Source: Desertivirga xinjiangensis
Lineage (GTDB): Bacteria; Bacteroidota; Bacteroidia; Sphingobacteriales; Sphingobacteriaceae
Length of the DNA stretch: 64,000 nt
NCBI RefSeq assembly: GCF_024436435.1
Contig: NZ_JAFMZP010000003.1
Location: 558,001 to 622,000, forward strand
Reading direction: 5' to 3'
Below, in pieces: positions 1-64,000 of this stretch (the stretch's first letter is position 1; every line of letters begins with the position of its first letter). The translations under genes were made by a program, and so were the position numbers. The notes under the pieces were generated by a model. The model saw only the letters and a list, made by a program, of their open reading frames with translations. It made no database searches and was not told the DNA's origin.

Positions 1-1
1 A

Positions 2-280
2 AAAAAAGGCATTCCGCCTACCGGAACTGAAAATTTCGGTGGCTGTATAGTGACTAAAGGTGGCTTGGTTTTTATTGGGGCTACCCGCGATGAAAAATTC
101 AGGGCGTTTGATAAAAAAACAGGTAAAATATTATGGGAAGCTAAACTTCCCTATGGGGGTTATGCTACCCCGAGCACTTACGCTGTAAATGGCAAGCAGT
201 ACGTTGTTATCCCGGCAACAGGCGGGGGCAAATTGGGCGGTAAAACGGGTGATGCCTATGTGGCATACACATTGGATTAA
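2..280 (+). CDS. PQQ-dependent dehydrogenase (quinoprotein), C-terminal fragment
   Basis: The reading frame is open from the window edge to a stop at 278-280, so only the last 92 codons are present. The residues match the final blades of membrane or periplasmic quinoprotein glucose/quinate-type dehydrogenases: a GTENFGG turn, LVFIGAT, the propeller repeat [19 protein letters not shown], and the terminal [11 protein letters not shown]...YVAY segment. These enzymes oxidise sugars or alcohols in the periplasm with PQQ. The internal GTG at position 50 is not a real start because the homology begins upstream of it. The next gene starts 28 bp downstream on the same strand, so the two are probably co-transcribed. 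The substrate cannot be told from this fragment. Confidence 0.85.
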
Positions 281-308
281 ATCGCAGGAACGAACATTAC
301 ATACTCAG

Positions 309-1229
309 ATGATAGAATTGAAAAAAAATTTAGGGGTTAAAGGTGTATTATTAACGGTACTCAGTCTTTTTATGGGATGTGGGGCCATTTACAAGGGAAA
401 AGATCACAAATCAAGAAACAGCATCTATTCAAAAGACAACTTGGTGGCATGGTGTATTGTACCATATGATATTAAAGAAAGGGATCCTGAGCAGCGTGCT
501 CAGATGTTAAATGACCTGGGAATTACCAAGCTTGCATATGATTGGCGGGAAAAGCACATTCCAACATTTGACAAAGAAATTCAAACCTTAAAAAAACACC
601 GTATACATTTACAGGCTTTTTGGATGTATTCAGGCCCTGATCCTGAAAAAGAGGGTAACCTAAAATTGATACTTGATGCCTTAAAACGAAATAACACAAA
701 AACTGAAATATGGTTTATGGTTGGTGGTATCGATCTGAGTAAAATGAGCCAGGAAGAGAAAATAAGAGCGATTTCAAAACCTGTAAAATATATTGCAAAA
801 GAGGCTGCCAAAATAGGTTGTAAAGTGGCTCTTTATAACCATGGAGGTTGGTACGGAGAACCGGAAAATCAGCTGGCTGTTATTAACCATCTAAAATTAT
901 CAAATATTGGTATTGTTTATAACTTTCATCATGCCGAAAACGACATTGATCGTTTTCCTAATTTCTTTCCAAAGATCCTTCCTCACTTATATGCTATAAA
1001 TTTGATGGGTTTGAAGGGCAAAAACCCGGCAAAGGTAGTCCCTGTAGGCGAAGGTGATCAGGAACTAGAAATGATGAAAATTGTAAAAGAAAGTGGATAC
1101 AATGGCCCCATTGGGATTATCAATGAAGATACTCATCCCGACGCGGAAGCCGGATTAAAAATGAATATGGACGGGGTAGCCAAAGTGGTTAAACAACTTG
1201 GTGATAAAAAAGCTCTGAGAACATATTAA
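309..1229 (+). CDS. Sugar phosphate isomerase/epimerase-like TIM-barrel lipoprotein
   Basis: 306 residues. The ATG at 309 is chosen because it gives a signal peptide ending in a lipobox (LSLFMGC), whereas the longer frame from 189 runs into the preceding gene. The body resembles the xylose isomerase-like TIM barrel family (AP endonuclease 2 superfamily): a repeated beta-alpha pattern, AYDW near the start, HIPTFDKEI, YNHGGWYGEP and GIINEDTHPDAEAG near the end, where metal-binding His/Glu/Asp residues normally lie. Exported members of this family are common in Bacteroidota sugar-catabolic clusters. It follows a quinoprotein dehydrogenase, so a role in oxidised-sugar metabolism is possible. That role is inference and no substrate is assigned. 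Confidence 0.75.
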   Translation: MIELKKNLGVKGVLLTVLSLFMGCGAIYKGKDHKSRNSIYSKDNLVAWCIVPYDIKERDPEQRAQMLNDLGITKLAYDWREKHIPTFDKEIQTLKKHRIHLQAFWMYSGPDPEKEGNLKLILDALKRNNTKTEIWFMVGGIDLSKMSQEEKIRAISKPVKYIAKEAAKIGCKVALYNHGGWYGEPENQLAVINHLKLSNIGIVYNFHHAENDIDRFPNFFPKILPHLYAINLMGLKGKNPAKVVPVGEGDQELEMMKIVKESGYNGPIGIINEDTHPDAEAGLKMNMDGVAKVVKQLGDKKALRTY

Positions 1230-1246
1230 TTAATGAGAGTCTTATA

Positions 1247-2830
1247 CTATTCGTAACCCGAAGTCCATATGGCAGCGTTTTTAAAAATTCTTTGAACAGT
1301 TTGCGATTTGAGCCATTTAGGATCATCGCCCAAAAGAGTTTGAAATATCCTGCCCTGTTTAAAGGGATAAACCCATGCAAGTGCGCGACTTTTATTTGAA
1401 GGTGCTTTGCTGGAAAGCAGGGTTGTGACTGGCATATCTCCTGCCAGGTAATAATGGTGGATACCCGGCAGTTTGAAGTCGTGGACATTTTTGGTGATGA
1501 AGTGTGGGGTTACATGAAGCTTACTGACCTCTCTTTTCCTTTGCCTGGGTTCTTTTTTTGTTTTAGTAAATTCTCTTCGAAATATCTGATTGTAAGCAGG
1601 CCAATTCAACTCTTCTGTTGCTGCGCTAGTTTTATTGTTATGAAAGGCCAGGCTTATTAATCCACCCCCCTTACTTAAATAATTTTCTAAAGCGAGTTTT
1701 GAGTGAGAGTTGATACCGGTTATATTTTCTCTATTTAGAATGACAAGTTTATAATCGCTTAAATCATATTGCCATAGGTCATTAATATTGCTCGAGATAT
1801 CTATTAGAAACCGGTTATCTTTTTCAATAGCATTCTTTATCGCGAGAGTTCCTTTTCCCCATTCGTCGGATGACGAATCTCTTTCCGCTATTAGTAAGGC
1901 CTTTATGCTTCTATTATAGATATGCTTAGTGACTTCCAGATCTTGGTAAAAACGTGCCTCAACTCCGGTAGATGGTACTTCGATGCCGCTTGCCCAAACT
2001 ATTCCGTTAAGGAGAACTTTTCGATAGTCGTTATTTTCCCAGTTCGAGTAGAAGTGGTTGATAGTTGCAGAAAATCCCCGACCTCCATCTTTTCTTTCCA
2101 CGGTCCATGCTATAACATTACCAGTTTTGGGTCTTCCATTTAGACTGGGTACTTCAAGGATGGGTGAAAAGCGTTGGACTGTATCTGAAAATCGTATGTT
2201 GTAATAAAACTCTTCCATGATTTGAAATGGTTTTACTCCTCGTGAAACCGGGTGTTCTGGACTTGCTAAATTTACTTTAGCTTCAATAGCTTTAATTTCG
2301 GAATATTTTCGGTGGTTACCGGAAGAATCCTGCCAATCAAAATATCCGCCTGCCCATTCCAGCATCTTTTGGCTGTAAGCGTAAGGCGAAAAGGTGGAGA
2401 AGTGTAGCAAGGAGATTCCGCAACCCCGGTTTATTTGTTTTTGGATGATTCTGCTCCTTTCCCTGGTCAAAAAAGGCGAGTCGCGAAAATTGTAGCCATC
2501 CGGACCATCAGATACAATTAAAATTAAATCTGCGTCCTCCAGGGTTTTTTCATTTGCTGGCCAGCCGTGAAGATGTACTTCGGTCTTTATTCCTTTTGTT
2601 GAATTGTCTAACATAGTTTTGATCAGCCGTACCGTCTTAATATACTCATGAGTACCAGCCGGGTGACTTTTCTCGCCTGCAATTAATACGATTTTTGTTT
2701 CAGGACTTTTTTTGAACTTATTCTTCTTAGACAATAAAGAATGTTGTGCCTGGCAAGTATTATCTGTTAGAAATAAAGCAGTCAGAGTGATGCCTATAAT
2801 ATAAGTAAACGATCTGATAGATTTTTTCAT
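1247..2830 (-). CDS. Secreted ThuA-like domain protein, tandem
   Basis: 527 residues with an N-terminal signal peptide (hydrophobic stretch, then NTCQAQ). The first half has the ThuA (trehalose utilisation) glutamine-amidotransferase-like fold: KIVLIAGEKSHPAGTHEY, DADLILIVSDGP, GCGISLLHFSTFS, then AWTVERKDGGRGFSATINHFYSNWENNDYRK and GIVWASG. The second half repeats the theme with KALLIAERDS, YKLVILNREN, LSKGGGLISLAFHNN, ALAWVYPFKQGRIFQTLLGDD and AAIWTSG, so it reads as two related domains. ThuA-like proteins accompany sugar oxidation and 3-keto-glycoside loci, but their biochemistry is poorly defined. It lies 42 bp downstream of the GH140-like gene on the same strand and probably shares its transcript. 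Confidence 0.75.
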   Translation of the reverse strand: MKKSIRSFTYIIGITLTALFLTDNTCQAQHSLLSKKNKFKKSPETKIVLIAGEKSHPAGTHEYIKTVRLIKTMLDNSTKGIKTEVHLHGWPANEKTLEDADLILIVSDGPDGYNFRDSPFLTRERSRIIQKQINRGCGISLLHFSTFSPYAYSQKMLEWAGGYFDWQDSSGNHRKYSEIKAIEAKVNLASPEHPVSRGVKPFQIMEEFYYNIRFSDTVQRFSPILEVPSLNGRPKTGNVIAWTVERKDGGRGFSATINHFYSNWENNDYRKVLLNGIVWASGIEVPSTGVEARFYQDLEVTKHIYNRSIKALLIAERDSSSDEWGKGTLAIKNAIEKDNRFLIDISSNINDLWQYDLSDYKLVILNRENITGINSHSKLALENYLSKGGGLISLAFHNNKTSAATEELNWPAYNQIFRREFTKTKKEPRQRKREVSKLHVTPHFITKNVHDFKLPGIHHYYLAGDMPVTTLLSSKAPSNKSRALAWVYPFKQGRIFQTLLGDDPKWLKSQTVQRIFKNAAIWTSGYE

Positions 2831-2872
2831 AGCTAATACGAAGTTAAAGTGTTGTAACTGGAGACTAAGGTT

Positions 2873-4291
2873 TTAATAGTGTGGCTTGCATTCTAATATT
2901 AATACCCAATCATTATCTATACCTGAACTAGGTGGAGTGAAATGACCGTTTTTTTCCTGACTATTTTTAATCTTATTTTTTCTTCCATTTCTAGGATTAT
3001 ACCAATAGGCTGTTAACTGGCCTTTAAAAGTGCTTAAGTTTAGATCTACGGGTTGCCCTAAAGCCAAATAAATGATTGCAAAAGAATTGTCTTCAGCCCG
3101 TGCGGCTCGAATATGAGTGCTATCTTGCCGATTCACGCCAAGAATCAGACTCTGGTCGGGTACAAGCTTTGAAAAGCCCTTTTCGATCAGTAAAGCTTTC
3201 AGGTGTTTAATGTCTTTAGCGCCCGGACGTTTTAGCGCTTTCTTCCAGTCTGTTAAACAGGGAATCACAAAAGTGCCTTTTTTCCTGAACATTTGCCAGA
3301 CGGCATTATTACCATATGTATAACCACAAGCCCCGGATAAAAAATTCCAGTAGGCAGTAAGTCTTACGTCGTAGTCTGAAAAAAAACCTTTTTTGAAATA
3401 GCCTTTATTGATCAGGATGTTATCTTTGTTTAGTATCGACACGGGTACTGTGATTGGATTCTTGAAATTAAGGTATTTCCAAAATTCAACAGGGATGTCT
3501 TCGTAAGCTGGTTCAGCATCTATAAAAGGCTTTGGGGGATAAACGGAGTAATCAGTTTCAGCGTACTTATACACGGGCATAAAACGTTTAGCATGGCCAC
3601 TTTGATACATGTTAAAATCTAGCCAGGCTTCGTTTTGAAACCACTTTGAGGAAGAAGATTCGCCAGCGGGATGATACGTGATCAATTGGCTGCCCTTGCT
3701 TTGATTTTTTAAAGCCAGGCCCATTGCTTTCCAAATCTGAAATGTTTCTTCATTTAAAATATTTCTATCTCCTCCGAGTACCCAGACAACTGGCTTATTA
3801 AGATATCTTCGACCTAAATAGTTACCATAGTGTTCTGCATTCTGTTTATTAAATATTACAGGTCCCCAGCCTTCGCGATCTGAAGGGACTTTATCTGCCC
3901 AGGTAGGCAATATTGCCATAACAAGGCCCAGTTTTTCTGCTTTATTAATGATGTAATCAACATGTCTAAAATACAAGTCATTAGGTTCATCTGGCGATAG
4001 ATTGAGAAAAGGCAATTCACCATAGGCGTTTGGCTTTCGCAGTCCATCGCTTTCGGCCAAAATAACCGCTTGAATGACAGTGAAACCTTGCTTGGCACGT
4101 TTTTCAAGATACCTATCCGCCTCTTCCCGATTAAGTACATGAAACAACTCCCAAGCTGTGTCGCCGATCCAAGCAAAAGGTTTGTTTTTGTAAAGCAAAA
4201 AGCGCTTGTTTAGGCTGACGTCCAAATCCTGCGAAAGGATAGATGAATGAATAGAGAAACAAAGTAGACTCAGGAAAATTGATTTTTTCAT
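2873..4291 (-). CDS. GH140-like (DUF4038) secreted glycoside hydrolase
   Basis: About 472 residues. The start at 4291 is preferred over an in-frame start at 4306 because it gives a clean signal peptide (MKKSIFLSLLCFSIHSSILSQ). The DUF4038 TIM-barrel signature is clear: KPFAWIGDTAWELFHVLNREEADRYL, the middle segment with VVWVLGGDRN, YHPAGESSS, FIDAEPAYEDIP, and the QMFRKKGTFVIPCLTDWKKAL region. The C-terminus (FAIIYLALGQPVDL to DWVLILE) fits the collagen-binding-like beta domain usually attached. Characterised DUF4038 enzymes of GH140 release apiose from rhamnogalacturonan II, but many relatives act on other glycans, so the substrate is open. It is divergent from the first GH5 gene and shares its 265-bp upstream region. 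Confidence 0.78.
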   Translation of the reverse strand: MKKSIFLSLLCFSIHSSILSQDLDVSLNKRFLLYKNKPFAWIGDTAWELFHVLNREEADRYLEKRAKQGFTVIQAVILAESDGLRKPNAYGELPFLNLSPDEPNDLYFRHVDYIINKAEKLGLVMAILPTWADKVPSDREGWGPVIFNKQNAEHYGNYLGRRYLNKPVVWVLGGDRNILNEETFQIWKAMGLALKNQSKGSQLITYHPAGESSSSKWFQNEAWLDFNMYQSGHAKRFMPVYKYAETDYSVYPPKPFIDAEPAYEDIPVEFWKYLNFKNPITVPVSILNKDNILINKGYFKKGFFSDYDVRLTAYWNFLSGACGYTYGNNAVWQMFRKKGTFVIPCLTDWKKALKRPGAKDIKHLKALLIEKGFSKLVPDQSLILGVNRQDSTHIRAARAEDNSFAIIYLALGQPVDLNLSTFKGQLTAYWYNPRNGRKNKIKNSQEKNGHFTPPSSGIDNDWVLILECKPHY

Positions 4292-4556
4292 TGCAATTAG
4301 CTCCATGATGAGATAAAGAGATATCTTTCATATTTAATGTTGCATACGGATAATATATGCTTGCAGGGTAAACCCTATGCAAATGTAAAATCCATGTTCG
4401 ATTTTGTTGTAACGGTGCTAATTATTGACTACTAATGGTTAGAAAAGTATTATGTTGTATTTGCATGTCTGTATAACTTTGGTATACTAATCAAACCAAT
4501 CTTATAGCCACTAAGATTTTGCACTAAGTGTCCGATTAGCTTAAAATTATTTTGAT
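4292..4556. promoter_or_regulatory. Divergent regulatory region between GH140-like and first GH5 gene
   Basis: 265 bp. On the plus strand there is a perfect Bacteroidota -7 element (TAACTTTG at 4474-4481), predicting a leader of about 70 nt before the GH5 start. Upstream is AAAAGTATTA at 4443-4452; downstream are AAACCAATCT at 4493-4502 and ACTAAGTG at 4523-4530. CACTAAG occurs twice here (4509-4515 and 4522-4528). The same elements, with the outer pair at the same 80-bp separation, recur upstream of the symporter gene at 25004. Binding of a common regulator is inference. Confidence 0.5.
4474..4481 (+). promoter_or_regulatory. Promoter -7 element (TAnnTTTG) for first GH5 gene
   Basis: TAACTTTG matches the Bacteroidota sigma-ABfr -7 consensus exactly. 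A TTG at 4455-4457 is a possible -33 element. Transcription would start near 4487. Confidence 0.5.
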
Positions 4557-5579
4557 ATGAAAGGAATTATCTGTTCAGTATTTCTTACTGTTGCTATCAA
4601 TGGAGCGATCTGTGCTCAGACGTCCAAACCATTATCAGCTCCATTTGGGGTTAATCTTGCGGGGGCGGATTTTGGTGCCAATGTGCCGGGTGTTTTTAAT
4701 AAGGATTATACTTACCCTACCGGGGCCGATCTCGATTATGTCAAATCGAAAGGGTTAACATTGATCAGACTTCCTTTTTTATGGGAACGTATGCAACCTG
4801 TTCTGGGTGAAAGTCTTGATGCTAAGGAAGTGGAACGTTTTACAGAAGTGATTGATGCTGCTGCGGAGAGAGGAATATTGGTTCTACCGGATATGCATAA
4901 TTATTGCCGTAGAAAAGTTGAAGGTGAATGGCTGATAATTGGTTCAGAAAGGGTGCCTGTTGAACAAGTAGCGAATGCATGGGCTAAGATTGCGGACTTA
5001 TTAAAAGATAAAAAAAATATTTGGGGATATGGCATCATGAACGAACCTCACGATATGCCTGCAGAAAATTCATGGTTTACTATTGCGCAAGCAATTATCA
5101 CCAGCATCAGATCTAAAGATTCCAAAACTGCCATAGTGGTAGGTGGCGATAGCTGGAGCTCTGCAGAGCGGTGGCCTTACTATAGCGGAAATTTGAAAAA
5201 TTTGAATGACCCCGCGAATAACTTGATTTTTGAAGCGCACATTTATTTCGATGAAAATTCGTCGGGAAGCTATAAATATTCCTATGAGAAGGAACGTGCT
5301 ACTGCAGAAACCGGGATTGTAAGGGCTATGCCGTTTGTTAAATGGTTGAAGGCTAATAATCTTAAAGGTTTTATTGGGGAGTATGGAGTTCCCGACAACG
5401 ATCCTCGTTGGTTGGTTACCCTGGATAAGATGCTCGATTACCTGCAAAAAAATGGGGTTAACGGAACTTATTGGGCCGCCGGACCATGGTGGGGAGATTA
5501 CCATCTTGCTGTACAGCCAAAAAATGGTATTGACCGTCCGCAAATGAAAGTTGTCAGCAGGTACCCTTCTGCAAAATAA
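4557..5579 (+). CDS. GH5 family endo-glycanase (cellulase-like), secreted
   Basis: 340 residues with a signal peptide (MKGIICSVFLTVAINGAICAQ). It shows the whole GH5 pattern: FGVNLAGADFG, LTLIRLPFLWERMQP, VLPDMHNYCRR, the acid/base Glu163 in MNEPHD, the conserved His in EAHIY (228), the nucleophile Glu275 in GEYGVPDND, and the aromatic WAAGPWW after it. The sequence is closest in style to the endoglucanase-type GH5 subfamilies with a YPT..DLDY insert, so beta-1,4-glucan or glucomannan is the likely target. No lipobox is present, so it is periplasmic or secreted, unlike its paralogue at 18032. It opens the rightward run of PUL genes. Subfamily is not assigned. Confidence 0.9.
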   Translation: MKGIICSVFLTVAINGAICAQTSKPLSAPFGVNLAGADFGANVPGVFNKDYTYPTGADLDYVKSKGLTLIRLPFLWERMQPVLGESLDAKEVERFTEVIDAAAERGILVLPDMHNYCRRKVEGEWLIIGSERVPVEQVANAWAKIADLLKDKKNIWGYGIMNEPHDMPAENSWFTIAQAIITSIRSKDSKTAIVVGGDSWSSAERWPYYSGNLKNLNDPANNLIFEAHIYFDENSSGSYKYSYEKERATAETGIVRAMPFVKWLKANNLKGFIGEYGVPDNDPRWLVTLDKMLDYLQKNGVNGTYWAAGPWWGDYHLAVQPKNGIDRPQMKVVSRYPSAK

Positions 5580-5593
5580 ATTAAAGATTCAAA

Positions 5594-5607
5594 TTGAATC
5601 GATTCAA
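5594..5607. repeat. 14-bp perfect palindrome between GH5 and dctA-like gene
   Basis: TTGAATCGATTCAA lies between the GH5 stop codon (5579) and the ATG at 5608. It touches the start codon, where it could form an RNA hairpin limiting ribosome access or serve as an operator. It may also be chance, as no second copy was noticed. Confidence 0.35.
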
Positions 5608-6906
5608 ATGAAAAGACTAGCGGGGAATCTCACGGTTCAGGTTATCGTGGCAATAACAACCGGAGTGATTGTAGGATTGTTAGCGCCGGGTTTTGCTGTG
5701 ACAGCAAAGTTACTAAGCGGCACATTTATTAAGTTAATAAATATGCTTATCGCCCCTATTGTATTCCTGACAATAGTTTTAGGGATAGCCAAAATGGGGG
5801 ATATGAAAAAGGTTGGACGTGTTGGGGGAAAAGCTTTATTATACTTCGAAATTATTACAACGTTAGCCATCATAATAGGGGTGATATTAGCAAATGTGAT
5901 AAAACCTGGCCAAGGAGTTTTACCTGTAGTAGATAGCGCAATTAAACTCCCTGCAAAAATACAGGCCGCTGATTTCAACTGGACAGAATTTCTTACTCAT
6001 ATAGTCCCTGAGAATATATTTGATGCATTTGCCAAGGGGGATATTTTACAGATTTTGTTATTTGCCGTACTATTTGCAACGGGTTTAAGTAAAATGGGCT
6101 CAGCCGGAGTTCCTCTTCTTGATACATTCGAAAGGATATCGCAGGCGCTATTTAATGTCATGAAACTGGTGATGAAACTAGCTCCGTTAGGAGCTTTTGG
6201 GGGGATGGTTTACACCATAGGAACTTATGGTATTCAAAGCCTTTTGCCCATGGCAAAAATTATGGGGGCGATTTATTTGACATGCGGCCTTTTCGTATTT
6301 GTTGTTCTTAACCTGATATGCAGATATTATAAAATTAGTTTGTGGAGATATCTCAAATTTATCCGGAGTGAGATATTGATCGTTTTGGGCACTTCGTCTT
6401 CTGAATCAGTTTTACCAAGTATGATGCAAAAAATGGAACGGTTTGGATGCTCGAAGTCGGTAGTCGGTTTGGTAATTCCAACTGGTTATTCATTTAACTT
6501 GGATGGTACTTCCATCTACCTGTCTATGGCTTTGATCTTTTTATGCCAGGTATTTCAAGTCGAGCTTTCAATTAGTCAGCAATTGACCGCAATTGGAATA
6601 TTGATGATCACCTCGAAAGGGGCGGCGGGGATTACAGGAAGTGGCTTTATAGTGTTAAGCTCAACCTTAGCAGCTCTTAAGATCATGCCTGTAGAAAATG
6701 TGGCAATTTTACTGGGAGTTGATCGATTTATGTCTGAAGCCAGGGCAATCACTAACCTTATCGGAAATGGAATAGCAAGTGTTGTTGTAGCTAACAGTGA
6801 AGGCGAATTCGATTATAATAAGTACAGCAATTTATTTTCGGGCATGCATGATGTGCATGTGATCTCCCAAAGTAAAAAGCTCGAACCGGCTAATGAACTA
6901 GTTTAA
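5608..6906 (+). CDS. Dicarboxylate/amino acid:cation symporter (DAACS, DctA/GltP type)
   Basis: 432 residues from the ATG at 5608. An earlier GTG-like frame at 5551 would overlap the preceding gene and adds no membrane segment. About eight hydrophobic segments are followed by the two family hairpin motifs: LGTSSSESVLPSMM and the NLDGTSIYLSM cation-binding sequence, then a TSKGAAGITGSGFIVLSSTL hairpin and the DRFMSEARAITNLIGN helix. This family imports succinate, fumarate, malate or acidic amino acids with sodium or protons. It starts 28 bp after the GH5 gene, so it is in the same transcript. A carboxylate transporter is unusual inside a PUL. It might take up an organic-acid substituent or a fermentation product, which is inference. 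Confidence 0.9.
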   Translation: MKRLAGNLTVQVIVAITTGVIVGLLAPGFAVTAKLLSGTFIKLINMLIAPIVFLTIVLGIAKMGDMKKVGRVGGKALLYFEIITTLAIIIGVILANVIKPGQGVLPVVDSAIKLPAKIQAADFNWTEFLTHIVPENIFDAFAKGDILQILLFAVLFATGLSKMGSAGVPLLDTFERISQALFNVMKLVMKLAPLGAFGGMVYTIGTYGIQSLLPMAKIMGAIYLTCGLFVFVVLNLICRYYKISLWRYLKFIRSEILIVLGTSSSESVLPSMMQKMERFGCSKSVVGLVIPTGYSFNLDGTSIYLSMALIFLCQVFQVELSISQQLTAIGILMITSKGAAGITGSGFIVLSSTLAALKIMPVENVAILLGVDRFMSEARAITNLIGNGIASVVVANSEGEFDYNKYSNLFSGMHDVHVISQSKKLEPANELV

Positions 6907-6916
6907 AATTTAAAAT

Positions 6917-7900
6917 ATGAAATTAACTAAAATCAAGCTGGTTTTATTGCTTGCGGTTTTCCTATCGACTGCCCTTGCTTGTTCCAAGAAAGCCAACACT
7001 GATGAATCGGTAAAGACTAACCCGGAGCCTCCAGCAAAGCCAAATCCTGAAGACCCGAGCACCGGTAAGAAAAATATTAAACTGTTTTTGATTGGGAACA
7101 GTTTCTCCCAAAATGCTACCACTTTCTTGCCTGCATTAGCAGCCGAGAATAGGCATAGTTTAACCATAGGACGTGCAGAACTGTCAAGTTTTTCACTCCA
7201 GCTGCATTGGGAGGCAGTGGTGAAAAATTTGGCGGATGCAAATGATGTGAATGGAAAACCTTACAAAGGAAAGTCACTAAAAGAATTGTTAGCTACGAAT
7301 TCCTGGGATATCATTTCTATTCAACAGGTTTCTGGAATGTCAGGTAAAGAAGGAACCTATCAGCCGTATCTGGGAAATCTTATTGAGTTCATAAAAAGAC
7401 ATCAGCCAAATGCCGAAATTGTTTTGCATCAAACCTGGGCATATCGGTCGGACGCTACGGTTTTTACGCAAATTTATGGTGGAAATGCCAGAACTGAACA
7501 GGAAATGTGGGAGAAATCAAGAGCAGCCTATCACTTATATGCTGAGCAATTTGGTTTAAGAATTATTCCCACCGGCGATGCTTTTTGGCTGGTAAGTTCA
7601 AATTCCAGATGGAAATATAATAAGGATCTGGAATTCAACTATTCCCAGCCTGTTTATCCTCAATTACCAGATCAATCCAATTCATTACATATTGGTTATT
7701 ATTGGAACGCCGGTACTTTTGGCTTTGATTCTCACCATGCAAATACGGCTGGTTGCTTCCTGGGATCTTTAACTTTCTATAACTTTCTCTTCAAAGAATC
7801 TCCCAGCACTCCTGGCTATACACCTGCTGGAATAGACTCAGAATTTGCTTCCTTCTTGAAATATGTAGCGCAGACGGCTGTCGATGCACTAAACAATTAA
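6917..7900 (+). CDS. DUF4886 SGNH-type hydrolase lipoprotein
   Basis: 327 residues. The signal peptide ends in the lipobox TALAC (Cys22), followed by a Pro-rich linker (TNPEPPAKPNPEDP). The domain begins at KLFLIGNSFSQNA, whose Ser62 sits in the block I position of SGNH esterases. It continues with SIQQVSG and VLHQTWAYRSD and ends with FDSHHANTAGCFLGSLTFYNFL, the likely catalytic Asp/His block. DUF4886 members are found among carbohydrate-active genes and are presumed esterases. It follows the dctA-like gene by 10 bp. The function is probably deacylation of the PUL glycan, by inference from fold and context. Confidence 0.8.
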   Translation: MKLTKIKLVLLLAVFLSTALACSKKANTDESVKTNPEPPAKPNPEDPSTGKKNIKLFLIGNSFSQNATTFLPALAAENRHSLTIGRAELSSFSLQLHWEAVVKNLADANDVNGKPYKGKSLKELLATNSWDIISIQQVSGMSGKEGTYQPYLGNLIEFIKRHQPNAEIVLHQTWAYRSDATVFTQIYGGNARTEQEMWEKSRAAYHLYAEQFGLRIIPTGDAFWLVSSNSRWKYNKDLEFNYSQPVYPQLPDQSNSLHIGYYWNAGTFGFDSHHANTAGCFLGSLTFYNFLFKESPSTPGYTPAGIDSEFASFLKYVAQTAVDALNN

Positions 7901-8318
7901 GAGGAGATAAATCCCCCGCATGAATCGGTCAAATACGGATAGGTAATTTTACAACTATTTTATCCTCGTCAATGCCGCAAATGATTTTCTTGTTTCAAGT
8001 GTGCTTGGTTAAGCCTTTGATTATCAGGGGTGCCGTGCTGCTTGTTGGTCGGTATTGAATTTTTCTACGGTGGATATTTTTGACAAGTTTCTAGATGTGG
8101 CTTTTAAACAGAAGGTATTATATAGGTTTTAGCTAAAAAAGTATTAGTAAAGGTACCGTTAAAGGCTCAACTTTAAGTTTTATAAACCGAAAGAATTTTA
8201 GCCGGAAATATCATCGTTATGCACGCTGATCCGGTCCAGGATGAACTGATTTTGCTAATTGATTGAAACAATAATAAATGTATAGCCAGTTAGATGGCTG
8301 ATAACTAACCTTTCCCAT
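7901..8318. other. Intergenic region, 418 bp, upstream of the T9SS surface protein
   Basis: No coding frame or RNA gene could be recognised. It contains AAAAGTATTAGT at 8137-8148, matching a motif upstream of the genes at 4557 and 25004, and an AAACCGAAAG stretch at 8184, similar in position to AAACCAATCT in those regions. No ACTAAGTG copy is found at the expected place. No strong terminator hairpin follows the DUF4886 gene. Confidence 0.4.
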
Positions 8319-10211
8319 ATGAAAAAATTAACTTTTATTCTCCTATTATTAAATAGCGTATATGTTACCTATGCGCAAACAACTTATTATTGGGTTGGAG
8401 GAACCAATAATACCTGGTTAACTCCAGCCAATTGGAATACAAAATTAGATGCTACTGGAGCAGCCAGAAATTCTACTACTACATCTGATATTCTTATTAT
8501 TGATGGGAGCAATGTTGGAGGGGCAAGCCCAACAACCGGACCGGTAACAATTAATGTTCCAGCGTCAAATAACAATATTGGCCAGATAAAGCTAACAAAC
8601 AACGCAGACGTTAGTGTTTATTCAACTAATACAGCAAGTCCCTTTTATAGATCATTAACAGCTACTTCTTTGTTGGAAATAGATGCGTCAAGTAGTCTTA
8701 CTTTAAAAGATAACCCTGATCCAGCAATTACGTCATTTGTATTGTTAAGCCTTGGAACCGCTGCCACAGCGAGCATCAAAGGCAAGCTTGTGACGACAGG
8801 AAAGTATGCAAATCGTGTTTTAACGCAGAACTCAAGTATTTTGCCGTCTGTAGTTTTTCATTCAGGAAGCAGTTTACATACAGGTTCAGGAAGTCATCCT
8901 TTTGCCGGCAGTCCGGATTTATCAGTTATGTTAAGTGCCAATTCGACAATAACATATAATGGAGGATCTAATCCCTTTTCTGGAAATACCATTAATTTTT
9001 CTCCTGAAACGAATTATGTGTTTAATACGGCAATTACAGCTCCTTTCCATTTAACTTCGTCTAGCAGCATCGGTGATTTAACGATAAATGCTCCGGTTAC
9101 TACTAATAGAAGTGTATCAGTTACCGGTGTTTTAAGTCTCAACTCCAAGCTTACTATTCGTACAGGCGACGTAGTAACGCTGACCAATACAGGAACTTTT
9201 GGCGGAGTATGGGGTGCTTCGTCTTATATAGTAACCAATTCAAATTCGACCAACGGCTTGAAAGGAGTTTTGGAGGTTAGCCAATTAAATGCCGCCAAAT
9301 TGATACCCGTAGGTTCTGCATCCAACTATCTTCCAATCGTTATTAATCCGCAAAATACTTCTGATTTTGCGATAACTGTGTTCGAAGGCATCACAAACAC
9401 TGCTACGCCCAATGGCCCTGCATTTACATCAGAGCAGAAGAAAAGGGTACTGGATGTGGTTTGGGATGTTTCGCGTTCGTCCGGAACGGGTACGGCTGAC
9501 ATCACTTTTGCCTGGCCCGATGCAGTAGAAGGTTCTGATTTTTCTGCATATCATAGCTCCGGAGTTGGTATCTCAATATTTGATGGGACCAGTTGGGGCG
9601 CTTATGTGGGTAGCGGCGATCATATTAATAATTCGGCTACCGCAACATTCGGCACATTCGCTCAGTTCAGTGTTGGTAATGCAAGTACAACGCTTCCGGT
9701 TACCTTGATAGACTTTGCCGGAAAAGTGGACAAAAGAGGAGTGGAAATAAGCTGGAAAGCGTCAGAGCTAAACCTGGCCCATTACAATCTGCAACGGTCA
9801 AGTAATGGTAAGCTATTTAACACAATCGCGACAATTACACCGAATACAGTGTCTTCTTACATCTATAGAGACCTGGTGCCAGAAAGCGGAATCAACTACT
9901 ATCGTTTAATAAGTGTAGATAAAGACGGAACTCAAAGTACATCCGATCCTATTTCTGTCAACTTCTTTGCCAATTCAACACTTTCTTTCTATCCTAACCC
10001 GATTAGAGACAATGTTTTGAATATTAACGGCTTGGCGGCTGGCGATGTGATTAGAATTATAAACCTGAGCGGATCTCTTTTGCTTCATTACAAAACGAAT
10101 GGAAGTGGTGTAGAATCTATAAATGTGCATGATCTCGCGTCTGGTACGTATATCTTAATTGTGGAAAATGCTGGCAGGCTTAAAACTTCGGACAGGATCA
10201 TAAAGATATAG
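8319..10211 (+). CDS. Large secreted surface protein with type IX secretion sorting domain
   Basis: 630 residues with a signal peptide (MKKLTFILLLLNSVYVTYAQ). The next part (TYYWVGGTNNTWLTPANWNT) is the sort of opening found in Bacteroidota adhesin-like beta-helix proteins, and a long Ser/Thr/Asn-rich beta-repeat region follows to about residue 460. A fibronectin-like segment (VEISWKASELNLAHYNLQRSSNGKLF to YYRLISVDKDG) precedes the C-terminal type A sorting domain: LSFYPNPIRDNVLNI, GDVIRIINLSG and LASGTYILIVEN. The protein is therefore exported across the outer membrane by the type IX system and anchored or released. No catalytic residues are recognised. Glycan binding at the surface is a guess from its position immediately before susC. 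Confidence 0.85.
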   Translation: MKKLTFILLLLNSVYVTYAQTTYYWVGGTNNTWLTPANWNTKLDATGAARNSTTTSDILIIDGSNVGGASPTTGPVTINVPASNNNIGQIKLTNNADVSVYSTNTASPFYRSLTATSLLEIDASSSLTLKDNPDPAITSFVLLSLGTAATASIKGKLVTTGKYANRVLTQNSSILPSVVFHSGSSLHTGSGSHPFAGSPDLSVMLSANSTITYNGGSNPFSGNTINFSPETNYVFNTAITAPFHLTSSSSIGDLTINAPVTTNRSVSVTGVLSLNSKLTIRTGDVVTLTNTGTFGGVWGASSYIVTNSNSTNGLKGVLEVSQLNAAKLIPVGSASNYLPIVINPQNTSDFAITVFEGITNTATPNGPAFTSEQKKRVLDVVWDVSRSSGTGTADITFAWPDAVEGSDFSAYHSSGVGISIFDGTSWGAYVGSGDHINNSATATFGTFAQFSVGNASTTLPVTLIDFAGKVDKRGVEISWKASELNLAHYNLQRSSNGKLFNTIATITPNTVSSYIYRDLVPESGINYYRLISVDKDGTQSTSDPISVNFFANSTLSFYPNPIRDNVLNINGLAAGDVIRIINLSGSLLLHYKTNGSGVESINVHDLASGTYILIVENAGRLKTSDRIIKI

Positions 10212-10304
10212 TTTGCTATAGCTTGGAAGGAACTCCAATCAATAAGCGCTTTGCTGCGCTCATAGGTATGATATAAAACGACTCAAATTAACCAATATAA
10301 ATAT

Positions 10305-13300
10305 ATGATAAACTTTGTAAGTCTACTTAGAAATGAACCAGGACACAGCTTGCGGGTTGATGTTGTTAAGGATGGGGGAGTTGAGCGCTTGAGTAAAGTC
10401 CCCCTAAGGCTTCCTCAGCGAATTTTACTTGTCTGCGTACTGATTATATTCCTGGCAAGTGTTGCTTTTTCGCAAAACGCAGGAAATCATGTTGCCGGCA
10501 AAGTTACAGATACGAGCGGGGAGCCTTTACCCGGGGTTAGTGTCAAGATTAAGAATAGTAATATCAGTACCACTACCGATGGAAATGGTATGTATAAGAT
10601 TGCTGTCCCGGACGCAAAAACGATCTTGGTATATACATATTTGGGTTTTACTACACAGCAAAAGGAAGTAGGGACCAATCGAACGATCAATATTCAACTG
10701 CAAGAATCAAGTAATAAGCTGGATGAAGTTGTAGTGATCGGCTACGGTTCTGTGAGCAGGAGAGACTTACAAGGGTCAGTTGCTTCCATAAAGGGCGAGG
10801 ATCTTGTAAAAACTAATGTTACGAGTGTTAACGAGGCATTACAGGGAAGGTTGGCGGGTGTCCAGGTAAATAAGGGTGACGGAGCTCCTGGTTCTGGAGT
10901 TAGTATATTGATCAGAGGAGCAAATTCCTTTACAGGAAGCGACCCTTTATATGTTGTTGATGATGTACCCGTCCTTTCTGCTTCAACCCCCAAGGGAGGA
11001 GAAGATAATTTTCAAACAACCAATCCCTTGTCTTTTTTAAATCCTCAGGACATAGAAAGCATTGACGTATTGAAGGATGCGTCTGCAACAGCAATTTACG
11101 GATCCCGGGGATCCAACGGCGTGGTATTGATTACTACAAAAAAAGGAAAACAAGGCAGAGATAGAGTGGAATTCACTTCTGACATCAGTCTGTCTAGAAT
11201 TTCTAAAAAAGTAGATATGCTGAATGCATCTCAATTTGCAAGTTTTCAAAATGAAGCGTTTTATAATTCCCATATTTATGAAGGTACTCAACTTAATGTC
11301 CCCTATCCAGGAGAGGAGGCATTCAGTTCTGTTGCTAACAGAAGAGTATATTTCCCTGGTCCTGCCGATTATGCCAGCGGGCTAAAGAATACCTTATATC
11401 CAGACGGGTTTACAGGAACTGACTGGTTAAATGAAATTTTGCATACAGGTTCTTTGCAGAATTATACACTGCGTTTTTCCGGCGGAGATGCGAAAGGTTC
11501 CTATTCAATATCAGGAAATTTGACGGATCAGCAAGGGATAATTAAGAAAACTGGTTTTGACCGTTACGGTCTACAACTGAATCTTTATAGGAACATCAGC
11601 AGATTTTGGCAGATTGGTACAAACACTAATTTCACATTTAATAAGTTTACACTTGGCAAAACAAATACTGCTGGCACACAGCCAAGTCTCATAAGCTCAA
11701 CCCTGTTTTATCCGTCTACCCAACCTGCCAATTATAACATAAATGTAATAGGTGAAGACATTCTTAAAAACCTGAACTTATTTACTCCAACAAGTGCGAT
11801 AGATGGCTCTACAGATATCACAAATACACTTCGGATATTTAGCAGTTCGTTTGTTCAAGCTAATTTAAGCAGTAAATTAAATTTCCGGCAGCGCCTCGGT
11901 TATAATTATAACACCAGCAAACGCTCGACCTACTATGATAGAAATACCGGAGAGGGCTGGAGTACTAACGGACGTGCTTCTGTTAATGAGAATTACTATT
12001 CGCAAATCGTTTCCGAATCAATACTTACTTACAAAAACACATTAAACAAAAAACATAGCATCAATGCAGTAGCGGATTTTAGTTATGAAATCAATACGGA
12101 GGGTAATGCAGGTTTAAGTGCAACCAATTTTCCTAATGATATCACTAAGTACGATAATATCGGAGCTGGCTTACAGCAAAACAGACCTCAAAGCTATAAG
12201 GGTGAAAGCCGGTTATTGAGTTATTTAGGAAGAGTTATTTATACTTATGGTGGGAAGTATTCAACAACGGTAAATTTCAGGGCCGATGGATCCAGTAAGT
12301 TTGCAAAAGGAAATAAGTTTGGATATTTTCCGGGGGTAGCAGTAGCCTGGACAGCATCGAAAGAACCATTTATTGCTAATCTTAACGTCTTTTCTAATTT
12401 GAAAGTTCGGGGCAGTGCAGGGGCTACAGGTAACCAGGGAATAGGACCTTATGGTACGCAGTATCAAATGTCAGCTTATAACGTCCCGTTAAATGGGGCT
12501 TTGCAAAGTGGTTACGCAATTAATACCGATTTAGGGTTGGTAGATCCTAATTTAAAGTGGGAAACTACTGTTCAATATGACGCAGGCCTTGATATTGGTT
12601 TCTTTGGAGATAGATTAAACTTCACATTTGATGCTTATCAAAAAACTACCTCAGATTTATTACAAGCTGTAAAAATAGCTACCAGTACAGGCTTTAGCAC
12701 AATGTTGACTAATACAGGTACTGTAGAAAATCGAGGGCTTGAGTTTGCTGTTAATGGCAGGATCTCGCAAACCCCTAATTTTAAATGGAACGTAAACGCA
12801 AACCTTTCATTTAACAGAAATAAAATTACTGCTTTGCCTGCAGGTGACCAATTTGCTCAGCGGCTGTGGTATCAACTAGATGACATATTTATTCAGCGGG
12901 TAGGGGAGCCTATCGGGGCAATTTACGGTTATCTAGAAGATGGTTACTATGATAATCTCGCAGAAGTAAAGGCTGATCCGCAATTTAGGAATTCAACTGA
13001 TGATTTTTTGCTGTCACGTATTGGCGAAGTTAAATACAAAAACTTCGATAACGAGTCGTCCAGTATAAGTGTTACTGATCGTCAAATTATAGGAAATACC
13101 AATCCTGATTTTACCTACGGTATCACGAATGATTTTAGCTATAGGAAATTTAGTCTAAGCATTTTTTTCCAGGGGGTTCAGGGAGGTGATATATTGAATG
13201 CAAATTTATTAAAAATAGGAATGGGGCAAACTTATAATATTCCACAGTTTGCATATGATTCCCGATGGACACCTGAGTCAGCCGCCAGAGCACGATGGCC

Positions 13301-13595
13301 GAAACCCTTAACCGCTGCTACCAGGACAATGAGGTTTTCGGACAGATACCTGGAAGATGCGAGTTATTTACGGTTAAAATCTGTGAATTTCGGCTACACA
13401 TTTAAACCCAGGCATAAGTTCATTGAATCTTTATACCTGTTTGGTAGTGCAACAAATTTGCTGACATTCTCAAAATATAGCTGGTTTGATCCTGATGTAA
13501 ATTCTTTTGGAGGTGATGCTTCCCGGCGCGGTGTTGATATGAACTCATACCCCAATACCCGGATGTATACTTTCGGTATAAAAGCGACATTATAA
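10305..13595 (+). CDS. SusC-like TonB-dependent outer-membrane oligosaccharide transporter
   Basis: 1096 residues. After a hydrophobic signal segment (ILLVCVLIIFLASVAFSQ, about residues 40-57) comes the carboxypeptidase-regulatory-like domain (VAGKVTDTSGEPLPGVSVKIK), then the plug with DEVVVIGYG, EALQGRLAGVQV and the SusC hallmark IESIDVLKDASATAIYGSRGSNGVVLITTK. A long beta-barrel follows, ending in a typical terminal strand with RMYTFGIKATL. There is no STN signalling domain, so it is a transporter rather than a FecA-type transducer. The roughly 39-residue stretch before the hydrophobic core is unusually long, but no better start was found. It pairs with the SusD gene 21 bp downstream and imports oligosaccharides released by the surface GH5 enzymes. 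Confidence 0.95.
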   Translation: MINFVSLLRNEPGHSLRVDVVKDGGVERLSKVPLRLPQRILLVCVLIIFLASVAFSQNAGNHVAGKVTDTSGEPLPGVSVKIKNSNISTTTDGNGMYKIAVPDAKTILVYTYLGFTTQQKEVGTNRTINIQLQESSNKLDEVVVIGYGSVSRRDLQGSVASIKGEDLVKTNVTSVNEALQGRLAGVQVNKGDGAPGSGVSILIRGANSFTGSDPLYVVDDVPVLSASTPKGGEDNFQTTNPLSFLNPQDIESIDVLKDASATAIYGSRGSNGVVLITTKKGKQGRDRVEFTSDISLSRISKKVDMLNASQFASFQNEAFYNSHIYEGTQLNVPYPGEEAFSSVANRRVYFPGPADYASGLKNTLYPDGFTGTDWLNEILHTGSLQNYTLRFSGGDAKGSYSISGNLTDQQGIIKKTGFDRYGLQLNLYRNISRFWQIGTNTNFTFNKFTLGKTNTAGTQPSLISSTLFYPSTQPANYNINVIGEDILKNLNLFTPTSAIDGSTDITNTLRIFSSSFVQANLSSKLNFRQRLGYNYNTSKRSTYYDRNTGEGWSTNGRASVNENYYSQIVSESILTYKNTLNKKHSINAVADFSYEINTEGNAGLSATNFPNDITKYDNIGAGLQQNRPQSYKGESRLLSYLGRVIYTYGGKYSTTVNFRADGSSKFAKGNKFGYFPGVAVAWTASKEPFIANLNVFSNLKVRGSAGATGNQGIGPYGTQYQMSAYNVPLNGALQSGYAINTDLGLVDPNLKWETTVQYDAGLDIGFFGDRLNFTFDAYQKTTSDLLQAVKIATSTGFSTMLTNTGTVENRGLEFAVNGRISQTPNFKWNVNANLSFNRNKITALPAGDQFAQRLWYQLDDIFIQRVGEPIGAIYGYLEDGYYDNLAEVKADPQFRNSTDDFLLSRIGEVKYKNFDNESSSISVTDRQIIGNTNPDFTYGITNDFSYRKFSLSIFFQGVQGGDILNANLLKIGMGQTYNIPQFAYDSRWTPESAARARWPKPLTAATRTMRFSDRYLEDASYLRLKSVNFGYTFKPRHKFIESLYLFGSATNLLTFSKYSWFDPDVNSFGGDASRRGVDMNSYPNTRMYTFGIKATL

Positions 13596-13616
13596 TAACC
13601 ATTTATAACAAATAAC

Positions 13617-15317
13617 ATGAAAAAAATATTTTGTGCTGTTACAATTCTGGGATTCCTCTCTTTGATTTCCTGCGAAAAGGCCCTGGAAGAAAAACCGTAT
13701 TCTTTTATCTCCGCAGGTGATATTGGCACTACAACTGAAGCCGACGCAGAGTTATGGGTAAATGGGTGTTTGAATCAATTAAATAGCTTCTTTATTTGGG
13801 GGGAGTATAACCGGCCTCTGGAGGTTGATGCGGATGAGGCGACAGGGAAAGATTATGCCTTTTCTAAAGTAGGTGCCGGAAATTTTGTAGAAGTATCTGA
13901 TTTAAACACTTTTTGGAAGGCCCCTTACACGCTGATTCAGCGTTGTGATTACGCAATTTCGAACCTGAATAAGTTTAGCATTGATGAGGCTGCAAAGAAT
14001 AATGCACTTGGTCAGGTTTACTTCCTAAAAAGCTGGGCTTATTTCATGCTGGTAAGAGCATTTGGAGAGGTTCCTGTTTTTAAAGAACCAGTCATTGAAA
14101 GCGGGCAAAATAATCAGCCGAGACAGTCTATTCCTGAGGTTTATGCATATATCATCGAAAATTTAAAGCTTGCTGAAGAGGGACTGTATTCACGGAACGA
14201 CGCTAATTGGAAGCTTGGCCGGGTTAGCAAAGAGGCTGCAAAAACACTTCTCGCTAAAGTGTATTTAACCATGGCGTCAGGCTCACTTTCAGGCGCTCAG
14301 GTTACTGTGAAGGGAGGGCCTCAGACAAGAGACAATGGCGGAACCCGGGTTTACCTTGATCCATCGATAGCAACTTATACCAAGGAAGTAGTTGCAGGTT
14401 ATGAAGGGTTTAATGCTACTCAATATTTTACGCTTGCTCGTGATAAGGCACAGGAGGTGGTAGAGCTTGCTGGTGGAATGTACGAGGGCAACGATAACAC
14501 AGGCTTATTTCCTTCTTATCCGGAGGTCTGGTCACAAGCCAATCATAACAAGCGAGAGCATTTATGGTCCATGAATCCAATAAGTGGTGATGAAACATTT
14601 GGAAACTTTTTTTCGCAACAATACACTGGGACAATCCAATCAAATGGTTCAATTACTGGAAACATTATTGGGATGAGTGACCACTGGTATCAATTGTTTG
14701 AAAACGATATTGATCAGCGGGTAAGATGGGGGGTTATTCACCGTTTTCGTCTCTACACAGCGGCCTCATGGCAATTCTATCCTGCATGGGAGGCGACTAG
14801 TCCAAAGAAAGATTTTTACGGGTTTGTGGAAGGTGATAACACAGCGCGTGATCAGTTCCACTTTGGAATGCTGACCAAGTATTCAATAGTAACCGACAGG
14901 ACATTGAATAGAGCTGATGTGTATTATCCTTTGTTAAGATACGCCGAAACTTTATTAATTCTCGCTGAAGCTGAAAATGAAATCAATGGCCCGAGCTCTG
15001 TGGCTTTATCTGCATTGAATGCAGTAAGAACAAGAAGTGGAGCGTCTTTGATAGAGGCGGTTAGCTCAGAAGGAGTAATGGAAAAGCCTGCTCTCCGTTC
15101 GATTATTTTGGAAGAGCGTCAACGGGAACTTGCACTAGAGGGGTCTAGAAGATGGGATCTGCTGCGCTGGGGTATATATCTTCCGGTTATGAATGCGATT
15201 GGAGTTGACGCTAACGGAATTATAAAGCGTCGCGAACGGAGAAATCTGCTATTCCCTTTGCCTCTTGTTGAGATTAATGGTAATTCTGCGATAACAGAAA
15301 ATAATCCAGGTTGGTAA
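13617..15317 (+). CDS. SusD/RagB-family glycan-binding lipoprotein
   Basis: 566 residues with lipobox LSLISC (Cys19). The tetratricopeptide-like SusD fold is evident from FWKAPYTLIQRCDYAISNLNKF, LGQVYFLKSWAYFMLVRAFGEVPVF, KEAAKTLLAKVYLTMASG, the RYAETLLILAEAENEI helix, LNAVRTRSG, and the C-terminal ILEERQRELALEGSRRWDLLRWG motif that defines the family. SusD proteins form the lid of the SusC barrel and bind the incoming glycan at the outer face. It lies 21 bp after susC and 27 bp before the first SGBP gene, so all are in one operon. Confidence 0.95.
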   Translation: MKKIFCAVTILGFLSLISCEKALEEKPYSFISAGDIGTTTEADAELWVNGCLNQLNSFFIWGEYNRPLEVDADEATGKDYAFSKVGAGNFVEVSDLNTFWKAPYTLIQRCDYAISNLNKFSIDEAAKNNALGQVYFLKSWAYFMLVRAFGEVPVFKEPVIESGQNNQPRQSIPEVYAYIIENLKLAEEGLYSRNDANWKLGRVSKEAAKTLLAKVYLTMASGSLSGAQVTVKGGPQTRDNGGTRVYLDPSIATYTKEVVAGYEGFNATQYFTLARDKAQEVVELAGGMYEGNDNTGLFPSYPEVWSQANHNKREHLWSMNPISGDETFGNFFSQQYTGTIQSNGSITGNIIGMSDHWYQLFENDIDQRVRWGVIHRFRLYTAASWQFYPAWEATSPKKDFYGFVEGDNTARDQFHFGMLTKYSIVTDRTLNRADVYYPLLRYAETLLILAEAENEINGPSSVALSALNAVRTRSGASLIEAVSSEGVMEKPALRSIILEERQRELALEGSRRWDLLRWGIYLPVMNAIGVDANGIIKRRERRNLLFPLPLVEINGNSAITENNPGW

Positions 15318-15344
15318 TAACTAAATTCTAAATAAAGTTAGACA

Positions 15345-16448
15345 ATGCAATTTTTAAAAATACTTGAGCAACATAAATGGAATGTTTTAGTTGCTTTCTG
15401 CTTCGTGTTGTTCGCTTGTAAAAAAGAGGATAATGACTGCGTTGGTAATCCTACGATATCGAAAGTGTCTGCACCTGAGAATCTGGAAGAGGAGAAGACT
15501 TCTGGATCCTTTTATGACTGGATTAGCATACAGGGGGCTAATTTGTGTTCTGTAACAAATATCCGACTGAACGACGTTGAGGTTAATTTGTCTGATGCGT
15601 ACATAACATCGACTGAAATAGTTTTCAAGATACCTGCCAAAAAGCCCAAAATTACAACGAACACCTTGAGTGTGATCACCAGGTCGGGTGAGGCAAAAGT
15701 CGATTTTACCACCACAATACCACCGACGTCAATCATAGGAAGTGACTTCGAATATACTGAGATTGGCGATACCATGGTGGTTTTAGGGGAGAATATGGAA
15801 CTTCTGGAATTAGATGGACCGCTCAGTGTTTATTTTGGAAACGGTAAGGCAAATGTAACCCGGACTACCAGCGACAGTATTTATGTGATCGTTCCTCCGA
15901 ATGCTGTGGCCGGCGATCAAATCAAGATAGTGGCCGGCGACGGGGTAGAAACCATTGTACCCTTCCGGTATAAAGACAACAGAGTTCTCTTTGATTTTGA
16001 CGGAAAACCTGCAGCCTCAAATTCCGGAACCGTAAACTCCGTAGGTGGTGTTAGCGGTAATTACCTCAGAGTAAATATGTTGATATTGAGTAATTCAACA
16101 GATAGAGAGGTCATCCAGGAAAGGACAGTATTGCCTCAAGACGTGATTGATCATCCTGAAAATTATCGGTTTAAGTTCGAAATCAAAACCGATAAGCCGT
16201 TTAATGCAAACGCCATTAAAATTTTCCCTGATCGTGTGAATGGTAGTAGTAATCATTATTTATGGACGGGCACTGGATATCATACGAATGGAAAATGGAA
16301 AACCTTTGCTATCGACTTAAAAGACGCCGCTAAAGTAAGTCCCTTGCCTGCAAAGGCCAGCTATCTCATTCGAATAGCCTTTCACGGTTCAGGCAATCTG
16401 GACGCGGATATGTCTTTTGATAACATTAGAATCGTACCCAAAAACTAA
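15345..16448 (+). CDS. IPT/TIG-domain surface glycan-binding lipoprotein (SGBP)
   Basis: 367 residues with lipobox VLFAC (Cys25). Two immunoglobulin-like IPT/TIG domains appear at about residues 35-110 and 118-195 (SIQGANLCSVTNIRLNDVEV; MVVLGENMELL...DSIYVIVPPNAVAGDQIKIV). A C-terminal beta-sandwich of about 150 residues begins at VLFDFDGKP and ends FHGSGNLDADMSFDNIRIVPKN. This layout matches the SGBP-B xyloglucan-binding-domain family that sits beside SusD in beta-glucan PULs. It would hold the polymer at the cell surface. Its C-terminal domain is clearly paralogous to the next gene product. The exact ligand is not predictable from sequence alone. Confidence 0.82.
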   Translation: MQFLKILEQHKWNVLVAFCFVLFACKKEDNDCVGNPTISKVSAPENLEEEKTSGSFYDWISIQGANLCSVTNIRLNDVEVNLSDAYITSTEIVFKIPAKKPKITTNTLSVITRSGEAKVDFTTTIPPTSIIGSDFEYTEIGDTMVVLGENMELLELDGPLSVYFGNGKANVTRTTSDSIYVIVPPNAVAGDQIKIVAGDGVETIVPFRYKDNRVLFDFDGKPAASNSGTVNSVGGVSGNYLRVNMLILSNSTDREVIQERTVLPQDVIDHPENYRFKFEIKTDKPFNANAIKIFPDRVNGSSNHYLWTGTGYHTNGKWKTFAIDLKDAAKVSPLPAKASYLIRIAFHGSGNLDADMSFDNIRIVPKN

Positions 16449-16466
16449 ATAAATATTTAAATAACG

Positions 16467-17270
16467 ATGAGAAAACTTTTAAGTTCTTTAATTATGGCTC
16501 TTGCTGGCACAGGAATTTCATATGCCCAGCTTCCGTCTTTGAGCGTTTCCAGGATGCTGAATGAATATACCCCAGCAGGGGAGACGATGGTTATATTAGG
16601 ATCGAATTTCGATGTCCACAAATTTACTTCCACGAATGGGAAAGTGCTTTTCGGTGACACTGAAGGTAAAATAATACGAGGCACAAAGGATAGCCTTTAT
16701 GTAATAGTCCCGGCAAGTGCCAGACCAGGGGTGACAGTGAAGGTAATTTCGGGTGCTAAGATAGAGAAAACCGTTCCTTACTTGTATCAGGATAACCGGA
16801 ACATTATCTTCGACTTCGAATCAGGCTCTACGAGCCCCTTCAGTACAAAGAGCGCAACGCCGGGCCCTATTAGTGGGAAATATGTGCGTGTAAAACAAGA
16901 GATAGAATCCTGGGCGGTGATCGATTTTGTACAAGGGAATGTGGCATTGCCGGCAGAAGCGGTTAAAGATCCCGATGCTTATGTGCTTAAATTCGAAGTT
17001 AATACTCTTAAGCCATTCAATGCCAATATGATTAAGCTGATGATAGATGGCGACTATCATCAGGTGAATACCTTTTTCTGGAAAACCCATCAAACCTTTG
17101 ATACTAATGGTAAATGGGTAACTCATTCTGTTGACCTAAATAAAATTGTCAATACTCCTTTAAAAGAGTCCTTGTCAAAACATAAAATCAAATTTTCATT
17201 CCATGGAAATGGATTGTTAGACGCCGACATGGCTTTTGATAACTTCAGAATTGTTCCTAAGGAAGACTAG
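16467..17270 (+). CDS. Short IPT-domain glycan-binding protein, paralogue of the preceding SGBP
   Basis: 267 residues with a signal peptidase I-type leader (GTGISYAQ) and no lipobox cysteine. One IPT domain (about residues 25-100, MVILGSNFDVHKF...DSLYVIVPASARPGVTVKV) is followed by the same C-terminal binding domain as the upstream gene, with shared landmarks FDF(D/E), LKPFNANMIKL, DTNGKW and HGNGLLDADMAFDNFRIVPK. It has probably arisen by tandem duplication and loss of one IPT domain. Lacking a lipid anchor and a T9SS signal, it may be periplasmic, which would be unusual for an SGBP. It lies 18 bp after its paralogue and is followed by a terminator-like hairpin. Confidence 0.78.
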   Translation: MRKLLSSLIMALAGTGISYAQLPSLSVSRMLNEYTPAGETMVILGSNFDVHKFTSTNGKVLFGDTEGKIIRGTKDSLYVIVPASARPGVTVKVISGAKIEKTVPYLYQDNRNIIFDFESGSTSPFSTKSATPGPISGKYVRVKQEIESWAVIDFVQGNVALPAEAVKDPDAYVLKFEVNTLKPFNANMIKLMIDGDYHQVNTFFWKTHQTFDTNGKWVTHSVDLNKIVNTPLKESLSKHKIKFSFHGNGLLDADMAFDNFRIVPKED

Positions 17271-17285
17271 TCGAGTTTTAAATAC

Positions 17286-17320
17286 GAACAGCGGCTGGTA
17301 TTTCGCCAGCTGTTGGTTTT
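17286..17320 (+). terminator. Terminator-like hairpin after the SusCD-SGBP genes
   Basis: AACAG...CTGG pairs with CCAG...CTGTT around the loop TATTTCG, with a small bulge, and is followed by GGTTTT. The stem is imperfect and the next gene begins 14 bp later, so it may attenuate rather than end transcription, lowering expression of the downstream enzymes relative to SusCD. Confidence 0.5.
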
Positions 17321-17333
17321 ATCCTATATACAA

Positions 17334-18020
17334 ATGAGATACTTAAAAGCAGGCAAAGCTGTATCAGTATGTTTACTGGCTGCGATTTTTGCTCTATTTC
17401 TTTCCTTTGACGCGAAATCTCAGGATGAAAAACCATATTACTGGAACACTATCCAAAGTTTTAAAAGGCAGGATAGCCTCCATGCACCTGTAAAAAATGC
17501 GATTCTTTTTATAGGGAGTTCGTCTTTCACGAACTGGAATTTTGTTCAGGATATGTTTCCGGACTATACAATCCTTAACAGAGGGTTCGGAGGATCACAA
17601 TTACCAGACATTGAGCTGTATTTCGAACAGGTTAAATATCCACCGCAGGTAAAACAGATCGTTATTTATGCTGGTGATAATGATATCGCTAGTGGGGTTA
17701 ATGCGGAAGGCGTTCTGGAAAGATTCCAGGAGCTATACAAGCTTATTAGGAAAGATCTGCCCAAAGTGAATGTTGCTTATCTTTCTATCAAGGGCTGTCC
17801 TGGCCGGTCGAGATCTATTCCGGTAGTCAAAGAAGCAAACGAGCTCATTAAGAGCTTTCTGTCTGAGCAGGAGAATGCAGTATTTGTGGATATTTATCAT
17901 CCTACGATGATAACCGGGGATGAGCCAATGACGGATATTTATGTTGAAGACGGTGTACACATGAACCGAAAGGGATATGAAATCTGGGCATCCATTCTGA
18001 AACCATATTTAAAAAAATAA
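17334..18020 (+). CDS. GDSL/SGNH-family hydrolase, secreted
   Basis: 228 residues. The ATG at 17334 is preferred over an in-frame TTG at 17313, which lies inside the hairpin. The leader MRYLKAGKAVSVCLLAAIFALFLSFDAKSQ ends with a signal peptidase I site. SGNH blocks are seen: ILFIGSSSFTNW (likely nucleophile Ser63), the block II Gly in RGFGGS, block III IYAGDNDI with the oxyanion Asn, and block V DGVHMNRKGYEIWA with catalytic Asp and His. Such proteins are acyl- or acetylesterases, and in this PUL deacetylation of the glycan is the likely job. It is 11 bp from the second GH5 gene. Confidence 0.85.
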   Translation: MRYLKAGKAVSVCLLAAIFALFLSFDAKSQDEKPYYWNTIQSFKRQDSLHAPVKNAILFIGSSSFTNWNFVQDMFPDYTILNRGFGGSQLPDIELYFEQVKYPPQVKQIVIYAGDNDIASGVNAEGVLERFQELYKLIRKDLPKVNVAYLSIKGCPGRSRSIPVVKEANELIKSFLSEQENAVFVDIYHPTMITGDEPMTDIYVEDGVHMNRKGYEIWASILKPYLKK

Positions 18021-18031
18021 CCGTTTACCAA

Positions 18032-19096
18032 ATGAAACAAAAATGCACGATCACCTTAATATTTTTAGCTGCTATTCTTTTCTCATGCAAAGAGAAAGCG
18101 ACTTCGGAACCGAAAGACCCAACTGAAAAACCGGTAGTTCCAGTCAAAGACGAACCGTTTGGGGTTAACCTGGCGGGCGCTGAGTTTGGAACGATACCTG
18201 GCATTCTAAACAGGCACTATGGGTATCCAACGGCTTCAGATCTCGATTATTTTAAGTCGAAAGGCTTGATTCTTATAAGGTTTCCCTTTAGGTGGGAAAG
18301 AGTTCAGCGTACTTTAAATGGTCCACTGGACGCCGCGGAGATTGGGCGGATGAAAACTTTCATCGAGGCTGCTCAATCCAGAAACATGCTGATATTACTC
18401 GATATGCATAATTATTGCCGAAGGAATTTAGGCGAAAACGGTACAGTTTTTTATGAAATTGGTTCAAATGAAGTCCCTCTGGAGTCAGTGGTTGATGTAT
18501 GGGCAAAACTTGCTAATGAATTTAAAGCGTTTAATAATATCTGGGGATATGGATTAATGAACGAACCTTATGGTTTAACGAAGCTGAGCTGGTTTACCAT
18601 TGCTCAGTCTCTTATCACCCGGATAAGAACTGTCGATACGAAAACAACTATATTGGTTGGAGGAGACGCATTTAGCTCGGCGTCGCGATGGCCTGAAGTA
18701 AGTGACAATCTGAAGAATTTAATTGATCCCTCTGATAATTTGATTTATGAAGCACATACTTATTGGGATAAGCATTCTAGCGGTACTTATGAAGGAACAT
18801 ACGAAGAAGAGGGTGCTACACCAAACACAGGGGTTCAACGGGTAACTCCCTTCGTTGAGTGGCTTAAAAAAAATAATAAAAGAGGGTTTGTGGGTGAATA
18901 TGGTGTTCCGAGAGGAGATCCCAGATGGCTGGTGGTTTTGGATAATACATTAAAATACCTAAGAGATAATCATGTAAATGGATGCTACTGGGCGGCTGGG
19001 CCAAGGTGGCCGGAAGATGAACATTTATCCATTCAGCCCTGGCATGGTGATTTACCTCAAATAGCTATATTGCAGAAGTATTTAAAAACCAATTAA
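18032..19096 (+). CDS. GH5 family endo-glycanase (cellulase-like), lipoprotein
   Basis: 354 residues with lipobox AILFSC (Cys19) and a Pro/Lys-rich linker before the domain. It is a clear paralogue of the GH5 at 4557: FGVNLAGAEFG, LIRFPFRWERVQ, LLDMHNYCRR, acid/base Glu178 in MNEPYG, His in YEAHTY, nucleophile Glu289 in GEYGVPRGD, and WAAGPRW. The lipid anchor and linker suggest display on the cell surface, where it would make the first cuts in the polymer, while the non-lipidated paralogue may act after import. It sits between the GDSL hydrolase and the acetylesterase in an operon. Beta-1,4-glucan or glucomannan is the probable substrate class. Confidence 0.9.
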   Translation: MKQKCTITLIFLAAILFSCKEKATSEPKDPTEKPVVPVKDEPFGVNLAGAEFGTIPGILNRHYGYPTASDLDYFKSKGLILIRFPFRWERVQRTLNGPLDAAEIGRMKTFIEAAQSRNMLILLDMHNYCRRNLGENGTVFYEIGSNEVPLESVVDVWAKLANEFKAFNNIWGYGLMNEPYGLTKLSWFTIAQSLITRIRTVDTKTTILVGGDAFSSASRWPEVSDNLKNLIDPSDNLIYEAHTYWDKHSSGTYEGTYEEEGATPNTGVQRVTPFVEWLKKNNKRGFVGEYGVPRGDPRWLVVLDNTLKYLRDNHVNGCYWAAGPRWPEDEHLSIQPWHGDLPQIAILQKYLKTN

Positions 19097-19128
19097 ACAC
19101 ACCTTAAGAATTGGAGATGAGATTTAAT

Positions 19129-21102
19129 ATGAACAAACTATATTTATTGTCTGCAGTTTTTCTACAAAGTTTTTTTGCAGCTGCTGAAGTTCGAGTACCA
19201 AAATTATTTGGCGATGGTATGGTTTTGCAAAGAAATCAATCGATACCGGTTTGGGGATGGGCAAATAAAGGCGAAACGGTGATTGTCAAATTTAATAATC
19301 AAACTAAGTCAACTAAGGCAGATAAGACCGGGAAGTGGAAAGTTGAATTAAGCCCTGAAGCTGCAGGAGGTCCTTATCAATTAGCAATAAAGGGCAAGAA
19401 CTCTATAGTTATCAATGATGTTTTAGTTGGTGAAGTATGGCTTTGTTCAGGACAGTCGAATATGGAGTGGTCTGTGCGATTAAGTAAAGATGCTGAAAAA
19501 GAAATAAGGGAAGCAAAATATCCTTCAATCCGACATTTTAAAGTGCCGAATACCACGTCGAAAGATCCGATGGATGATTTGACCGGGGGAAGCTGGAAGC
19601 AAGCAAACTCTCAGCATACAGCAGACTTCTCAGCTGTAGGTTATTTTTTTGCACGTGAACTCTATAGAAAATTAAACGTTCCAATTGGATTAATCAATTC
19701 TTCCTGGGGAGGAACGGATATTGAAACCTGGATAAGCAGACCAGCCCTCGAAAGCAGCGACATTTTTAAGTCGATGATGAAATCTATGCCCTCCTCTGCA
19801 GATCTTGAATACGTGATACGTGAGCGAAAAAACGAACTTACCCGCCGGGTAAAAGAATTGCAGGGCGAGCTTCCCAGGGATTCAGCTTCAGCAGTTGCTT
19901 TTAAAGAACCGGGGTTTGATGATACGAAGTGGCCAAAAATTGCCGTTCCTGGTGTTTGGGAACAATCCATTGAGAACCTTGACGGAGTGGCGTGGTTGCG
20001 GGCAACTATTGTACTGGATGGAAAGCATGCTGGTGAGGCCGCTGAACTCAGGTTGGCAATGATTGATGATTCTGACATCACCTACGTCAACGGCATTCGA
20101 GTCGGTGCTATGAAAAACGCTTATAATTCGCAAAGAGTTTATGGTATTCCAGAGGGTATTTTGAAAGCCGGACGCAATACTATTGCAGTGCGGGTGGAAG
20201 ACACTGGTGGGGGAGGCGGTATATATGGAAGTCCCGAAGACATGAGGCTCATATTAGATGGTGAAATAATACATTTAAGTGGACAATGGTCTTTTCAACT
20301 GGAATCGCTATCGGTAGCTTCAAGTAGCAGTAACACGGGGGATCCAAATAGTTTTCCTACTTTACTGTATAATGGAATGATCAATCCGCTTGTACCTTAT
20401 GGAATCAAAGGAGCAATATGGTATCAAGGTGAAAATAATGCTTCAAGGGCGTTTCAATACAAAGAAGCCTTCCCTTTGATGATTCATGATTGGCGAAAAA
20501 ACTGGGGCCAGGGAGATTTTCCGTTCTATTTTGTGCAGCTTTCAAGCTGGATTGCCTCCAGCGGAGATAGCAAGCGAGGCAGTGCATGGGCTGAATTGCG
20601 GGAGGCTCAAACAGAAACCTTGAAATTACCTAACACGGGTATGGCAGTAACAATAGACATTGGCGAAACGAACGATATTCATCCCAAAAACAAACAGGAT
20701 GTAGGTAAGCGACTGGCGGCTATTGCCTTAAACCAATTGTATAATACAGGAACGTTATTTCAGGGTCCTTCGTTTGCCAGTTTAAAAGTATCCGGAAATA
20801 AGGTAACAGTAGACTTTATTAATATCGGATCAGGCCTTGCCGTGAGCGATAAATATGGCTACGTTAAAGGGTTTGAACTAGCCGGAGCTGATCAGCAGTT
20901 CTACTATGCTAAAGGTTCTATTGAAGGGGGACAGGTGGTGCTTTCCAATGAAAATGTGCCTAAGCCAGTTGCAGTAAGGTATGCCTGGGCTGATGATGCT
21001 GGCGATGCTAATTTATTTAATAAAGAAGGGTTTCCTGCAGTTCCGTTCCGGACAGATACCTGGAAAGGGATCACGCAAAATGTTAAATACAGCATCAGAT
21101 AA
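19129..21102 (+). CDS. SASA-family (sialate O-acetylesterase-like) carbohydrate acetylesterase
   Basis: 657 residues from the ATG at 19129, which gives a signal peptide (MNKLYLLSAVFLQSFFAAAE). Nearer ATG and TTG codons at 19117 and 19111 are possible. The sequence starts with the family hallmark VRVPKLFGDGMVLQRNQSIPVWGWA, then VWLCSGQSNMEWSV (nucleophile Ser110), a jelly-roll insertion at about 230-390, GIKGAIWYQGENNASR, and the catalytic Asp/His in IDIGETNDIHPKNKQDVG. The sialate name is historical: in PULs this family removes acetyl groups from plant or bacterial polysaccharides. It is co-transcribed with GH5 and GH78, which points to an acetylated, rhamnose-containing target. Confidence 0.88.
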   Translation: MNKLYLLSAVFLQSFFAAAEVRVPKLFGDGMVLQRNQSIPVWGWANKGETVIVKFNNQTKSTKADKTGKWKVELSPEAAGGPYQLAIKGKNSIVINDVLVGEVWLCSGQSNMEWSVRLSKDAEKEIREAKYPSIRHFKVPNTTSKDPMDDLTGGSWKQANSQHTADFSAVGYFFARELYRKLNVPIGLINSSWGGTDIETWISRPALESSDIFKSMMKSMPSSADLEYVIRERKNELTRRVKELQGELPRDSASAVAFKEPGFDDTKWPKIAVPGVWEQSIENLDGVAWLRATIVLDGKHAGEAAELRLAMIDDSDITYVNGIRVGAMKNAYNSQRVYGIPEGILKAGRNTIAVRVEDTGGGGGIYGSPEDMRLILDGEIIHLSGQWSFQLESLSVASSSSNTGDPNSFPTLLYNGMINPLVPYGIKGAIWYQGENNASRAFQYKEAFPLMIHDWRKNWGQGDFPFYFVQLSSWIASSGDSKRGSAWAELREAQTETLKLPNTGMAVTIDIGETNDIHPKNKQDVGKRLAAIALNQLYNTGTLFQGPSFASLKVSGNKVTVDFINIGSGLAVSDKYGYVKGFELAGADQQFYYAKGSIEGGQVVLSNENVPKPVAVRYAWADDAGDANLFNKEGFPAVPFRTDTWKGITQNVKYSIR

Positions 21103-23803
21103 GCAAGGTTTGAGAGTGGGAGTTAAAAAAATAGCGTTCCTGATCCTGATGGTGCTGTCATGGGTTACTCAAGTGCGGTCACAAAGTAATCCTTTGAATC
21201 TTAGATGCGAGTTCCTGGAAAATCCGATAGGCATTGACGAACCTTCACCTAGGCTTACCTGGAACATGGCTGATTGTAAAGTGGGTTGTTCCCAAGCGGC
21301 TTTTGAAGTAATCGTTGCTACCGATTCGGCGGGCTTAAAGTCAGAAAAGGGCAGAGTTTGGGGATCCGGAAAACAGAGCTCGGCGTTTATGAAGTTATCC
21401 TTGCCTGATAATCTCCTGAAGCCTTTCACCCGGTATTTTTGGTTGGTGCGGGTTTGGAATAAGGATAACGGTTCGGGCTCAGCAGTCGCTTCGTTCGAAA
21501 CCGGTTTGTTAAATAGCAAAAATTGGAAAGGAGCCTGGATAACAGATGCTAATGATATACACAAAAAGGAAGCTCCATATTTCAGAAAAGTTTTTAACGC
21601 TCTTAAAGTTGTAAAGTCAGCACGTGCATATATTGCGGCGGCGGGATTATTCGAACTTTATTTAAACGGGGAGAAGGTTGGAAACCATCGCCTGGATCCT
21701 ATGTTTACTCGTTTTGATCGAAGAACACTCTATCTCACGCATGATGTTACATCATTTATAAGGAACGGTCAGAATGCAGTGGGGGTTTTGTTGGGCAATG
21801 GCTGGTTCAATCATCAGTCAACTGCTGTCTGGTTTTTTGATCGGGCAAGCTGGCGTGCTAGACCAAAATTTTGTTTAGACATCCGCATTACTTATATGGA
21901 TGGCTCAGTGGAAACAATTTCATCGGATAATACTTGGAGAACTTCTTCGGGGCCATTGGTCTTTAACAGTATCTACACAGCTGAACATTACGATGCACGT
22001 TTGGAGCATCCGGGTTGGAATACTGTATCATTTGTAGATACAACCTGGAAAAATGCAATTTATACCTCTGCTCCTTCACAAAATATTGTGTCTCAGCAAG
22101 TGCGGCCAATTCGTGATGTAGAGCAGATAAAACCCGTAAGTTTTAGAAAGGTCAGCCCCAATGTTTACCTGTTTGATCTGGGCCGGAATATTTCGGGTGT
22201 GAGTGAGATTAAGGTAAAGGGAATCGAAGGGACAACTCTGCGCTTAATACATGCTGAGCGGTTGCGTAAAGACGGGCGGGCAGATCAATCCAATATCGAC
22301 TACCATTATCGTCCTACCGACGATAAAGATCCTTTTCAGACGGATATATTTGTTTTGTCGGGGAAAAAGGAAGATTCTTTTCGTGCTAGATTCAACTACA
22401 AGGGTTTCCAGTACGTTGAAGTTGTAAGCGACAAACCCGTTGTACTTACAAAGGAAAGTCTTACAGCCTATTTCATGCATAGTGATGTGCCCGCTAAGGG
22501 AAGCATAAAGTCATCAAGTGATGTGCTCAATAAGATCTGGCTGGCTACCAATAATTCTTATTTGTCTAATTTATTTGGATATCCAACAGACTGTCCTCAG
22601 CGGGAGAAGAACGGCTGGACGGGGGATGCACACATTGCTATAGAAACTGGTTTGTATAACTTCGACGGTATTACTATATATGAAAAGTGGCTTGCTGACC
22701 ATCGCGATGAGCAACAGCCTAACGGAGTTTTGCCGGCGATTATTCCCACCGCTATATGGGGTTATGATTGGGCAAACGGACCGGATTGGACTAGCACCAT
22801 CGCTATTATTCCATGGAATATTTATTTGTTTTATGGGGATGAAAGGATTCTCTCTCAAAATTACGAAAATACTAAAAGGTATGTTGATTATATTAATAGC
22901 CGAAGCCCATCAGGATTAACCGATTGGGGATTAGGTGACTGGATTCCTATTAAATCGATTGCAAACAAAGAATTAACCACTTCCATCTATTTTTATCTAG
23001 ATGCATCTATTTTGGCGAAGTCAGCAAGAGTACTGGGCAAGCAAGAAGATGCGAAAAAGTATGAAGCCTTAGCCGAAAAGGTAAAGCAGGCCATTAATTC
23101 GAAATTTCTGGATCGTAAAACAGGAATTTATTGTTCAGGATTACAAACCGAATTAAGTGCACCACTGTACTGGGGCATAGTGCCGGCCGAATTAAAGTCG
23201 ACAGTAGCCAAAAAGCTTGCTGAGAGGGTTGAACGAGATCAAAGTATCGATGTTGGTTTGCTTGGCTCGAAAACTGTCCTTAATGCTTTAAGTGAGAATG
23301 GTTACGCTGAACTGGCTTACAAGCTGGCTTCTAGAGAAACTTATCCTTCCTGGGGCTGGTGGATTAAAAATGGTGCAACCACCTTGTATGAAAACTGGAA
23401 AATAGAAGGTAGTTCGGATATTTCACTTAATCATATTATGTTTGGTGAAATAAGTGCATGGTACTACAAGGCTTTGGGGGGAATCTTTCCAGATCCGTCG
23501 GCCCCAGGCTTTAAGCATATCGTTTTGAAACCGAACTTCGTTGGTGGCCTGAAACATTTTGAAGCAAAACATGAAACTCCATATGGGACTTTAATCTCTG
23601 CATGGAAAAGCCAAGGAAAGCAGCTTGAATATGTAGTAACTATTCCACCGGGAAGCACTGCCTCCCTAAGTCTTTCGGCGCAAAGTGTCACAGGAAAAAA
23701 AATGAATTCCGGAAATACAAGGTTGAAATTTAATGATCAGGAACCGGGGCTTTTTAAGGTAGCTCTTGCATCCGGTAGGTACATATTTTCCATAAAGCTT
23801 TGA
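21080..23803 (+). CDS. GH78 alpha-L-rhamnosidase, secreted
   Basis: 907 residues from ATG 21080, which overlaps the previous gene by 23 bp; GTG at 21116 is an alternative. A hydrophobic leader (IAFLILMVLSWVTQVRSQ) precedes PLNLRCEFLENPIGIDEPSPRLTW, the standard GH78 opening. The N-terminal beta domains (AYIAAAGLFELYLNGEKVG, VGVLLGNGWFN) lead to the (alpha/alpha)6 barrel with CPQREKNGWTGDAH, carrying the probable general acid Glu509, and GWWIKNGATTLYENW with the second catalytic Glu. A C-terminal beta domain (FPDPSAPGFKHIVLKP) completes the fold. It removes non-reducing alpha-L-rhamnose. Rhamnose is not part of plain glucomannan, so this gene narrows the possible substrates of the PUL. Confidence 0.9.
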   Translation: MLNTASDKQGLRVGVKKIAFLILMVLSWVTQVRSQSNPLNLRCEFLENPIGIDEPSPRLTWNMADCKVGCSQAAFEVIVATDSAGLKSEKGRVWGSGKQSSAFMKLSLPDNLLKPFTRYFWLVRVWNKDNGSGSAVASFETGLLNSKNWKGAWITDANDIHKKEAPYFRKVFNALKVVKSARAYIAAAGLFELYLNGEKVGNHRLDPMFTRFDRRTLYLTHDVTSFIRNGQNAVGVLLGNGWFNHQSTAVWFFDRASWRARPKFCLDIRITYMDGSVETISSDNTWRTSSGPLVFNSIYTAEHYDARLEHPGWNTVSFVDTTWKNAIYTSAPSQNIVSQQVRPIRDVEQIKPVSFRKVSPNVYLFDLGRNISGVSEIKVKGIEGTTLRLIHAERLRKDGRADQSNIDYHYRPTDDKDPFQTDIFVLSGKKEDSFRARFNYKGFQYVEVVSDKPVVLTKESLTAYFMHSDVPAKGSIKSSSDVLNKIWLATNNSYLSNLFGYPTDCPQREKNGWTGDAHIAIETGLYNFDGITIYEKWLADHRDEQQPNGVLPAIIPTAIWGYDWANGPDWTSTIAIIPWNIYLFYGDERILSQNYENTKRYVDYINSRSPSGLTDWGLGDWIPIKSIANKELTTSIYFYLDASILAKSARVLGKQEDAKKYEALAEKVKQAINSKFLDRKTGIYCSGLQTELSAPLYWGIVPAELKSTVAKKLAERVERDQSIDVGLLGSKTVLNALSENGYAELAYKLASRETYPSWGWWIKNGATTLYENWKIEGSSDISLNHIMFGEISAWYYKALGGIFPDPSAPGFKHIVLKPNFVGGLKHFEAKHETPYGTLISAWKSQGKQLEYVVTIPPGSTASLSLSAQSVTGKKMNSGNTRLKFNDQEPGLFKVALASGRYIFSIKL

Positions 23804-23818
23804 CATGGGCTATTACGA

Positions 23819-24694
23819 TCAAACAAATACACGTACTCCTGAAAAGTTTTCTCTGAACTCTTTGGGGGTACAACCTTTTTTCTTTTTAAATAGCCTGTTG
23901 AAGTTAGAGATATTGTTAAATCCACATTGATAAGAGATTTCAGTCACAGAATGGGTAGTATCAATGAGCATACGAGATGCATGGCCAAGACGTATTTCGT
24001 TTAAGCTATTTATAAATGTATTACCAGTTCGTTTCTTAATAAATCGACTAAAAGATTCCTCGGTCATGTTTACCAGCCTGGCGATATCATTTAAGGAGAT
24101 TTGTTTATTATAATTTTGATTCATAAAGTCAAAAGCCTTATCCAGACGCCGGCTGTTATAGTTGAAATTATTATTATTCAAAAAGGATGTATCAGAGAGG
24201 GCGATCATGTTCCTGCTTGTAGACAAGTCATGCAATAAACTAATGAGGTCCATTACAGAATCGAACCCGCTTCTTTGGCTTAGTGATAAGAGCCTTGGAA
24301 GCACAACTTGAATAGCTTCTTTTGGATAACAAACCCCTCTTGCGCTCATTTCGAACATTTTTTTAATAAAACTTAGCTGGTTCCTGGATAAAAACTTTTC
24401 GTCAAAAAGGTCTTTATGCCATTGAATAGTGATTTCGGTGATTTCTGTCTTACAATCATGAGTAAACCAAGCATGAGGAATATTAGGACCGACTAAAACA
24501 AGCTCAATGTCATCAATAATATCAATATGGTCTCCGATTATTCGCTTTGCTCCTCTGGCGTTTAAAATCAAATTCAACTCGTACTCGTCATGAAAGTGCA
24601 AAGGGAAATTGAATTCTTTTTTGACCCGCGAAAAAATAGTGAAGCAATCGTTAGGTGTCAGGGGAGTAATCTCCTTGGTTATGCTATTATTCAT
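23819..24694 (-). CDS. AraC-family transcriptional regulator
   Basis: 291 residues. The N-terminal half is a cupin sensor (FPLHFHDEYELNLILNARGAKRIIGD, LVLVGPNIPHAWF), typical of sugar-responsive AraC proteins. The C-terminal hundred residues hold two helix-turn-helix motifs: ISLNDIARLVNMTEESFSRFIKKRTGNTF and SVTEISYQCGFNNISNFNRLFKKKKGCTPKEFR. It ends just 15 bp from the convergent GH78 stop codon and is divergent from the SSS symporter. It is the only PUL-type regulator visible here, with no hybrid two-component sensor or ECF/anti-sigma pair, so it is the best candidate to control this PUL. Confidence 0.92.
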   Translation of the reverse strand: MNNSITKEITPLTPNDCFTIFSRVKKEFNFPLHFHDEYELNLILNARGAKRIIGDHIDIIDDIELVLVGPNIPHAWFTHDCKTEITEITIQWHKDLFDEKFLSRNQLSFIKKMFEMSARGVCYPKEAIQVVLPRLLSLSQRSGFDSVMDLISLLHDLSTSRNMIALSDTSFLNNNNFNYNSRRLDKAFDFMNQNYNKQISLNDIARLVNMTEESFSRFIKKRTGNTFINSLNEIRLGHASRMLIDTTHSVTEISYQCGFNNISNFNRLFKKKKGCTPKEFRENFSGVRVFV

Positions 24695-25003
24695 TTTTGG
24701 CTATAATATAGTTTAGTAATCGGGGATAATTGGATGGTATAAATTTATATTTTATTAAACTTTTTACAAATTATGTCAGAAAATCTACAGGCTTTGGATA
24801 AAAAAGTATTAGTCTAATTGTGAGTCAATATGGAAATTTGATTTTGTAAACCAATCTAAATAATGGCTTTTCAAAACTTTTACTAAGTGCTTAATTGAAT
24901 TGAGCAAACCGGCAGATATCAAAGACTAAGTGAATAGCAAAAAGATCATCAAAACCTGCAAAACTTATAATCATATAAAATTTAGAAGAGCTAAATAAAC
25001 ACA
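24695..25003. promoter_or_regulatory. Divergent araC / SSS symporter regulatory region
   Basis: 309 bp. It contains AAAAGTATTAG (24802-24812), AAACCAATCT (24848-24857) and ACTAAGTG twice (24882-24889 and 24925-24932). The first, second and third elements also occur upstream of the GH5 gene at 4557, and AAAAGTATTA to ACTAAGTG spans exactly 80 bp in both places. The AraC protein encoded on the left is the natural candidate to bind here. No TAnnTTTG consensus is seen, consistent with an activator-dependent promoter. Confidence 0.5.
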
Positions 25004-26830
25004 ATGAAATTACAATTGATAGATATCTCTATAATACTATTTTACCTGGTAATGATGGTACTCATTGGTTGGTTTTATAAAAATAAAGCTAAGCAAAATA
25101 AAGAGAGTTACCTGATGGGAGGTAAAAAACTTCCCTGGTATATGCTTGGTTTAAGTGATGCTTCAGACATGTTTGATATCAGCGGTACCATGTGGATGAT
25201 CTCGCTGTGCTTTGTATATGGTATGAAGAGTATCTGGATTCCCTGGCTGTGGCCCGTATTTAATCAGGTATTTAACATGATGTTCTTAGCAAAGTGGTTA
25301 AGGCGATCAAATGCTGATACGGGGGCAGAATGGCTTGCTACAAGGTTTGGTGTAAAGGGTAAGGGAGTGAAAGCATCTCATAACATTGTCGTAGCATTTG
25401 CACTTATAAGCTGTCTGGGCTTTCTGGCATATGGGTTTGTTGGTCTTGGCAAATTTATTGAAGTTTTTGTTCCGTGGGATATGGTGAAAGCATATATTCC
25501 TTTCAACATACCAGCCCAATATGTTGCACATTTTTATGGGATAATATTTACCCTGTTCGCCATGTTCTATTCCATATTAGGAGGGATGCATAGTATTGTT
25601 GTTGGCGATTTTATCAAATATATTATTATGACCGTGGGTTGCATTGCTATTGCAATTATTGCAGTGATGCATCTGAACGGAAAGCAACTGAATGTACCTG
25701 AAGGATGGTCCGATCCATTTTTCGGCTGGACATTAGATCTGGACTGGAGCAATATTATAGTCGATGCTAATAAAAAAATAGAAGAGGATGGTTATGGGTT
25801 ATTTGGCATCTTTTTCATGATGATGTTGTTTAAGGGTGTTTTTGCCAGCCTTGCGGGCCCAGCGCCTAGTTATGATATGCAAAAGGTGCTGTCGACGCGA
25901 AGCCCCAAAGAAGCATCTAAAATGACAGGGTTCGTATCTATTGTACTCTTACCTATTCGCTATTCAATGATCATAGGTTTGACTGTCCTGGCCCTGTTAT
26001 ACTATGATCAACTAAATATCTCAACTTCTGAAGGTGCTGATTTCGAGCGAATTTTGCCTGCGGCAATCAATGCTTTCTTACCTGTTGGAATTTTAGGCCT
26101 TGTCTTAACCGGTTTGCTCGGAGCTTTTATGGGAACGTTTTCCGGAACGCTTAATGCAGCGCAGGCATATATCGTTAACGATATTTATTTAAAATATGTT
26201 AACCCCAATGCTCCAACAAAAAAAATCATACGGTTAAACTACGTAGTGGGCGTTCTGGTAGTATTTATCGGGGTGGTGCTTGGTTTTTTTGCCAAAGACG
26301 TTAATAGCATACTTCAGTGGATTGTTGGTGCTTTATATGGAGGATATATAGCTTCAAATATGCTTAAATGGTATTGGTGGAGGTTTAACGCCAACGGCTT
26401 CTTCTGGGGAATGAGCGCAGGTATTATAGCAGCATTAATTTTTCCTTTCATCTTCGTCGGGGTTCTTCCTCTGTATGTGTGGCCCCTGCTGTTTTTTGTT
26501 TCTTTAACTGGTTGTATAGTAGGAACCTATACTGCGCCTGCTACAGATCTGACTATACTGAAAAGTTTTTACAGCAACGTTAGGCCATGGGGTTTTTGGG
26601 GGCCTGTTCATGCGGCTGTAATCGCTGAGAACCCCCAATTTAAACCGAATGGAAGGTTCAAAGTGGATATGTTTAATGTGGTTCTGGGTATGATCGCTCA
26701 GTGTTGTTTAACTGTGTTGCCCATGTACCTGGTTTTGTGGATGAAGCTTCCTTTGCTGGCAACGATCATAATTCTCGCACTCATTGTGCTTATATTAAAA
26801 AGGACCTGGTGGGACAAACTCGAAGATTAA
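25004..26830 (+). CDS. Sodium:solute symporter (SSS family), probable sugar/oligosaccharide importer
   Basis: 608 residues with about 13-14 hydrophobic segments and no signal peptide, so an inner-membrane carrier. SSS features include the first helix [51 protein letters not shown], the [16 protein letters not shown] segment and the [26 protein letters not shown] region containing the sodium-site serines. SSS carriers couple sodium entry to uptake of sugars or sialic acid. It lies 47 bp before the GH130 phosphorylase, and together they form an import-and-phosphorolyse pair. Mannosylglucose or a related disaccharide is the probable cargo, by inference from that neighbour. Confidence 0.9.
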
Positions 26831-26877
26831 TTAACAAAAGTATAAAACCTTGTAAGGACGAAGATAAAATAGATAAT

Positions 26878-28107
26878 ATGAGTTTTGAAGAAAAATTAAA
26901 TGCTTTGCAGCAAAGGCATTCCGAATTGATCACCAGGAGAAACTGCAAGCGGGACTTAGGCAACGGTGTATACGATCGTTATGAGTATCCGGTGCTTACT
27001 GCAGCTCATACTCCAATTGAATGGCGGTTTGACTTAAATCCTGAGTCAAATCCTTTTTTAATGGAACGGTTTGGAATTAACGCTACCTTCAATTCAGGTG
27101 CAATTAAATTAAACGATAAGTATCTAATGGTGGTGCGTGTGGAAGGATTGGATCGCAAATCATTTTTTGCGGTAGCGGAAAGTCAGAATGGTATAGATAA
27201 TTTTAAGTTTTGGGAATATCCCATAATAATGCCAGAAACTGATGTTCCTGATATCAATGTTTACGATATGCGTTTAGTTAAACATGAGGATGGGTGGGTA
27301 TATGGATTGTTTTGTACAGAAAGGCGTGATTCGAGTGCTTCGGAAGGAGATCAGTCTGCTGCTATTGCCCAATGCGGAATAGCACGTACAAAAGATCTTG
27401 TAAAATGGGAAAGACTGGCTGACCTTAAAACACCATCTCCCCAGCAACGGAATGTGGTACTCCATCCGGAATTCGTTAATGGAAAATATGCTTTCTATAC
27501 TCGTCCTCAGGATAGTTTTATCGAGGCGGGGAAAGGCGGGGGAATAGGTTTTGGATTGAGTGAGGGAATAGAAAATGCAGTGATATCTGAAGAGATCGTT
27601 ATTGACAAAAAGGTTTATCATACCGTTTACGAAGCTAAGAATGGTTTGGGACCTGCGCCAATTAAAACTCCATATGGTTGGCTGCATTTGGCACATGGCG
27701 TGCGTAACACTGCTGCAGGTTTAAGATATGTGTTATACATGTTCATGACAAGTTTGACGGATATAACAACCGTTACGCACAAACCAGCAGGCTATTTTAT
27801 GGCTCCAGAAGGCGAAGAAAGAATAGGGGATGTATCGAATGTTCTATTTAGCAATGGGTGGATCGCTGATGATGACGGAACCGTCTTTATTTATTATGCG
27901 TCCTCGGATACCCGTCAGCATGTAGCTACCTCAACAATTGAGAGATTAACGGATTATGTGATCAACACTCCAGAAGATAAGCTTCGTTCTGCAAAGTCGG
28001 TAGAAACAGTTAACGAGCTCATAAGAAATAACAAGTTTCCATCAGAGAGGAACAAAAAAGTCATTGAAAATACGGATCAATGCGAAAATCTGTGGAAAAG
28101 GGGCTGA
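26878..28107 (+). CDS. GH130 4-O-beta-D-mannosyl-D-glucose phosphorylase
   Basis: 409 residues from the ATG at 26878. The longer frame from 26701 overlaps the symporter and is not real. The protein is cytoplasmic, with no signal. It closely resembles the Bacteroides mannosylglucose phosphorylase type: [57 protein letters not shown], the catalytic Asp130 in [50 protein letters not shown], and [21 protein letters not shown]. The reaction is Man-beta-1,4-Glc plus phosphate to mannose 1-phosphate plus glucose, saving ATP. Usual partners (mannobiose 2-epimerase, GH26 mannanase) are absent, suggesting the disaccharide comes from a mixed Glc/Man polymer rather than pure mannan. Confidence 0.9.
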
Positions 28108-28145
28108 AAAATCCCACCGCTAGTTCGCCGATAAAAAATTATAAT

Positions 28146-28190
28146 AATATAAAAAGCCTCTTAGATTATCTCTAAGAGGCTTTTTATATT
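28146..28190. terminator. Strong bidirectional terminator hairpin (tRNA-Asp 1 / GH130)
   Basis: A perfect 20-bp stem centred on GCCTCTTAGA / TCTAAGAGGC with a 5-nt loop (28166-28170) is flanked by A and T tracts on both sides. It lies just after tRNA-Asp copy 1 on the minus strand and 38 bp after the GH130 gene on the plus strand, so it can serve both. Confidence 0.85.
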
Positions 28191-28193
28191 AAC

Positions 28194-28270
28194 TGGCGGT
28201 CTGGACGGGACTCGAACCCGCGACCCCATGCGTGACAGGCATGTATTCTAACCAGCTGAACTACCAGACC
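28194..28270 (-). tRNA. tRNA-Asp (GTC), copy 1
   Basis: 77 nt on the minus strand, including an encoded CCA (28194-28196). The acceptor stem GGTCTGG pairs with CCAGACC, the anticodon loop reads CTGTCAC (anticodon GTC, Asp), and the T arm has GGGTTCGAGTCCC. All four arms fold without mismatch. It is a tandem duplicate of the gene at 28412. Confidence 0.97.
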
Positions 28271-28367
28271 GTTTTTCCTTTTGGGTGTGCAAATATGTAG
28301 TTTTAAATTCAATAATCAAATAACAAATTGAAAAATATTTTCGTGTGTTACCGATCTTAACGGATAT

Positions 28368-28406
28368 AAAAAAAGCCTCTCAGATTATTTCTAAGAGGCT
28401 TTTTTA
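28368..28406. terminator. Terminator hairpin after tRNA-Asp copy 2
   Basis: An A-rich stretch, GCCTCT, a C/A mismatch, AGA, loop TTATT, TCT, AGAGGC and a T run form a hairpin almost identical to the one at 28146. It lies directly downstream of tRNA-Asp copy 2 on the minus strand, showing the duplicated unit was tRNA plus terminator. Confidence 0.8.
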
Positions 28407-28411
28407 TTAAC

Positions 28412-28488
28412 TGGCGGTCTGGACGGGACTCGAACCCGCGACCCCATGCGTGACAGGCATGTATTCTAACCAGCTGAACTACCAGACC
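28412..28488 (-). tRNA. tRNA-Asp (GTC), copy 2
   Basis: 77 nt on the minus strand, identical to copy 1 by eye and exactly 218 bp away, with an encoded CCA at 28412-28414 and anticodon GTC. It is upstream in the direction of transcription, and the intervening terminator suggests each copy has its own promoter or is processed from separate transcripts. Confidence 0.97.
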
Positions 28489-28564
28489 GTTTTCCCGTTT
28501 GGGAATGCAAATATGCCCTTATTATTCCAGATATCAAAAGGATATTTCAAATAATTCGAATTAA

Positions 28565-29638
28565 TTATACTCCTGAGCCTTCTTTCATCTTCTCTGCATT
28601 TTCGGCAAACTGTAATGCATCTATAATATCCTGAATCTCACCATCCATGATAGCTGGCAGGTTGTACATGGTTAAACCGATGCGATGCTCGGTAACACGT
28701 CCCTGGGGGTAGTTATAGGTTCTGATCTTGGCAGACCTGTCGCCGGTAGATACCATTGTTTTACGTTTTGCAGCAATATCGCCGGTTTGTTTCTGTACTT
28801 CGATATCATATAATTTGCTTCGAAGCATTTCCATTGCACGTTCACGGTTACCAAGCTGAGAGCGCTCAATCTGGCATACCACCACCATGCCTGTAGGCTT
28901 ATGGGTAAGCTGCACTTTGGTCTCTACCTTGTTTACGTTCTGTCCGCCGGCACCGCCCGAACGGGAAGTTTGCATCTCAATATCTGCGGGATTAAGGTAG
29001 AAGTCGATTTCCTCGACTTCAGGCAATACAGCTACCGAAGCCGCAGAGGTATGTACCCTTCCCTGGGTTTCTGTATCAGGAACCCTCTGAACGCGGTGCA
29101 CTCCTGATTCATATTTTAATGTTCCGTAAACGTCTTCGCCGCTGACATTCAGGATAACCTCTTTGTACCCTCCGGCAGTGCCTTCGGTAACATCGACTAC
29201 TTCAACTTTCCAGCCTTTTTTCTCAAAATACCTGGTGTACATGCGGTAAAGGTCACCTGCAAATAGTGCGGCTTCATCTCCACCGGTGCCGCCTCTGATC
29301 TCAAACACAGCATTTTTAGAATCCTGTGGGTCTTTAGGAATCAACATCAGGCGGATCTTTTCCTCTAACTGATCCTTTTGTGGTAAGAGCTCATCCAGGT
29401 CCATTTTAGCCATTTCACGAAGCTCTTCGTCTTTCTCTGATGAAAGGAGCTCCTTATTAGCTTCGATATTGGATACAATATTTTTATAAATTTTATATTC
29501 ATCCACGATCTTACCCAGGTCTTTATATTCCTTATTGAGTTGGGTGAATCGCTTCATGTCGCTAACTGTAGCCGGATCACTCAGTTCACGTTCTACTTCT
29601 TCCCAGCGAATTTTGATTGCTTCTAATTTTTCTAGCAT
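28565..29638 (-). CDS. prfA: Peptide chain release factor 1 (RF1)
   Basis: 357 residues, the normal RF1 length. The catalytic GGQ loop is in [14 protein letters not shown], and the stop-codon recognition segment reads [13 protein letters not shown], with the PxT tripeptide that distinguishes RF1 (UAA/UAG) from RF2 (SPF). The N-terminal helical domain ([20 protein letters not shown]) is complete. RF1 binds the ribosomal A site at UAA or UAG and triggers peptidyl-tRNA hydrolysis; the GGQ glutamine is normally methylated by PrmC. It is a single-gene unit on the minus strand upstream of the two tRNA-Asp genes. Identification is secure. Confidence 0.97.
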
Positions 29639-29812
29639 GTTATTATTTGAAAATCACACATCCTGTACGTCATGTCCATCTCTGGTAGTCGTTCAGGAAG
29701 ATTGGCGTTATCCAAGTCCTATCAGTAAAACAAGGTATTGTTTTAAAGGGCACAAAAATAGGGCTTTTTAACAACATATCCATTCTTAAAAAGCACCTGA
29801 TTACAAATGAGT

Positions 29813-30835
29813 TTAATTGCGGCTGAATGAATCGTAGATTTGCGCGATCTCTGATTTGCTTAGCTGTCCGCCTACTACGAGCTTGTGTCTGAATACTGTG
29901 CTTTCTCCTGTCTTTAAACTGAAGTTCAGCTTTTCTTTTCCGTTAGTATAGACCTCCGCTCCAAGAGGATTGATTGCGAACAAACCATATCCCCGTGCCA
30001 TCCAGAAACCGGGATAATTTACGTTGCCGGGATGGTCCATTATTATAATTGAAAGTGGTTTTTCGTTGATGTTTCCGGATAATTTAAGCCATTCAGAGCG
30101 GGTTCCAAATACTTTTTCACCGATGATCCCGGTGCTGCTTTCATAGGATCCGTTAACAGCATCTGCTGAGGCAACTTTTTTGATTGTACCTTTATTGTCC
30201 GAATAAACTTTTACAGGGTTTTCTGAAGGGTGTTCCAGGTGCCTTGCAACTCTTAATCCGAACATGCCTTCTTTATTGTCTTTAAATAAAATATCTGTTA
30301 GCGCTTTAAGTTGTGTCTCACGTTCGATCGTCCTGGCATTGTTCTGAATCCTGAAGGTGAACTTGCTTCGTTCTTCGAGCATGGCTTTTGCACCAGGATT
30401 ATACCAGGTGGCCAGTACAGTGAGCTCCGCTTTTCCAATGCCACTATGGATGTTTTCAATCCTCTTAACTTTTATAGTGCCGTAGGCTTTCTTCGTGCTG
30501 TCAACTTTGGTGGAATTATTCCAGTAATCTGCGCCATTTACGTCTCCATAGTTTAACCAGAGCCCGATCTGGTGGGGATGATCCACCTGGTCGCCAATAG
30601 AAGGGCTAATGGGGTACCCCCGTGTAACACTTGTTCCGCCAGCTGCGTTAATCGGATATAGTATGTGTTTTTTCAGGCTGTCGGCATACAAGAGAGAGGT
30701 AAACAAACTGTCATCAATATAGACCCTGACTTCTTTAGCTATTGGGTTTTCAACGATCCTGATCTTAGCAGGGTTTTGAGCAAAACATATGTTTCCAAGG
30801 CACAGTAGAAAAAATAACAGCTTACTTGTTTTCAT
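29813..30835 (-). CDS. DUF6807/PmoA-family secreted protein
   Basis: 340 residues with a signal peptide (MKTSKLLFFLLCLGNICFAQ). The family signature is visible in LYPINAAGGTSVTRGYPISPSIGDQVDHPHQIGLWLNYGDVNGADYWNN, with the HPH triplet, and later in GLRVARHLEHP and IIIMDHPGNVNYPGFWMARGYGLFAINPLGAEVYTNG. The PmoA name of the Pfam entry is misleading: there is no link here to methane oxidation. Bacteroidota members are secreted and frequently sit among sugar genes, with unknown activity. Its start overlaps the preceding gene's end by 14 nt, so it is translationally coupled to the propeller-like protein and follows lpxH. Confidence 0.75.
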   Translation of the reverse strand: MKTSKLLFFLLCLGNICFAQNPAKIRIVENPIAKEVRVYIDDSLFTSLLYADSLKKHILYPINAAGGTSVTRGYPISPSIGDQVDHPHQIGLWLNYGDVNGADYWNNSTKVDSTKKAYGTIKVKRIENIHSGIGKAELTVLATWYNPGAKAMLEERSKFTFRIQNNARTIERETQLKALTDILFKDNKEGMFGLRVARHLEHPSENPVKVYSDNKGTIKKVASADAVNGSYESSTGIIGEKVFGTRSEWLKLSGNINEKPLSIIIMDHPGNVNYPGFWMARGYGLFAINPLGAEVYTNGKEKLNFSLKTGESTVFRHKLVVGGQLSKSEIAQIYDSFSRN

Positions 30836-31646
30836 TTCCTTTGTTCGTTGAATAGACTTTGATTCTCTTTTCTCCTAAGGTAGCTAAAATTGTGTTTCCC
30901 TCGCTCGCTTGCACAATATTCGTCCCAACGGGTATGCGCTGGGTTATATGCTTATCGGAAACATCTATCCGGTGCCAGACTCCCTCATTTAGAAATAAAA
31001 GTTCCTGGTCTTTAACCTGGAAAAAACCAATGTGACCCACGCTGAAGCTTTTGATGTAGGAGCCAAAGCGGTCGGTCTGCAGGATGCCGGTTTGCGGATC
31101 ATACAAGTAAACATTTTGATCTGTAGAGACCATGAATTCTGGCTGAATCGCCAACCCGCTTTCCTGGTATATATTGGCAGATTGCTGTTCGGGGTTAAAC
31201 TGGTTGCTTAGTTTCTGAAGTTGCCGGTTGGCCTGGTCGTACACCCAATATCCGTTGGAATTGGACGTCGACACTAGTGTTATCTGCCGCGAAGTATCGT
31301 GGCCAAAGTTGAACCGGTTAATTTCATTAAGTGTATTATTTAAAACGACCGCCTGCTGTATTGCAGGATAGAATAACAGGATTCGCATGGGGTCTGTGGT
31401 ATCCGCATAAGAAGGTCTTCCCATTGCTTTGTTGCTGTAATTCCATAATAACTTGCCAGCCTTAGAATATTTCAGCAGCTCGTTTTTTTCGGTGATCGCA
31501 TAGATATTGTCGAGATTATCTGTAGCTATGAAGGTGGCAGGGGTGTCAATCTGGAAGAGTAATTGCAGAGTAGGCTGCGCAAATAACATCTGGACGTTCA
31601 ATAGTAACCCCAGGATCGTCAGCGCGAATGCAATTTTAATTTTCAT
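30822..31646 (-). CDS. Secreted propeller-like protein of unknown function
   Basis: 274 residues from the ATG at 31646, chosen because it starts the signal peptide (MKIKIAFALTILGLLLNVQMLFAQ). The body carries loosely repeated strands such as IDTPATFIATDNLDNIYAITEKNELLKYSKAGKLLW, FMVSTDQNVYLYDPQTGILQTDRFGSYIKSF and LGEKRIKVYS, which look like blades of a small beta-propeller (NHL or PQQ style). No catalytic residues are recognised. It begins 7 bp after the lpxH stop codon and overlaps the PmoA-like gene, so the three form one operon. Similar proteins next to lpxH may be envelope-related, but no function is claimed. Confidence 0.7.
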   Translation of the reverse strand: MKIKIAFALTILGLLLNVQMLFAQPTLQLLFQIDTPATFIATDNLDNIYAITEKNELLKYSKAGKLLWNYSNKAMGRPSYADTTDPMRILLFYPAIQQAVVLNNTLNEINRFNFGHDTSRQITLVSTSNSNGYWVYDQANRQLQKLSNQFNPEQQSANIYQESGLAIQPEFMVSTDQNVYLYDPQTGILQTDRFGSYIKSFSVGHIGFFQVKDQELLFLNEGVWHRIDVSDKHITQRIPVGTNIVQASEGNTILATLGEKRIKVYSTNKGNENK

Positions 31647-31653
31647 GATTAAA

Positions 31654-32403
31654 TTAGGATTCAAAATATTTCAAATGCAATTCCTCTCCATCGAACACCG
31701 CATATGAATTATAGTTTATCCACTCTCCCAGGTTTATATAACGGCTGTTTTCAGCAAGTGTTATGTCAAGCGGTAAATGCCGGTGTCCAAAAACGAAATA
31801 ATCAATGTGTCTTTTCTGCAGGATTTCTTTGCTGTAAATCACAAGCCATTCCTGCTTTTCACCCATAAAGCTTTCTTTTTTCATTCCGGCGATCCTGCTC
31901 TGTTTAGACCATGACAAAGCGATGCCTATTCCAAGATTAGGATGTATACGCGCAAATAACCACTGGCAGATCTTGCTTCTGAATATTTTCTTAAGGAATT
32001 TATACTTTGCATCGCCAGGACCGAGTCCATCACCATGATGAATATAAAACTTTTTACCGCTGAGTTCGATTTGTAGCTCGTTTGAGACGATCTGTATTCC
32101 CATCTCTTCGGTGAGATACCCGAACATCCACATGTCATGGTTTCCCTTAAACAGGGTAATTTTAACGCCTGCATCGGCCAGCTCCGACAATTTTCCCAAA
32201 AAGCGAATAAATCCCCTTGGAACAGCTCTTTTATATTCAAACCAGAAGTCAAATACATCTCCTACCAGGTATAGTTCCGCTGCATCGTTTTTGATCGAGT
32301 CTAACCAACGTACCACCTTATCTTCACGCTGCCGGCTTAAGCTGTAGTCGGCTACGCCGAGGTGAAAATCAGAGGCAAAATATATCTTATTACGGTCGGT
32401 CAT
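31654..32403 (-). CDS. lpxH: UDP-2,3-diacylglucosamine diphosphatase
   Basis: 249 residues. The calcineurin-like metallophosphatase motifs are all present: ASDFHLG, YLVGDVFDFW, FKGNHDMW, YIHHGDGLGPGD and FGHRHLP. The DxH, GD, GNHD and GHRH residues bind two metal ions. The sequence between them (FLKKIFRSKICQWLFARIHPNLGIGIA) resembles the lipid-binding helical insertion of LpxH. The enzyme hydrolyses UDP-diacylglucosamine to lipid X and UMP in lipid A synthesis at the inner membrane. It heads a three-gene minus-strand operon and is divergent from the prolyl oligopeptidase gene, 86 bp away. Confidence 0.9.
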   Translation of the reverse strand: MTDRNKIYFASDFHLGVADYSLSRQREDKVVRWLDSIKNDAAELYLVGDVFDFWFEYKRAVPRGFIRFLGKLSELADAGVKITLFKGNHDMWMFGYLTEEMGIQIVSNELQIELSGKKFYIHHGDGLGPGDAKYKFLKKIFRSKICQWLFARIHPNLGIGIALSWSKQSRIAGMKKESFMGEKQEWLVIYSKEILQKRHIDYFVFGHRHLPLDITLAENSRYINLGEWINYNSYAVFDGEELHLKYFES

Positions 32404-32489
32404 TGTGATAAAAGTACGAAGATGCGGGGAAAATTGTAATTTGCAACAACGCTGAGCGTTTTTATATGTTTTAAAATGATTTAACCCCC

Positions 32490-34610
32490 ATGAACAGGAT
32501 CGCTATCACATTAATTATTACTGTACTGACTTGTTCGGGAATTGCACAAACTACTAAAAAGATGATCATTTATCCCGATACAAAGAAAGACCATACTATT
32601 GACGCTTATTTTGGAACTGAAGTTTCCGACCCTTATCGCTGGCTGGAAAACGATGTTGCTGAAGACACAAAGAACTGGGTTTCTGAACAGAACAAAGTTA
32701 CTGAGGCCTATTTGGCTCACATCCCATACAGGGGGAAAATCAGGACGCGCTTAGAGCAACTTTGGAATTATGAAAAGTATAGTGCCCCATTTAAGGAGGG
32801 GAAGTACATTTATTATTTTAAGAATGATGGCTTGCAAAATCAATCCGTGCTTTACAGACAGCAGCAAGGTGCAGAGCCGGAGGTGTTTCTTGATCCAAAC
32901 AGGTTTTCGGCAGATGGTACCACTTCGCTGGCTGGAATAGAATTCACCAGGGATGGGTCGCTGGCGGCCTACCAGATATCAGAAGGCGGATCGGACTGGC
33001 GTAAGATAATTGTGATCAGAGCGTCTGATAAGTCTGAACTTCGGGATGTTTTAACCGACGTTAAGTTTTCTGGTATTGCCTGGAACGGAAACGAAGGGTT
33101 TTATTACAGCAGCTATGATAAACCGAAAGCAGGAAGTCAGTTGTCTGGTTTGACTCAATACCATAAACTTTTTTATCATAAGCTGGGAACCGAGCAGCGG
33201 GAAGATGTTCTGGTTTTTGGAGGTGAAGATACACCACGGCGTTATATAGGTGCATCTATAACTGAAGATGGGCGTTTTCTGGTGATAACTGCAGCAAATT
33301 CAACTACCGGAAACGAGTTGTACATTCAGGATCTGAGCAAACCTGGAAGTAAGATAGAATGTGTGGTTGATAACATGGATAACGAACATGATGTTCTGGA
33401 TAATGTGGGGGATAAGCTTTATATCTTCACTAATTTTAATGCCCCTAACAATAGGATCGTTACTGTTGACGCGGCAAGTGCGGGCATCAGGAACTGGAAA
33501 GACCTGATCAAAGAATCTGAAAATGTTCTGAGTGCAAACACTGGCGGTGGTAAAATATTTGCAAATTATTTGAAGGATGCTACCTCTTTGGTGCAGCAAT
33601 TCGATATGTCGGGTAAGCTTGAAAAAACTATTTCGCTTCCAGGTGTGGGCACTGCGTCGGGATTTGGGACTAAAAAAGAGGAGAATGAGCTTTATTATAC
33701 TTTTACTTCCTATGTATATCCGCCAACGATTTTCCGGTATAACATAAGTAAAGGTAATTCTGAACTATATAAAAAATCGGGTGTTCAGTTTGATCCTGCT
33801 CTGTTTGAATCAAAACAGGTTTTCTTTAAGTCTAAAGATGGGACTAAGGTGCCGATGATCATCACTCATAAAAAAGGGCTGGAGATGAACGGTAAAAATC
33901 CTACAATACTTTATGGATACGGTGGATTTAATATCAGTCTAACTCCCGCATTCAGTACTGCTAATATTGTTTTTCTGGAACAGGGAGGAGTTTTTGTGGT
34001 AGCCAACCTTCGTGGTGGAGGCGAGTACGGAGAGAAGTGGCATCTGGCGGGGACTAAACTGCAAAAACAGAACGTGTTCGACGACTTTATCGCGGCAGCA
34101 GAGACCCTTATTAAAGACAAATATACTTCAAGAGATTATCTGGCCATCTCGGGAGGATCAAATGGAGGTTTGCTTGTTGGCGCAGCTATGACGCAACGCC
34201 CCGATTTATTTAAAGTGGCCTTGCCGGCAGTTGGGGTTCTTGATATGTTGCGTTATCACAAATTTACCGCAGGGGCGGGCTGGGCTTATGATTATGGTAC
34301 AGCGGAGGATTCTAAGGAAATGTTTGAATATCTGGCAAACTATTCACCTTATCATGCTTTAAAGGAAGGTGTTTCTTATCCTGCAACCATGATCACAACG
34401 GCCGACCACGATGATCGTGTTGTCCCGGCGCACTCTTTTAAGTTTGCTGCGCGCCTGCAGGAATATCATAAAGGAAACAATCCGGTACTCATTCGTATTG
34501 ATACGAAAGCGGGACATGGCGCAGGAAAATCAACTGCCCAGATCATCGCAGAGCAAACCGACAAGTTTTCTTTCCTGTTCTATAATATGGGAATAGACTA
34601 TAAGGAGTAA
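32490..34610 (+). CDS. Prolyl oligopeptidase (S9A family), exported
   Basis: 706 residues with a signal peptide (MNRIAITLIITVLTCSGIAQ). A beta-propeller domain (about residues 90-440) caps an alpha/beta-hydrolase domain. The catalytic triad can be placed: Ser557 in GGSNGG, Asp642 in DHDDRVVP and His676 in KAGHGAGKS. DPYRWLENDVAEDTKNWV is the family's N-terminal signature, and FLEQGGVFVVANLRGGGEYGEKWH lies near the active site. It cleaves short proline-containing peptides after Pro, in the periplasm or outside. Length and motifs are typical for the family and nothing is missing. It stands 37 bp before the histidine kinase gene. Confidence 0.95.
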   Translation: MNRIAITLIITVLTCSGIAQTTKKMIIYPDTKKDHTIDAYFGTEVSDPYRWLENDVAEDTKNWVSEQNKVTEAYLAHIPYRGKIRTRLEQLWNYEKYSAPFKEGKYIYYFKNDGLQNQSVLYRQQQGAEPEVFLDPNRFSADGTTSLAGIEFTRDGSLAAYQISEGGSDWRKIIVIRASDKSELRDVLTDVKFSGIAWNGNEGFYYSSYDKPKAGSQLSGLTQYHKLFYHKLGTEQREDVLVFGGEDTPRRYIGASITEDGRFLVITAANSTTGNELYIQDLSKPGSKIECVVDNMDNEHDVLDNVGDKLYIFTNFNAPNNRIVTVDAASAGIRNWKDLIKESENVLSANTGGGKIFANYLKDATSLVQQFDMSGKLEKTISLPGVGTASGFGTKKEENELYYTFTSYVYPPTIFRYNISKGNSELYKKSGVQFDPALFESKQVFFKSKDGTKVPMIITHKKGLEMNGKNPTILYGYGGFNISLTPAFSTANIVFLEQGGVFVVANLRGGGEYGEKWHLAGTKLQKQNVFDDFIAAAETLIKDKYTSRDYLAISGGSNGGLLVGAAMTQRPDLFKVALPAVGVLDMLRYHKFTAGAGWAYDYGTAEDSKEMFEYLANYSPYHALKEGVSYPATMITTADHDDRVVPAHSFKFAARLQEYHKGNNPVLIRIDTKAGHGAGKSTAQIIAEQTDKFSFLFYNMGIDYKE

Positions 34611-34647
34611 AAGCTTAAAAAGATCTTTGCAAATAACGAAAAGTTAA

Positions 34648-35889
34648 ATGAACCCGTACGAACAGAAGAGACGCTGGAAATTTTTGTTGCTGGCTTTTGC
34701 CATTGTTATCGGTGCTGTTTCTCTGTGGTATAGTAATTACCTGGTAAAAGGTATTTCCGCTGCGGAGCGCACCCGGGCAGAGATATGGGCCATGAGCAAT
34801 AAAAATATTATAGAGATCACGGATATTAACGACGACTATATCACTTTTATCTATTCTATTCGCGACAGTCTTTCAGTCCCTGCGATTGTAACTGATGAAA
34901 ATGATAGTATTATTTACTGGAAAGGTCTGGACAGCACCAAAACGAATTACCAGCTGGAAGCGGAGAATGTGTTAGAATCGCCACTCTATACCCGGAAGAC
35001 CTATGATCCGGTCTATTTTAAAACGCAGTTGCGTGAAATGAAATCACAACATCCCCCGATCGTGATCACGAAGGACGACGGCGAGAAGTGGTATGTGTAT
35101 TATAAGGATTCTTCCCTGCTTACGCAGCTCAGAGTGTTCCCATATATACAACTCACAGTTATCGGCATATTTTTGCTGATCGCCTATGTAGTTTTCAGTT
35201 CTTCCCGGAGGTCGGAGCAAAACCTGGTTTGGGTGGGAATGGCAAAGGAGACGGCCCACCAGCTTGGTACACCTATATCTTCATTAATGGCATGGACTGA
35301 ACTTATGAAATCAAAATTCGATGCAGAGGATGATCCTTTGATCCTTGAAATGGAAAACGACATCCGCCGGCTGGAAATGGTGGCCGACAGGTTTTCTAAG
35401 ATTGGTTCAAAAGCTGTTCTGCAGAGTCATGTTGTGTATGAGGTTGTTGAAGAGTATGTGAAGTACTTTAAGGTTAGAGCGAGCGACAAGATCGTTTTCA
35501 GTGTTACCGGTGATAAGCAAGTTGAGGCAATGATGAATGTCCCTCTTTTCGACTGGGTGATAGAGAACCTTCTGAAAAATGCAGCTAACTCAATCGACGG
35601 TCAGGGAAGGATAGAAGTGAATATAAGTGAGCATCTGGCCAAAGAACAGGTTTTTATTGATGTCATAGATTCAGGTAAAGGCATTCCCAGAATGAAATTT
35701 GAAACAATCTTTCAGCCGGGCTATACTACCAGGAAGAGAGGCTGGGGACTGGGGCTTTCCCTAAGTAAACGTATCATTGATAACTATCATAAAGGACAGA
35801 TCTTCGTAAAGGACTCAGAGCCAGGTAAGGGAACAACCATGCGTATCATTTTAAAAAGCAATATGAAATATGAAGCGACCACAAGCTGA
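34648..35889 (+). CDS. Membrane sensor histidine kinase
   Basis: 413 residues. Two membrane helices (about residues 11-29 and 165-185: FLLLAFAIVIGAVSLWYSN and LTVIGIFLLIAYVVFSSS) bracket a periplasmic sensor of about 135 residues. The phosphoacceptor His204 is in KETAHQLGTPISSLMAW. The ATPase domain has the N box (VIENLLKNAANSI), G1 (DSGKGIP) and G2 (RGWGLGLSLSKRII). The H-box spacing AHQLGTPIS resembles a Bacteroidota subgroup of HisKA kinases. No response regulator gene is adjacent, so its partner is elsewhere. The 3' end overlaps the DinB-like gene by 20 nt, implying co-expression. Confidence 0.9.
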   Translation: MNPYEQKRRWKFLLLAFAIVIGAVSLWYSNYLVKGISAAERTRAEIWAMSNKNIIEITDINDDYITFIYSIRDSLSVPAIVTDENDSIIYWKGLDSTKTNYQLEAENVLESPLYTRKTYDPVYFKTQLREMKSQHPPIVITKDDGEKWYVYYKDSSLLTQLRVFPYIQLTVIGIFLLIAYVVFSSSRRSEQNLVWVGMAKETAHQLGTPISSLMAWTELMKSKFDAEDDPLILEMENDIRRLEMVADRFSKIGSKAVLQSHVVYEVVEEYVKYFKVRASDKIVFSVTGDKQVEAMMNVPLFDWVIENLLKNAANSIDGQGRIEVNISEHLAKEQVFIDVIDSGKGIPRMKFETIFQPGYTTRKRGWGLGLSLSKRIIDNYHKGQIFVKDSEPGKGTTMRIILKSNMKYEATTS

Positions 35890-36400
35890 TGAATATGGGT
35901 CTTTTTATAAGGCTTATATTGATTTGACAGATGACGATGTGATCAAAGAACTGACAGATCAAAAGACTAGTTTTTCTGACCTTCTGAGATCGGGCATTGA
36001 GCGGGCAGAACATGCCTATGCAAAAGATAAATGGACCTTAAAAGAATTGCTGGGACATGTGATAGATACGGAAAGGATAATGGCTTACCGCTTACTTTGT
36101 ATTTCGAGGAATGAGGCTAACTCACTGCCCGGTTTTGATCAGGATGATTATGTGAAATACGCAGGCCATAACCTGCAGAACTTCAATAAACTTATTGAAG
36201 AGTTTGAATTAGTAAGGGCTTCTAATTTACTCTTAATAGATTCATTAACTGAGGAGCAACTAGGAAGAACGGGAATGGCCAACAACTATCCTATGAGTGC
36301 GAGGGCATTGCTATTTATCATGGCTGGTCATTTAAAGCATCATATGAAAATTATCAAGGAACGATATCTTCCGGGTGGCAGGGCGACCGACCAAATTTAA
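35870..36400 (+). CDS. DinB-family four-helix protein
   Basis: 176 residues, cytoplasmic. The DinB/YfiT-like metal-binding bundle is indicated by WTLKELLGHVIDTERIMAYRLL, in which the first conserved His lies, and by FIMAGHLKHHMKIIKERYL with the second and third His. Members include bacillithiol- and mycothiol-dependent transferases and stress proteins, and the substrate of this one is unknown. The start codon lies inside the histidine kinase gene, 20 nt before its stop, so translation is probably coupled. Confidence 0.8.
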   Translation: MKRPQADEYGSFYKAYIDLTDDDVIKELTDQKTSFSDLLRSGIERAEHAYAKDKWTLKELLGHVIDTERIMAYRLLCISRNEANSLPGFDQDDYVKYAGHNLQNFNKLIEEFELVRASNLLLIDSLTEEQLGRTGMANNYPMSARALLFIMAGHLKHHMKIIKERYLPGGRATDQI

Positions 36401-36505
36401 TTAGGCTATAGGCGAAATTCAAAGTGTTTAAAACTTATTTCAAGCTTTAATGTCAGGCATTTTAAACAAAAGACTGTGAATTTCTTTTTTATTAGCATTT
36501 ATAAC

Positions 36506-36513
36506 TAGATTTG
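36506..36513 (+). promoter_or_regulatory. Promoter -7 element (TAnnTTTG) for pdhA
   Basis: TAGATTTG matches the Bacteroidota consensus exactly and lies 25 bp before the pdhA start codon, giving a leader of about 20 nt. Confidence 0.45.
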
Positions 36514-36538
36514 CCTTCCCAAAAACATATATTGACTA

Positions 36539-37534
36539 ATGAGTTCAGTTGAAATCACTAAGGATACCTATCTAAACTGGTACGAGCAAATGCTTTTGAT
36601 GCGCCGGTTTGAAGAAAAATCAGGACAACTTTACGGGCAACAAAAAATCAGGGGCTTTTGCCATTTATACATAGGGCAGGAAGCTGTTTTGGCAGGTGCT
36701 ATGTCTGTCTTAGGTCCGGATGATTCTATGATTACCGCTTATCGCGATCATGCCCATGCTTTGGCTAGAGGAATGAGCGCTAATGAAATTATGGCTGAGC
36801 TGTATGGCAAAGTAACCGGTTGTTCTAAAGGCAAAGGCGGATCAATGCACATGTTCAGTAAAGAAAAGAAATTTTTTGGCGGACATGGTATCGTAGGTGG
36901 TCAGATTCCACTAGGTGCAGGTGTTGCTTTCGCAGAAAAATATCTGGGAACAACCAATGTAAACGTTTGTTACATGGGCGACGGTGCTGTAAGACAGGGC
37001 GCTTTGAACGAAACGTTCAATATGGCAATGATCTGGAAGCTGCCTGTGATCTTTGTTTGTGAAAATAATGGTTATGCTATGGGTACCTCTGTAGAGCGTA
37101 CTACCAATATGACAGATATTTACAAAATAGGCTTAGGTTTTGACATGCCTTGTGCGCCTGTTGACGGAATGGATCCGGTTGCTGTACACAATGCAATGGA
37201 TGAAGCTGTTCAGCGCGCACGCAGAGGAGAGGGCCCAACATTTTTGGAAATGCGTACTTACCGTTATAAGGGACATTCTATGTCTGATCCGGCTAAATAC
37301 CGTACCAAAGAAGAGCTTGAAAGTTACAAAGCGAAAGATCCGATTGGCGTAGTTAAATCTGCTATCGTTGAAAACAACTATGCTGACGAGGCGTGGTTCG
37401 CAGAGATTGATGCAAAAGTGAAAGCCATTGTTGATGAATCTGTGAAGTTTGCAGAAGAATCTCCATGGCCTGAAGCACATGAGTTGTATGATGACGTATA
37501 TGTACAGCAGGATTATCCTTTTATAAGAAGCTAA
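36539..37534 (+). CDS. pdhA: Pyruvate dehydrogenase E1 component, alpha subunit
   Basis: 331 residues, standard for an E1 alpha. Early motifs are MLLMRRFEEKSGQLYGQQKIRGFCHLYIGQEA and AYRDHAHALARGMS. The thiamine diphosphate/magnesium motif is GDGAVRQGALNETFNMAMIWKLPVIFVCENN. The serine-rich loop region YRYKGHSMSDPAKYRTKEE also matches. With E1 beta (not in this window) it decarboxylates pyruvate and passes the acetyl group to the lipoyl arm of E2. The E2 gene follows 33 bp downstream, so the pair is an operon. Confidence 0.96.
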   Translation: MSSVEITKDTYLNWYEQMLLMRRFEEKSGQLYGQQKIRGFCHLYIGQEAVLAGAMSVLGPDDSMITAYRDHAHALARGMSANEIMAELYGKVTGCSKGKGGSMHMFSKEKKFFGGHGIVGGQIPLGAGVAFAEKYLGTTNVNVCYMGDGAVRQGALNETFNMAMIWKLPVIFVCENNGYAMGTSVERTTNMTDIYKIGLGFDMPCAPVDGMDPVAVHNAMDEAVQRARRGEGPTFLEMRTYRYKGHSMSDPAKYRTKEELESYKAKDPIGVVKSAIVENNYADEAWFAEIDAKVKAIVDESVKFAEESPWPEAHELYDDVYVQQDYPFIRS

Positions 37535-37567
37535 TTAATTCTACAAAAAACATCTGAATATAAAGAA

Positions 37568-39220
37568 ATGGCTGAAGTTGTTCGCATGCCCAAAATGAGC
37601 GATACCATGACCGAAGGGGTTATCGCTAAATGGCACAAAAAAGTTGGCGATAAGGTAAGCACCGGTGATTTAATTGCTGAGGTGGAAACTGATAAAGCCA
37701 CAATGGACTTTGAATCATTCCAGGAAGGAACTTTATTATACATTGGCGCAGAAGAAGGTGCGGCAGCACCGGTTGATTCTGTTATCGCCGTATTAGGTGC
37801 TCCGGGTGAGGATTATAAATCTGCTTTAGAAGGTGATGGTGGCGCAGCGAAAGCTGAGTCTAAACCTGAAGCTGCTGCGGAAAGCGCTCCGGCTGCTCCT
37901 TCTTCGGATGAAGAAGAAGGGGGCATCGATCCGGAATCTGTTGGTGCCACAGTAATTCGTATGCCTTTATTGAGCGATACCATGACGGAAGGGGTTATTG
38001 CAGAATGGCATAAGAAAGTTGGTGATACTGTAAAGAGTGACGACACTCTTGCTGATGTAGAAACCGACAAAGCAACCATGGAGGTTACGGCTTATGCCGA
38101 GGGTACTTTATTATATGTTGGTGTAGAAAAGGGACAGGCCGCTAAGGTAAATGATATTATCGCTATAGTTGGTAAAGAAGGAACTGACGTGCAGGCTCTG
38201 TTAAAGGGTGGAAAGAAAGCCTCTGCTCCTGCTGGTGCCGCTGAGGCTAAGAAAGAAGAAGCTGCCGCTCCTCAGGAGAGTGCTGCTCAGGCTTCTGGTT
38301 CTGCATCAGATGCACGCGTTAAAGCGTCTCCTCTTGCCAAGAAGATAGCCCAGGAAAAAGGTATTGACCTGGCGCAGGTTAAAGGAAGCGCAGAAGGTGG
38401 CCGTATTGTTAAAAAGGATGTTGAAAGCTTTACTCCTTCTGCCAGGCCGGCTCAGGCTGCTGCACAGGCAGAAGCTGCCCCTGCTGGCAAATCTGATAAA
38501 TCTGAAAAGACTATCGTTATACCTCAGTTCATCGGTGAAGAAAAGTATACTGAAAAACCTGTTACACAAATGCGCAAGGCTATTGCCCGCTCATTATCTG
38601 ACAGTTTATTCACTGCTCCGCACATCTTCGTTACGATGAGCATTGATATGGACAGCGCTATTGCTGCCCGTGCAAAGATCAACGAATATGCGCCGGTTAA
38701 AATTTCTTTCAACGACTTAGTAGTGAAAGCTACGGCTATAGCGTTGAAGCAGCACCCGGCAATAAATTCTTCATGGCTAGGTGATAAGATCCGCGTTAAC
38801 GAGCATGTTAATATAGGAGTAGCCGTTGCGGTTGATGAAGGTTTAGTAGTTCCTGTAATAAAATTTGCTGACGGTAAATCTCTTTCTCATCTGTCTATGG
38901 AAGTGAAAGATTTTGCTCAGAAAGCTAAAACGAAGAAGCTTCTGCCTACAGATATGCAGGGATCAACATTCACTATATCTAACCTTGGAATGTTTGGTGT
39001 GGATGAATTTACAGCGATTATTAACCCGCCTAATGCAGCTATTTTAGCAGTAAGTGGAATTCAGCAGGTTCCGGTTGTTAAAAACGGTGCTATTGTTCCG
39101 GGTAATATCATGAAGGTTACTTTAAGCGGTGACCACCGTGTAGTTGACGGAGCAGTTGTTGCTTCGTTCCTTCAAACTCTTAAGGCTCTGTTAGAAGAGC
39201 CGGTAAGATTGCTGGTTTAA
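37568..39220 (+). CDS. pdhC: Pyruvate dehydrogenase E2, dihydrolipoamide acetyltransferase
   Basis: 550 residues. Two lipoyl domains at about 3-78 and 128-205 carry the lipoylated lysines Lys43 and Lys168, each in the motif ETDKATM. Ala/Pro/Glu-rich linkers follow, then the E3-binding domain near 250-290 (VKASPLAKKIAQEKGIDLAQVKGS...GGRIVKKDV) and the catalytic domain from about 315, ending in the active-site motif SGDHRVVDGAVVASFL. It transfers acetyl from lipoyl-lysine to CoA and forms the core of the complex. The two nearly identical lipoyl domains suggest internal duplication. A strong terminator follows. Confidence 0.96.
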   Translation: MAEVVRMPKMSDTMTEGVIAKWHKKVGDKVSTGDLIAEVETDKATMDFESFQEGTLLYIGAEEGAAAPVDSVIAVLGAPGEDYKSALEGDGGAAKAESKPEAAAESAPAAPSSDEEEGGIDPESVGATVIRMPLLSDTMTEGVIAEWHKKVGDTVKSDDTLADVETDKATMEVTAYAEGTLLYVGVEKGQAAKVNDIIAIVGKEGTDVQALLKGGKKASAPAGAAEAKKEEAAAPQESAAQASGSASDARVKASPLAKKIAQEKGIDLAQVKGSAEGGRIVKKDVESFTPSARPAQAAAQAEAAPAGKSDKSEKTIVIPQFIGEEKYTEKPVTQMRKAIARSLSDSLFTAPHIFVTMSIDMDSAIAARAKINEYAPVKISFNDLVVKATAIALKQHPAINSSWLGDKIRVNEHVNIGVAVAVDEGLVVPVIKFADGKSLSHLSMEVKDFAQKAKTKKLLPTDMQGSTFTISNLGMFGVDEFTAIINPPNAAILAVSGIQQVPVVKNGAIVPGNIMKVTLSGDHRVVDGAVVASFLQTLKALLEEPVRLLV

Positions 39221-39283
39221 AGCAAAAAGCAAGAGCATTTAGCACACGCGGCACGCGTGCACTAGCAAGTTTGATACTGAGAT

Positions 39284-39322
39284 AAAAAAATCCTGTAAGG
39301 TTATCCCCTTACAGGATTTTTT
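39284..39322 (+). terminator. Rho-independent terminator after the pdh operon
   Basis: A-rich run, ATCCTGTAAGG, loop TTATCC, CCTTACAGGAT and a T run form a near-perfect hairpin. It lies between the convergent E2 gene and the ferredoxin gene and may work for both strands. A GCACGCGTGC palindrome at 39251-39260 precedes it. Confidence 0.85.
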
Positions 39323-39343
39323 ATGAGTTACTATTTGAAGGAT

Positions 39344-39577
39344 TCAGCTCTTCATCTTTTCTACTCTGATAATCTTTACCGGGCAATGCTTAGCTGCGGT
39401 TTTATTAATCTCATATTCGTCGTCTCCAACAATAGCGGTAAAAAGCCCTTTTGATTCTATTCCTTCCACTAAAGTACATCTGCCATCTTTTGTAGATATT
39501 CTCCAGCGGTAGAAGGCGACTTCGACACAAATATTACATCCGATACATTTGTTACGCCATTGTGTGATCCTCACCAT
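39344..39577 (-). CDS. Small single-cluster ferredoxin
   Basis: 77 residues. CIGCNIC (Cys11, 14, 17) and HCPVKII (Cys65) provide the four ligands of one [4Fe-4S] cluster, with an additional Cys34. It is coupled to the upstream U32-family gene by a TAATG overlap: its ATG shares an A with that gene's stop codon. Such tight coupling suggests it feeds electrons to, or matures, the U32 partner. Known TrhP-dependent tRNA hydroxylation needs iron-sulfur function, which fits, but a direct role is inference. Confidence 0.85.
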   Translation of the reverse strand: MVRITQWRNKCIGCNICVEVAFYRWRISTKDGRCTLVEGIESKGLFTAIVGDDEYEINKTAAKHCPVKIIRVEKMKS

Positions 39578-40812
39578 TAGACGTCAACAAGTTTATAAAG
39601 TTTATCTGCAGGCCGAACCCTGTCGGGCAGAGGGATTGAAATAATATCGCCTTTATGCACCGTGTCTGTAGGTATATCATTCACCCTGATTTCGTTGATC
39701 CGTGTTTGCACTACTCCGGTAGTAGGGCCGGTGATCAGGATTTCATTCCCTACTGAAAGGCTTTGGGCTTCAATCCTGAATTCTGCAGCTCTGGAATATT
39801 CGAAATATTTTAATCCTCTTCCTAAATAGACTTTCTTTTTGGTTGCCTTTGACCCATAGTCATGACTCCATTCACCTATCGTTCTGCCAAGATAGTAACC
39901 GTCCCAGAACCCACGGTTGAAGACCGTCGAGAGCTGTTCCTTCCAGTACTTCACGAGTTCTTTTGAATACAAGCCCATATAGCAGGCATCGATAGCTTCC
40001 CTGTAGCATTTGGTAACGGTGTGTACATAGTCTGCGCTGCGGCCGCGTCCTTCAAGCTTCAAAATGCTTGCCCCTGAGCCGATCAGCTGATCCAGAAAGT
40101 CAATCGTGCAGAGATCTTTAGCTGACATGATATACTGATTATCCACCTCAAATTCGATTCCCTGTTCTTTATCCGTTACTACATAACTCCGACGGCAGTT
40201 TTGGACACAAGCGCCCCGGTTTGCGGAGGAATATGCAGAGTGGAGGCTCAGGTAACATTTTCCGGAGATCGCCATACATAGTGCCCCATGACCGAAGACC
40301 TCTACTTTCATCAGTTCTTCTGAGGGACCGGTAATTTTCCTTCGTCTAATCTCTTTCGTTATGGCAGAAACCTGTTTCAAAGTGAGTTCCCTTGCCAGCA
40401 CTACAGCATCTGCGTAAGCCGAGTAGAATTCGAGACTATCAATATTTGAAACATTTGCCTGTGTCGAGATATGTACGGGCATACCTACCCGGCGTGCGTA
40501 GGTCATTACTGCCTGATCGGAAGCTATTACCGCGTTAACTTTATTTTTAATGGCGATATCAATAATCGATTTCATGATAGTTATATCATGAGTATAGATA
40601 ATTGTGTTAATAGTTAAGTACGCTTTAACACCATTCTGCCTGCACATAGCCATTACACGCGGTATGTCACCGAGAGTGAAATTGCTGCTTGCCTTAACTC
40701 TCATATTAAGTTGTTCAACACCGAAGTAAACCGAGTCTGCTCCAGCTTGTATAGCTGCGGTCAGTGATTCAAAAGAGCCTGCCGGCGCCATTAGTTCTAT
40801 TCTTCTTGCCAT
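39577..40812 (-). CDS. Peptidase U32 family protein, TrhP-like tRNA hydroxylation factor
   Basis: 411 residues from the ATG at 40812, chosen because RIELMAPAGSFESLTAAIQAGADSVYFG is the family's N-terminus. The conserved cysteines appear in CMAISGKCYLSLHSAYSSANRGACVQNCRRSY, the probable iron-sulfur site. The C-terminal beta-barrel (LGRGLKYFEYSRAAEF to HKGDIISIPLPDRV) is the usual U32 extension. Despite the peptidase label, characterised relatives TrhP and RlhA make 5-hydroxyuridine in tRNA (U34) or hydroxycytidine in 23S rRNA. The length and extension fit TrhP better than RlhA. It is followed at once by a ferredoxin gene. Confidence 0.85.
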   Translation of the reverse strand: MARRIELMAPAGSFESLTAAIQAGADSVYFGVEQLNMRVKASSNFTLGDIPRVMAMCRQNGVKAYLTINTIIYTHDITIMKSIIDIAIKNKVNAVIASDQAVMTYARRVGMPVHISTQANVSNIDSLEFYSAYADAVVLARELTLKQVSAITKEIRRRKITGPSEELMKVEVFGHGALCMAISGKCYLSLHSAYSSANRGACVQNCRRSYVVTDKEQGIEFEVDNQYIMSAKDLCTIDFLDQLIGSGASILKLEGRGRSADYVHTVTKCYREAIDACYMGLYSKELVKYWKEQLSTVFNRGFWDGYYLGRTIGEWSHDYGSKATKKKVYLGRGLKYFEYSRAAEFRIEAQSLSVGNEILITGPTTGVVQTRINEIRVNDIPTDTVHKGDIISIPLPDRVRPADKLYKLVDV

Positions 40813-40912
40813 AGCTTCAGATAAAAGATGAAATACAAAGCTTTCAATTATTTTTGCCAAAAAGTATGATCTTCGTCATGTCTACAAAAAAATCGTATGC
40901 GATGTCTGCTTA

Positions 40913-42211
40913 TTATTTTAAAAATGCCCGTCTCAGCTCTTCCACTTGCTCATTACTTATCGGAACCAGATTGCCTATAGAAGCACCCAATACCAGTGAT
41001 TGGGCACTAAACTCAGCCACTTCCAGGTAATCAAACGTCTGTAGAAGACTATCGCCGGCAACTAGTACGCACTCATTTTTAACGATCACTGCCGGATTGT
41101 TTTTGCCAACCAGTTCTGCTATTATCGATTCGGTTTTAAATTGTGATCCAAATTCCAGCTGACTCACGTCCTGAAGGAATATCCAGCTTTCTGGAATGGT
41201 GCGAACGTTGAAATTTGCTCCAGTTACCGCGAATGCCATTAGATAGGGAGATTGCGTTAAGATTATAGAGTTGATCTCGGGGTGGTTTTTATAGATTTCC
41301 TGATGCAGATAGCTTGTACGGCTAGGAAACTTACCGGATTCCCTCTTCCCATCTTTTATTTGCACGATGTCCTGCGGTTGCATATCCCAGCGCGGAATAC
41401 CTGTGGGTGTAATTAAAAAATCATTTCCCCGCCACCGTGTGGAGATTGTGCCATAGGAGCTGATCATCAAGCCCTGGTTACAAGCTCTGTTTATGATGTC
41501 GCAGATGTTGCACCGTTTTTCTCTTTCGTCTGAGGGATGGAAAGTACCAGTCATTTCGGGTAAGGTATCTGCAACCTGGGCCTCAAAGGCGTCTATCTGC
41601 TCTTCTCTTAGGTACTGCGGTTTGCCTATTGCATTCCCATACAGTATCGTCCGCGCACAGAACTCAAGTGTTTCAAAGCGCTCGAAAGTTTCTGCCAGGT
41701 TTGATCCTCCCACTACGGTACCATGATTTTCCATTATGACAGCTTTATGTCGCTTAGCAAACTCCCTGGCGATTTTAACTCCAAGTGCTTTGCTCCCGGG
41801 AAGCTCATATTCGGCATAACCTGCCACTCCGCAGACATGTCTGGCCTGAGTGATAATATTGGTGTCTGGAGTGGCTCTCACAATGCTGAAGGAAACTAAC
41901 GCAGGGGGGTGAGCATGAATGATCGCCCGAATATCTGGCCGTATTTCGTATATTGCTTTGTGGAATGGGAATTCGGAAGAGGGCTTATGCAAGCCTTCAA
42001 TGCTTGCGTCTGCTTTTACGCACACAATATCCGAAGGCGAAAGTCGTCCCTTGTCGACACCTGATGGCGAAATCCAGATGTCTCCATTCTCATCTACTAT
42101 TGAAATGTTGCCGCCAGATGTTGTGGTTAATCCCCTGCGGTATATTCTGCTCATCACCAATGCAATCTGATCCCTTGGATGCATTAGAGCAGGGTTAAGT
42201 GTCTGATCCAT
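40913..42211 (-). CDS. Class II aldolase/adducin family protein, duplicated, second domain degenerate
   Basis: 432 residues made of two class II aldolase domains. The N-terminal one (about 8-215) is intact: TSGGNISI, SSE (Glu80), metal ligands His99 and His101 in HAHPP, and His163 in ENHG. The C-terminal one (about 225-432) keeps the fold pattern (SYGTISTRW, DFLITPTGIPRW, LHQEIYKNHPEINSIIL) but has lost the ligands: SRT replaces SSE, TQS replaces HAH and NEC replaces NHG. The family cleaves sugar phosphates such as fuculose or rhamnulose 1-phosphate. The second half may be structural or regulatory. It is a single-gene unit. Confidence 0.85.
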   Translation of the reverse strand: MDQTLNPALMHPRDQIALVMSRIYRRGLTTTSGGNISIVDENGDIWISPSGVDKGRLSPSDIVCVKADASIEGLHKPSSEFPFHKAIYEIRPDIRAIIHAHPPALVSFSIVRATPDTNIITQARHVCGVAGYAEYELPGSKALGVKIAREFAKRHKAVIMENHGTVVGGSNLAETFERFETLEFCARTILYGNAIGKPQYLREEQIDAFEAQVADTLPEMTGTFHPSDEREKRCNICDIINRACNQGLMISSYGTISTRWRGNDFLITPTGIPRWDMQPQDIVQIKDGKRESGKFPSRTSYLHQEIYKNHPEINSIILTQSPYLMAFAVTGANFNVRTIPESWIFLQDVSQLEFGSQFKTESIIAELVGKNNPAVIVKNECVLVAGDSLLQTFDYLEVAEFSAQSLVLGASIGNLVPISNEQVEELRRAFLK

Positions 42212-42364
42212 TTTTTATTTAATTATTGGTAATGCACAAATACTCAATAATTTATTATACAGAGAATGACGATCGTCACTTTAATATTTGATCTGCAGGC
42301 GCATTCAAATGTTCATTGTTTTTTCGGTTTGGCTCCGGTTTTTATTATATTTAGATATAGCACG

Positions 42365-43597
42365 GTGAACCTGAAATACTATATAAAGCTCTTAATATTT
42401 CTGCACCTTAGTTTGGGATGCATCCGTACGAGTGCGCAGTTTCATCTTGCCAAACGCGGCTCAAGCGAAAGCTTTGAATTTACTTTTATTAAGAATCTGA
42501 TCATCATCCCACTTACAATCAATGGAAAAGGTCCGTTCAATTTTGTACTCGACACCGGCGTGGGCGTGTTTTTGATCACTGAGCCTTCACTTGCCGATTC
42601 ACTGCAGCTGGGAAAGCTTAGAAGTATTAATATTTCTGGTTTTGGCGAAACGGATACGCTCAAGGCTTTTGTTAGCCCTCACCTGGATATTAAGGTGAAC
42701 AATTCAATCGGGGGAAATATTCCTGCAGCGATCCTGGAAAAAGATGCCTTTGATCTTTCATCTTATACAGGTATACCCATTCATGGTTTACTGGGCTACG
42801 AGTTTTTCAATAGCTTCATCATCCGTATTAATTATGAAATGAGGACAATTAAAGTATACAAGCCGGAAACCTGGTATATACCCAAAAAAGGACATCTGGT
42901 GCCTATTACCATTGAGGCTGGTAAACCCTATATGCAAAGCTCTATCCGAATGAGTGGAAACGGGACTATAAAGGCCCGGCTTGTCATCGATACAGGTGCC
43001 GGACATCCGGTTTCACTGGAAAGTTATCGCGGTCAGCCCATCAGAGTTCCATCGCCGAATATCGAAGCAAATCTGGGTGTGGGGCTTGGCGGCACCATAA
43101 GTGGCAAAATTGCCCGGTTAGAGTATTTGAAGGTCGCAAAGTTTGAACTCCCAAATGTGATAGCAGCTTTTCCCAACTTCGATGATGTAGGTGTGAAGGT
43201 ATCTGCAAAGAGGAGCGGAAACATAGGGAATGCAGTTTTTAAAAGGTTTCACGTAGTATTTGACTATGGCAGAGGAAGCCTGTTTTTGAGACCGAATTCT
43301 ATGTATAAGGAAGTCTTTGAGCACGACTTAAGTGGAATGGAGCTAGCTTATTATGCACCAGATTACACCCGCTTATTCATTGCCAGAATAGAAACAGGTT
43401 CGGCAGCAAGTGAAGCTGGGCTGAGGCCTGAAGACGAGATAATCGCTATTAACTTTAAGCAGATCAGGGAAATGAATATAGATGAGATTTATAGGCTGCT
43501 TCATTCCAGGGATGGGAGAAGTATCGCTTTAACCGTACTGCCCCATGGTGAAACCAAAACCTCGCTTATTATTATGACCTTAAAACGCAGAATTTAA
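42365..43597 (+). CDS. Exported retropepsin-like aspartyl protease with PDZ domain
   Basis: 410 residues from a GTG at 42365, picked because it begins a plausible signal peptide (NLKYYIKLLIFLHLSLGC to TSAQ). An ATG at 42266 would add 33 residues with an odd second hydrophobic segment, so the start is uncertain. Two retropepsin half-domains are suggested by NFVLDTGVGVFLI and RLVIDTGAGHPVSL, each with the catalytic DTG triplet. A PDZ domain follows near the C-terminus (IARIETGSAASEAGLRPEDEIIAINFKQI). This is a common Bacteroidota secreted protease type of unknown substrate. It is divergent from the aldolase gene and convergent with the FAD gene. Confidence 0.8.
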   Translation: MNLKYYIKLLIFLHLSLGCIRTSAQFHLAKRGSSESFEFTFIKNLIIIPLTINGKGPFNFVLDTGVGVFLITEPSLADSLQLGKLRSINISGFGETDTLKAFVSPHLDIKVNNSIGGNIPAAILEKDAFDLSSYTGIPIHGLLGYEFFNSFIIRINYEMRTIKVYKPETWYIPKKGHLVPITIEAGKPYMQSSIRMSGNGTIKARLVIDTGAGHPVSLESYRGQPIRVPSPNIEANLGVGLGGTISGKIARLEYLKVAKFELPNVIAAFPNFDDVGVKVSAKRSGNIGNAVFKRFHVVFDYGRGSLFLRPNSMYKEVFEHDLSGMELAYYAPDYTRLFIARIETGSAASEAGLRPEDEIIAINFKQIREMNIDEIYRLLHSRDGRSIALTVLPHGETKTSLIIMTLKRRI

Positions 43598-43601
43598 TGA
43601 A

Positions 43602-44798
43602 TTAGCTTTTAAGATTTCCTTTAAGGTCGATTGCTCTGTCAAAAGGCTTCAAATAAAGATCAAACAGGCGGGCAAGTTCTTTACGGGTAAGCACCTTATT
43701 CATGTCGAACTTACCTTTCAGCTTTAAGGACGGATTCCATCCTTTTTCCACTTCTTTATCAAGTTCCTGACCTCGGTTGGCTGTAAACTTAATCAGACTC
43801 AAAGCATCCTTCAGGGTCATCTTATCTGTTTTATTATCAAGGAACCAGATCTGGCTTCTGGTATAATATTCCTTCAGGGGTAGTCTGATCTCTTCCGAGG
43901 ATACTGTAGAGTCGGGATTAAATAAGAGTTTTGTACCTATGAGCTGTCCCTTTAATATTCCGGTTACGGCTATCTTTTGAATGGAAAGTGCGATGGAATC
44001 CGAAATGCTGATATCATCAAACCTGATAAAATACGAATTAAAAGCAATCAGCTCAGCCTGAGTTTTTCGGATGTCGAGTTTTTCATTGGTGACGTCAAAA
44101 AAAGCACAATATGCGGCTGCCGCACCGGCTGCCTGGCCGGTAAGTAAAGTCGGAGATACATTGTCGCGAAAAAGTATGAAGTTCTCAACGCTGTCAGCGA
44201 AGAGTTCTGAAACCGGAAGGTGTGAGCCCCGAGTCCCAGGAATTGAGACCGATGTACGATATATCTTGTCTGAATAGATACTTCTGGTATTGGCAGATTT
44301 TTTTAGGCTTATGCCTGCCTTCAGGGCAATCTGACTTCCTGCAGTTGCATCAACAATTGCCTGGGCCTTTAACTCTCGTCTATCCGTAAAGGATATCTCC
44401 CAGTTCTTGCCGTCCCTCTCAATCTCACTCACTACGGCTTTTCTTATTACTGTGAGATTCTTCACGGTATCTGTCCAGCCTTTAAATAGGGTAGCTGCAT
44501 AAGCAGGTATCAATGACTCGTTGTTTTTGACATTGGAGTTTTTCTGGACTGAATCTACCCTCTGCAGGAATTGTTTATAGATGCCTATCTTGTACATTTT
44601 GTCCTCAGGCGTCAGGTTAACCAGATCAAAGCCTCCTTGGTCAATTAATATTGTTTCTACACCTGAATGTGCGGATTGTATGGCGGCCGCTATGCCGGCC
44701 GGACTAGTTCCGAAAACCGCCACGCCGGCCTTTATTTTTTGTGCTATAGAGTTGTAGCCGCAAATGAGGCATAAAAGTGCCAGTAGAAATTTCTTCAT
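43602..44798 (-). CDS. Secreted FAD-dependent oxidoreductase-like protein, atypical and short
   Basis: 398 residues with a signal peptide (MKKFLLALLCLICGYNSIAQ). A Rossmann start (AGVAVFGTSPAGIAAAIQSAHSGVETILIDQGGF) matches the FAD-binding family that makes up many Bacteroidota exported oxidoreductases. After QGGF the usual Gly-rich GGM/LTS segment is replaced by DLVNLTPED. Later parts still match: AIVDATAGSQIALKAGI, LLTGQAAGAAAAYCAF. The C-terminal 110 residues (DALSLIKFTANRGQELD, VLTRKELARLFDLYL) look like an S-layer or EF-hand-like helical tail. It is shorter than typical members, so catalytic competence is doubtful. Confidence 0.65.
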   Translation of the reverse strand: MKKFLLALLCLICGYNSIAQKIKAGVAVFGTSPAGIAAAIQSAHSGVETILIDQGGFDLVNLTPEDKMYKIGIYKQFLQRVDSVQKNSNVKNNESLIPAYAATLFKGWTDTVKNLTVIRKAVVSEIERDGKNWEISFTDRRELKAQAIVDATAGSQIALKAGISLKKSANTRSIYSDKIYRTSVSIPGTRGSHLPVSELFADSVENFILFRDNVSPTLLTGQAAGAAAAYCAFFDVTNEKLDIRKTQAELIAFNSYFIRFDDISISDSIALSIQKIAVTGILKGQLIGTKLLFNPDSTVSSEEIRLPLKEYYTRSQIWFLDNKTDKMTLKDALSLIKFTANRGQELDKEVEKGWNPSLKLKGKFDMNKVLTRKELARLFDLYLKPFDRAIDLKGNLKS

Positions 44799-44936
44799 GT
44801 AATCCTTTTATGTAAATATATATTCAAACCAACGATGTAAGGTATTAAAAAGTTTACTTGTTAAGATTTTTTAAGTAAATTATTGATGGGGATTAATTCA
44901 ACATTCCGGGCATTTTTTTCAGCAAATAATATAAAC

Positions 44937-44969
44937 AAAAACCCCGTCCGGTTAACCAGACGGGGTTTT
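44937..44969 (-). terminator. Rho-independent terminator after the ompA-like gene
   Basis: AAAACCCCGTC...GG, loop TTAA, CC...GACGGGGTTTT form a GC-rich hairpin with T runs on both strands. It lies 20 bp downstream of the OmpA-family stop codon on the minus strand. Confidence 0.88.
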
Positions 44970-44988
44970 CGCTTATAATATCCGTTAA

Positions 44989-45660
44989 TTATTGTGCGTT
45001 TTGACGGGCTTCTGCTTTAAGTTTATCATTAGCCACTATAACTATCTCAACACGACGGTTTTGAGCCTTGCCTGCTTCAGTAGAATTATCTGCAATTGGT
45101 TCAGTTTCTCCTTTTCCAACCGTTGATAGACGGTTGCTTGCGATACCCTGAGCAGCCGCATAAGATCTAACCGCGTTAGCACGACGCTCTGAAAGGCCAT
45201 AGTTGAAATCATCTGAACCTACTGCATCAGTGTGACCAACGATCATGATGTTTGTTTCAGGATTATTTTTCATAGTGGCAGCCAGGTTCTGGATATTAGT
45301 TCTTGCATTGTCTTTCAGATCAGACTTGCCTGTATCAAACAAAATACCTGAGTCAAATTTCACAATTAGTCCTTCCCCGGCGTCAACTACTTCAGCGCCA
45401 GGTACAGTTTTTTTGATCTCTTCGGCCTGACGGTCCATTTTACGGCCAATGTAAGCTCCCGCTACACCACCAATGGCACCGCCAACAACCGCTCCTATCG
45501 CTGTATTTCCAGCTTTATTTCCGATAAGAGCTCCGATTGTACCACCGGCTGCAGAGCCGATCACAGCACCTTTTTGTGTACGGGTCATTTGACTGCAACC
45601 TGCTGTAAACATTGCCATTGTTGCCAAAGCTAAGAAGTAAGTAGCTATTTTAATTTTCAT
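44989..45660 (-). CDS. OmpA-family peptidoglycan-associated lipoprotein (YiaD-like)
   Basis: 223 residues from the ATG at 45660 (another ATG at 45669 is possible). Lipobox FTAGC (Cys22) is followed by a glycine-zipper region (GAVIGSAAGGTIGALIGNKAG..GGAIGGVAGAYIG, about 30-73) that can insert in or associate with the membrane. Then comes the OmpA C-terminal domain: IVKFDSGILFDTGKSDL, MIVGHTDAVGSDDFNYGLSERRANAVRSY, KGETEPIADNSTEAGKAQNRRVEI. It ties the outer membrane to peptidoglycan. It is monocistronic, with a strong terminator. Confidence 0.92.
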   Translation of the reverse strand: MKIKIATYFLALATMAMFTAGCSQMTRTQKGAVIGSAAGGTIGALIGNKAGNTAIGAVVGGAIGGVAGAYIGRKMDRQAEEIKKTVPGAEVVDAGEGLIVKFDSGILFDTGKSDLKDNARTNIQNLAATMKNNPETNIMIVGHTDAVGSDDFNYGLSERRANAVRSYAAAQGIASNRLSTVGKGETEPIADNSTEAGKAQNRRVEIVIVANDKLKAEARQNAQ

Positions 45661-45971
45661 CGTTTTCATGATTTTAGTGTGTTTGTATTTGTTAATAATT
45701 CTTGCAAAATAAAGGATTATATCCTTAAAAAATTGAATGATTTAAAATTTAATGTATGTATGATCAATCCCGAATCATAAGGTTTAACTATATTATTTTT
45801 ATTTAACACCATAATTGTGCCACATGTGTTTAGTTATAGGTTATTCTGTGTTTGTATTAAAAAGATGTTAAGTGTTAACATAAAATTAACATTAAAGACT
45901 ATCTGTGTTAATATAGCCTTAATATCTTTGAAACGTTTAGTTAATGTACCCTTTAAAAGATATCAGAATTG
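45661..45971. promoter_or_regulatory. Divergent ompA / phosphate porin region with Pho-box-like repeats
   Basis: 311 bp, AT-rich. On the porin side it holds TTAACA at 45875 and 45886 and TTAATA at 45908 and 45919, all on one 11-bp phase (45897 is the one blank position), and a perfect -7 element TATCTTTG at 45923-45930. No good -33 is seen, consistent with activation by a PhoB-type regulator. The ompA side has an approximate TATTTTG upstream of its start. No coding frame is recognised. Confidence 0.6.
45875..45924 (+). promoter_or_regulatory. Pho-box-like direct repeats upstream of the phosphate porin
   Basis: TTAACA (45875-45880), TTAACA (45886-45891), TTAATA (45908-45913) and TTAATA (45919-45924) lie at multiples of 11 bp. 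The last one touches the -7 element at 45923-45930. OmpR/PhoB-family regulators bind 11-bp direct repeats, and TTAACA is the half-site described for Bacillus PhoP. Assignment to a phosphate regulator rests on the phosphate genes downstream. Confidence 0.6.
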
Positions 45972-47138
45972 ATGGCCAAAGATCTCATCAAAACGCTTAT
46001 TTTAATCCTTTGTTTTATTTTTCCCCTTGCTGCGTTTAGTCAGTCAATTTCACGGAAGGGAATAATTTTCAAAAAGGATTCTACTTTTTCTGCGAGGATA
46101 AATGCCAGGATACAAACGCTGTACCAGGGCGAATATTCTATAGGAGATAAGAGCTATGAAGATGGCATACAAGTGCGAAGGGCTCGTATCAAGATGGAGG
46201 GTTTTGCTTTAAGTGAGCAGTTTGAATACAAGATTGAATTAGCGCTAAGCAACTCAGATATGGCAAATTCTACAGTTGAAAATTCTAACAGTCCGAATTT
46301 GGTGCTTGATGCACTTACTAAATGGAATTTTGCACCGGGCTTCAGTTTGTGGTTTGGGCAGACAAAACTGCCGGGCAACAGGGAGCGGGTGATATCGTCA
46401 CAAAAAATGCAGTTTGTAGACCGGAGCTTGCTAAATGCAAGGTATAATCTTGACCGGGATGTGGGAATGCAGTTGCATCACACTTTTAGCACGGGAAACA
46501 TAACATTTAAGGAGATTGCTGCTTTGTCCATGGGTGAGGGAAGAAACATCACTACGGGCAATAAAGGTGGTTACGATTATACCGGTAGAGTTGAGGTGTA
46601 TCCTTTAGGGGAGTTTAAGGACGACGGCGATTATTTTGGCTCTGATTTAAGCAGGGAAGAACGTCCAAAACTGGCTGTCGGATTAACGTATGATTTTAAC
46701 GACCGGGCATCCCGGGAACGGGGGCAACTGGGAGATTTTCTTTCCGGGTCAAGGGATCTTAAGACATTCTTCGCGGATGCAATGTTCAAATACCGTGGCT
46801 TTTCTGTAATGACCGAGTTTGTCGACAGAGAAACCGATGGTTCGGCAGTGGTGGCCAGGAATGATGCGGGAGACATTAGTGAGGCCTTCTTTACAGGCAC
46901 TGGGTTCAATTTGCAAGGGGGGTATCTGATTAAAAGCAATGTTGAGGTAGCTGGGCGGTACAGCTCTGTCAATGCGGATAATGAGATTCAGCAACCAGAT
47001 GAAAAGCAGTGGACACTCGGATTTTCCAAGTACTTCGTCGATCATACATTAAAGATCCAGAGTGATGTTAGTCTTTTACGTGAAAATAGGCAGAACTCGG
47101 AGGTGATGTACAGATTCCAAGTTGAAATTGGTTTCTAG
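45972..47138 (+). CDS. Phosphate-selective porin (OprO/OprP family)
   Basis: 388 residues from the ATG at 45972; the TTG at 45969 is less likely. Signal peptide LIKTLILILCFIFPLAAFSQ. The beginning of the barrel (FSARINARIQTLYQGEYS, VRRARIKMEGFALSEQFEYKIELALSN) and LWFGQTKLPGNRERVISSQKMQFVDRSLLNARYNLDRDVGMQ match the OprP family of 16-stranded phosphate or polyphosphate porins. The C-terminal FRFQVEIGF style strand (YRFQVEIGF) ends in Phe as in outer-membrane proteins. It precedes pstS by 75 bp and both genes carry Pho-box-like repeats, so it probably admits phosphate to the periplasm under starvation. Confidence 0.88.
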   Translation: MAKDLIKTLILILCFIFPLAAFSQSISRKGIIFKKDSTFSARINARIQTLYQGEYSIGDKSYEDGIQVRRARIKMEGFALSEQFEYKIELALSNSDMANSTVENSNSPNLVLDALTKWNFAPGFSLWFGQTKLPGNRERVISSQKMQFVDRSLLNARYNLDRDVGMQLHHTFSTGNITFKEIAALSMGEGRNITTGNKGGYDYTGRVEVYPLGEFKDDGDYFGSDLSREERPKLAVGLTYDFNDRASRERGQLGDFLSGSRDLKTFFADAMFKYRGFSVMTEFVDRETDGSAVVARNDAGDISEAFFTGTGFNLQGGYLIKSNVEVAGRYSSVNADNEIQQPDEKQWTLGFSKYFVDHTLKIQSDVSLLRENRQNSEVMYRFQVEIGF

Positions 47139-47166
47139 TTAACATTGATTTAATATTTAATTAACA
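47139..47166 (+). promoter_or_regulatory. Pho-box-like direct repeats upstream of pstS
   Basis: TTAACA (47139-47144), TTAATA (47150-47155) and TTAACA (47161-47166) are spaced exactly 11 bp. The first overlaps the end of the porin gene's stop region. The same half-sites and phase occur upstream of the porin. Together they suggest a separate phosphate-controlled promoter for the pst operon. Confidence 0.65.
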
Positions 47167-47212
47167 GGGTAATAATAGTCAAACAAGTAATTTGTATCTT
47201 TTAAAATATAGC

Positions 47213-48217
47213 ATGATGAGATTGTTTTTAACGAGCATTATAGTATTCATTCTGTCATCTTGTGGTGGCGGCAACAAGCAAAATCAAGGCACAGGATTAA
47301 GCGGAGAGGTAAAAATCGATGGATCGAGTACAGTTTACCCATTGTCAGAAGCCGTTGCTGAGGAATTTAGAAACGTCGAAAGTGAGATACGGGTAACTGT
47401 AGGTGAATCTGGAACAGGTGGCGGATTCAAAAAGTTCTCGCGCGGCGAAATCGATATCAACGACGCTTCCAGACCGATCAAAGGAGAGGAAATAGAGTTG
47501 TGTAAACAAGGAAATGTCGAGTTTATAGAGCTGCCGGTAGCATACGATGGACTTGCGGTAGTGGTTAATAAAGAAAATACTTTCGTAGACTACCTGACAG
47601 TTAAAGAGCTGAAAAAAATGTGGGAGCCTGCTGCGCAAGGTAAAATTAAAACCTGGAACCAGATCAGGGCAAGTTTCCCTAACGAGCCTATAAATCTTTA
47701 CGGAGCAGGCACGGCATCAGGTACTTACGATTATTTTACAGAAGCAATTGTTGGGGAAGCAAAATCTTCAAGAGGCGACTACAATGCCAGCGAAGATGAC
47801 AATGTTTTGGTAAAGGGTGTTTCTTCCGATCGAAATGCTATAGGCTATTTTGGTTTAGCTTACTATCAGAACAATGCTGACAAATTGAAATTAGTACCAA
47901 TCAATGACGAGGATGACTCCAATGGAAAGGGGGCGATCTTACCCAGCCCAGAAACGGTAACCAACGGAACCTATCAGCCGCTCGCGAGGCCAGAGTTTAT
48001 TTATGTAAACGCAAAATCTGCAGAAAAGCCCGAGGTAAAGGCTTTTGTTAAGTTTTATCTTGAAAATGCTCCTGTTCTTGCCAATGAAATTGGTTCTGTA
48101 GCTTTATCCCAGGAAGTTTACAACCTTGTGATCAAGAGGTTTGAATCAAAAAAGACGGGTACCGTGTTTGGAACAGGAAAGACCGTGGGTGTAAACATGG
48201 CCGATCTTTTAAAATAA
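47213..48217 (+). CDS. pstS: Phosphate ABC transporter substrate-binding lipoprotein
   Basis: 334 residues from ATG 47213 (47216 also possible). Lipobox FILSSC (Cys17) is followed by a Gly-rich spacer. The phosphate-binding loop residues are in KIDGSSTVYPLSEAVAEEF and VGESGTGGGFKKFSRGEIDINDASRPIK, the classic PstS SGT.GG and DI..ASR motifs, and in YGAGTASGTYDYFTEAI. PstS captures inorganic phosphate and hands it to PstCA; as a lipoprotein it is probably tethered to the inner membrane. It heads the pstSCAB-phoU operon. Confidence 0.95.
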   Translation: MMRLFLTSIIVFILSSCGGGNKQNQGTGLSGEVKIDGSSTVYPLSEAVAEEFRNVESEIRVTVGESGTGGGFKKFSRGEIDINDASRPIKGEEIELCKQGNVEFIELPVAYDGLAVVVNKENTFVDYLTVKELKKMWEPAAQGKIKTWNQIRASFPNEPINLYGAGTASGTYDYFTEAIVGEAKSSRGDYNASEDDNVLVKGVSSDRNAIGYFGLAYYQNNADKLKLVPINDEDDSNGKGAILPSPETVTNGTYQPLARPEFIYVNAKSAEKPEVKAFVKFYLENAPVLANEIGSVALSQEVYNLVIKRFESKKTGTVFGTGKTVGVNMADLLK

Positions 48218-48266
48218 CAGCCGATTAATATTGAAACGCCCTTATTAAGGGTAGATAAAGGAAGCA

Positions 48267-49145
48267 ATGGCAAAAGTTAAAGAGAAAGTGATAGAGGGTT
48301 TTCTGATCTTCTGTAGTCTCGTCACCGTATTTACCACCCTGGGCATTATTTTGGTACTGGCAACCGAGTCCGTCAGATTCTTCCAGGAAGTATCGATCGT
48401 TGAGTTTTTTACCGGTACAGAATGGACCCCGCTTTTTGCAAAAAAACGCTTCGGTATTTTGCCTCTTGTTTGTGGAACCCTGCTTACAACTCTGATTGCG
48501 ATATGTGTTGCACTGCCATTGGGTTTGACCATAGCGATTTTCCTGAATGAATACGCTCATCCAAAATTTACTGCGATAGTGAAACCTGCCCTTGAAATTC
48601 TGGCGGCGGTTCCAACGGTGGTTTATGGGTTTTTTGCTTTGACCTTCGTTACACCGGTATTGCAAAGCTTTATTCCAAATTTATCTGGCTTTAACGCATT
48701 ATCAGCCGGACTGGTGATGGGGGTGATGATCATTCCATATATCTCTTCTTTAAGTGAAGATGCTTTGCGTGCAGTACCAAAATCATTAAGGGAGGCCGCT
48801 TACGGCATGGGATCGACCAAGCTTCAAACTGCTTTCCGGGTAATGGTGCCGGCTGCATCTTCAGGAATCATTGTATCAATTATACTCGCAATTTCCAGGG
48901 CAGTCGGCGAGACGATGATTGTAGCTGTGGCAGCAGGGCAGGAGCCGAAGTTTACCTTTAATCCACTCTCTTCCATTGAAACCATCACTACCTATATTGT
49001 ACAGGTAAGCATGGGGGATGTGCCTCGAAACTCTTTAGAGTATAGTACCATATTTTCAGCAGGGATGGCGCTCTTCATATTTACATTTATCTTAAATAAT
49101 ATCAGTTTCTACATTAAAAGGAAATTTCAGCAGAAGTATGAGTAG
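48267..49145 (+). CDS. pstC: Phosphate ABC transporter permease
   Basis: 292 residues with six hydrophobic segments. The permease coupling motif is visible as [38 protein letters not shown]. Other matches are [14 protein letters not shown] and [18 protein letters not shown]. PstC and PstA form the membrane channel of the high-affinity phosphate importer. The stop codon overlaps the next start by 8 nt, showing translational coupling. Confidence 0.95.
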
Positions 49146-49995
49146 TTCACAAATAAATAAGCTAAAGGACCTGGCGTTCAAGATCTTCGCTATGATCTGT
49201 ACTTCGGTAGGGCTAATTGTGTTGTTAGTACTGCTGTATGTGGTTTTCTCTGAAGGGCTGTCAAGGATCAGTGTAGATTTTCTGACTAACCTTCCTTCGA
49301 GGGTCCCTTCCCGGGCAGGTATTTATACTGCTTTGCTCGGAATGGTTTGGATACTGGTTTTAACTGTAGTGATTTCGTTTCCAATTGGTATGGCAGCAGG
49401 AATTTATCTCCAGGAATATGGGAGGAAGAACTTTTTAACTAATTTTATAGAAATCAACATATCAAATCTTGCGGGTGTACCTTCTATAATCTATGGGATT
49501 CTCGGGCTGGAATTATTCGGCCGGGTGTTTGGTTTCGGTAACAGTATACTGACAGGAAGTCTTACCTTATCATTACTTATCCTGCCCATGATTATTGTAT
49601 CTACCCGCGAGGCGATTAAAGCAGTGCCCGGATCGCTCAGAGAAGCGAGTTACGGTCTTGGTGCAACCAAATGGCAAACGGTCTGGAACGTTGTTCTGCC
49701 ATCTTCTTTTGGCGGCATAATGACCGGGTTAATATTGGCAATTTCACGTGCGATAGGTGAGACAGCGCCTTTAATTGTAATAGGAGCGCTCGTATATGTT
49801 CCTTTTGCACCAAGCAGTCCCATGGACGAGTTCACCGTTCTGCCGATTCAGATATTTAACTGGGTTACTCGTCCACAGGCGGGATTTGTAACGAATGCTG
49901 CCTCTGCAATTATCATACTGTTGACATTTACCTTCTTGATGAATGGCATTGCCGTTTGGATAAGGAATAGATTTAATAAAAGAACTAAGTTTTAA
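49138..49995 (+). CDS. pstA: Phosphate ABC transporter permease
   Basis: 285 residues with six hydrophobic segments. The EAA-type coupling motif is [39 protein letters not shown], followed by [17 protein letters not shown], characteristic of PstA. The start overlaps pstC by 8 nt and the gene ends 10 bp before pstB. The product pairs with PstC. Confidence 0.95.
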
Positions 49996-50005
49996 AAACA
50001 AATAA

Positions 50006-50755
50006 ATGAAGCTGGAAGCAAGGAACGTAAATCTTTATTATGGAGAGAAACAAGCGTTAAGGGATATCAGTATCGGAATTAATGCAAATACTGTTACAGC
50101 TTTTATAGGACCATCTGGTTGCGGAAAGTCGACTTTTTTGCGGTGCTTTAACCGGATGAATGACCTGATCGATAATGTAAAGATAACCGGTGATATATTA
50201 ATCGACGGTCGGAACGTTTATAAAAGTAAGATGGATGTTGATGAGCACCGTAAAAAAATTGGCATGGTGTTTCAAAAACCAAATCCCTTTCCGAAAAGTA
50301 TATATGAGAATGTAATATATGGTTTAAGAATTGCCGGAGTTAAGGATAAGAATGTTTTGGATGAGGTAGCTGAACGTTCCTTGAAACAAGCCGCTTTGTG
50401 GGAAGAGGTTAAAGATGACCTGAAGAAGTCGGCCCTGTCTTTATCTGGCGGGCAGCAGCAGCGTTTATGTATCGCCAGGGCAATGGCAGTTGAGCCTTCA
50501 GTTATCTTAATGGATGAGCCGGCTTCGGCCCTTGACCCTATTTCCACTTCAAAGATCGAAGATCTGATCTATGAACTGAAAAGCCAGTACACCATTGTGA
50601 TTGTTACCCATAATATGCAGCAGGCCGCCCGTATAAGTGATAAAACAGCTTTTTTTTATTTAGGAGAGCTTATTGAGTATAATGAGACAGCAACCATGTT
50701 TACAAATCCAACTAAGGAGCAAACTCAAAATTATATTACCGGGCGCTTTGGATAA
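50006..50755 (+). CDS. pstB: Phosphate ABC transporter ATP-binding protein
   Basis: 249 residues, normal for PstB. Walker A is GPSGCGKST, the Q-loop is [17 protein letters not shown] (the FPKSIYENV segment is PstB-typical), the signature is LSGGQQQR and Walker B is [13 protein letters not shown], with the switch His in VTHNM. It energises phosphate import through PstCA. Confidence 0.97.
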
Positions 50756-50778
50756 TTATTAATACCTAATAGAAAGAT

Positions 50779-51468
50779 ATGACTCATTTAGAAGAAGAGT
50801 TACACCACCTGCACGAAGAGATGGTCGAGATGGGAAATCTCGTCAAAATGCAAATAGAAAAGAGTTTAACAGCTCTTATTGAGGAAGATGTCGATCTGGC
50901 CCGTGAAGTTATTTTTAATGAAAAAAGGGTCAATGCATATGAATTGTCTATAGACAAAGATTGTGAAAATATTCTTGCACTGCTTAATCCATTCGCTTCA
51001 GACATGCGGTTTGTATTTGCTACGCTTAAAATCAATACCAACTTTGAACGCATCGGAGACAGCGCCGAAGGAATTGCCAAATACATACTACAATCAGGTA
51101 AGTGTTTTGACAAGGAGCTGCTGAACGATTGCCATTTTTTCGAAATGGCTGACACTGTCAAACAAATGTTGCATGCCGTTACATCCTCCTATGCAGATAA
51201 TAATGCAAAGTTGGCACGAACGGTATTTAAACAGGACATTATTCTGGATGAGATCAATAAATCTTCAACCGATAATATTGCCTTGTATATTAATAAGCGT
51301 CCCGAAAACATTTATCAGGCTCTTTATCTGCTAACCATAATCCGTAAACTTGAACGCGTTGGCGATCATATTACCAATATCGCTGAAGAGATCATCTTCC
51401 ACATTGAAGCTAAGGTTTTGAAGCATATCAAAAGTGCAGCGAAAGAGGAAGAAGATTTGAATGAATGA
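50779..51468 (+). CDS. phoU: Phosphate signalling protein PhoU
   Basis: 229 residues made of two three-helix PhoU repeats, each with a metal-binding motif: FATLKINTNFERIGDSAEGIAKY (about 83-105) and LTIIRKLERVGDHITNIAEEI (about 189-210). PhoU links Pst activity to the PhoR sensor and represses the regulon when phosphate is plentiful. It lies 23 bp after pstB and closes the operon. No phoR or phoB is adjacent. Confidence 0.95.
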   Translation: MTHLEEELHHLHEEMVEMGNLVKMQIEKSLTALIEEDVDLAREVIFNEKRVNAYELSIDKDCENILALLNPFASDMRFVFATLKINTNFERIGDSAEGIAKYILQSGKCFDKELLNDCHFFEMADTVKQMLHAVTSSYADNNAKLARTVFKQDIILDEINKSSTDNIALYINKRPENIYQALYLLTIIRKLERVGDHITNIAEEIIFHIEAKVLKHIKSAAKEEEDLNE

Positions 51469-51474
51469 TCTGAT

Positions 51475-52056
51475 CTAAAATGACTTTGTTTTCTTCATTT
51501 TTTGATAGTCATCTAATGACCTTGGGACAGTATACGGGAAATTAAAAGGGAATTTACAGGAGCCTGGCTCAAGTTTCTTTTTGTTGGAGTCAGTCAGTGT
51601 GTAGACCGAGTCGAGCATCCGGAAGTTTGTGTCGTAGAACAGCGTGAGGTTTTCCAAAGCCGCACCCCTTGTACACTCGCTCTTGAAAAAGTTATTTTGA
51701 CGCTGAAAAGCAAACAGCCTTCCATTTTCGTCAAAATAATGCCTGTAAGCGATGAACCAATCATCTTTTGGGCTAAATGGAAGTTCGGCAATATAAACCA
51801 CCTTGCCGTCTTTATTCTTTAACACGTTATAACTTGCCTCTATTTGTTTCGGGTAACGCTCTCCTCTTTTCACCTGTGTCAGCTCTGATTTGCCGGGAGT
51901 TTTCACATAGAGTACCAGCGAACTGTCCGACAACAAGCTATCAATCTGGTACTTTTCGTGCTTTAATCTGACTGCTTCGGCGTTGTTTCTATTTTTATTG
52001 GCGCACGCTGATGCGAAAAGTAAAGCTGTAAAGAGGAAGATCAGTGAATTATTCAT
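51475..52056 (-). CDS. Hypothetical lipoprotein
   Basis: 193 residues from ATG 52056 (an earlier one at 52077 gives a longer, less typical leader). Lipobox LFASAC is at the N-terminus, with the mature protein beginning CANKNRNN. The rest shows beta-strand-like segments such as VVYIAELPFSPKDDWFIAYRHYFDENGRLFAFQRQNNF and TLFYDTNFRMLDSVYTL, ending in PYTVPRSLDDYQKMKK. No family is recognised. It overlaps the end of the deacetylase gene by 8 nt, so it is co-translated with it and may act in the same envelope process. Confidence 0.75.
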   Translation of the reverse strand: MNNSLIFLFTALLFASACANKNRNNAEAVRLKHEKYQIDSLLSDSSLVLYVKTPGKSELTQVKRGERYPKQIEASYNVLKNKDGKVVYIAELPFSPKDDWFIAYRHYFDENGRLFAFQRQNNFFKSECTRGAALENLTLFYDTNFRMLDSVYTLTDSNKKKLEPGSCKFPFNFPYTVPRSLDDYQKMKKTKSF

Positions 52057-53167
52057 TAGAGATAGTTTCTTTAGCATTAGCTTGCGCCCCTGGTTCTTGC
52101 TGCTTTATCCATCTTATTCTGTATCGTTTTTCCAGGCCTGGTTTTAATTGATCCTTTAATTCCTCCGGTGCCGAAATGACCTTCGGATCGCCATCGCTTA
52201 CAAAACGTGTGTTATGCTTTATCTGGCTTTTCATAAATGTCTCAGGATTTTCAGTATGTTCTCCTGCCTGTACTCGTTGTATCGCCAGAGGGTTGAATTT
52301 AACTGAATATGGAGATACAGAGGATACGGATCCTACCAATAGAACAGCTTCATGGCGGTATTTGATTCCTTCAAATTCGCCCTGCGATTCAAGCAGGCGA
52401 TTCTTTGCGTGAGCTCCAAGTGGCAAGGCCAGGGTTTTTGCTTCATATCCGGGAATAAACTCGCGTATTTCCTTGACGAACATCGCCAGGTGCTTCTGCA
52501 CTTCCTGATCACTTAGCTTTGATAACATGGAGTGGTACCAGTTATGACTGCCAATTTCATAACCATTTTTAATGAGCCATTCGAGCTTTTGTTTTTTATA
52601 CTCGGGTTGAGCGAATAAGCGCAAAGTGGGGTTGATCGCTGGAAGGACATAGAAGCTTGCAGTGATAGGGAAATCTTTATGCTTCCTTTTAAAGTCTTCC
52701 ATGATTCCCAATGCACAATTTGGGTCAATAATCAGTCCGCCATTCTTTTCGATATATCTGAACTGGCCGGCACTGGAATCGTCCAAAGTGATGGCGAAGG
52801 GCGTTTTGCCAGCGGGAACGTTCAGGTTTCCTTTTGCGATGTCCATCACAGACACAGGGTAAAAGCCATTGTCGTAAAGCATCTGAAGGTCTTTCCTGAA
52901 ATTTTCAGGGGTTCTTCTCCATCTGTCTTCAGGATAACCGATAAGGTGGTATTCGAGGACCATTACTTTTCCTAACTCATTGGGTACAAAATCAAGGGGG
53001 GGCTGCTCGATATTTGTTGCCCTAGGGTCGGCTGTTGCCGAATCGGCAACTGAGCTGTCCTGAGCATTTTCATTGTGCTGATTTACAGCATTCCGGGAGC
53101 ATGATGTCGCCAGACATACAGAGAAAAGTAATGCGAAAAGAAGTGTTTGGAAGTTCATTTTTGACAT
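52049..53167 (-). CDS. Polysaccharide deacetylase (NodB homology) lipoprotein
   Basis: 372 residues, or 369 from a second ATG at 53158. Lipobox CLATSC. NodB features include FAITLDDSS (metal Asp pair, with a Ser after the second Asp rather than the usual Gly) and YEIGSHNWYHSMLSKLSDQEVQKHL, giving the two metal His ligands in SHNWYH. LALPLGAHAKN sits where the RxPxG catalytic arginine motif would lie and is altered. It probably removes N- or O-acyl groups from an envelope or exopolysaccharide. The fold is clear but the changed motifs make the substrate and even activity uncertain. It is followed by a coupled lipoprotein gene. Confidence 0.82.
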   Translation of the reverse strand: MSKMNFQTLLFALLFSVCLATSCSRNAVNQHNENAQDSSVADSATADPRATNIEQPPLDFVPNELGKVMVLEYHLIGYPEDRWRRTPENFRKDLQMLYDNGFYPVSVMDIAKGNLNVPAGKTPFAITLDDSSAGQFRYIEKNGGLIIDPNCALGIMEDFKRKHKDFPITASFYVLPAINPTLRLFAQPEYKKQKLEWLIKNGYEIGSHNWYHSMLSKLSDQEVQKHLAMFVKEIREFIPGYEAKTLALPLGAHAKNRLLESQGEFEGIKYRHEAVLLVGSVSSVSPYSVKFNPLAIQRVQAGEHTENPETFMKSQIKHNTRFVSDGDPKVISAPEELKDQLKPGLEKRYRIRWIKQQEPGAQANAKETISNE

Positions 53168-53272
53168 TTAGTTCGCTAAAATACGAAATGCAACCATACT
53201 CTGGTATTCAGTTCCCTCGGGAGTCCTGGAAGGGGAGGTCCTTGAGAAACTTCAGCAATCAGAAGAGATGAA

Positions 53273-54001
53273 CTAATTTACGATAAGTTTATATCCCTTG
53301 CCATGAACGTTGATGATTTCAACTTTAGGATCGTCCCGAAGATATTTACGCAGCTTGCTCAGAAAAACATCCATACTACGGCCATTGAAATAATTGTCGT
53401 CGTTCCAGATACTTATAAGGGCTTCTTCACGAGTAAGGACGTTGTTTTTTTTCAGACATAGCAGTCTGAGTAGTTCCGCTTCCTTAGTGGAGACCTTTTG
53501 CTGTAGATCATCCTTTTTTATTAGTTGCGCTGTGTAATCAAAAAGGTAATCTCCTATTTCAAACTTATCGAGTGTTTCTGTTTCCGGGGTTTTCTCCTGC
53601 TTGTTAACCCGCTTAAGCAACGCATTGATCCTCAATAACAGTTCCTCGATACGGAAGGGTTTGGTAATATAATCATCTCCACCCAGAGTAAATGCCTCTG
53701 ACTTGTCTTCGATCATTGTTTTGGCTGTGGCAAAAATTATCGGAATAACAGGATTGATTTTCCGAATCTCTCTTCCTAATGTAAATCCGTCTTTTTTGGG
53801 CATCATCACATCAAGAATGCACAGATCAAATTTTTCCCTTGAAAATTGCCTCGCTCCCTCTTCTCCATCCCGGGCCAGCACTACTTCATATTTCCCTTTA
53901 AGCTGCAGGTAGTCCTGTAATAGAATACCAAGGTTTGGATCGTCTTCAACTAACAAAATTCTTTGCCCTTTTGCAGCTGCTGATATAGGTTCGCCTGACA
54001 T
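53273..54001 (-). CDS. OmpR/PhoB-family response regulator
   Basis: 242 residues. The receiver domain has EDD at 19-21, phosphoacceptor Asp64 in LCILDVMMPKKDG, the Thr/Ala switch in FATAKTM, and Lys in ITKPF. The winged-helix DNA-binding domain follows (VSTKEAELLRLLCLKKNNVLTREEALISIWNDDNYFNGRSMDVFLSKLRKYL). The family binds 11-bp direct repeats. It resembles the RprY type of Bacteroides and lies 6 bp after its histidine kinase gene. Whether it is the phosphate regulator of the nearby Pho boxes cannot be judged. Confidence 0.92.
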   Translation of the reverse strand: MSGEPISAAAKGQRILLVEDDPNLGILLQDYLQLKGKYEVVLARDGEEGARQFSREKFDLCILDVMMPKKDGFTLGREIRKINPVIPIIFATAKTMIEDKSEAFTLGGDDYITKPFRIEELLLRINALLKRVNKQEKTPETETLDKFEIGDYLFDYTAQLIKKDDLQQKVSTKEAELLRLLCLKKNNVLTREEALISIWNDDNYFNGRSMDVFLSKLRKYLRDDPKVEIINVHGKGYKLIVN

Positions 54002-54007
54002 AATTAT

Positions 54008-55864
54008 CTAAGTATGGGTGGAGAAAATAATTTCAAATTCAGAGCCCTTATCTTTCTCGCTCTTTACACGGATATTTCCATGATGTTGCTTTACAATATT
54101 ATCTACATAGCTTAAGCCTAGCCCAAAGCCTTTTACATCATGGAGGTTGCCGGTTGGAATACGATAAAACTGCTCAAATATTTTAGACAACTGATCCTTA
54201 TTCATTCCAATACCATTATCCTGAACCTTTATGATCAGATTTTTGCCGCTGTTTAACGTGCTGATTTTAATTTCAGGATTTTCTTTGCTGTATTTCAAGG
54301 CGTTATCAATAAGATTGAAGATAATATTGCTTAGATGCAATTCATCTCCATTAACTACCGAATAAGATGCATTCAAATCAAGCGTTAAACTTGCGCTTTT
54401 CTTTTGAAATTGTAGGGTCATGCTATCGGCGATAGCGCCGATGAGATCATTCATTTCCACCGGCTTAAATTCCAGCTTTAAATCGCCCTGATCAATTTTA
54501 GCGATATTGAGAACTCGTTCTATGTGGCTGCCCAGCCTGACATTCTCATCATAAATGATACTGGCTAGCCGGTTGATTCGTTGGCTGTCATCGGCTACTT
54601 CAGGATCTTTAAGAGCCTCACTGGCGATCATAATAGTAGCCACAGGAGTTTTGAACTCATGTGTCATATTATTAATGAAATCGTTTTTTATTTCCGATAG
54701 CTTCTTTTGTCTGAAAATGATGTAGATAGTATAGCTGAAACAACCAATAAGGATGATCAATAATCCGGCAGATGATATTAAAACCGAATACATGTTTTGA
54801 AACATGTAAGCATTTTTTGTCGGAAAATCCACCGTCAGTGTGCCCGACTGATTAACGACCTCTTTAGGAAACAGGGCAATCTGATAGCTGTCTTCTGATA
54901 ACAACACGCCTTCTTTTGACGATACTTGCGAGAAGATCACCGAGTCGGAGTTCGCTAATGATATTTTAAAGTTGTAAGGCAAGTTGATGCCGTGATTCTC
55001 CAGTTCTGTTTTAAGCAAGGTGTCGACGGGACTTATCCGCTGTAATAAAGGGATATCAAAATGTTCGTATTCATTGGCAATATCAACGAATATGTCGGTT
55101 CTGGGGTTTACTGTCTTCACCGAATCAAAGAAGGTCTTGATCTTATGGACTTCTCTTCTTTTTTGTTCATGAAGAAAGGCAAGTTTTTCTGCTTCCTGTT
55201 GTCTCTGCTCTTCCTCCAGTTCTTTTTTAAGCCGGGGGTTTATACGGGGAAGCGATACTACCCTCATTCCTGTATTTGGATCTTCAACGAGGTAGTGCAC
55301 GCTATCCTTAACAATTTTGCTGGCTTTTTTTGTTTTCGTAGCAGTTGGGCCGCCTTCTACGTACAGCTCGTGGATCTCATCCTGGAATACCTGTCCGTAA
55401 GTATCAACGGATTGACGCAGTTTCACTTGAAGTCGTACCTTATTTAACTGGTTTGGATCACGGAAATAGGTTTCATAAAAGTCGTTATCAATGGTCATGA
55501 TACGTGGGTACCGGGTCCTTATCGCACTATCGCGAGCCTTGAAATCCTGTTCAATCTTTTCCCTGATATCTTTGATACGTTCAGAAAAACGCTCATCTCT
55601 TGCCCTGGCCTCATGTCGTTCTCTTTCTATTTCCTGTCTTCTTTTTAATCTTTCTTCTGCAACAGCTTTACGATTTACAAAGCGCTTAGCATCCTGTTTC
55701 AATAGTTTATTGGCAACTTCACTAAGGGAGCTATTTATTGAAAGGTCGAATAACTGTGCTTTTTGATTATATGATTCCCGAATAAAATAATATTGCATTG
55801 CCATAACCCCGAAGAGGGCCAAGCTCATTAAACCAATGATCAGGCTAATACTTTTTTTCTTCAT
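54008..55864 (-). CDS. Sensor histidine kinase, RprX-like
   Basis: 618 residues. A first membrane helix (about 7-27) precedes a long periplasmic region of about 330 residues, rich in charged, probably coiled-coil sequence (EERLKRRQEIERERHEARARDERF; KKELEEEQRQQEAEKLAF). The second helix is near 362-385 (SVLISSAGLLIILIGCFSYTIYIIF). Phosphoacceptor His402 is in NNMTHEFKTPVATIM. The N box (IIFNLIDNALKYS), G1 (VQDNGIGM) and G2 (GFGLGLSYV) are intact. It is transcribed just before the response regulator gene. A perfect -7 element 6 nt before the ATG suggests a leaderless message. Confidence 0.92.
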   Translation of the reverse strand: MKKKSISLIIGLMSLALFGVMAMQYYFIRESYNQKAQLFDLSINSSLSEVANKLLKQDAKRFVNRKAVAEERLKRRQEIERERHEARARDERFSERIKDIREKIEQDFKARDSAIRTRYPRIMTIDNDFYETYFRDPNQLNKVRLQVKLRQSVDTYGQVFQDEIHELYVEGGPTATKTKKASKIVKDSVHYLVEDPNTGMRVVSLPRINPRLKKELEEEQRQQEAEKLAFLHEQKRREVHKIKTFFDSVKTVNPRTDIFVDIANEYEHFDIPLLQRISPVDTLLKTELENHGINLPYNFKISLANSDSVIFSQVSSKEGVLLSEDSYQIALFPKEVVNQSGTLTVDFPTKNAYMFQNMYSVLISSAGLLIILIGCFSYTIYIIFRQKKLSEIKNDFINNMTHEFKTPVATIMIASEALKDPEVADDSQRINRLASIIYDENVRLGSHIERVLNIAKIDQGDLKLEFKPVEMNDLIGAIADSMTLQFQKKSASLTLDLNASYSVVNGDELHLSNIIFNLIDNALKYSKENPEIKISTLNSGKNLIIKVQDNGIGMNKDQLSKIFEQFYRIPTGNLHDVKGFGLGLSYVDNIVKQHHGNIRVKSEKDKGSEFEIIFSTHT

Positions 55865-55870
55865 CTTTTA

Positions 55871-55878
55871 CAAAAATA
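55871..55878 (-). promoter_or_regulatory. Promoter -7 element for the histidine kinase operon
   Basis: TATTTTTG on the minus strand matches TAnnTTTG exactly and ends 6 nt before the ATG at 55864. The message would begin at or next to the start codon. Confidence 0.5.
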
Positions 55879-55969
55879 CGTAAGCATCTGCCTCTCAGTT
55901 TCGTTTTAACAAATTTTAACAGAAATGCCGGGGTTTCCTGCTTTACAATAATAACGTCTGATGTGAAAT

Positions 55970-56010
55970 AATAATGCCCCCATCCGTTCAGGAAAGGGGC
56001 ATTATTTTAG
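55970..56010. terminator. Bidirectional terminator between DUF3127 gene and histidine kinase promoter
   Basis: AATAATGCCCC pairs with GGGGCATTATT around a 15-nt loop. T-rich sequence follows on the plus side. It ends the DUF3127 transcript (minus strand, stop at 56033). Confidence 0.7.
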
Positions 56011-56032
56011 TTTAATGTTGGAAGTTATAACT

Positions 56033-56398
56033 TTAAAAAGGAAGATCATCATCCTGAGGAGCAGAGCTGATGTCCATCGGAGGAGCGTACTCTGGCTGTG
56101 AACTTTGTGCTGCCTGAGCACCTAATACATTGAGCCGCCACACTACTAATGTGTTGAAGTAAGCAGTTTTGCCATTGCGGTCAGTCCATGGACGGCCACG
56201 AAGGTTGAAAAATACTTCCACCTGGTCTCCCACTTTAACAGAGTCAAATAAATTTACCTTATCCTGTAAAGCTTCAAATTTTATGTATTCAGGGTATTGA
56301 GGATTTTCTGCGTACTCAATTACTAATTCTCTTTTTTTAAAAGTTTCGGTTACATTCATAACCGGAGATACTTCATGAACTTTTCCTTTAATATCCAT
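56033..56398 (-). CDS. DUF3127 protein with SSB-like acidic tip
   Basis: 121 residues. The OB-fold-like DUF3127 core begins MDIKGKVHEVSPVMNVTETFKKRELVIEY and continues through VKVGDQVEVFFNLRGRPWTDRNGKTAYFNTLVVWRL. A Pro/Ser/Gln-rich tail ends in DDDLPF, which closely resembles the DDDIPF tip by which SSB recruits repair proteins. The family is Bacteroidota-restricted and uncharacterised. By analogy it may bind nucleic acid and recruit partners, which is inference. It stands alone, divergent from the rRNA methyltransferase gene. Confidence 0.85.
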   Translation of the reverse strand: MDIKGKVHEVSPVMNVTETFKKRELVIEYAENPQYPEYIKFEALQDKVNLFDSVKVGDQVEVFFNLRGRPWTDRNGKTAYFNTLVVWRLNVLGAQAAQSSQPEYAPPMDISSAPQDDDLPF

Positions 56399-56467
56399 TG
56401 TTAAATTATTTCTTATAAAATCAAAACCAAATCTGGCAATTTTAATTGATTAACTTCGCACAATATT

Positions 56468-57658
56468 ATGCAAGTTTTCAACACTAACAGTCGTATTATA
56501 GTAACGTGTAATAAGCGTTTATCGCCTTACCTGGTGAAAGAAATTGAAGGATTAGGATTTAGTATTAAACGCAGCTTCAGTACAGGTGTAGAGCTTGAGG
56601 GAACAGTAAACGATTGTATCTCACTGAATTTGAACCTGAGATGCGCTAGTCAGGTTTTATACTCCCTGCAAACATTTCAGGCACCAACTCCGCAGCACTT
56701 ATATAATGAGCTGGTGCAAATTGCATGGGAAGAATATATAGATGTGACAGGTTACTTTTCGGTGACCTCTGTGGTTAACAACGAGCACATTACTACTCCG
56801 CTGTTCGCCAACGTCAAGGTTAAAGATGCCATCGTAGATCGCATTAAAGAAAAAAAAGGCGTGCGTCCAGATTCAGGACCTGAGTTTAATAAGGCGGTAG
56901 TAAACCTTTACTGGCAAGGGAGTAATGCAGAAGTTTTTTTAGATACCTCCGGTGAAACGCTGTCAAAGCATGGGTATCGTAAGATCCCGGGTAAAGCGCC
57001 TATGCTAGAGGCTTTAGCAGCATCCACTATCATGGCGAGTAAATGGGATCAGAAAAGCACCTTTATTAACCCCATGTGCGGATCCGGTACGCTGGCCATC
57101 GAGGCTGCCTTGCTCGCGATGGACAAAAGCCCTGGTTTTTTCCGCATGAATTATGGGTTTATGCATATTATTGGTTATGATGAACAGGTGTTCTTTGTTG
57201 AACGCAGGAAGCTTAAAGATAAGGCCAAAAAACAAATCGATTTCAGGATCATTGCAAGCGATCTCTCTGCTGATGCGGTTGACGTGGCTCAGAGAAACGC
57301 GAAAACTGCTGGTGTTGATCAGTTAATAGAATTCCATGTTTGCGATTTTGCTGAAACTCCAGTTCCGGAAGATTCTAAAGGAGTTGTGATGTTTAATCCT
57401 GAATACGGTGAACGCCTGGGTGTACATTCAAAACTTGAAGCTACTTATAAGCGTATCGGCGATTTTATGAAGCAAAATTGCAAAGGCTACAGCGGTTACA
57501 TATTTACAGGGAATCCGGATCTAGCCAAAAAGATCGGTCTGAAAGCCTCCCGAAGAATAGAATTTTATAATGGAAAACTTGACTGCAGGCTGCTGGAATA
57601 TGATCTTTATGACGGTACCCGGAGAGAGGAGAAGATGCCGGAGCCATATAGTTTCTAA
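56468..57658 (+). CDS. THUMP-domain class I SAM-dependent RNA methyltransferase (RlmL-like)
   Basis: 396 residues. A ferredoxin-like/THUMP N-terminal part (about 1-160, KRLSPYLVKEIEGLGFSIKRSFSTGVELEGTV) precedes the methyltransferase domain with the SAM motif TFINPMCGSGTLAIEAALLA, the acidic IIASDLSADAVDVAQRNAKTAG, and the catalytic motif MFNPEYGERLG. E. coli RlmL makes m2G2445 in 23S rRNA. The motif is usually NPPY; here the second Pro is Glu. A TAACTTCG near-consensus -7 lies just upstream (56451-56458). Confidence 0.88.
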   Translation: MQVFNTNSRIIVTCNKRLSPYLVKEIEGLGFSIKRSFSTGVELEGTVNDCISLNLNLRCASQVLYSLQTFQAPTPQHLYNELVQIAWEEYIDVTGYFSVTSVVNNEHITTPLFANVKVKDAIVDRIKEKKGVRPDSGPEFNKAVVNLYWQGSNAEVFLDTSGETLSKHGYRKIPGKAPMLEALAASTIMASKWDQKSTFINPMCGSGTLAIEAALLAMDKSPGFFRMNYGFMHIIGYDEQVFFVERRKLKDKAKKQIDFRIIASDLSADAVDVAQRNAKTAGVDQLIEFHVCDFAETPVPEDSKGVVMFNPEYGERLGVHSKLEATYKRIGDFMKQNCKGYSGYIFTGNPDLAKKIGLKASRRIEFYNGKLDCRLLEYDLYDGTRREEKMPEPYSF

Positions 57659-57696
57659 TAATATTAATTCAACTATTTCGTTACCAAAGTTTTGTG

Positions 57697-57704
57697 TATT
57701 TTTG
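57697..57704 (+). promoter_or_regulatory. Promoter -7 element (TAnnTTTG)
   Basis: TATTTTTG matches the consensus exactly. Transcription would start near 57710, at or just before the ATG at 57711. Confidence 0.5.
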
Positions 57705-57710
57705 CACTGT

Positions 57711-57773
57711 ATGATGATTTATTTCCCTAATACACCAGTTAACGGGAAATCACTTTTGCCGGGATTTATTTAA
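57711..57773 (+). CDS. Possible leaderless 20-codon peptide
   Basis: ATG ATG followed by 18 codons and a TAA (start MMIYFPNTPVNG). The only support is its placement directly after a perfect -7 element, the same geometry as the kinase genes at 55864 and 58211. It may be a leader peptide or chance. Confidence 0.2.
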   Translation: MMIYFPNTPVNGKSLLPGFI

Positions 57774-57829
57774 GGACAGGTCGTTAAAGATCTTATGATA
57801 AAACCCTGTGCACTCTTGCTAGGATCTTG

Positions 57830-57889
57830 TTTAAACTCGCGGTAAGTGGGAGGGATTAGGTGTAGCAGGCTAAATGAGTTTAAATTTTT
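57830..57889 (+). terminator. Terminator-like hairpin with long loop
   Basis: A 9-bp perfect stem TTTAAACTC / GAGTTTAAA with a 37-nt loop is followed by TTTTT. The stem is AT-rich, so termination efficiency is uncertain. Confidence 0.35.
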
Positions 57890-57904
57890 GTCCAGATAAA
57901 TACA

Positions 57905-58114
57905 GTGAAATTAATTCTATTTAACCTTATTTTCGGTCTTGCCGTTCTTGAAGTTTCAGTTGATGTAGTGAACAAGGTGATCAATACTCAGTATGAAATC
58001 ATTCATAAAGATAATATCAGGAGACTCTTATATAATATTGGGATCCCGGTAGAGATCCTTATGTTCATTATCAACATTGCTGTCTTTCAGAAGACTGGAA
58101 AGGTACTCTTTTAG
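57905..58114 (+). CDS. Small putative membrane protein
   Basis: 69 residues from a GTG at 57905. Hydrophobic segments at about 3-20 (LILFNLIFGLAVLEVSVDVV) and 47-62 (IPVEILMFIINIAVF) flank a charged middle (YEIIHKDNIRRLLYN), giving a plausible two-helix hairpin. No family is recognised and no Shine-Dalgarno is seen. It sits between the terminator-like hairpin and the histidine kinase gene. Coding status is doubtful. Confidence 0.35.
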   Translation: MKLILFNLIFGLAVLEVSVDVVNKVINTQYEIIHKDNIRRLLYNIGIPVEILMFIINIAVFQKTGKVLF

Positions 58115-58197
58115 TTGTAGCAGCAAGTTTGACCGTTGTTTCGCAGATAAAAGTTAAGCGTTCGTCTAAACTTTCCTTTAAATAAAAGAGATTGAAT

Positions 58198-58205
58198 TAC
58201 ATTTG
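58198..58205 (+). promoter_or_regulatory. Promoter -7 element for the LytS-type kinase gene
   Basis: TACATTTG matches TAnnTTTG exactly and ends 5 nt before the ATG at 58211, predicting a leaderless or near-leaderless message. Confidence 0.5.
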
Positions 58206-58210
58206 TCGCA

Positions 58211-59221
58211 ATGAGTAAAATGCGGCAAGTTTTTCTGCACGCCATCATCTGGCTGGCTTTATTGCTCTTTTTCGTGTATATAGGCAGCAGAAGTAGTTCG
58301 CTGCACGAGGCTATTGTTATTTTCGTATATTTTGGGGCATTTAATATTGCCCTTTTCTACATTAATTACCTGTATGTATTACCGCGTTTCCTCAATTCGC
58401 GCAAATACACTGCCTGTGCTGTAGTCATTGTTGCGCTAATACTGCTATCTGGCTTACTCAAATTTGGTCTGGCCAGTTCCTTCAAAAATGTCATATTAGT
58501 AAGCGGCGCTGATCAGGCAATGATCGGATTTTGGGATTATTACCTGGCATCTATATTTACCAGTGCATTTTTTGTATTTATAAGTACCGCCTATAAATTC
58601 ACTACCGACTGGTTTGTAAATGAAAAAGTTAAGAAGAATTTGGAAAAGGAGAAGCTTGAAGCAGAGCTTGCTTTCTTAAAATCTCAGATCAATCCTCATT
58701 TCCTGTTCAATTCTTTGAACAATATTTATTCACTCGCTTACCAGCGTTCGGAGAAAACGCCGGAGGCGGTACTCAAGCTTTCCGAAATAATGCGATATAT
58801 GCTGCAGGAGAGCAATGGTTCGAGAGTAGACCTGTCAAAGGAGCTCAGATATCTCAATAACTACATTGAACTGCAGAAACTAAGGTTCAAGAACAAAGCA
58901 TTTGTCGATCTGACCATTTTCGGTGAGCCGAAAGGACATCAGATTGCTCCCTTGATCTTGATTGCATTTGTTGAAAATGCTTTCAAACATGGGCTGGCTT
59001 CAGACCCGGAACATCCCATAGCAATCTCTGTTTTGATTGAGTCGCATCGATTAAAGTTTAAGGTATTTAATAAGAAAAGTCTGATGAATAAGGATGAAGC
59101 CAGTGGTATTGGACTTAATAACGTAAAACGCCGGCTTGAACTCCTTTATTCAGGTAAGTATAATCTGGAAATTTTTGACAACGATTCAACTTATTCAAGT
59201 GAATTATCTTTAGATTTATAA
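58211..59221 (+). CDS. LytS/YehU-type sensor histidine kinase
   Basis: 336 residues. Four membrane helices occupy about residues 5-140. The His_kinase domain has phosphoacceptor His163 in LKSQINPHFLFNSLNNIYSLA, the typical motif of this family, followed by KLSEIMRYMLQ and YLNNYIELQKLRF. The ATPase part has LILIAFVENAFKHGL and GIGLNNVKRRLELLY. It transfers phosphate to the LytTR response regulator encoded 1 bp downstream. The stimulus is unknown. Confidence 0.93.
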   Translation: MSKMRQVFLHAIIWLALLLFFVYIGSRSSSLHEAIVIFVYFGAFNIALFYINYLYVLPRFLNSRKYTACAVVIVALILLSGLLKFGLASSFKNVILVSGADQAMIGFWDYYLASIFTSAFFVFISTAYKFTTDWFVNEKVKKNLEKEKLEAELAFLKSQINPHFLFNSLNNIYSLAYQRSEKTPEAVLKLSEIMRYMLQESNGSRVDLSKELRYLNNYIELQKLRFKNKAFVDLTIFGEPKGHQIAPLILIAFVENAFKHGLASDPEHPIAISVLIESHRLKFKVFNKKSLMNKDEASGIGLNNVKRRLELLYSGKYNLEIFDNDSTYSSELSLDL

Positions 59222-59222
59222 A

Positions 59223-59939
59223 ATGATACGCTGCCTTATTGTTGATGATGAACCGCTGGCGCTTGATATTCTGGTTGACTATATTGATAAGGTGCCGGCT
59301 TTACACTTAGTGAAAGCAACTACCAGCGCATTTGAAGCGCTTTCTATTGTGCAGACAGAGCAAATTGATCTTATCTTTCTTGACGTGCAGATGCCGGAGT
59401 TAACGGGCATCCAATTTTTAAAGGTGCTGAATGGAAAGTGCCGGGTAATACTTACAACTGCATATTCGCAATATGCTCTCGACGGATATGAACTGGATAT
59501 ATCAGATTATTTACTAAAACCAATTGCTTTTGACCGTTTTTACAAAGCGGTATCAAAAGTGCAAAACCAGTATCAACCCAATGTTCAGCAGGTGGCAGCG
59601 GAGAAACCACAGAGCCTATCGCCCGACTTTATTTTTGTAAAAACGGAGCACAGGATCCAGAAAATCTTTATCGACGACGTTCTTTACATTGAGGGTTTGA
59701 AGGACTACATATCTATCTTTACGCCTACTGAGCGTGTAATCACCTTGCAAAACATGAAAAAGATGGAGGAAGCACTTCCAGCAGGCAGGTTTGCGCGCGT
59801 TCACAAGTCATATATTGTGGCTATTGATAAGATTGAAAGCATAGAGCGCAGCCGTATCCAGATCAGCGACAAAATTATCCCTATTGGCGATACCTACCGG
59901 GAGAATTTTTATAAGCAAATAGAGGATAAAAATATATAA
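59223..59939 (+). CDS. LytTR-family response regulator
   Basis: 238 residues. The receiver has acidic VDDE at 7-10, Asp54 in LIFLDVQMPEL, and Lys in YLLKPI. The LytTR DNA-binding domain begins around residue 135 (FIFVKTEHRIQKIFIDDVLYIEGLKDYISIF) and includes LPAGRFARVHKSYIVAIDKIESI. The operon with the kinase and their 1-bp spacing make them a cognate pair. LytTR regulators bind direct repeats upstream of target promoters; none was identified here. Confidence 0.94.
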   Translation: MIRCLIVDDEPLALDILVDYIDKVPALHLVKATTSAFEALSIVQTEQIDLIFLDVQMPELTGIQFLKVLNGKCRVILTTAYSQYALDGYELDISDYLLKPIAFDRFYKAVSKVQNQYQPNVQQVAAEKPQSLSPDFIFVKTEHRIQKIFIDDVLYIEGLKDYISIFTPTERVITLQNMKKMEEALPAGRFARVHKSYIVAIDKIESIERSRIQISDKIIPIGDTYRENFYKQIEDKNI

Positions 59940-60016
59940 GCTTTATTAGTGGTATTCTCAAAGTTTGCGCCCGGTTTGATAGCTGGTGTTCTGAAATTCT
60001 TCTCATCAAAAAAAAC

Positions 60017-60751
60017 TTAAGATTCTAATACAAGCCTGATCTGCGATTGTGAGTCTGATAATACCTCTTCTATATTTTTTCCCTTAGGTTCAATTGGCTC
60101 AAGCACTGTAATTTTTATGTGCTCGCCAAAGCTTAGAGGGTATTTTCCATATCGTACCACTTTCCATGAGTTCTCAATAGCGATGGGAACCACAAGGGCT
60201 TCAGGCGCTTTTTTTAATAAGGTAGCAACACCTCCGGTATTAAAAGGTTTTAACACACCGGTGCTGGAGCGAGTACCTTCAGGAAAAATAACAGCCGACC
60301 ATGTATTATCTTTCATTCTTTGGCCAAATCTAAGAAGCTCTGTAATCGATTGTTTTGGATCTTTCCTATCGATGTTTGCTCCGCCGCCATGAAGAAGGTT
60401 AAAAGAGACACTCGGAATTCCCTTAGTCAGTTCGATCTTAGAAATAAATTTAGCGTGATATTTCCTTAAGAACCAGATCAGGGGAGGTATGTCAAACATA
60501 CTCTGATGGTTGGCGACGAAAATTATTGACCGGTTCAGAGGTAAATCGTATGCGTTTCTATAGGAAACTCGTACCCCAGCGGCATAAAATGAACTGACGA
60601 GGAAAAAGTTTAAAATATCCACACATTTCTTATGCGCTGAATATCCGCCGGCTTTTAGGCAGATCCATTGCAGCGGATGGAAGATGATAAGAAAGAGAAG
60701 ATATAGGAGGTAATGAAAAGGGCTGAAGATATATCCTAAAAACTTATTCAT
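60017..60751 (-). CDS. plsC: 1-acyl-sn-glycerol-3-phosphate acyltransferase
   Basis: 244 residues with an N-terminal membrane segment (YLLYLLFLIIFHPLQWICLKAGG). The acyltransferase motifs are NHQSMFD (HX4D, catalytic His), GGGANIDRKDP, the substrate-binding FPEGTRSS and the following VVPIAIENSW. It acylates lysophosphatidic acid to phosphatidic acid at the inner membrane. It lies 42 bp after the Nudix gene on the same strand. Confidence 0.88.
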   Translation of the reverse strand: MNKFLGYIFSPFHYLLYLLFLIIFHPLQWICLKAGGYSAHKKCVDILNFFLVSSFYAAGVRVSYRNAYDLPLNRSIIFVANHQSMFDIPPLIWFLRKYHAKFISKIELTKGIPSVSFNLLHGGGANIDRKDPKQSITELLRFGQRMKDNTWSAVIFPEGTRSSTGVLKPFNTGGVATLLKKAPEALVVPIAIENSWKVVRYGKYPLSFGEHIKITVLEPIEPKGKNIEEVLSDSQSQIRLVLES

Positions 60752-60793
60752 GTGCTTATGCTTTCGATCGCGTACTTGTGTTTACTGGTCAAA

Positions 60794-61351
60794 TTAAGCA
60801 TTTTCCAGAAGCCATAGTTTGACCCTTAAAATAGCAGCGACGCTTAAAGAATCTGTAATTTTTCCGGAGAGCACCATCTGATAGGCTTCTTCGAAAGGTA
60901 AACGCCTTAATTGCAATTCTTCGGTTTCTTCAGGTTCCGCTTCTCCCTGCTTCAAGCCACGAGCCAGGTAGATATACCCGAATTCATCACATACCGAATT
61001 GGAGAGATGGAAAGGCTGTAGTTCGGTCCATTCTGTAGCAGTCAGCCCGGTTTCTTCCAGCAATTCACGTTTGGCAGATTCTAGAGGTTCAATGCCAAAT
61101 GGGCCACCGCCTTCCGGAATCTCCCAGGTATATTGATCTAAGGTGTACCGGTACTGACCTACCAGCCAGGTATGCATCTCATCGTCAAGGGGCAGAATAC
61201 CTAATGCATAATTCTTGAAATGTACTTTTCCATAAATTCCTCTGCCTCCGGATGGATTTATTACCTGGTGTTCCGTTACATTAATCCAGGGATTATCATA
61301 TATCTCTTTCGATGATAATGTAGTCCAGGGGTTTCTGTTTTCGTCTATCAT
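60794..61351 (-). CDS. Nudix hydrolase (ADP-ribose pyrophosphatase-like)
   Basis: 185 residues. The Nudix box is GGGPFGIEPLESAKRELLEETGL, with the REXXEE core intact. The sequence around it (QYRYTLDQYTWEIPEGG upstream, then FHLSNSVCDEFGYIYLARGLKQGEAEPEETEELQL) resembles ADP-sugar pyrophosphatases. It probably hydrolyses ADP-ribose or a nucleotide sugar; the exact substrate cannot be named. A near-consensus TTACTTTG lies immediately upstream of the start. Confidence 0.88.
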   Translation of the reverse strand: MIDENRNPWTTLSSKEIYDNPWINVTEHQVINPSGGRGIYGKVHFKNYALGILPLDDEMHTWLVGQYRYTLDQYTWEIPEGGGPFGIEPLESAKRELLEETGLTATEWTELQPFHLSNSVCDEFGYIYLARGLKQGEAEPEETEELQLRRLPFEEAYQMVLSGKITDSLSVAAILRVKLWLLENA

Positions 61352-61518
61352 GTTACAAAGTAAATAAAACTAAGAGAACTGCAGGAACTGTTTTCTTTTT
61401 TGATCAGCACTTCTCCTTTTTAAAAGAATATACGAGCCCTTAACAAATTCCGCTTAAAAAAGCAATATTTTTCCTTGAAAATCCGTTTCTTTGTAAATTG
61501 TTTTGAAATACAAGAGCC

Positions 61519-62586
61519 GTGATTGATACCTCAGATATTAAGATTAAACGGACAAGCAATTCCCGTTTGCAAGAAACAGATTTTAGTGATCTGCCGTTCG
61601 GGAAGATCTTTTCCGACCATATGTTTATTGCCGACTATGAAGACGGCGAATGGAAGAATTTTCAAATTGTACCCTATGGCGACCTGACTTTTAGCCCGGC
61701 AATCTCAGCGTTGCATTATGGTCAGGCCTTTTTTGAAGGATTAAAAGCTTATAAGCAGGAAAACGGCGATGTAGTGATGTTTCGCCCTTATAAGAATGCT
61801 GAGCGATTTAATAAATCGGCAGAAAGGATGTGTATGCCTTCACTTCCCGAAGACCTGTTTGTGCAGAGTATAGCAGCTTTGGTAGAGGTAGATAAAGATT
61901 GGATTCCGACAGCGCCTCAAACCTCCTTGTATATTCGTCCTTTTATGTTTGCCACTGACGAGTACCTGGGTGTACAGCCATCTACAACATATAAGTTTAT
62001 GGTGCTAGCTTGTCCGGTTGGCGCCTATTTTTCCAAACCCTTAAAAGTGAAGATCGAAACAAAATATTCGCGTTCAAGTGAAGGAGGTTTCGGGTTTGCT
62101 AAGGCTGCCGGTAATTACGCAGGATCTTTATATCCCGCACAGCAGGCTTTAAAAGAAGGTTTTGATCAGATTATCTGGACCGATGGGCGAGATCATTCCT
62201 ATATCGAAGAACTTGGTGCTGCAAACGTAATGTTTATCATCGATGGAAAGTTGGTGACTCCTTCCACAAGAGACACCATTCTTAAAGGCATCACACGTGA
62301 CACCATTTTAACCCTGGCTAATAAGTGGGGAATACCTGTCGACGAACGTCGTGTGTCTGTAGCTGAAATCCTTGAAGGCTTGAAAAATGGACAGGTTGCT
62401 GAAGCTTTTGGCGTTGGAACTGCGGCAACGATTACTTCAATTGCATCGATTGGATACGAGGGAGAATTATATGAGTTGCCTGACCCTGCAACTGCAGGCT
62501 TTTCAAGCAGAGCTTTAAAAACCTTGAACGAAATTCGTTACGGTCAGGCCCCGGACGAGTTTGAGTGGAACTATAAGATAGATTAA
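61519..62586 (+). CDS. ilvE: Branched-chain amino acid aminotransferase
   Basis: 355 residues, starting from a GTG at 61519. Fold type IV PLP enzyme: ALHYGQAFFEGLKAYK, VMFRPYKNAERFNKSAERM, YIRPFMFATDEYLGV, the PLP-lysine segment GFAKAAGNYAGSLYPAQQA, WTDGRDHSYIEELGAANVMF and EAFGVGTAATITSI. It transfers amino groups between glutamate and the keto acids of Leu, Ile and Val. It is monocistronic with its own terminator. Confidence 0.94.
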   Translation: MIDTSDIKIKRTSNSRLQETDFSDLPFGKIFSDHMFIADYEDGEWKNFQIVPYGDLTFSPAISALHYGQAFFEGLKAYKQENGDVVMFRPYKNAERFNKSAERMCMPSLPEDLFVQSIAALVEVDKDWIPTAPQTSLYIRPFMFATDEYLGVQPSTTYKFMVLACPVGAYFSKPLKVKIETKYSRSSEGGFGFAKAAGNYAGSLYPAQQALKEGFDQIIWTDGRDHSYIEELGAANVMFIIDGKLVTPSTRDTILKGITRDTILTLANKWGIPVDERRVSVAEILEGLKNGQVAEAFGVGTAATITSIASIGYEGELYELPDPATAGFSSRALKTLNEIRYGQAPDEFEWNYKID

Positions 62587-62593
62587 TCAAAGG

Positions 62594-62627
62594 AAAGGAC
62601 TTCACAGGGATATTGAAGTCCTTTTTG
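62594..62627 (+). terminator. Rho-independent terminator after ilvE
   Basis: AAAGGACTTC (62594-62603) pairs with GAAGTCCTTT (62615-62624) around an 11-nt loop, followed by more T. It also overlaps the 3' end of the convergent gene at 62629. Confidence 0.85.
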
Positions 62628-62628
62628 T

Positions 62629-64000
62629 CTATTTCTTTAGATTTCTCCGCCTTCTTTCCTTTCTTGATTCTCTCCTTTTGTCACGGTATGGGCTTTCCTG
62701 GCTGTTGCCCTGGAACTGTTCCTTCAGATTGCGCTCACGTTCAGGCGTAAGTCCTATCGTCTCCCGTAACCCCGAAAATAAACTTTGCCATATGGTACCA
62801 AGAAAAGTAACTGAATCGGGGCGATAGTAGCTGATGTTACCCAGTCTGAGAGCCTCGCCTGTGGAGGGATTATCTTCTTTTATAAGAAGGTTATTCGCGA
62901 CAATCGATTTGAGCATCTGTTTGCGAAGCACTTTCTGGGAATCAATCTTTAACAAACCGATGCTCAGGTTTTCATAGCCCATGGTTAACCTTCCGGATGA
63001 TTTGCGATAGTTCCCCTTTACATAGAATTTTGCACTGCTGATCCTTCCTGCATTTATTCTCAACATGGCCAATGGCCTGCTTAGCTGGTTGAAGTTTCTT
63101 GCATTCATTTCCGAGAGCTGACCTGAATATTTATATTCAGAAAAAGGTGATCTAAGGTCGAAGTTTATTGCAAAGTCTAATCTAGATTTCCCAAAGAGCA
63201 TAGCAGAAAAGCTTCCTTTAAGCCAATTGTTTTCATTGATTGTAATTGTATCGTTGGTGAAGTTTGAAAGCTTGGCATTAATGCCATTAAAGAATATCCT
63301 CCCCGTACGTGCGGTAACAGGACTGTATTCATGATAATGCAGTGAGGAATTCTGAATATTGACGGTGTCGATCAGAGTGTTTAACCTGATTCTTTTCAAA
63401 GCGAGCTGTGGAAAGTTAATGCCCCTGTCAAATTTTGGAGCCTCTTTCCGTTTATCAAGGAAGATTTTCATGTCCGCCTTAAGCAAACGTAAACTGGAGG
63501 CTCTAAGCTGGCGTTTATCGATAAGCCGTTTGATGTCGATGTTGCTAAGAATCGCTTCATGCAGGATCAGATTGTACATGGCCTTTCTCGCAGGCAGACG
63601 TTTTGAAAATTCCAGGTCGGCATATCGGGGTATCACTTGTAATCCCTTTACCTGTGCATATCGTCTTGATGAAGAGATCTGCAGGTCGTCAAACAAGACG
63701 CTGTACATCTTGTCCCTGCTCAAAAATTCGTGTTTCCTGATCTGTACAAATACTTCCTTCGTGAAATAGAACCGCGACTTGTCGTGTTGGCTAAGCGAAT
63801 CAATTAAAAGATCATCAATTCTGACAGAAAGATTTTTCACACCATCAATTTCCGGCTTTCCAAGGCTCCTGTCGTTATATTGGAAATCGACATTATCCAG
63901 TAATATTTCCTGAATTTTAATGGATTTCAAATATTTTGAGAGGCGCTGCCAGGCTGTTCGCTTATCTAAGGGTTCATTACTGTCGTCGCGTGGATTCTGA
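62629..64000 (-). CDS. Large AsmA-like/DUF748-type envelope protein, C-terminal part
   Basis: The frame remains open to the window edge, so at least 457 residues are shown and the N-terminus is outside. Its pattern of short amphipathic beta segments with repeated phrases (VDFQYNDRS, LSVRIDDLLIDSLS, LHEAILSNIDIKRLI, LKRIRLNTLIDTVNIQNSSLHYHEY, SGQLSEMNARNFN) is typical of AsmA/TamB-like repeating beta-groove proteins. The C-terminus is very basic (YRDKRRESRKERRRRNLKK). Such proteins span the periplasm and move lipids. That role here is inferred from the sequence pattern only. Confidence 0.7.
   Translation of the reverse strand, partial: QNPRDDSNEPLDKRTAWQRLSKYLKSIKIQEILLDNVDFQYNDRSLGKPEIDGVKNLSVRIDDLLIDSLSQHDKSRFYFTKEVFVQIRKHEFLSRDKMYSVLFDDLQISSSRRYAQVKGLQVIPRYADLEFSKRLPARKAMYNLILHEAILSNIDIKRLIDKRQLRASSLRLLKADMKIFLDKRKEAPKFDRGINFPQLALKRIRLNTLIDTVNIQNSSLHYHEYSPVTARTGRIFFNGINAKLSNFTNDTITINENNWLKGSFSAMLFGKSRLDFAINFDLRSPFSEYKYSGQLSEMNARNFNQLSRPLAMLRINAGRISSAKFYVKGNYRKSSGRLTMGYENLSIGLLKIDSQKVLRKQMLKSIVANNLLIKEDNPSTGEALRLGNISYYRPDSVTFLGTIWQSLFSGLRETIGLTPERERNLKEQFQGNSQESPYRDKRRESRKERRRRNLKK

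Follow-up and report, generated by a model that had tools for sequence, protein, structure and literature searches.

A conserved SusC/D locus of Desertivirga predicted to serve the use of an O-acylated glucosyl/mannosyl heteropolysaccharide

Gene content and extent of the locus

The window, the stretch of 64,000 nt analyzed here, contains a SusC/D locus of the genus Desertivirga (Sphingobacteriaceae) with two GH5_5-like endoglucanases, a GH78 protein, a CE20-like esterase, and a Man-Glc phosphorylase of family GH130_1. With a probability of about one half, the locus is an intact polysaccharide utilization locus (PUL), longer than first reported, for an O-acylated β-1,4-linked Glc/Man heteropolysaccharide with α-L-rhamnose, most likely of bacterial or other microbial origin. 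The gene cluster is conserved but apparently uncharacterized. As in other PULs, susC and susD are adjacent and occur together with genes for carbohydrate-active enzymes and a regulator (Table 1).

All of the enzymes named in the initial annotation, which covered positions 4557 to 28107 from the first GH5 through the end of GH130, were present with scores far above chance. Its families were correctly named, but the list was incomplete, missing the GH140, GDSL, and DUF4886 proteins, the oxidative cassette, and upstream genes beyond the window. The locus extends upstream to about 7.5 kb past the window edge, and this part encodes a GH5_26-like enzyme, a PF01261 TIM protein, a levoglucosan-dehydrogenase-like oxidoreductase, PhyH, MFS, the PQQ dehydrogenase, and the lipoprotein TIM. 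The PQQ dehydrogenase gene (L099:16149-18281) begins some 1.85 kb before the first position of the window; it gave the sole strong PF01011 match in the genome.

Table 1. Features of the locus with positions in the window
Feature	Position	Strand	Evidence
PQQ-dependent dehydrogenase, 3' end, inserted cytochrome c domain	1..280	+	PF01011 548 bits, PF13442
Lipoprotein, xylose-isomerase-like TIM barrel	309..1229	+	PF01261 44 bits; lipobox-like N-terminus; conserved partner of PQQ dehydrogenase
ThuA-family protein	1247..2830	-	PF06283; system membership uncertain; 52% relative in G077 locus
GH140-type enzyme (apiosidase-like), predicted secreted	2873..4291	-	PF13204 352 bits
GH5a, GH5_5-like endo-β-1,4-glucanase, predicted secreted	4557..5579	+	PF00150 155 bits; 4lx4 265 bits, RBcel1 (4ee9) 256 bits
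DctA-type C4-dicarboxylate transporter	5608..6906	+	NF002461 560 bits, over cut-off; G001 74%
DUF4886 lipoprotein, possible esterase	6917..7900	+	PF16227 120 bits; motifs GNS, DSHH
630-aa protein, type IX secretion tail	8319..10211	+	PF18962; no other family
SusC (TonB-dependent transporter)	10305..13595	+	PF07715, PF13715
SusD lipoprotein	13617..15317	+	PF07980, PF14322; lipobox-like
Surface glycan-binding lipoprotein 1 (putative)	15345..16448	+	PF18329 73 bits
Surface glycan-binding protein 2 (putative)	16467..17270	+	PF18329 88 bits
GDSL/SGNH esterase (putative), predicted secreted	17334..18020	+	PF13472 61 bits; DGVHMN motif
GH5b, GH5_5-like endo-β-1,4-glucanase, putative lipoprotein (likely surface)	18032..19096	+	PF00150 140 bits; RBcel1 (4ee9) 244 bits; lipobox-like N-terminus
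SASA acetyl esterase, CE20-like (putative), predicted secreted	19117..21102	+	PF03629 84 bits; 7kmm 521 bits
GH78 α-L-rhamnosidase (putative activity), predicted secreted	21116..23803	+	PF17389 351 bits; start codon uncertain
AraC-type regulator	23819..24694	-	PF12833 83 bits; 72% to AraC in G027 mannan PUL
SSF symporter, likely inner-membrane disaccharide importer	25004..26830	+	PF00474 79 bits; 79% to G002 mannan PUL
GH130_1 Man-Glc phosphorylase (putative activity)	26878..28107	+	3was 602 bits, 5ay9 513 bits; PF04041 75 bits

The nearest group for GH5a and GH5b, which contain NEP and GEYG motifs, was that of RBcel1, 4lx4, and Thermoascus EGI, which corresponds to CAZy subfamily GH5_5. The GH78 protein carries four companion domains besides PF17389, and in an alignment it retained both catalytic Glu residues of 3w5m; it could target small rhamnosides instead of a polymer. 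The SASA protein, whose closest relatives were 7kmm, 9ega, and 9h4u, is CE20-like, and the DUF4886 protein is SGNH-like by its motifs. By sequence score, the best solved relative of the GH140 protein is an apiosidase (8t9w, 377 bits); a Glc/Man/Rha polymer leaves this unaccounted for. The DctA-type transporter occupies its position in 2 of 35 tabulated loci, the two Desertivirga loci only, and the 630-aa protein had no match in the G001 stretch.

Comparison with β-mannan PULs

SusC/D, an AraC regulator, an importer, and GH130 form the core common to β-mannan PULs, and the AraC, SSF, and GH130 proteins of the locus are 71 to 79% identical to those of mannan PULs in genomes G002 and G027. A family scan of the proteins of the locus found no GH26, GH5_7, or mannobiose epimerase, as the initial annotation had stated for GH26 and the epimerase. 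Close GH26, GH5_7, and epimerase proteins (at least 35% identity to two reference mannan PULs) were found in 0 of 35 tabulated and 0 of 76 named loci, in a search that detects only relatives of the G002 and G027 reference proteins. These two PULs have no GH5_5, GH140, or GH78. The genome itself encodes one GH26, which belongs to a different PUL some 39 kb upstream of the window, and a single epimerase of the AGE family, with 25% identity to a mannan-PUL epimerase. The claim that this is not a typical β-mannan locus was supported, and a plain β-mannan PUL was rejected because neither the locus nor its tabulated relatives contain the mannanases and the epimerase.

The published β-mannan or (galacto)glucomannan PULs of Muricauda MAR_2010_75 and Segatella copri (PUL 7/8) share SusC/D and a GH130 Man-Glc phosphorylase with the locus; a CE7 esterase is encoded in Segatella PUL 7 and a GH5_26 in the Muricauda PUL. 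The locus lacks their GH26, GH5_7, GH27, and epimerase and has in their place the GH5_5 pair, GH78, GH140, the CE20-like esterase, and the oxidative cassette. GH130 is also present in PULs for plain mannan and glucomannan, and splitting of mannosyl-β-1,4-glucose into Man-1-P and glucose was demonstrated for a Segatella GH130 (PMC12704710).

Related loci in other Bacteroidota

Related loci occur in Mucilaginibacter, Siphonobacter, Proteiniphilum, Barnesiella, and Bacteroides xylanisolvens. Synteny with Desertivirga arenae includes SusC/D, SGBP, both GH5s, GH140, GDSL, CE20, GH78, AraC, SSF, GH130, and the lipoprotein TIM, with identities of 38% for SGBP and 48 to 88% for the others. The 35 tabulated GH5_5-centered loci comprise 21 of the 23 genomes of one set (without G207 and G241) and 14 rows from 15 of the 76 loci of a named-genome scan, with L111 merged into the D. 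arenae row; same-genome duplicates, loci without another module, short contigs, and module-bearing near-repeats (among them L121, L124, L126, L130, L132, L136, L138, L146, and L149) were left out. For the rows of G422, G024, and G033, the GH5 gene itself was below the table threshold.

GH140 was present in 27, GH130_1 in 20, and GH78 in only 11 of the 35 rows, and the pattern was the same across all 76 loci (GH140 in 28, GH130 in 20, GH78 in 8). Since 48 of the 76 named loci are without GH140 and 56 without GH130, in some cases owing to the end of the contig or of the 21-kb stretch, GH5_5 by itself is not diagnostic of the locus type. GH78 never occurred together with an 847-aa protein (0 of 35 rows, 0 of 76 loci), nor did the PQQ dehydrogenase (0 of 76 loci). 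The computed chance that GH78 and the 847-aa family would never co-occur was 0.0004, which is not a real probability, since loci of 21 kb or less can miss more distant genes and the loci share ancestry. The AF2 model of this family had a mean pLDDT of 56, too low for a fold search.

The loci of B. xylanisolvens XB1A and Barnesiella/Bacteroidales (L141, L145, L147, and L148) share SusC/D, GH5_5, GH140, GH130_1, GH78, and the CE20-like esterase with the Desertivirga locus. They differ in that all have a GPH-type importer and no PQQ/TIM/Gfo-Idh genes in the stretch, and in L141 a mannosidase-type Ig domain is part of a GH2 protein.

The initial prediction of an acetylated β-1,4-Glc/Man polymer with α-L-rhamnose fits the locus, and P. 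nanyangensis, P. ureilyticus, and Rufibacter carry L-rhamnose-catabolism genes next to their related loci. In P. nanyangensis, these are genes for a rhamnose isomerase, an FGGY-type kinase, a bifunctional rhamnulose-1-phosphate aldolase, and a lactate-dehydrogenase-like protein next to GH130. In P. helvus and P. xixiisoli, whose loci contain GH29s as well, GH130 is followed at a distance of about 5 kb by a FucP permease operon. Such operons near GH130 suggest that the 6-deoxy-sugar decorations vary, as in bacterial polysaccharides. The genome of the window encodes RhaI (73%) and the rhamnulose-1-phosphate aldolase (83%) elsewhere.

Proposed pathway

The following model builds on the observed gene content, protein families, conservation, and lack of close mannan-PUL hydrolases and epimerase in the locus, while localization, order of steps, disaccharide end product, polymer, and all activities are predictions. 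SusC/D and two glycan-binding proteins would hold and import the polymer, with the lipoprotein GH5b cutting the chain extracellularly at glucosyl residues. In the periplasm, CE20, GDSL, and DUF4886 proteins may remove acyl groups, GH78 α-L-rhamnose, and GH140 a further branch sugar, while GH5a and the GH5_26-like enzyme would shorten the chain. The freed Man-β-1,4-Glc would be imported and phosphorolyzed without epimerization, so that neither a mannanase nor a mannobiose epimerase would be required. GH130_1 resembles BfMGP in sequence (602 bits over about 382 residues), but the disaccharide here would probably come straight from the polymer and not from epimerized mannobiose. An oxidative arm (PQQ dehydrogenase, lipoprotein TIM, MFS, cytosolic TIM288, and Gfo/Idh) may process one released sugar or end residue.

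None of the literature matches listed named a polymer matching the locus, nor did the best 30 of 55 matches name a rhamnosylated Man-β-1,4-Glc polymer. For the related "alternative broad-specificity pathway" of glycan breakdown, the literature matches were limited to papers mentioning it.

The oxidative cassette

The Gfo/Idh oxidoreductase scored 383 bits with the levoglucosan dehydrogenase model, below the equivalog cut-off of 650, and its gene adjoins that of TIM288 (PF01261). D-Apiose catabolism, considered for this pair because GH140 is present, was rejected: the best NCBIfam model was levoglucosan dehydrogenase, and no apiose model was among the matches. The best AF2 model of the lipoprotein TIM had a pLDDT of 83 (60 to 71 for the remaining four); the modeled fold resembles sugar epimerases, with UlaE as the best Foldseek match and YcjR, a 3-keto-glucoside 4-epimerase, among the matches. 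The levoglucosan route (LgdA/LgdB1/LgdB2/LgdC) consists of 3-oxidation, elimination, hydration, and reduction (PMC7676230, PMC10066097). A candidate likeness of the cassette to this route is the Gfo/Idh gene beside that of a PF01261 TIM protein, and differences are the score below the cut-off, the MFS importer, and the position within a PUL. The cassette may be a 3-oxidation/elimination route, the first steps of which, unlike those of the levoglucosan route, would be periplasmic because of the PQQ dehydrogenase and the lipoprotein TIM.

Alternatively, with not quite even odds, the oxidative genes form a separate operon for oxidation of an aldose to an aldonate that is a mere neighbor of polymer breakdown. 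No PQQ dehydrogenase was present in the examined stretch of 28 of the 35 tabulated loci, and G145, a GH5_5/GH140 genome, has a strong one on a different contig. Glucose-type PQQ enzymes commonly produce acids. The genome of the window is without pqqE over the cut-off, so that PQQ would need to be scavenged. On the other hand, the only strong PF01011 match of six genomes (G000, G001, G350, G102, G077, and G160) falls in this locus, the Mucilaginibacter PQQ dehydrogenase directly follows SSF-GH130, and a Siphonobacter locus retains PQQ dehydrogenase, both TIMs, Gfo/Idh, PhyH, GH5, SusC/D, and GH140 in changed order.

A more speculative and rather improbable proposal couples hydrolysis to PQQ-driven non-hydrolytic cleavage in the periplasm, bringing the four-step levoglucosan logic into a PUL. 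The PQQ dehydrogenase would oxidize a terminal sugar at C3, β-elimination would be catalyzed by the lipoprotein TIM, MFS would import the keto-sugar, and TIM288 and Gfo/Idh would hydrate and reduce it to a normal hexose. The substrates would be undescribed microbial Man-β-1,4-Glc heteropolysaccharides with variable 6-deoxy-sugar decorations (rhamnose or fucose), which human-gut Bacteroides would use as well. The best 25 of 154 literature matches for a PQQ dehydrogenase in a PUL contained 0 mentions of "polysaccharide utilization loc," which is not proof of absence.

Alternative substrates

A plant hemicellulose is a less probable substrate. The PUL would then serve an acetylated (galacto)glucomannan or a mixed β-glucan/glucomannan wall fraction, with GH78 and GH140 merely clearing accompanying plant rhamnosides and apiosides. 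SusC/D, AraC, SSF, and GH130 are common to mannan PULs, record titles point to a gut or digester origin of some relatives, and hemicellulose remains a candidate because GH5_26, together with GH130, was found in a characterized marine galactoglucomannan PUL (PMC9860051). Against this stand the lack of close mannanases and epimerase in all tabulated and named loci, the absence of an α-galactosidase family among the scanned locus proteins, the operons for rhamnose or fucose catabolism in the vicinity of related loci, and the GH78 and CE20-like genes that stay with GH130 in Bacteroides and Barnesiella.

Pectin (rhamnogalacturonan-II) or an apiosyl glycoside, with apiose released by GH140 and rhamnose by GH78, is very improbable despite the apiosidase similarity and the presence of GH78: the scanned proteins matched no pectin lyase, GH28, GH105, or GH106 family, two endo-β-1,4-glucanases and a Man-Glc phosphorylase do not fit, and the RNA-seq paper on pectin use by XB1A (PMC4769552) mentions neither GH130 nor GH140 in its main text.

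The example offered initially, an acetan-, xanthan-, or gellan-type polymer, is hardly to be expected, although GH5s cutting β-1,4-glucan, esterases, and a rhamnosidase suit rhamnosylated exopolysaccharides generally, and GH130 of the P. helvus variant is neighbored by a BNR_4 protein (59 bits) and by a GH88/GH76-like protein that just passed the cut-offs (27.7 and 28.4 bits), with P. xixiisoli relatives at 93% and 86%; the GH88/GH76-like protein was confined to these two variants. The scanned proteins of the window's locus matched no lyase, GH88, or GH105 family and no other uronic-acid or α-glucoside enzyme family, and to our knowledge acetan, xanthan, and gellan contain no Man-β-1,4-Glc, so that acetan would not provide the substrate of GH130_1.

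Biological meaning

The locus shows how the core of mannan PULs, consisting of SusC/D, AraC, importer, and phosphorylase, can be combined anew with other cutting enzymes, and the putative sugar-oxidizing arm is a feature without counterpart in the compared mannan PULs. If the proposed model is right, the genes named here and the strains D. arenae, M. aquatilis, and B. xylanisolvens XB1A could be used to trace a Man-Glc polymer consumed by soil and gut Bacteroidota, and the use of periplasmic sugar oxidation and elimination beside hydrolysis by a PUL would become testable.

Relation to beta-mannan PULs

The locus represents a conserved PUL variant that falls outside the beta-mannan kind. Its similarity to the two reference mannan PULs, in genomes G002 and G027, was about 40% identity for SusC/D in both cases, 72% for AraC (G027), 79% for SSF (G002), and 71 to 79% for GH130. 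This indicates a common core of binding, import, regulation, and phosphorolysis, so that, judged by these identities, the import and phosphorolysis end is predicted to work like that of a beta-mannan PUL. The polymer-cutting enzymes are different. The mannan PULs possess GH26 and an epimerase (and GH5_7 in G002) but no GH5_5, GH140, or GH78, whereas neither a mannanase nor an epimerase was found in the locus. The interpretation in the initial annotation, a rhamnosylated and acetylated polymer instead of a beta-mannan, was sustained in part, the exclusion of a plain beta-mannan PUL included.

The single GH26 of the window's genome belongs to a different PUL, and its single AGE-type epimerase has 25% identity to the mannan-PUL epimerase. 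Consequently, the Man-Glc substrate of GH130_1 is probably supplied directly by the polymer. An endo-glucanase leaving a reducing-end glucose would yield Man-Glc from alternating or mixed Man/Glc stretches.

Composition and extent of the locus

Each enzyme family named at first, namely, two GH5 (GH5a and GH5b), GH78, SASA, and GH130, was recovered by profile search, and that observation is correct beyond chance. The inventory was incomplete, as it lacked GH140, the upstream part, and the GDSL and DUF4886 proteins, which are two further SGNH-type esterase candidates. GH5a and GH5b, which we take to belong to CAZy subfamily GH5_5, were nearest to RBcel1, 4lx4, and Thermoascus/Xanthomonas-type endoglucanases. 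With 602 bits to BfMGP, GH130 is clearly of the GH130_1 type, the SASA protein scored 521 bits against 7kmm and 484 bits against the carbohydrate esterase 9h4u, and GH78 kept the two catalytic glutamates of 3w5m. The DctA-type transporter, retained in Desertivirga arenae, could, speculatively, import a dicarboxylic acyl group freed by the esterases; the role of a ThuA protein, also in the window's part of the locus, is uncertain. The tandem tRNA genes listed in the table may mark the site where the PUL was inserted.

The entire locus comprises about 36 kb and extends upstream of the window into the preceding stretch (L099), where the PQQ dehydrogenase gene starts. This part encodes a GH5 nearest to 8bn7, 4hty, and 5a8m, presumably GH5_26, as well as a PF01261 TIM protein (TIM288), PhyH and MFS genes, and a Gfo/Idh oxidoreductase that scored 383 bits against the levoglucosan dehydrogenase model, under its cut-off of 650.

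Features of the locus (window positions) and of compared loci (L-numbers)
Feature	Position	Family	Remark
PQQ dehydrogenase, 3' end	1-280		gene starts upstream
Lipoprotein TIM	309-1229	PF01261	directly after PQQ dehydrogenase
GH140-type enzyme	2873-4291		minus strand; nearest solved structure 8t9w apiosidase
DctA-type dicarboxylate transporter	5608-6906		inside locus, role uncertain
T9SS-tailed protein, 630 aa	8319-10211	none known	role uncertain
Two tandem tRNA-Asp(gtc) genes	28194-28488		directly 3' of GH130
3-keto-disaccharide-hydrolase-type protein	L023:3874-4518	PF06439	D. arenae, downstream of GH130, 31 bits
SGNH hydrolase domain-GH5_5 fusion	L063:10646-13009		relative
SGNH hydrolase domain-GH5_5 fusion	L076:12749-20000		relative, continuing into L077
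847-aa family	L118:1401-3944; L063:13778-16321; L129:14966-17476		examples
GMC oxidoreductase/gluconate-2-dehydrogenase subunit 3 pair	L079:6846-9108		example, adjoins GH140
Homologous PUL	L141:1-20418		Bacteroides xylanisolvens XB1A

Occurrence in related genomes

D. arenae possesses orthologues with 38 to 88% identity in matching order for SusC/D, SGBP, GH5a, GH5b, GH140, CE20, GH78, GDSL, AraC, SSF, GH130, DctA, and the lipoprotein TIM; its stretch has no counterpart of ThuA, DUF4886, the T9SS-tailed protein, or the second SGBP. Relatives of GH5a at E ≤ 1e-60 occurred in 23 of 400 genomes of the order, own genome counted. Regions from 21 of these 23 and 14 rows of a named-genome scan gave a table of 35 loci, in which GH140 was present in 27, GH130_1 in 20, GH78 in 11, PQQ dehydrogenase plus lipoprotein TIM in 7, and the 847-aa family in 15, with many loci sharing ancestry and not being independent events. 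Over the full named scan of 76 loci, the corresponding numbers were 28 (GH140), 20 (GH130), 8 (GH78), 8 (PQQ dehydrogenase), and 17 (847-aa family). GH26, GH5_7, and epimerase relatives with at least 35% identity to the references from the G002 and G027 mannan PULs (GH5_7 from G002) were found in 0/35 and 0/76 loci. Since many loci contained GH5 alone, GH5_5 by itself is no marker of this locus type. Nor is GH140 exclusive to it: 16 genomes yielded 28 strong PF13204 matches, of which 15 were inside these loci and 13 outside.

The SGNH-GH5_5 fusions of relatives would tie deacylation to chain cutting. The XB1A PUL, for which no published characterization was found in the literature searched, encodes a DUF5040 protein and a GH2 protein whose Ig domain is of the mannosidase type.

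Proteins of the 847-aa family (836 to 864 aa) never occurred together with GH78 in either locus set, and an L-arabinose/fucose-isomerase-like protein and an MFS transporter were usually nearby. Two members gave no Pfam match, and the AF2 model was of poor quality and no basis for a functional assignment. The family could be a candidate new glycosidase family.

Proposed oxidative branch

In the own genome, D. arenae, and genomes G350, G102, G077, and G160, the sole strong PF01011 match is in this locus; nine of the other ten genomes searched had none, and G145 had one on another contig. Gfo/Idh and PhyH accompanied PQQ dehydrogenase in six of the seven rows and were not found in the stretch taken from G077. 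A Siphonobacter MAG (order Cytophagales) kept PQQ dehydrogenase, GH5, SusC/D, TIM288, Gfo/Idh, PhyH, lipoprotein TIM, and GH140 in changed order. Four loci, from Sphingobacterium or its genus group, have the GMC oxidoreductase/gluconate-2-dehydrogenase subunit 3 pair next to GH140.

PMC7676230 describes levoglucosan degradation as oxidation, elimination, hydration, and reduction, and PMC10066097 assigns Gfo/Idh and PF01261 proteins to it. By analogy, these proteins suggest a periplasmic version of this route at the locus. The lipoprotein TIM model (best pLDDT 83, other four 60 to 71) resembles sugar isomerases/epimerases with 9 to 17% identity, YcjR being among the 50 matches listed, and the fold does not settle the reaction. 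As no pqqE in the own genome exceeded the cut-off, the bacterium would have to scavenge PQQ; non-producers are known to take it up (PMC12124388).

Side groups and target polymer

In P. nanyangensis, the genes adjoining GH130 include one for a bifunctional rhamnulose-1-phosphate aldolase that exceeded its cut-off (944 bits), one for an L-rhamnose isomerase that did not reach its own (496 against 647 bits), one for an FGGY-type kinase that fell far short of the rhamnulokinase cut-off (50 bits), and a lactate-dehydrogenase-like gene. The P. ureilyticus locus likewise has RhaI, and the Rufibacter locus has RhaI/RhaB. The P. helvus and P. xixiisoli loci contain GH29s. Both also encode a FucP permease about 5 kb downstream of GH130 (the P. 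helvus protein exceeded the cut-off with 367 bits), neighbored by a dehydratase, SDRs, an FAA hydrolase, a rhaM-family protein, an amidohydrolase, and a lactate dehydrogenase. A BNR_4 and a marginal GH88/GH76-like protein are positioned between GH130 and this group.

We give about even odds (roughly 0.5) to a PUL for an O-acylated beta-1,4 Glc/Man heteropolysaccharide with alpha-L-rhamnose, an estimate slightly lowered because the GH88-like call in relatives is marginal and most GH5_5 relatives of the named scan came without the other modules. The constant Man/Glc part and the changing 6-deoxy sugars suggest that the target may be not a single plant wall polymer but a family of microbial heteropolysaccharides.
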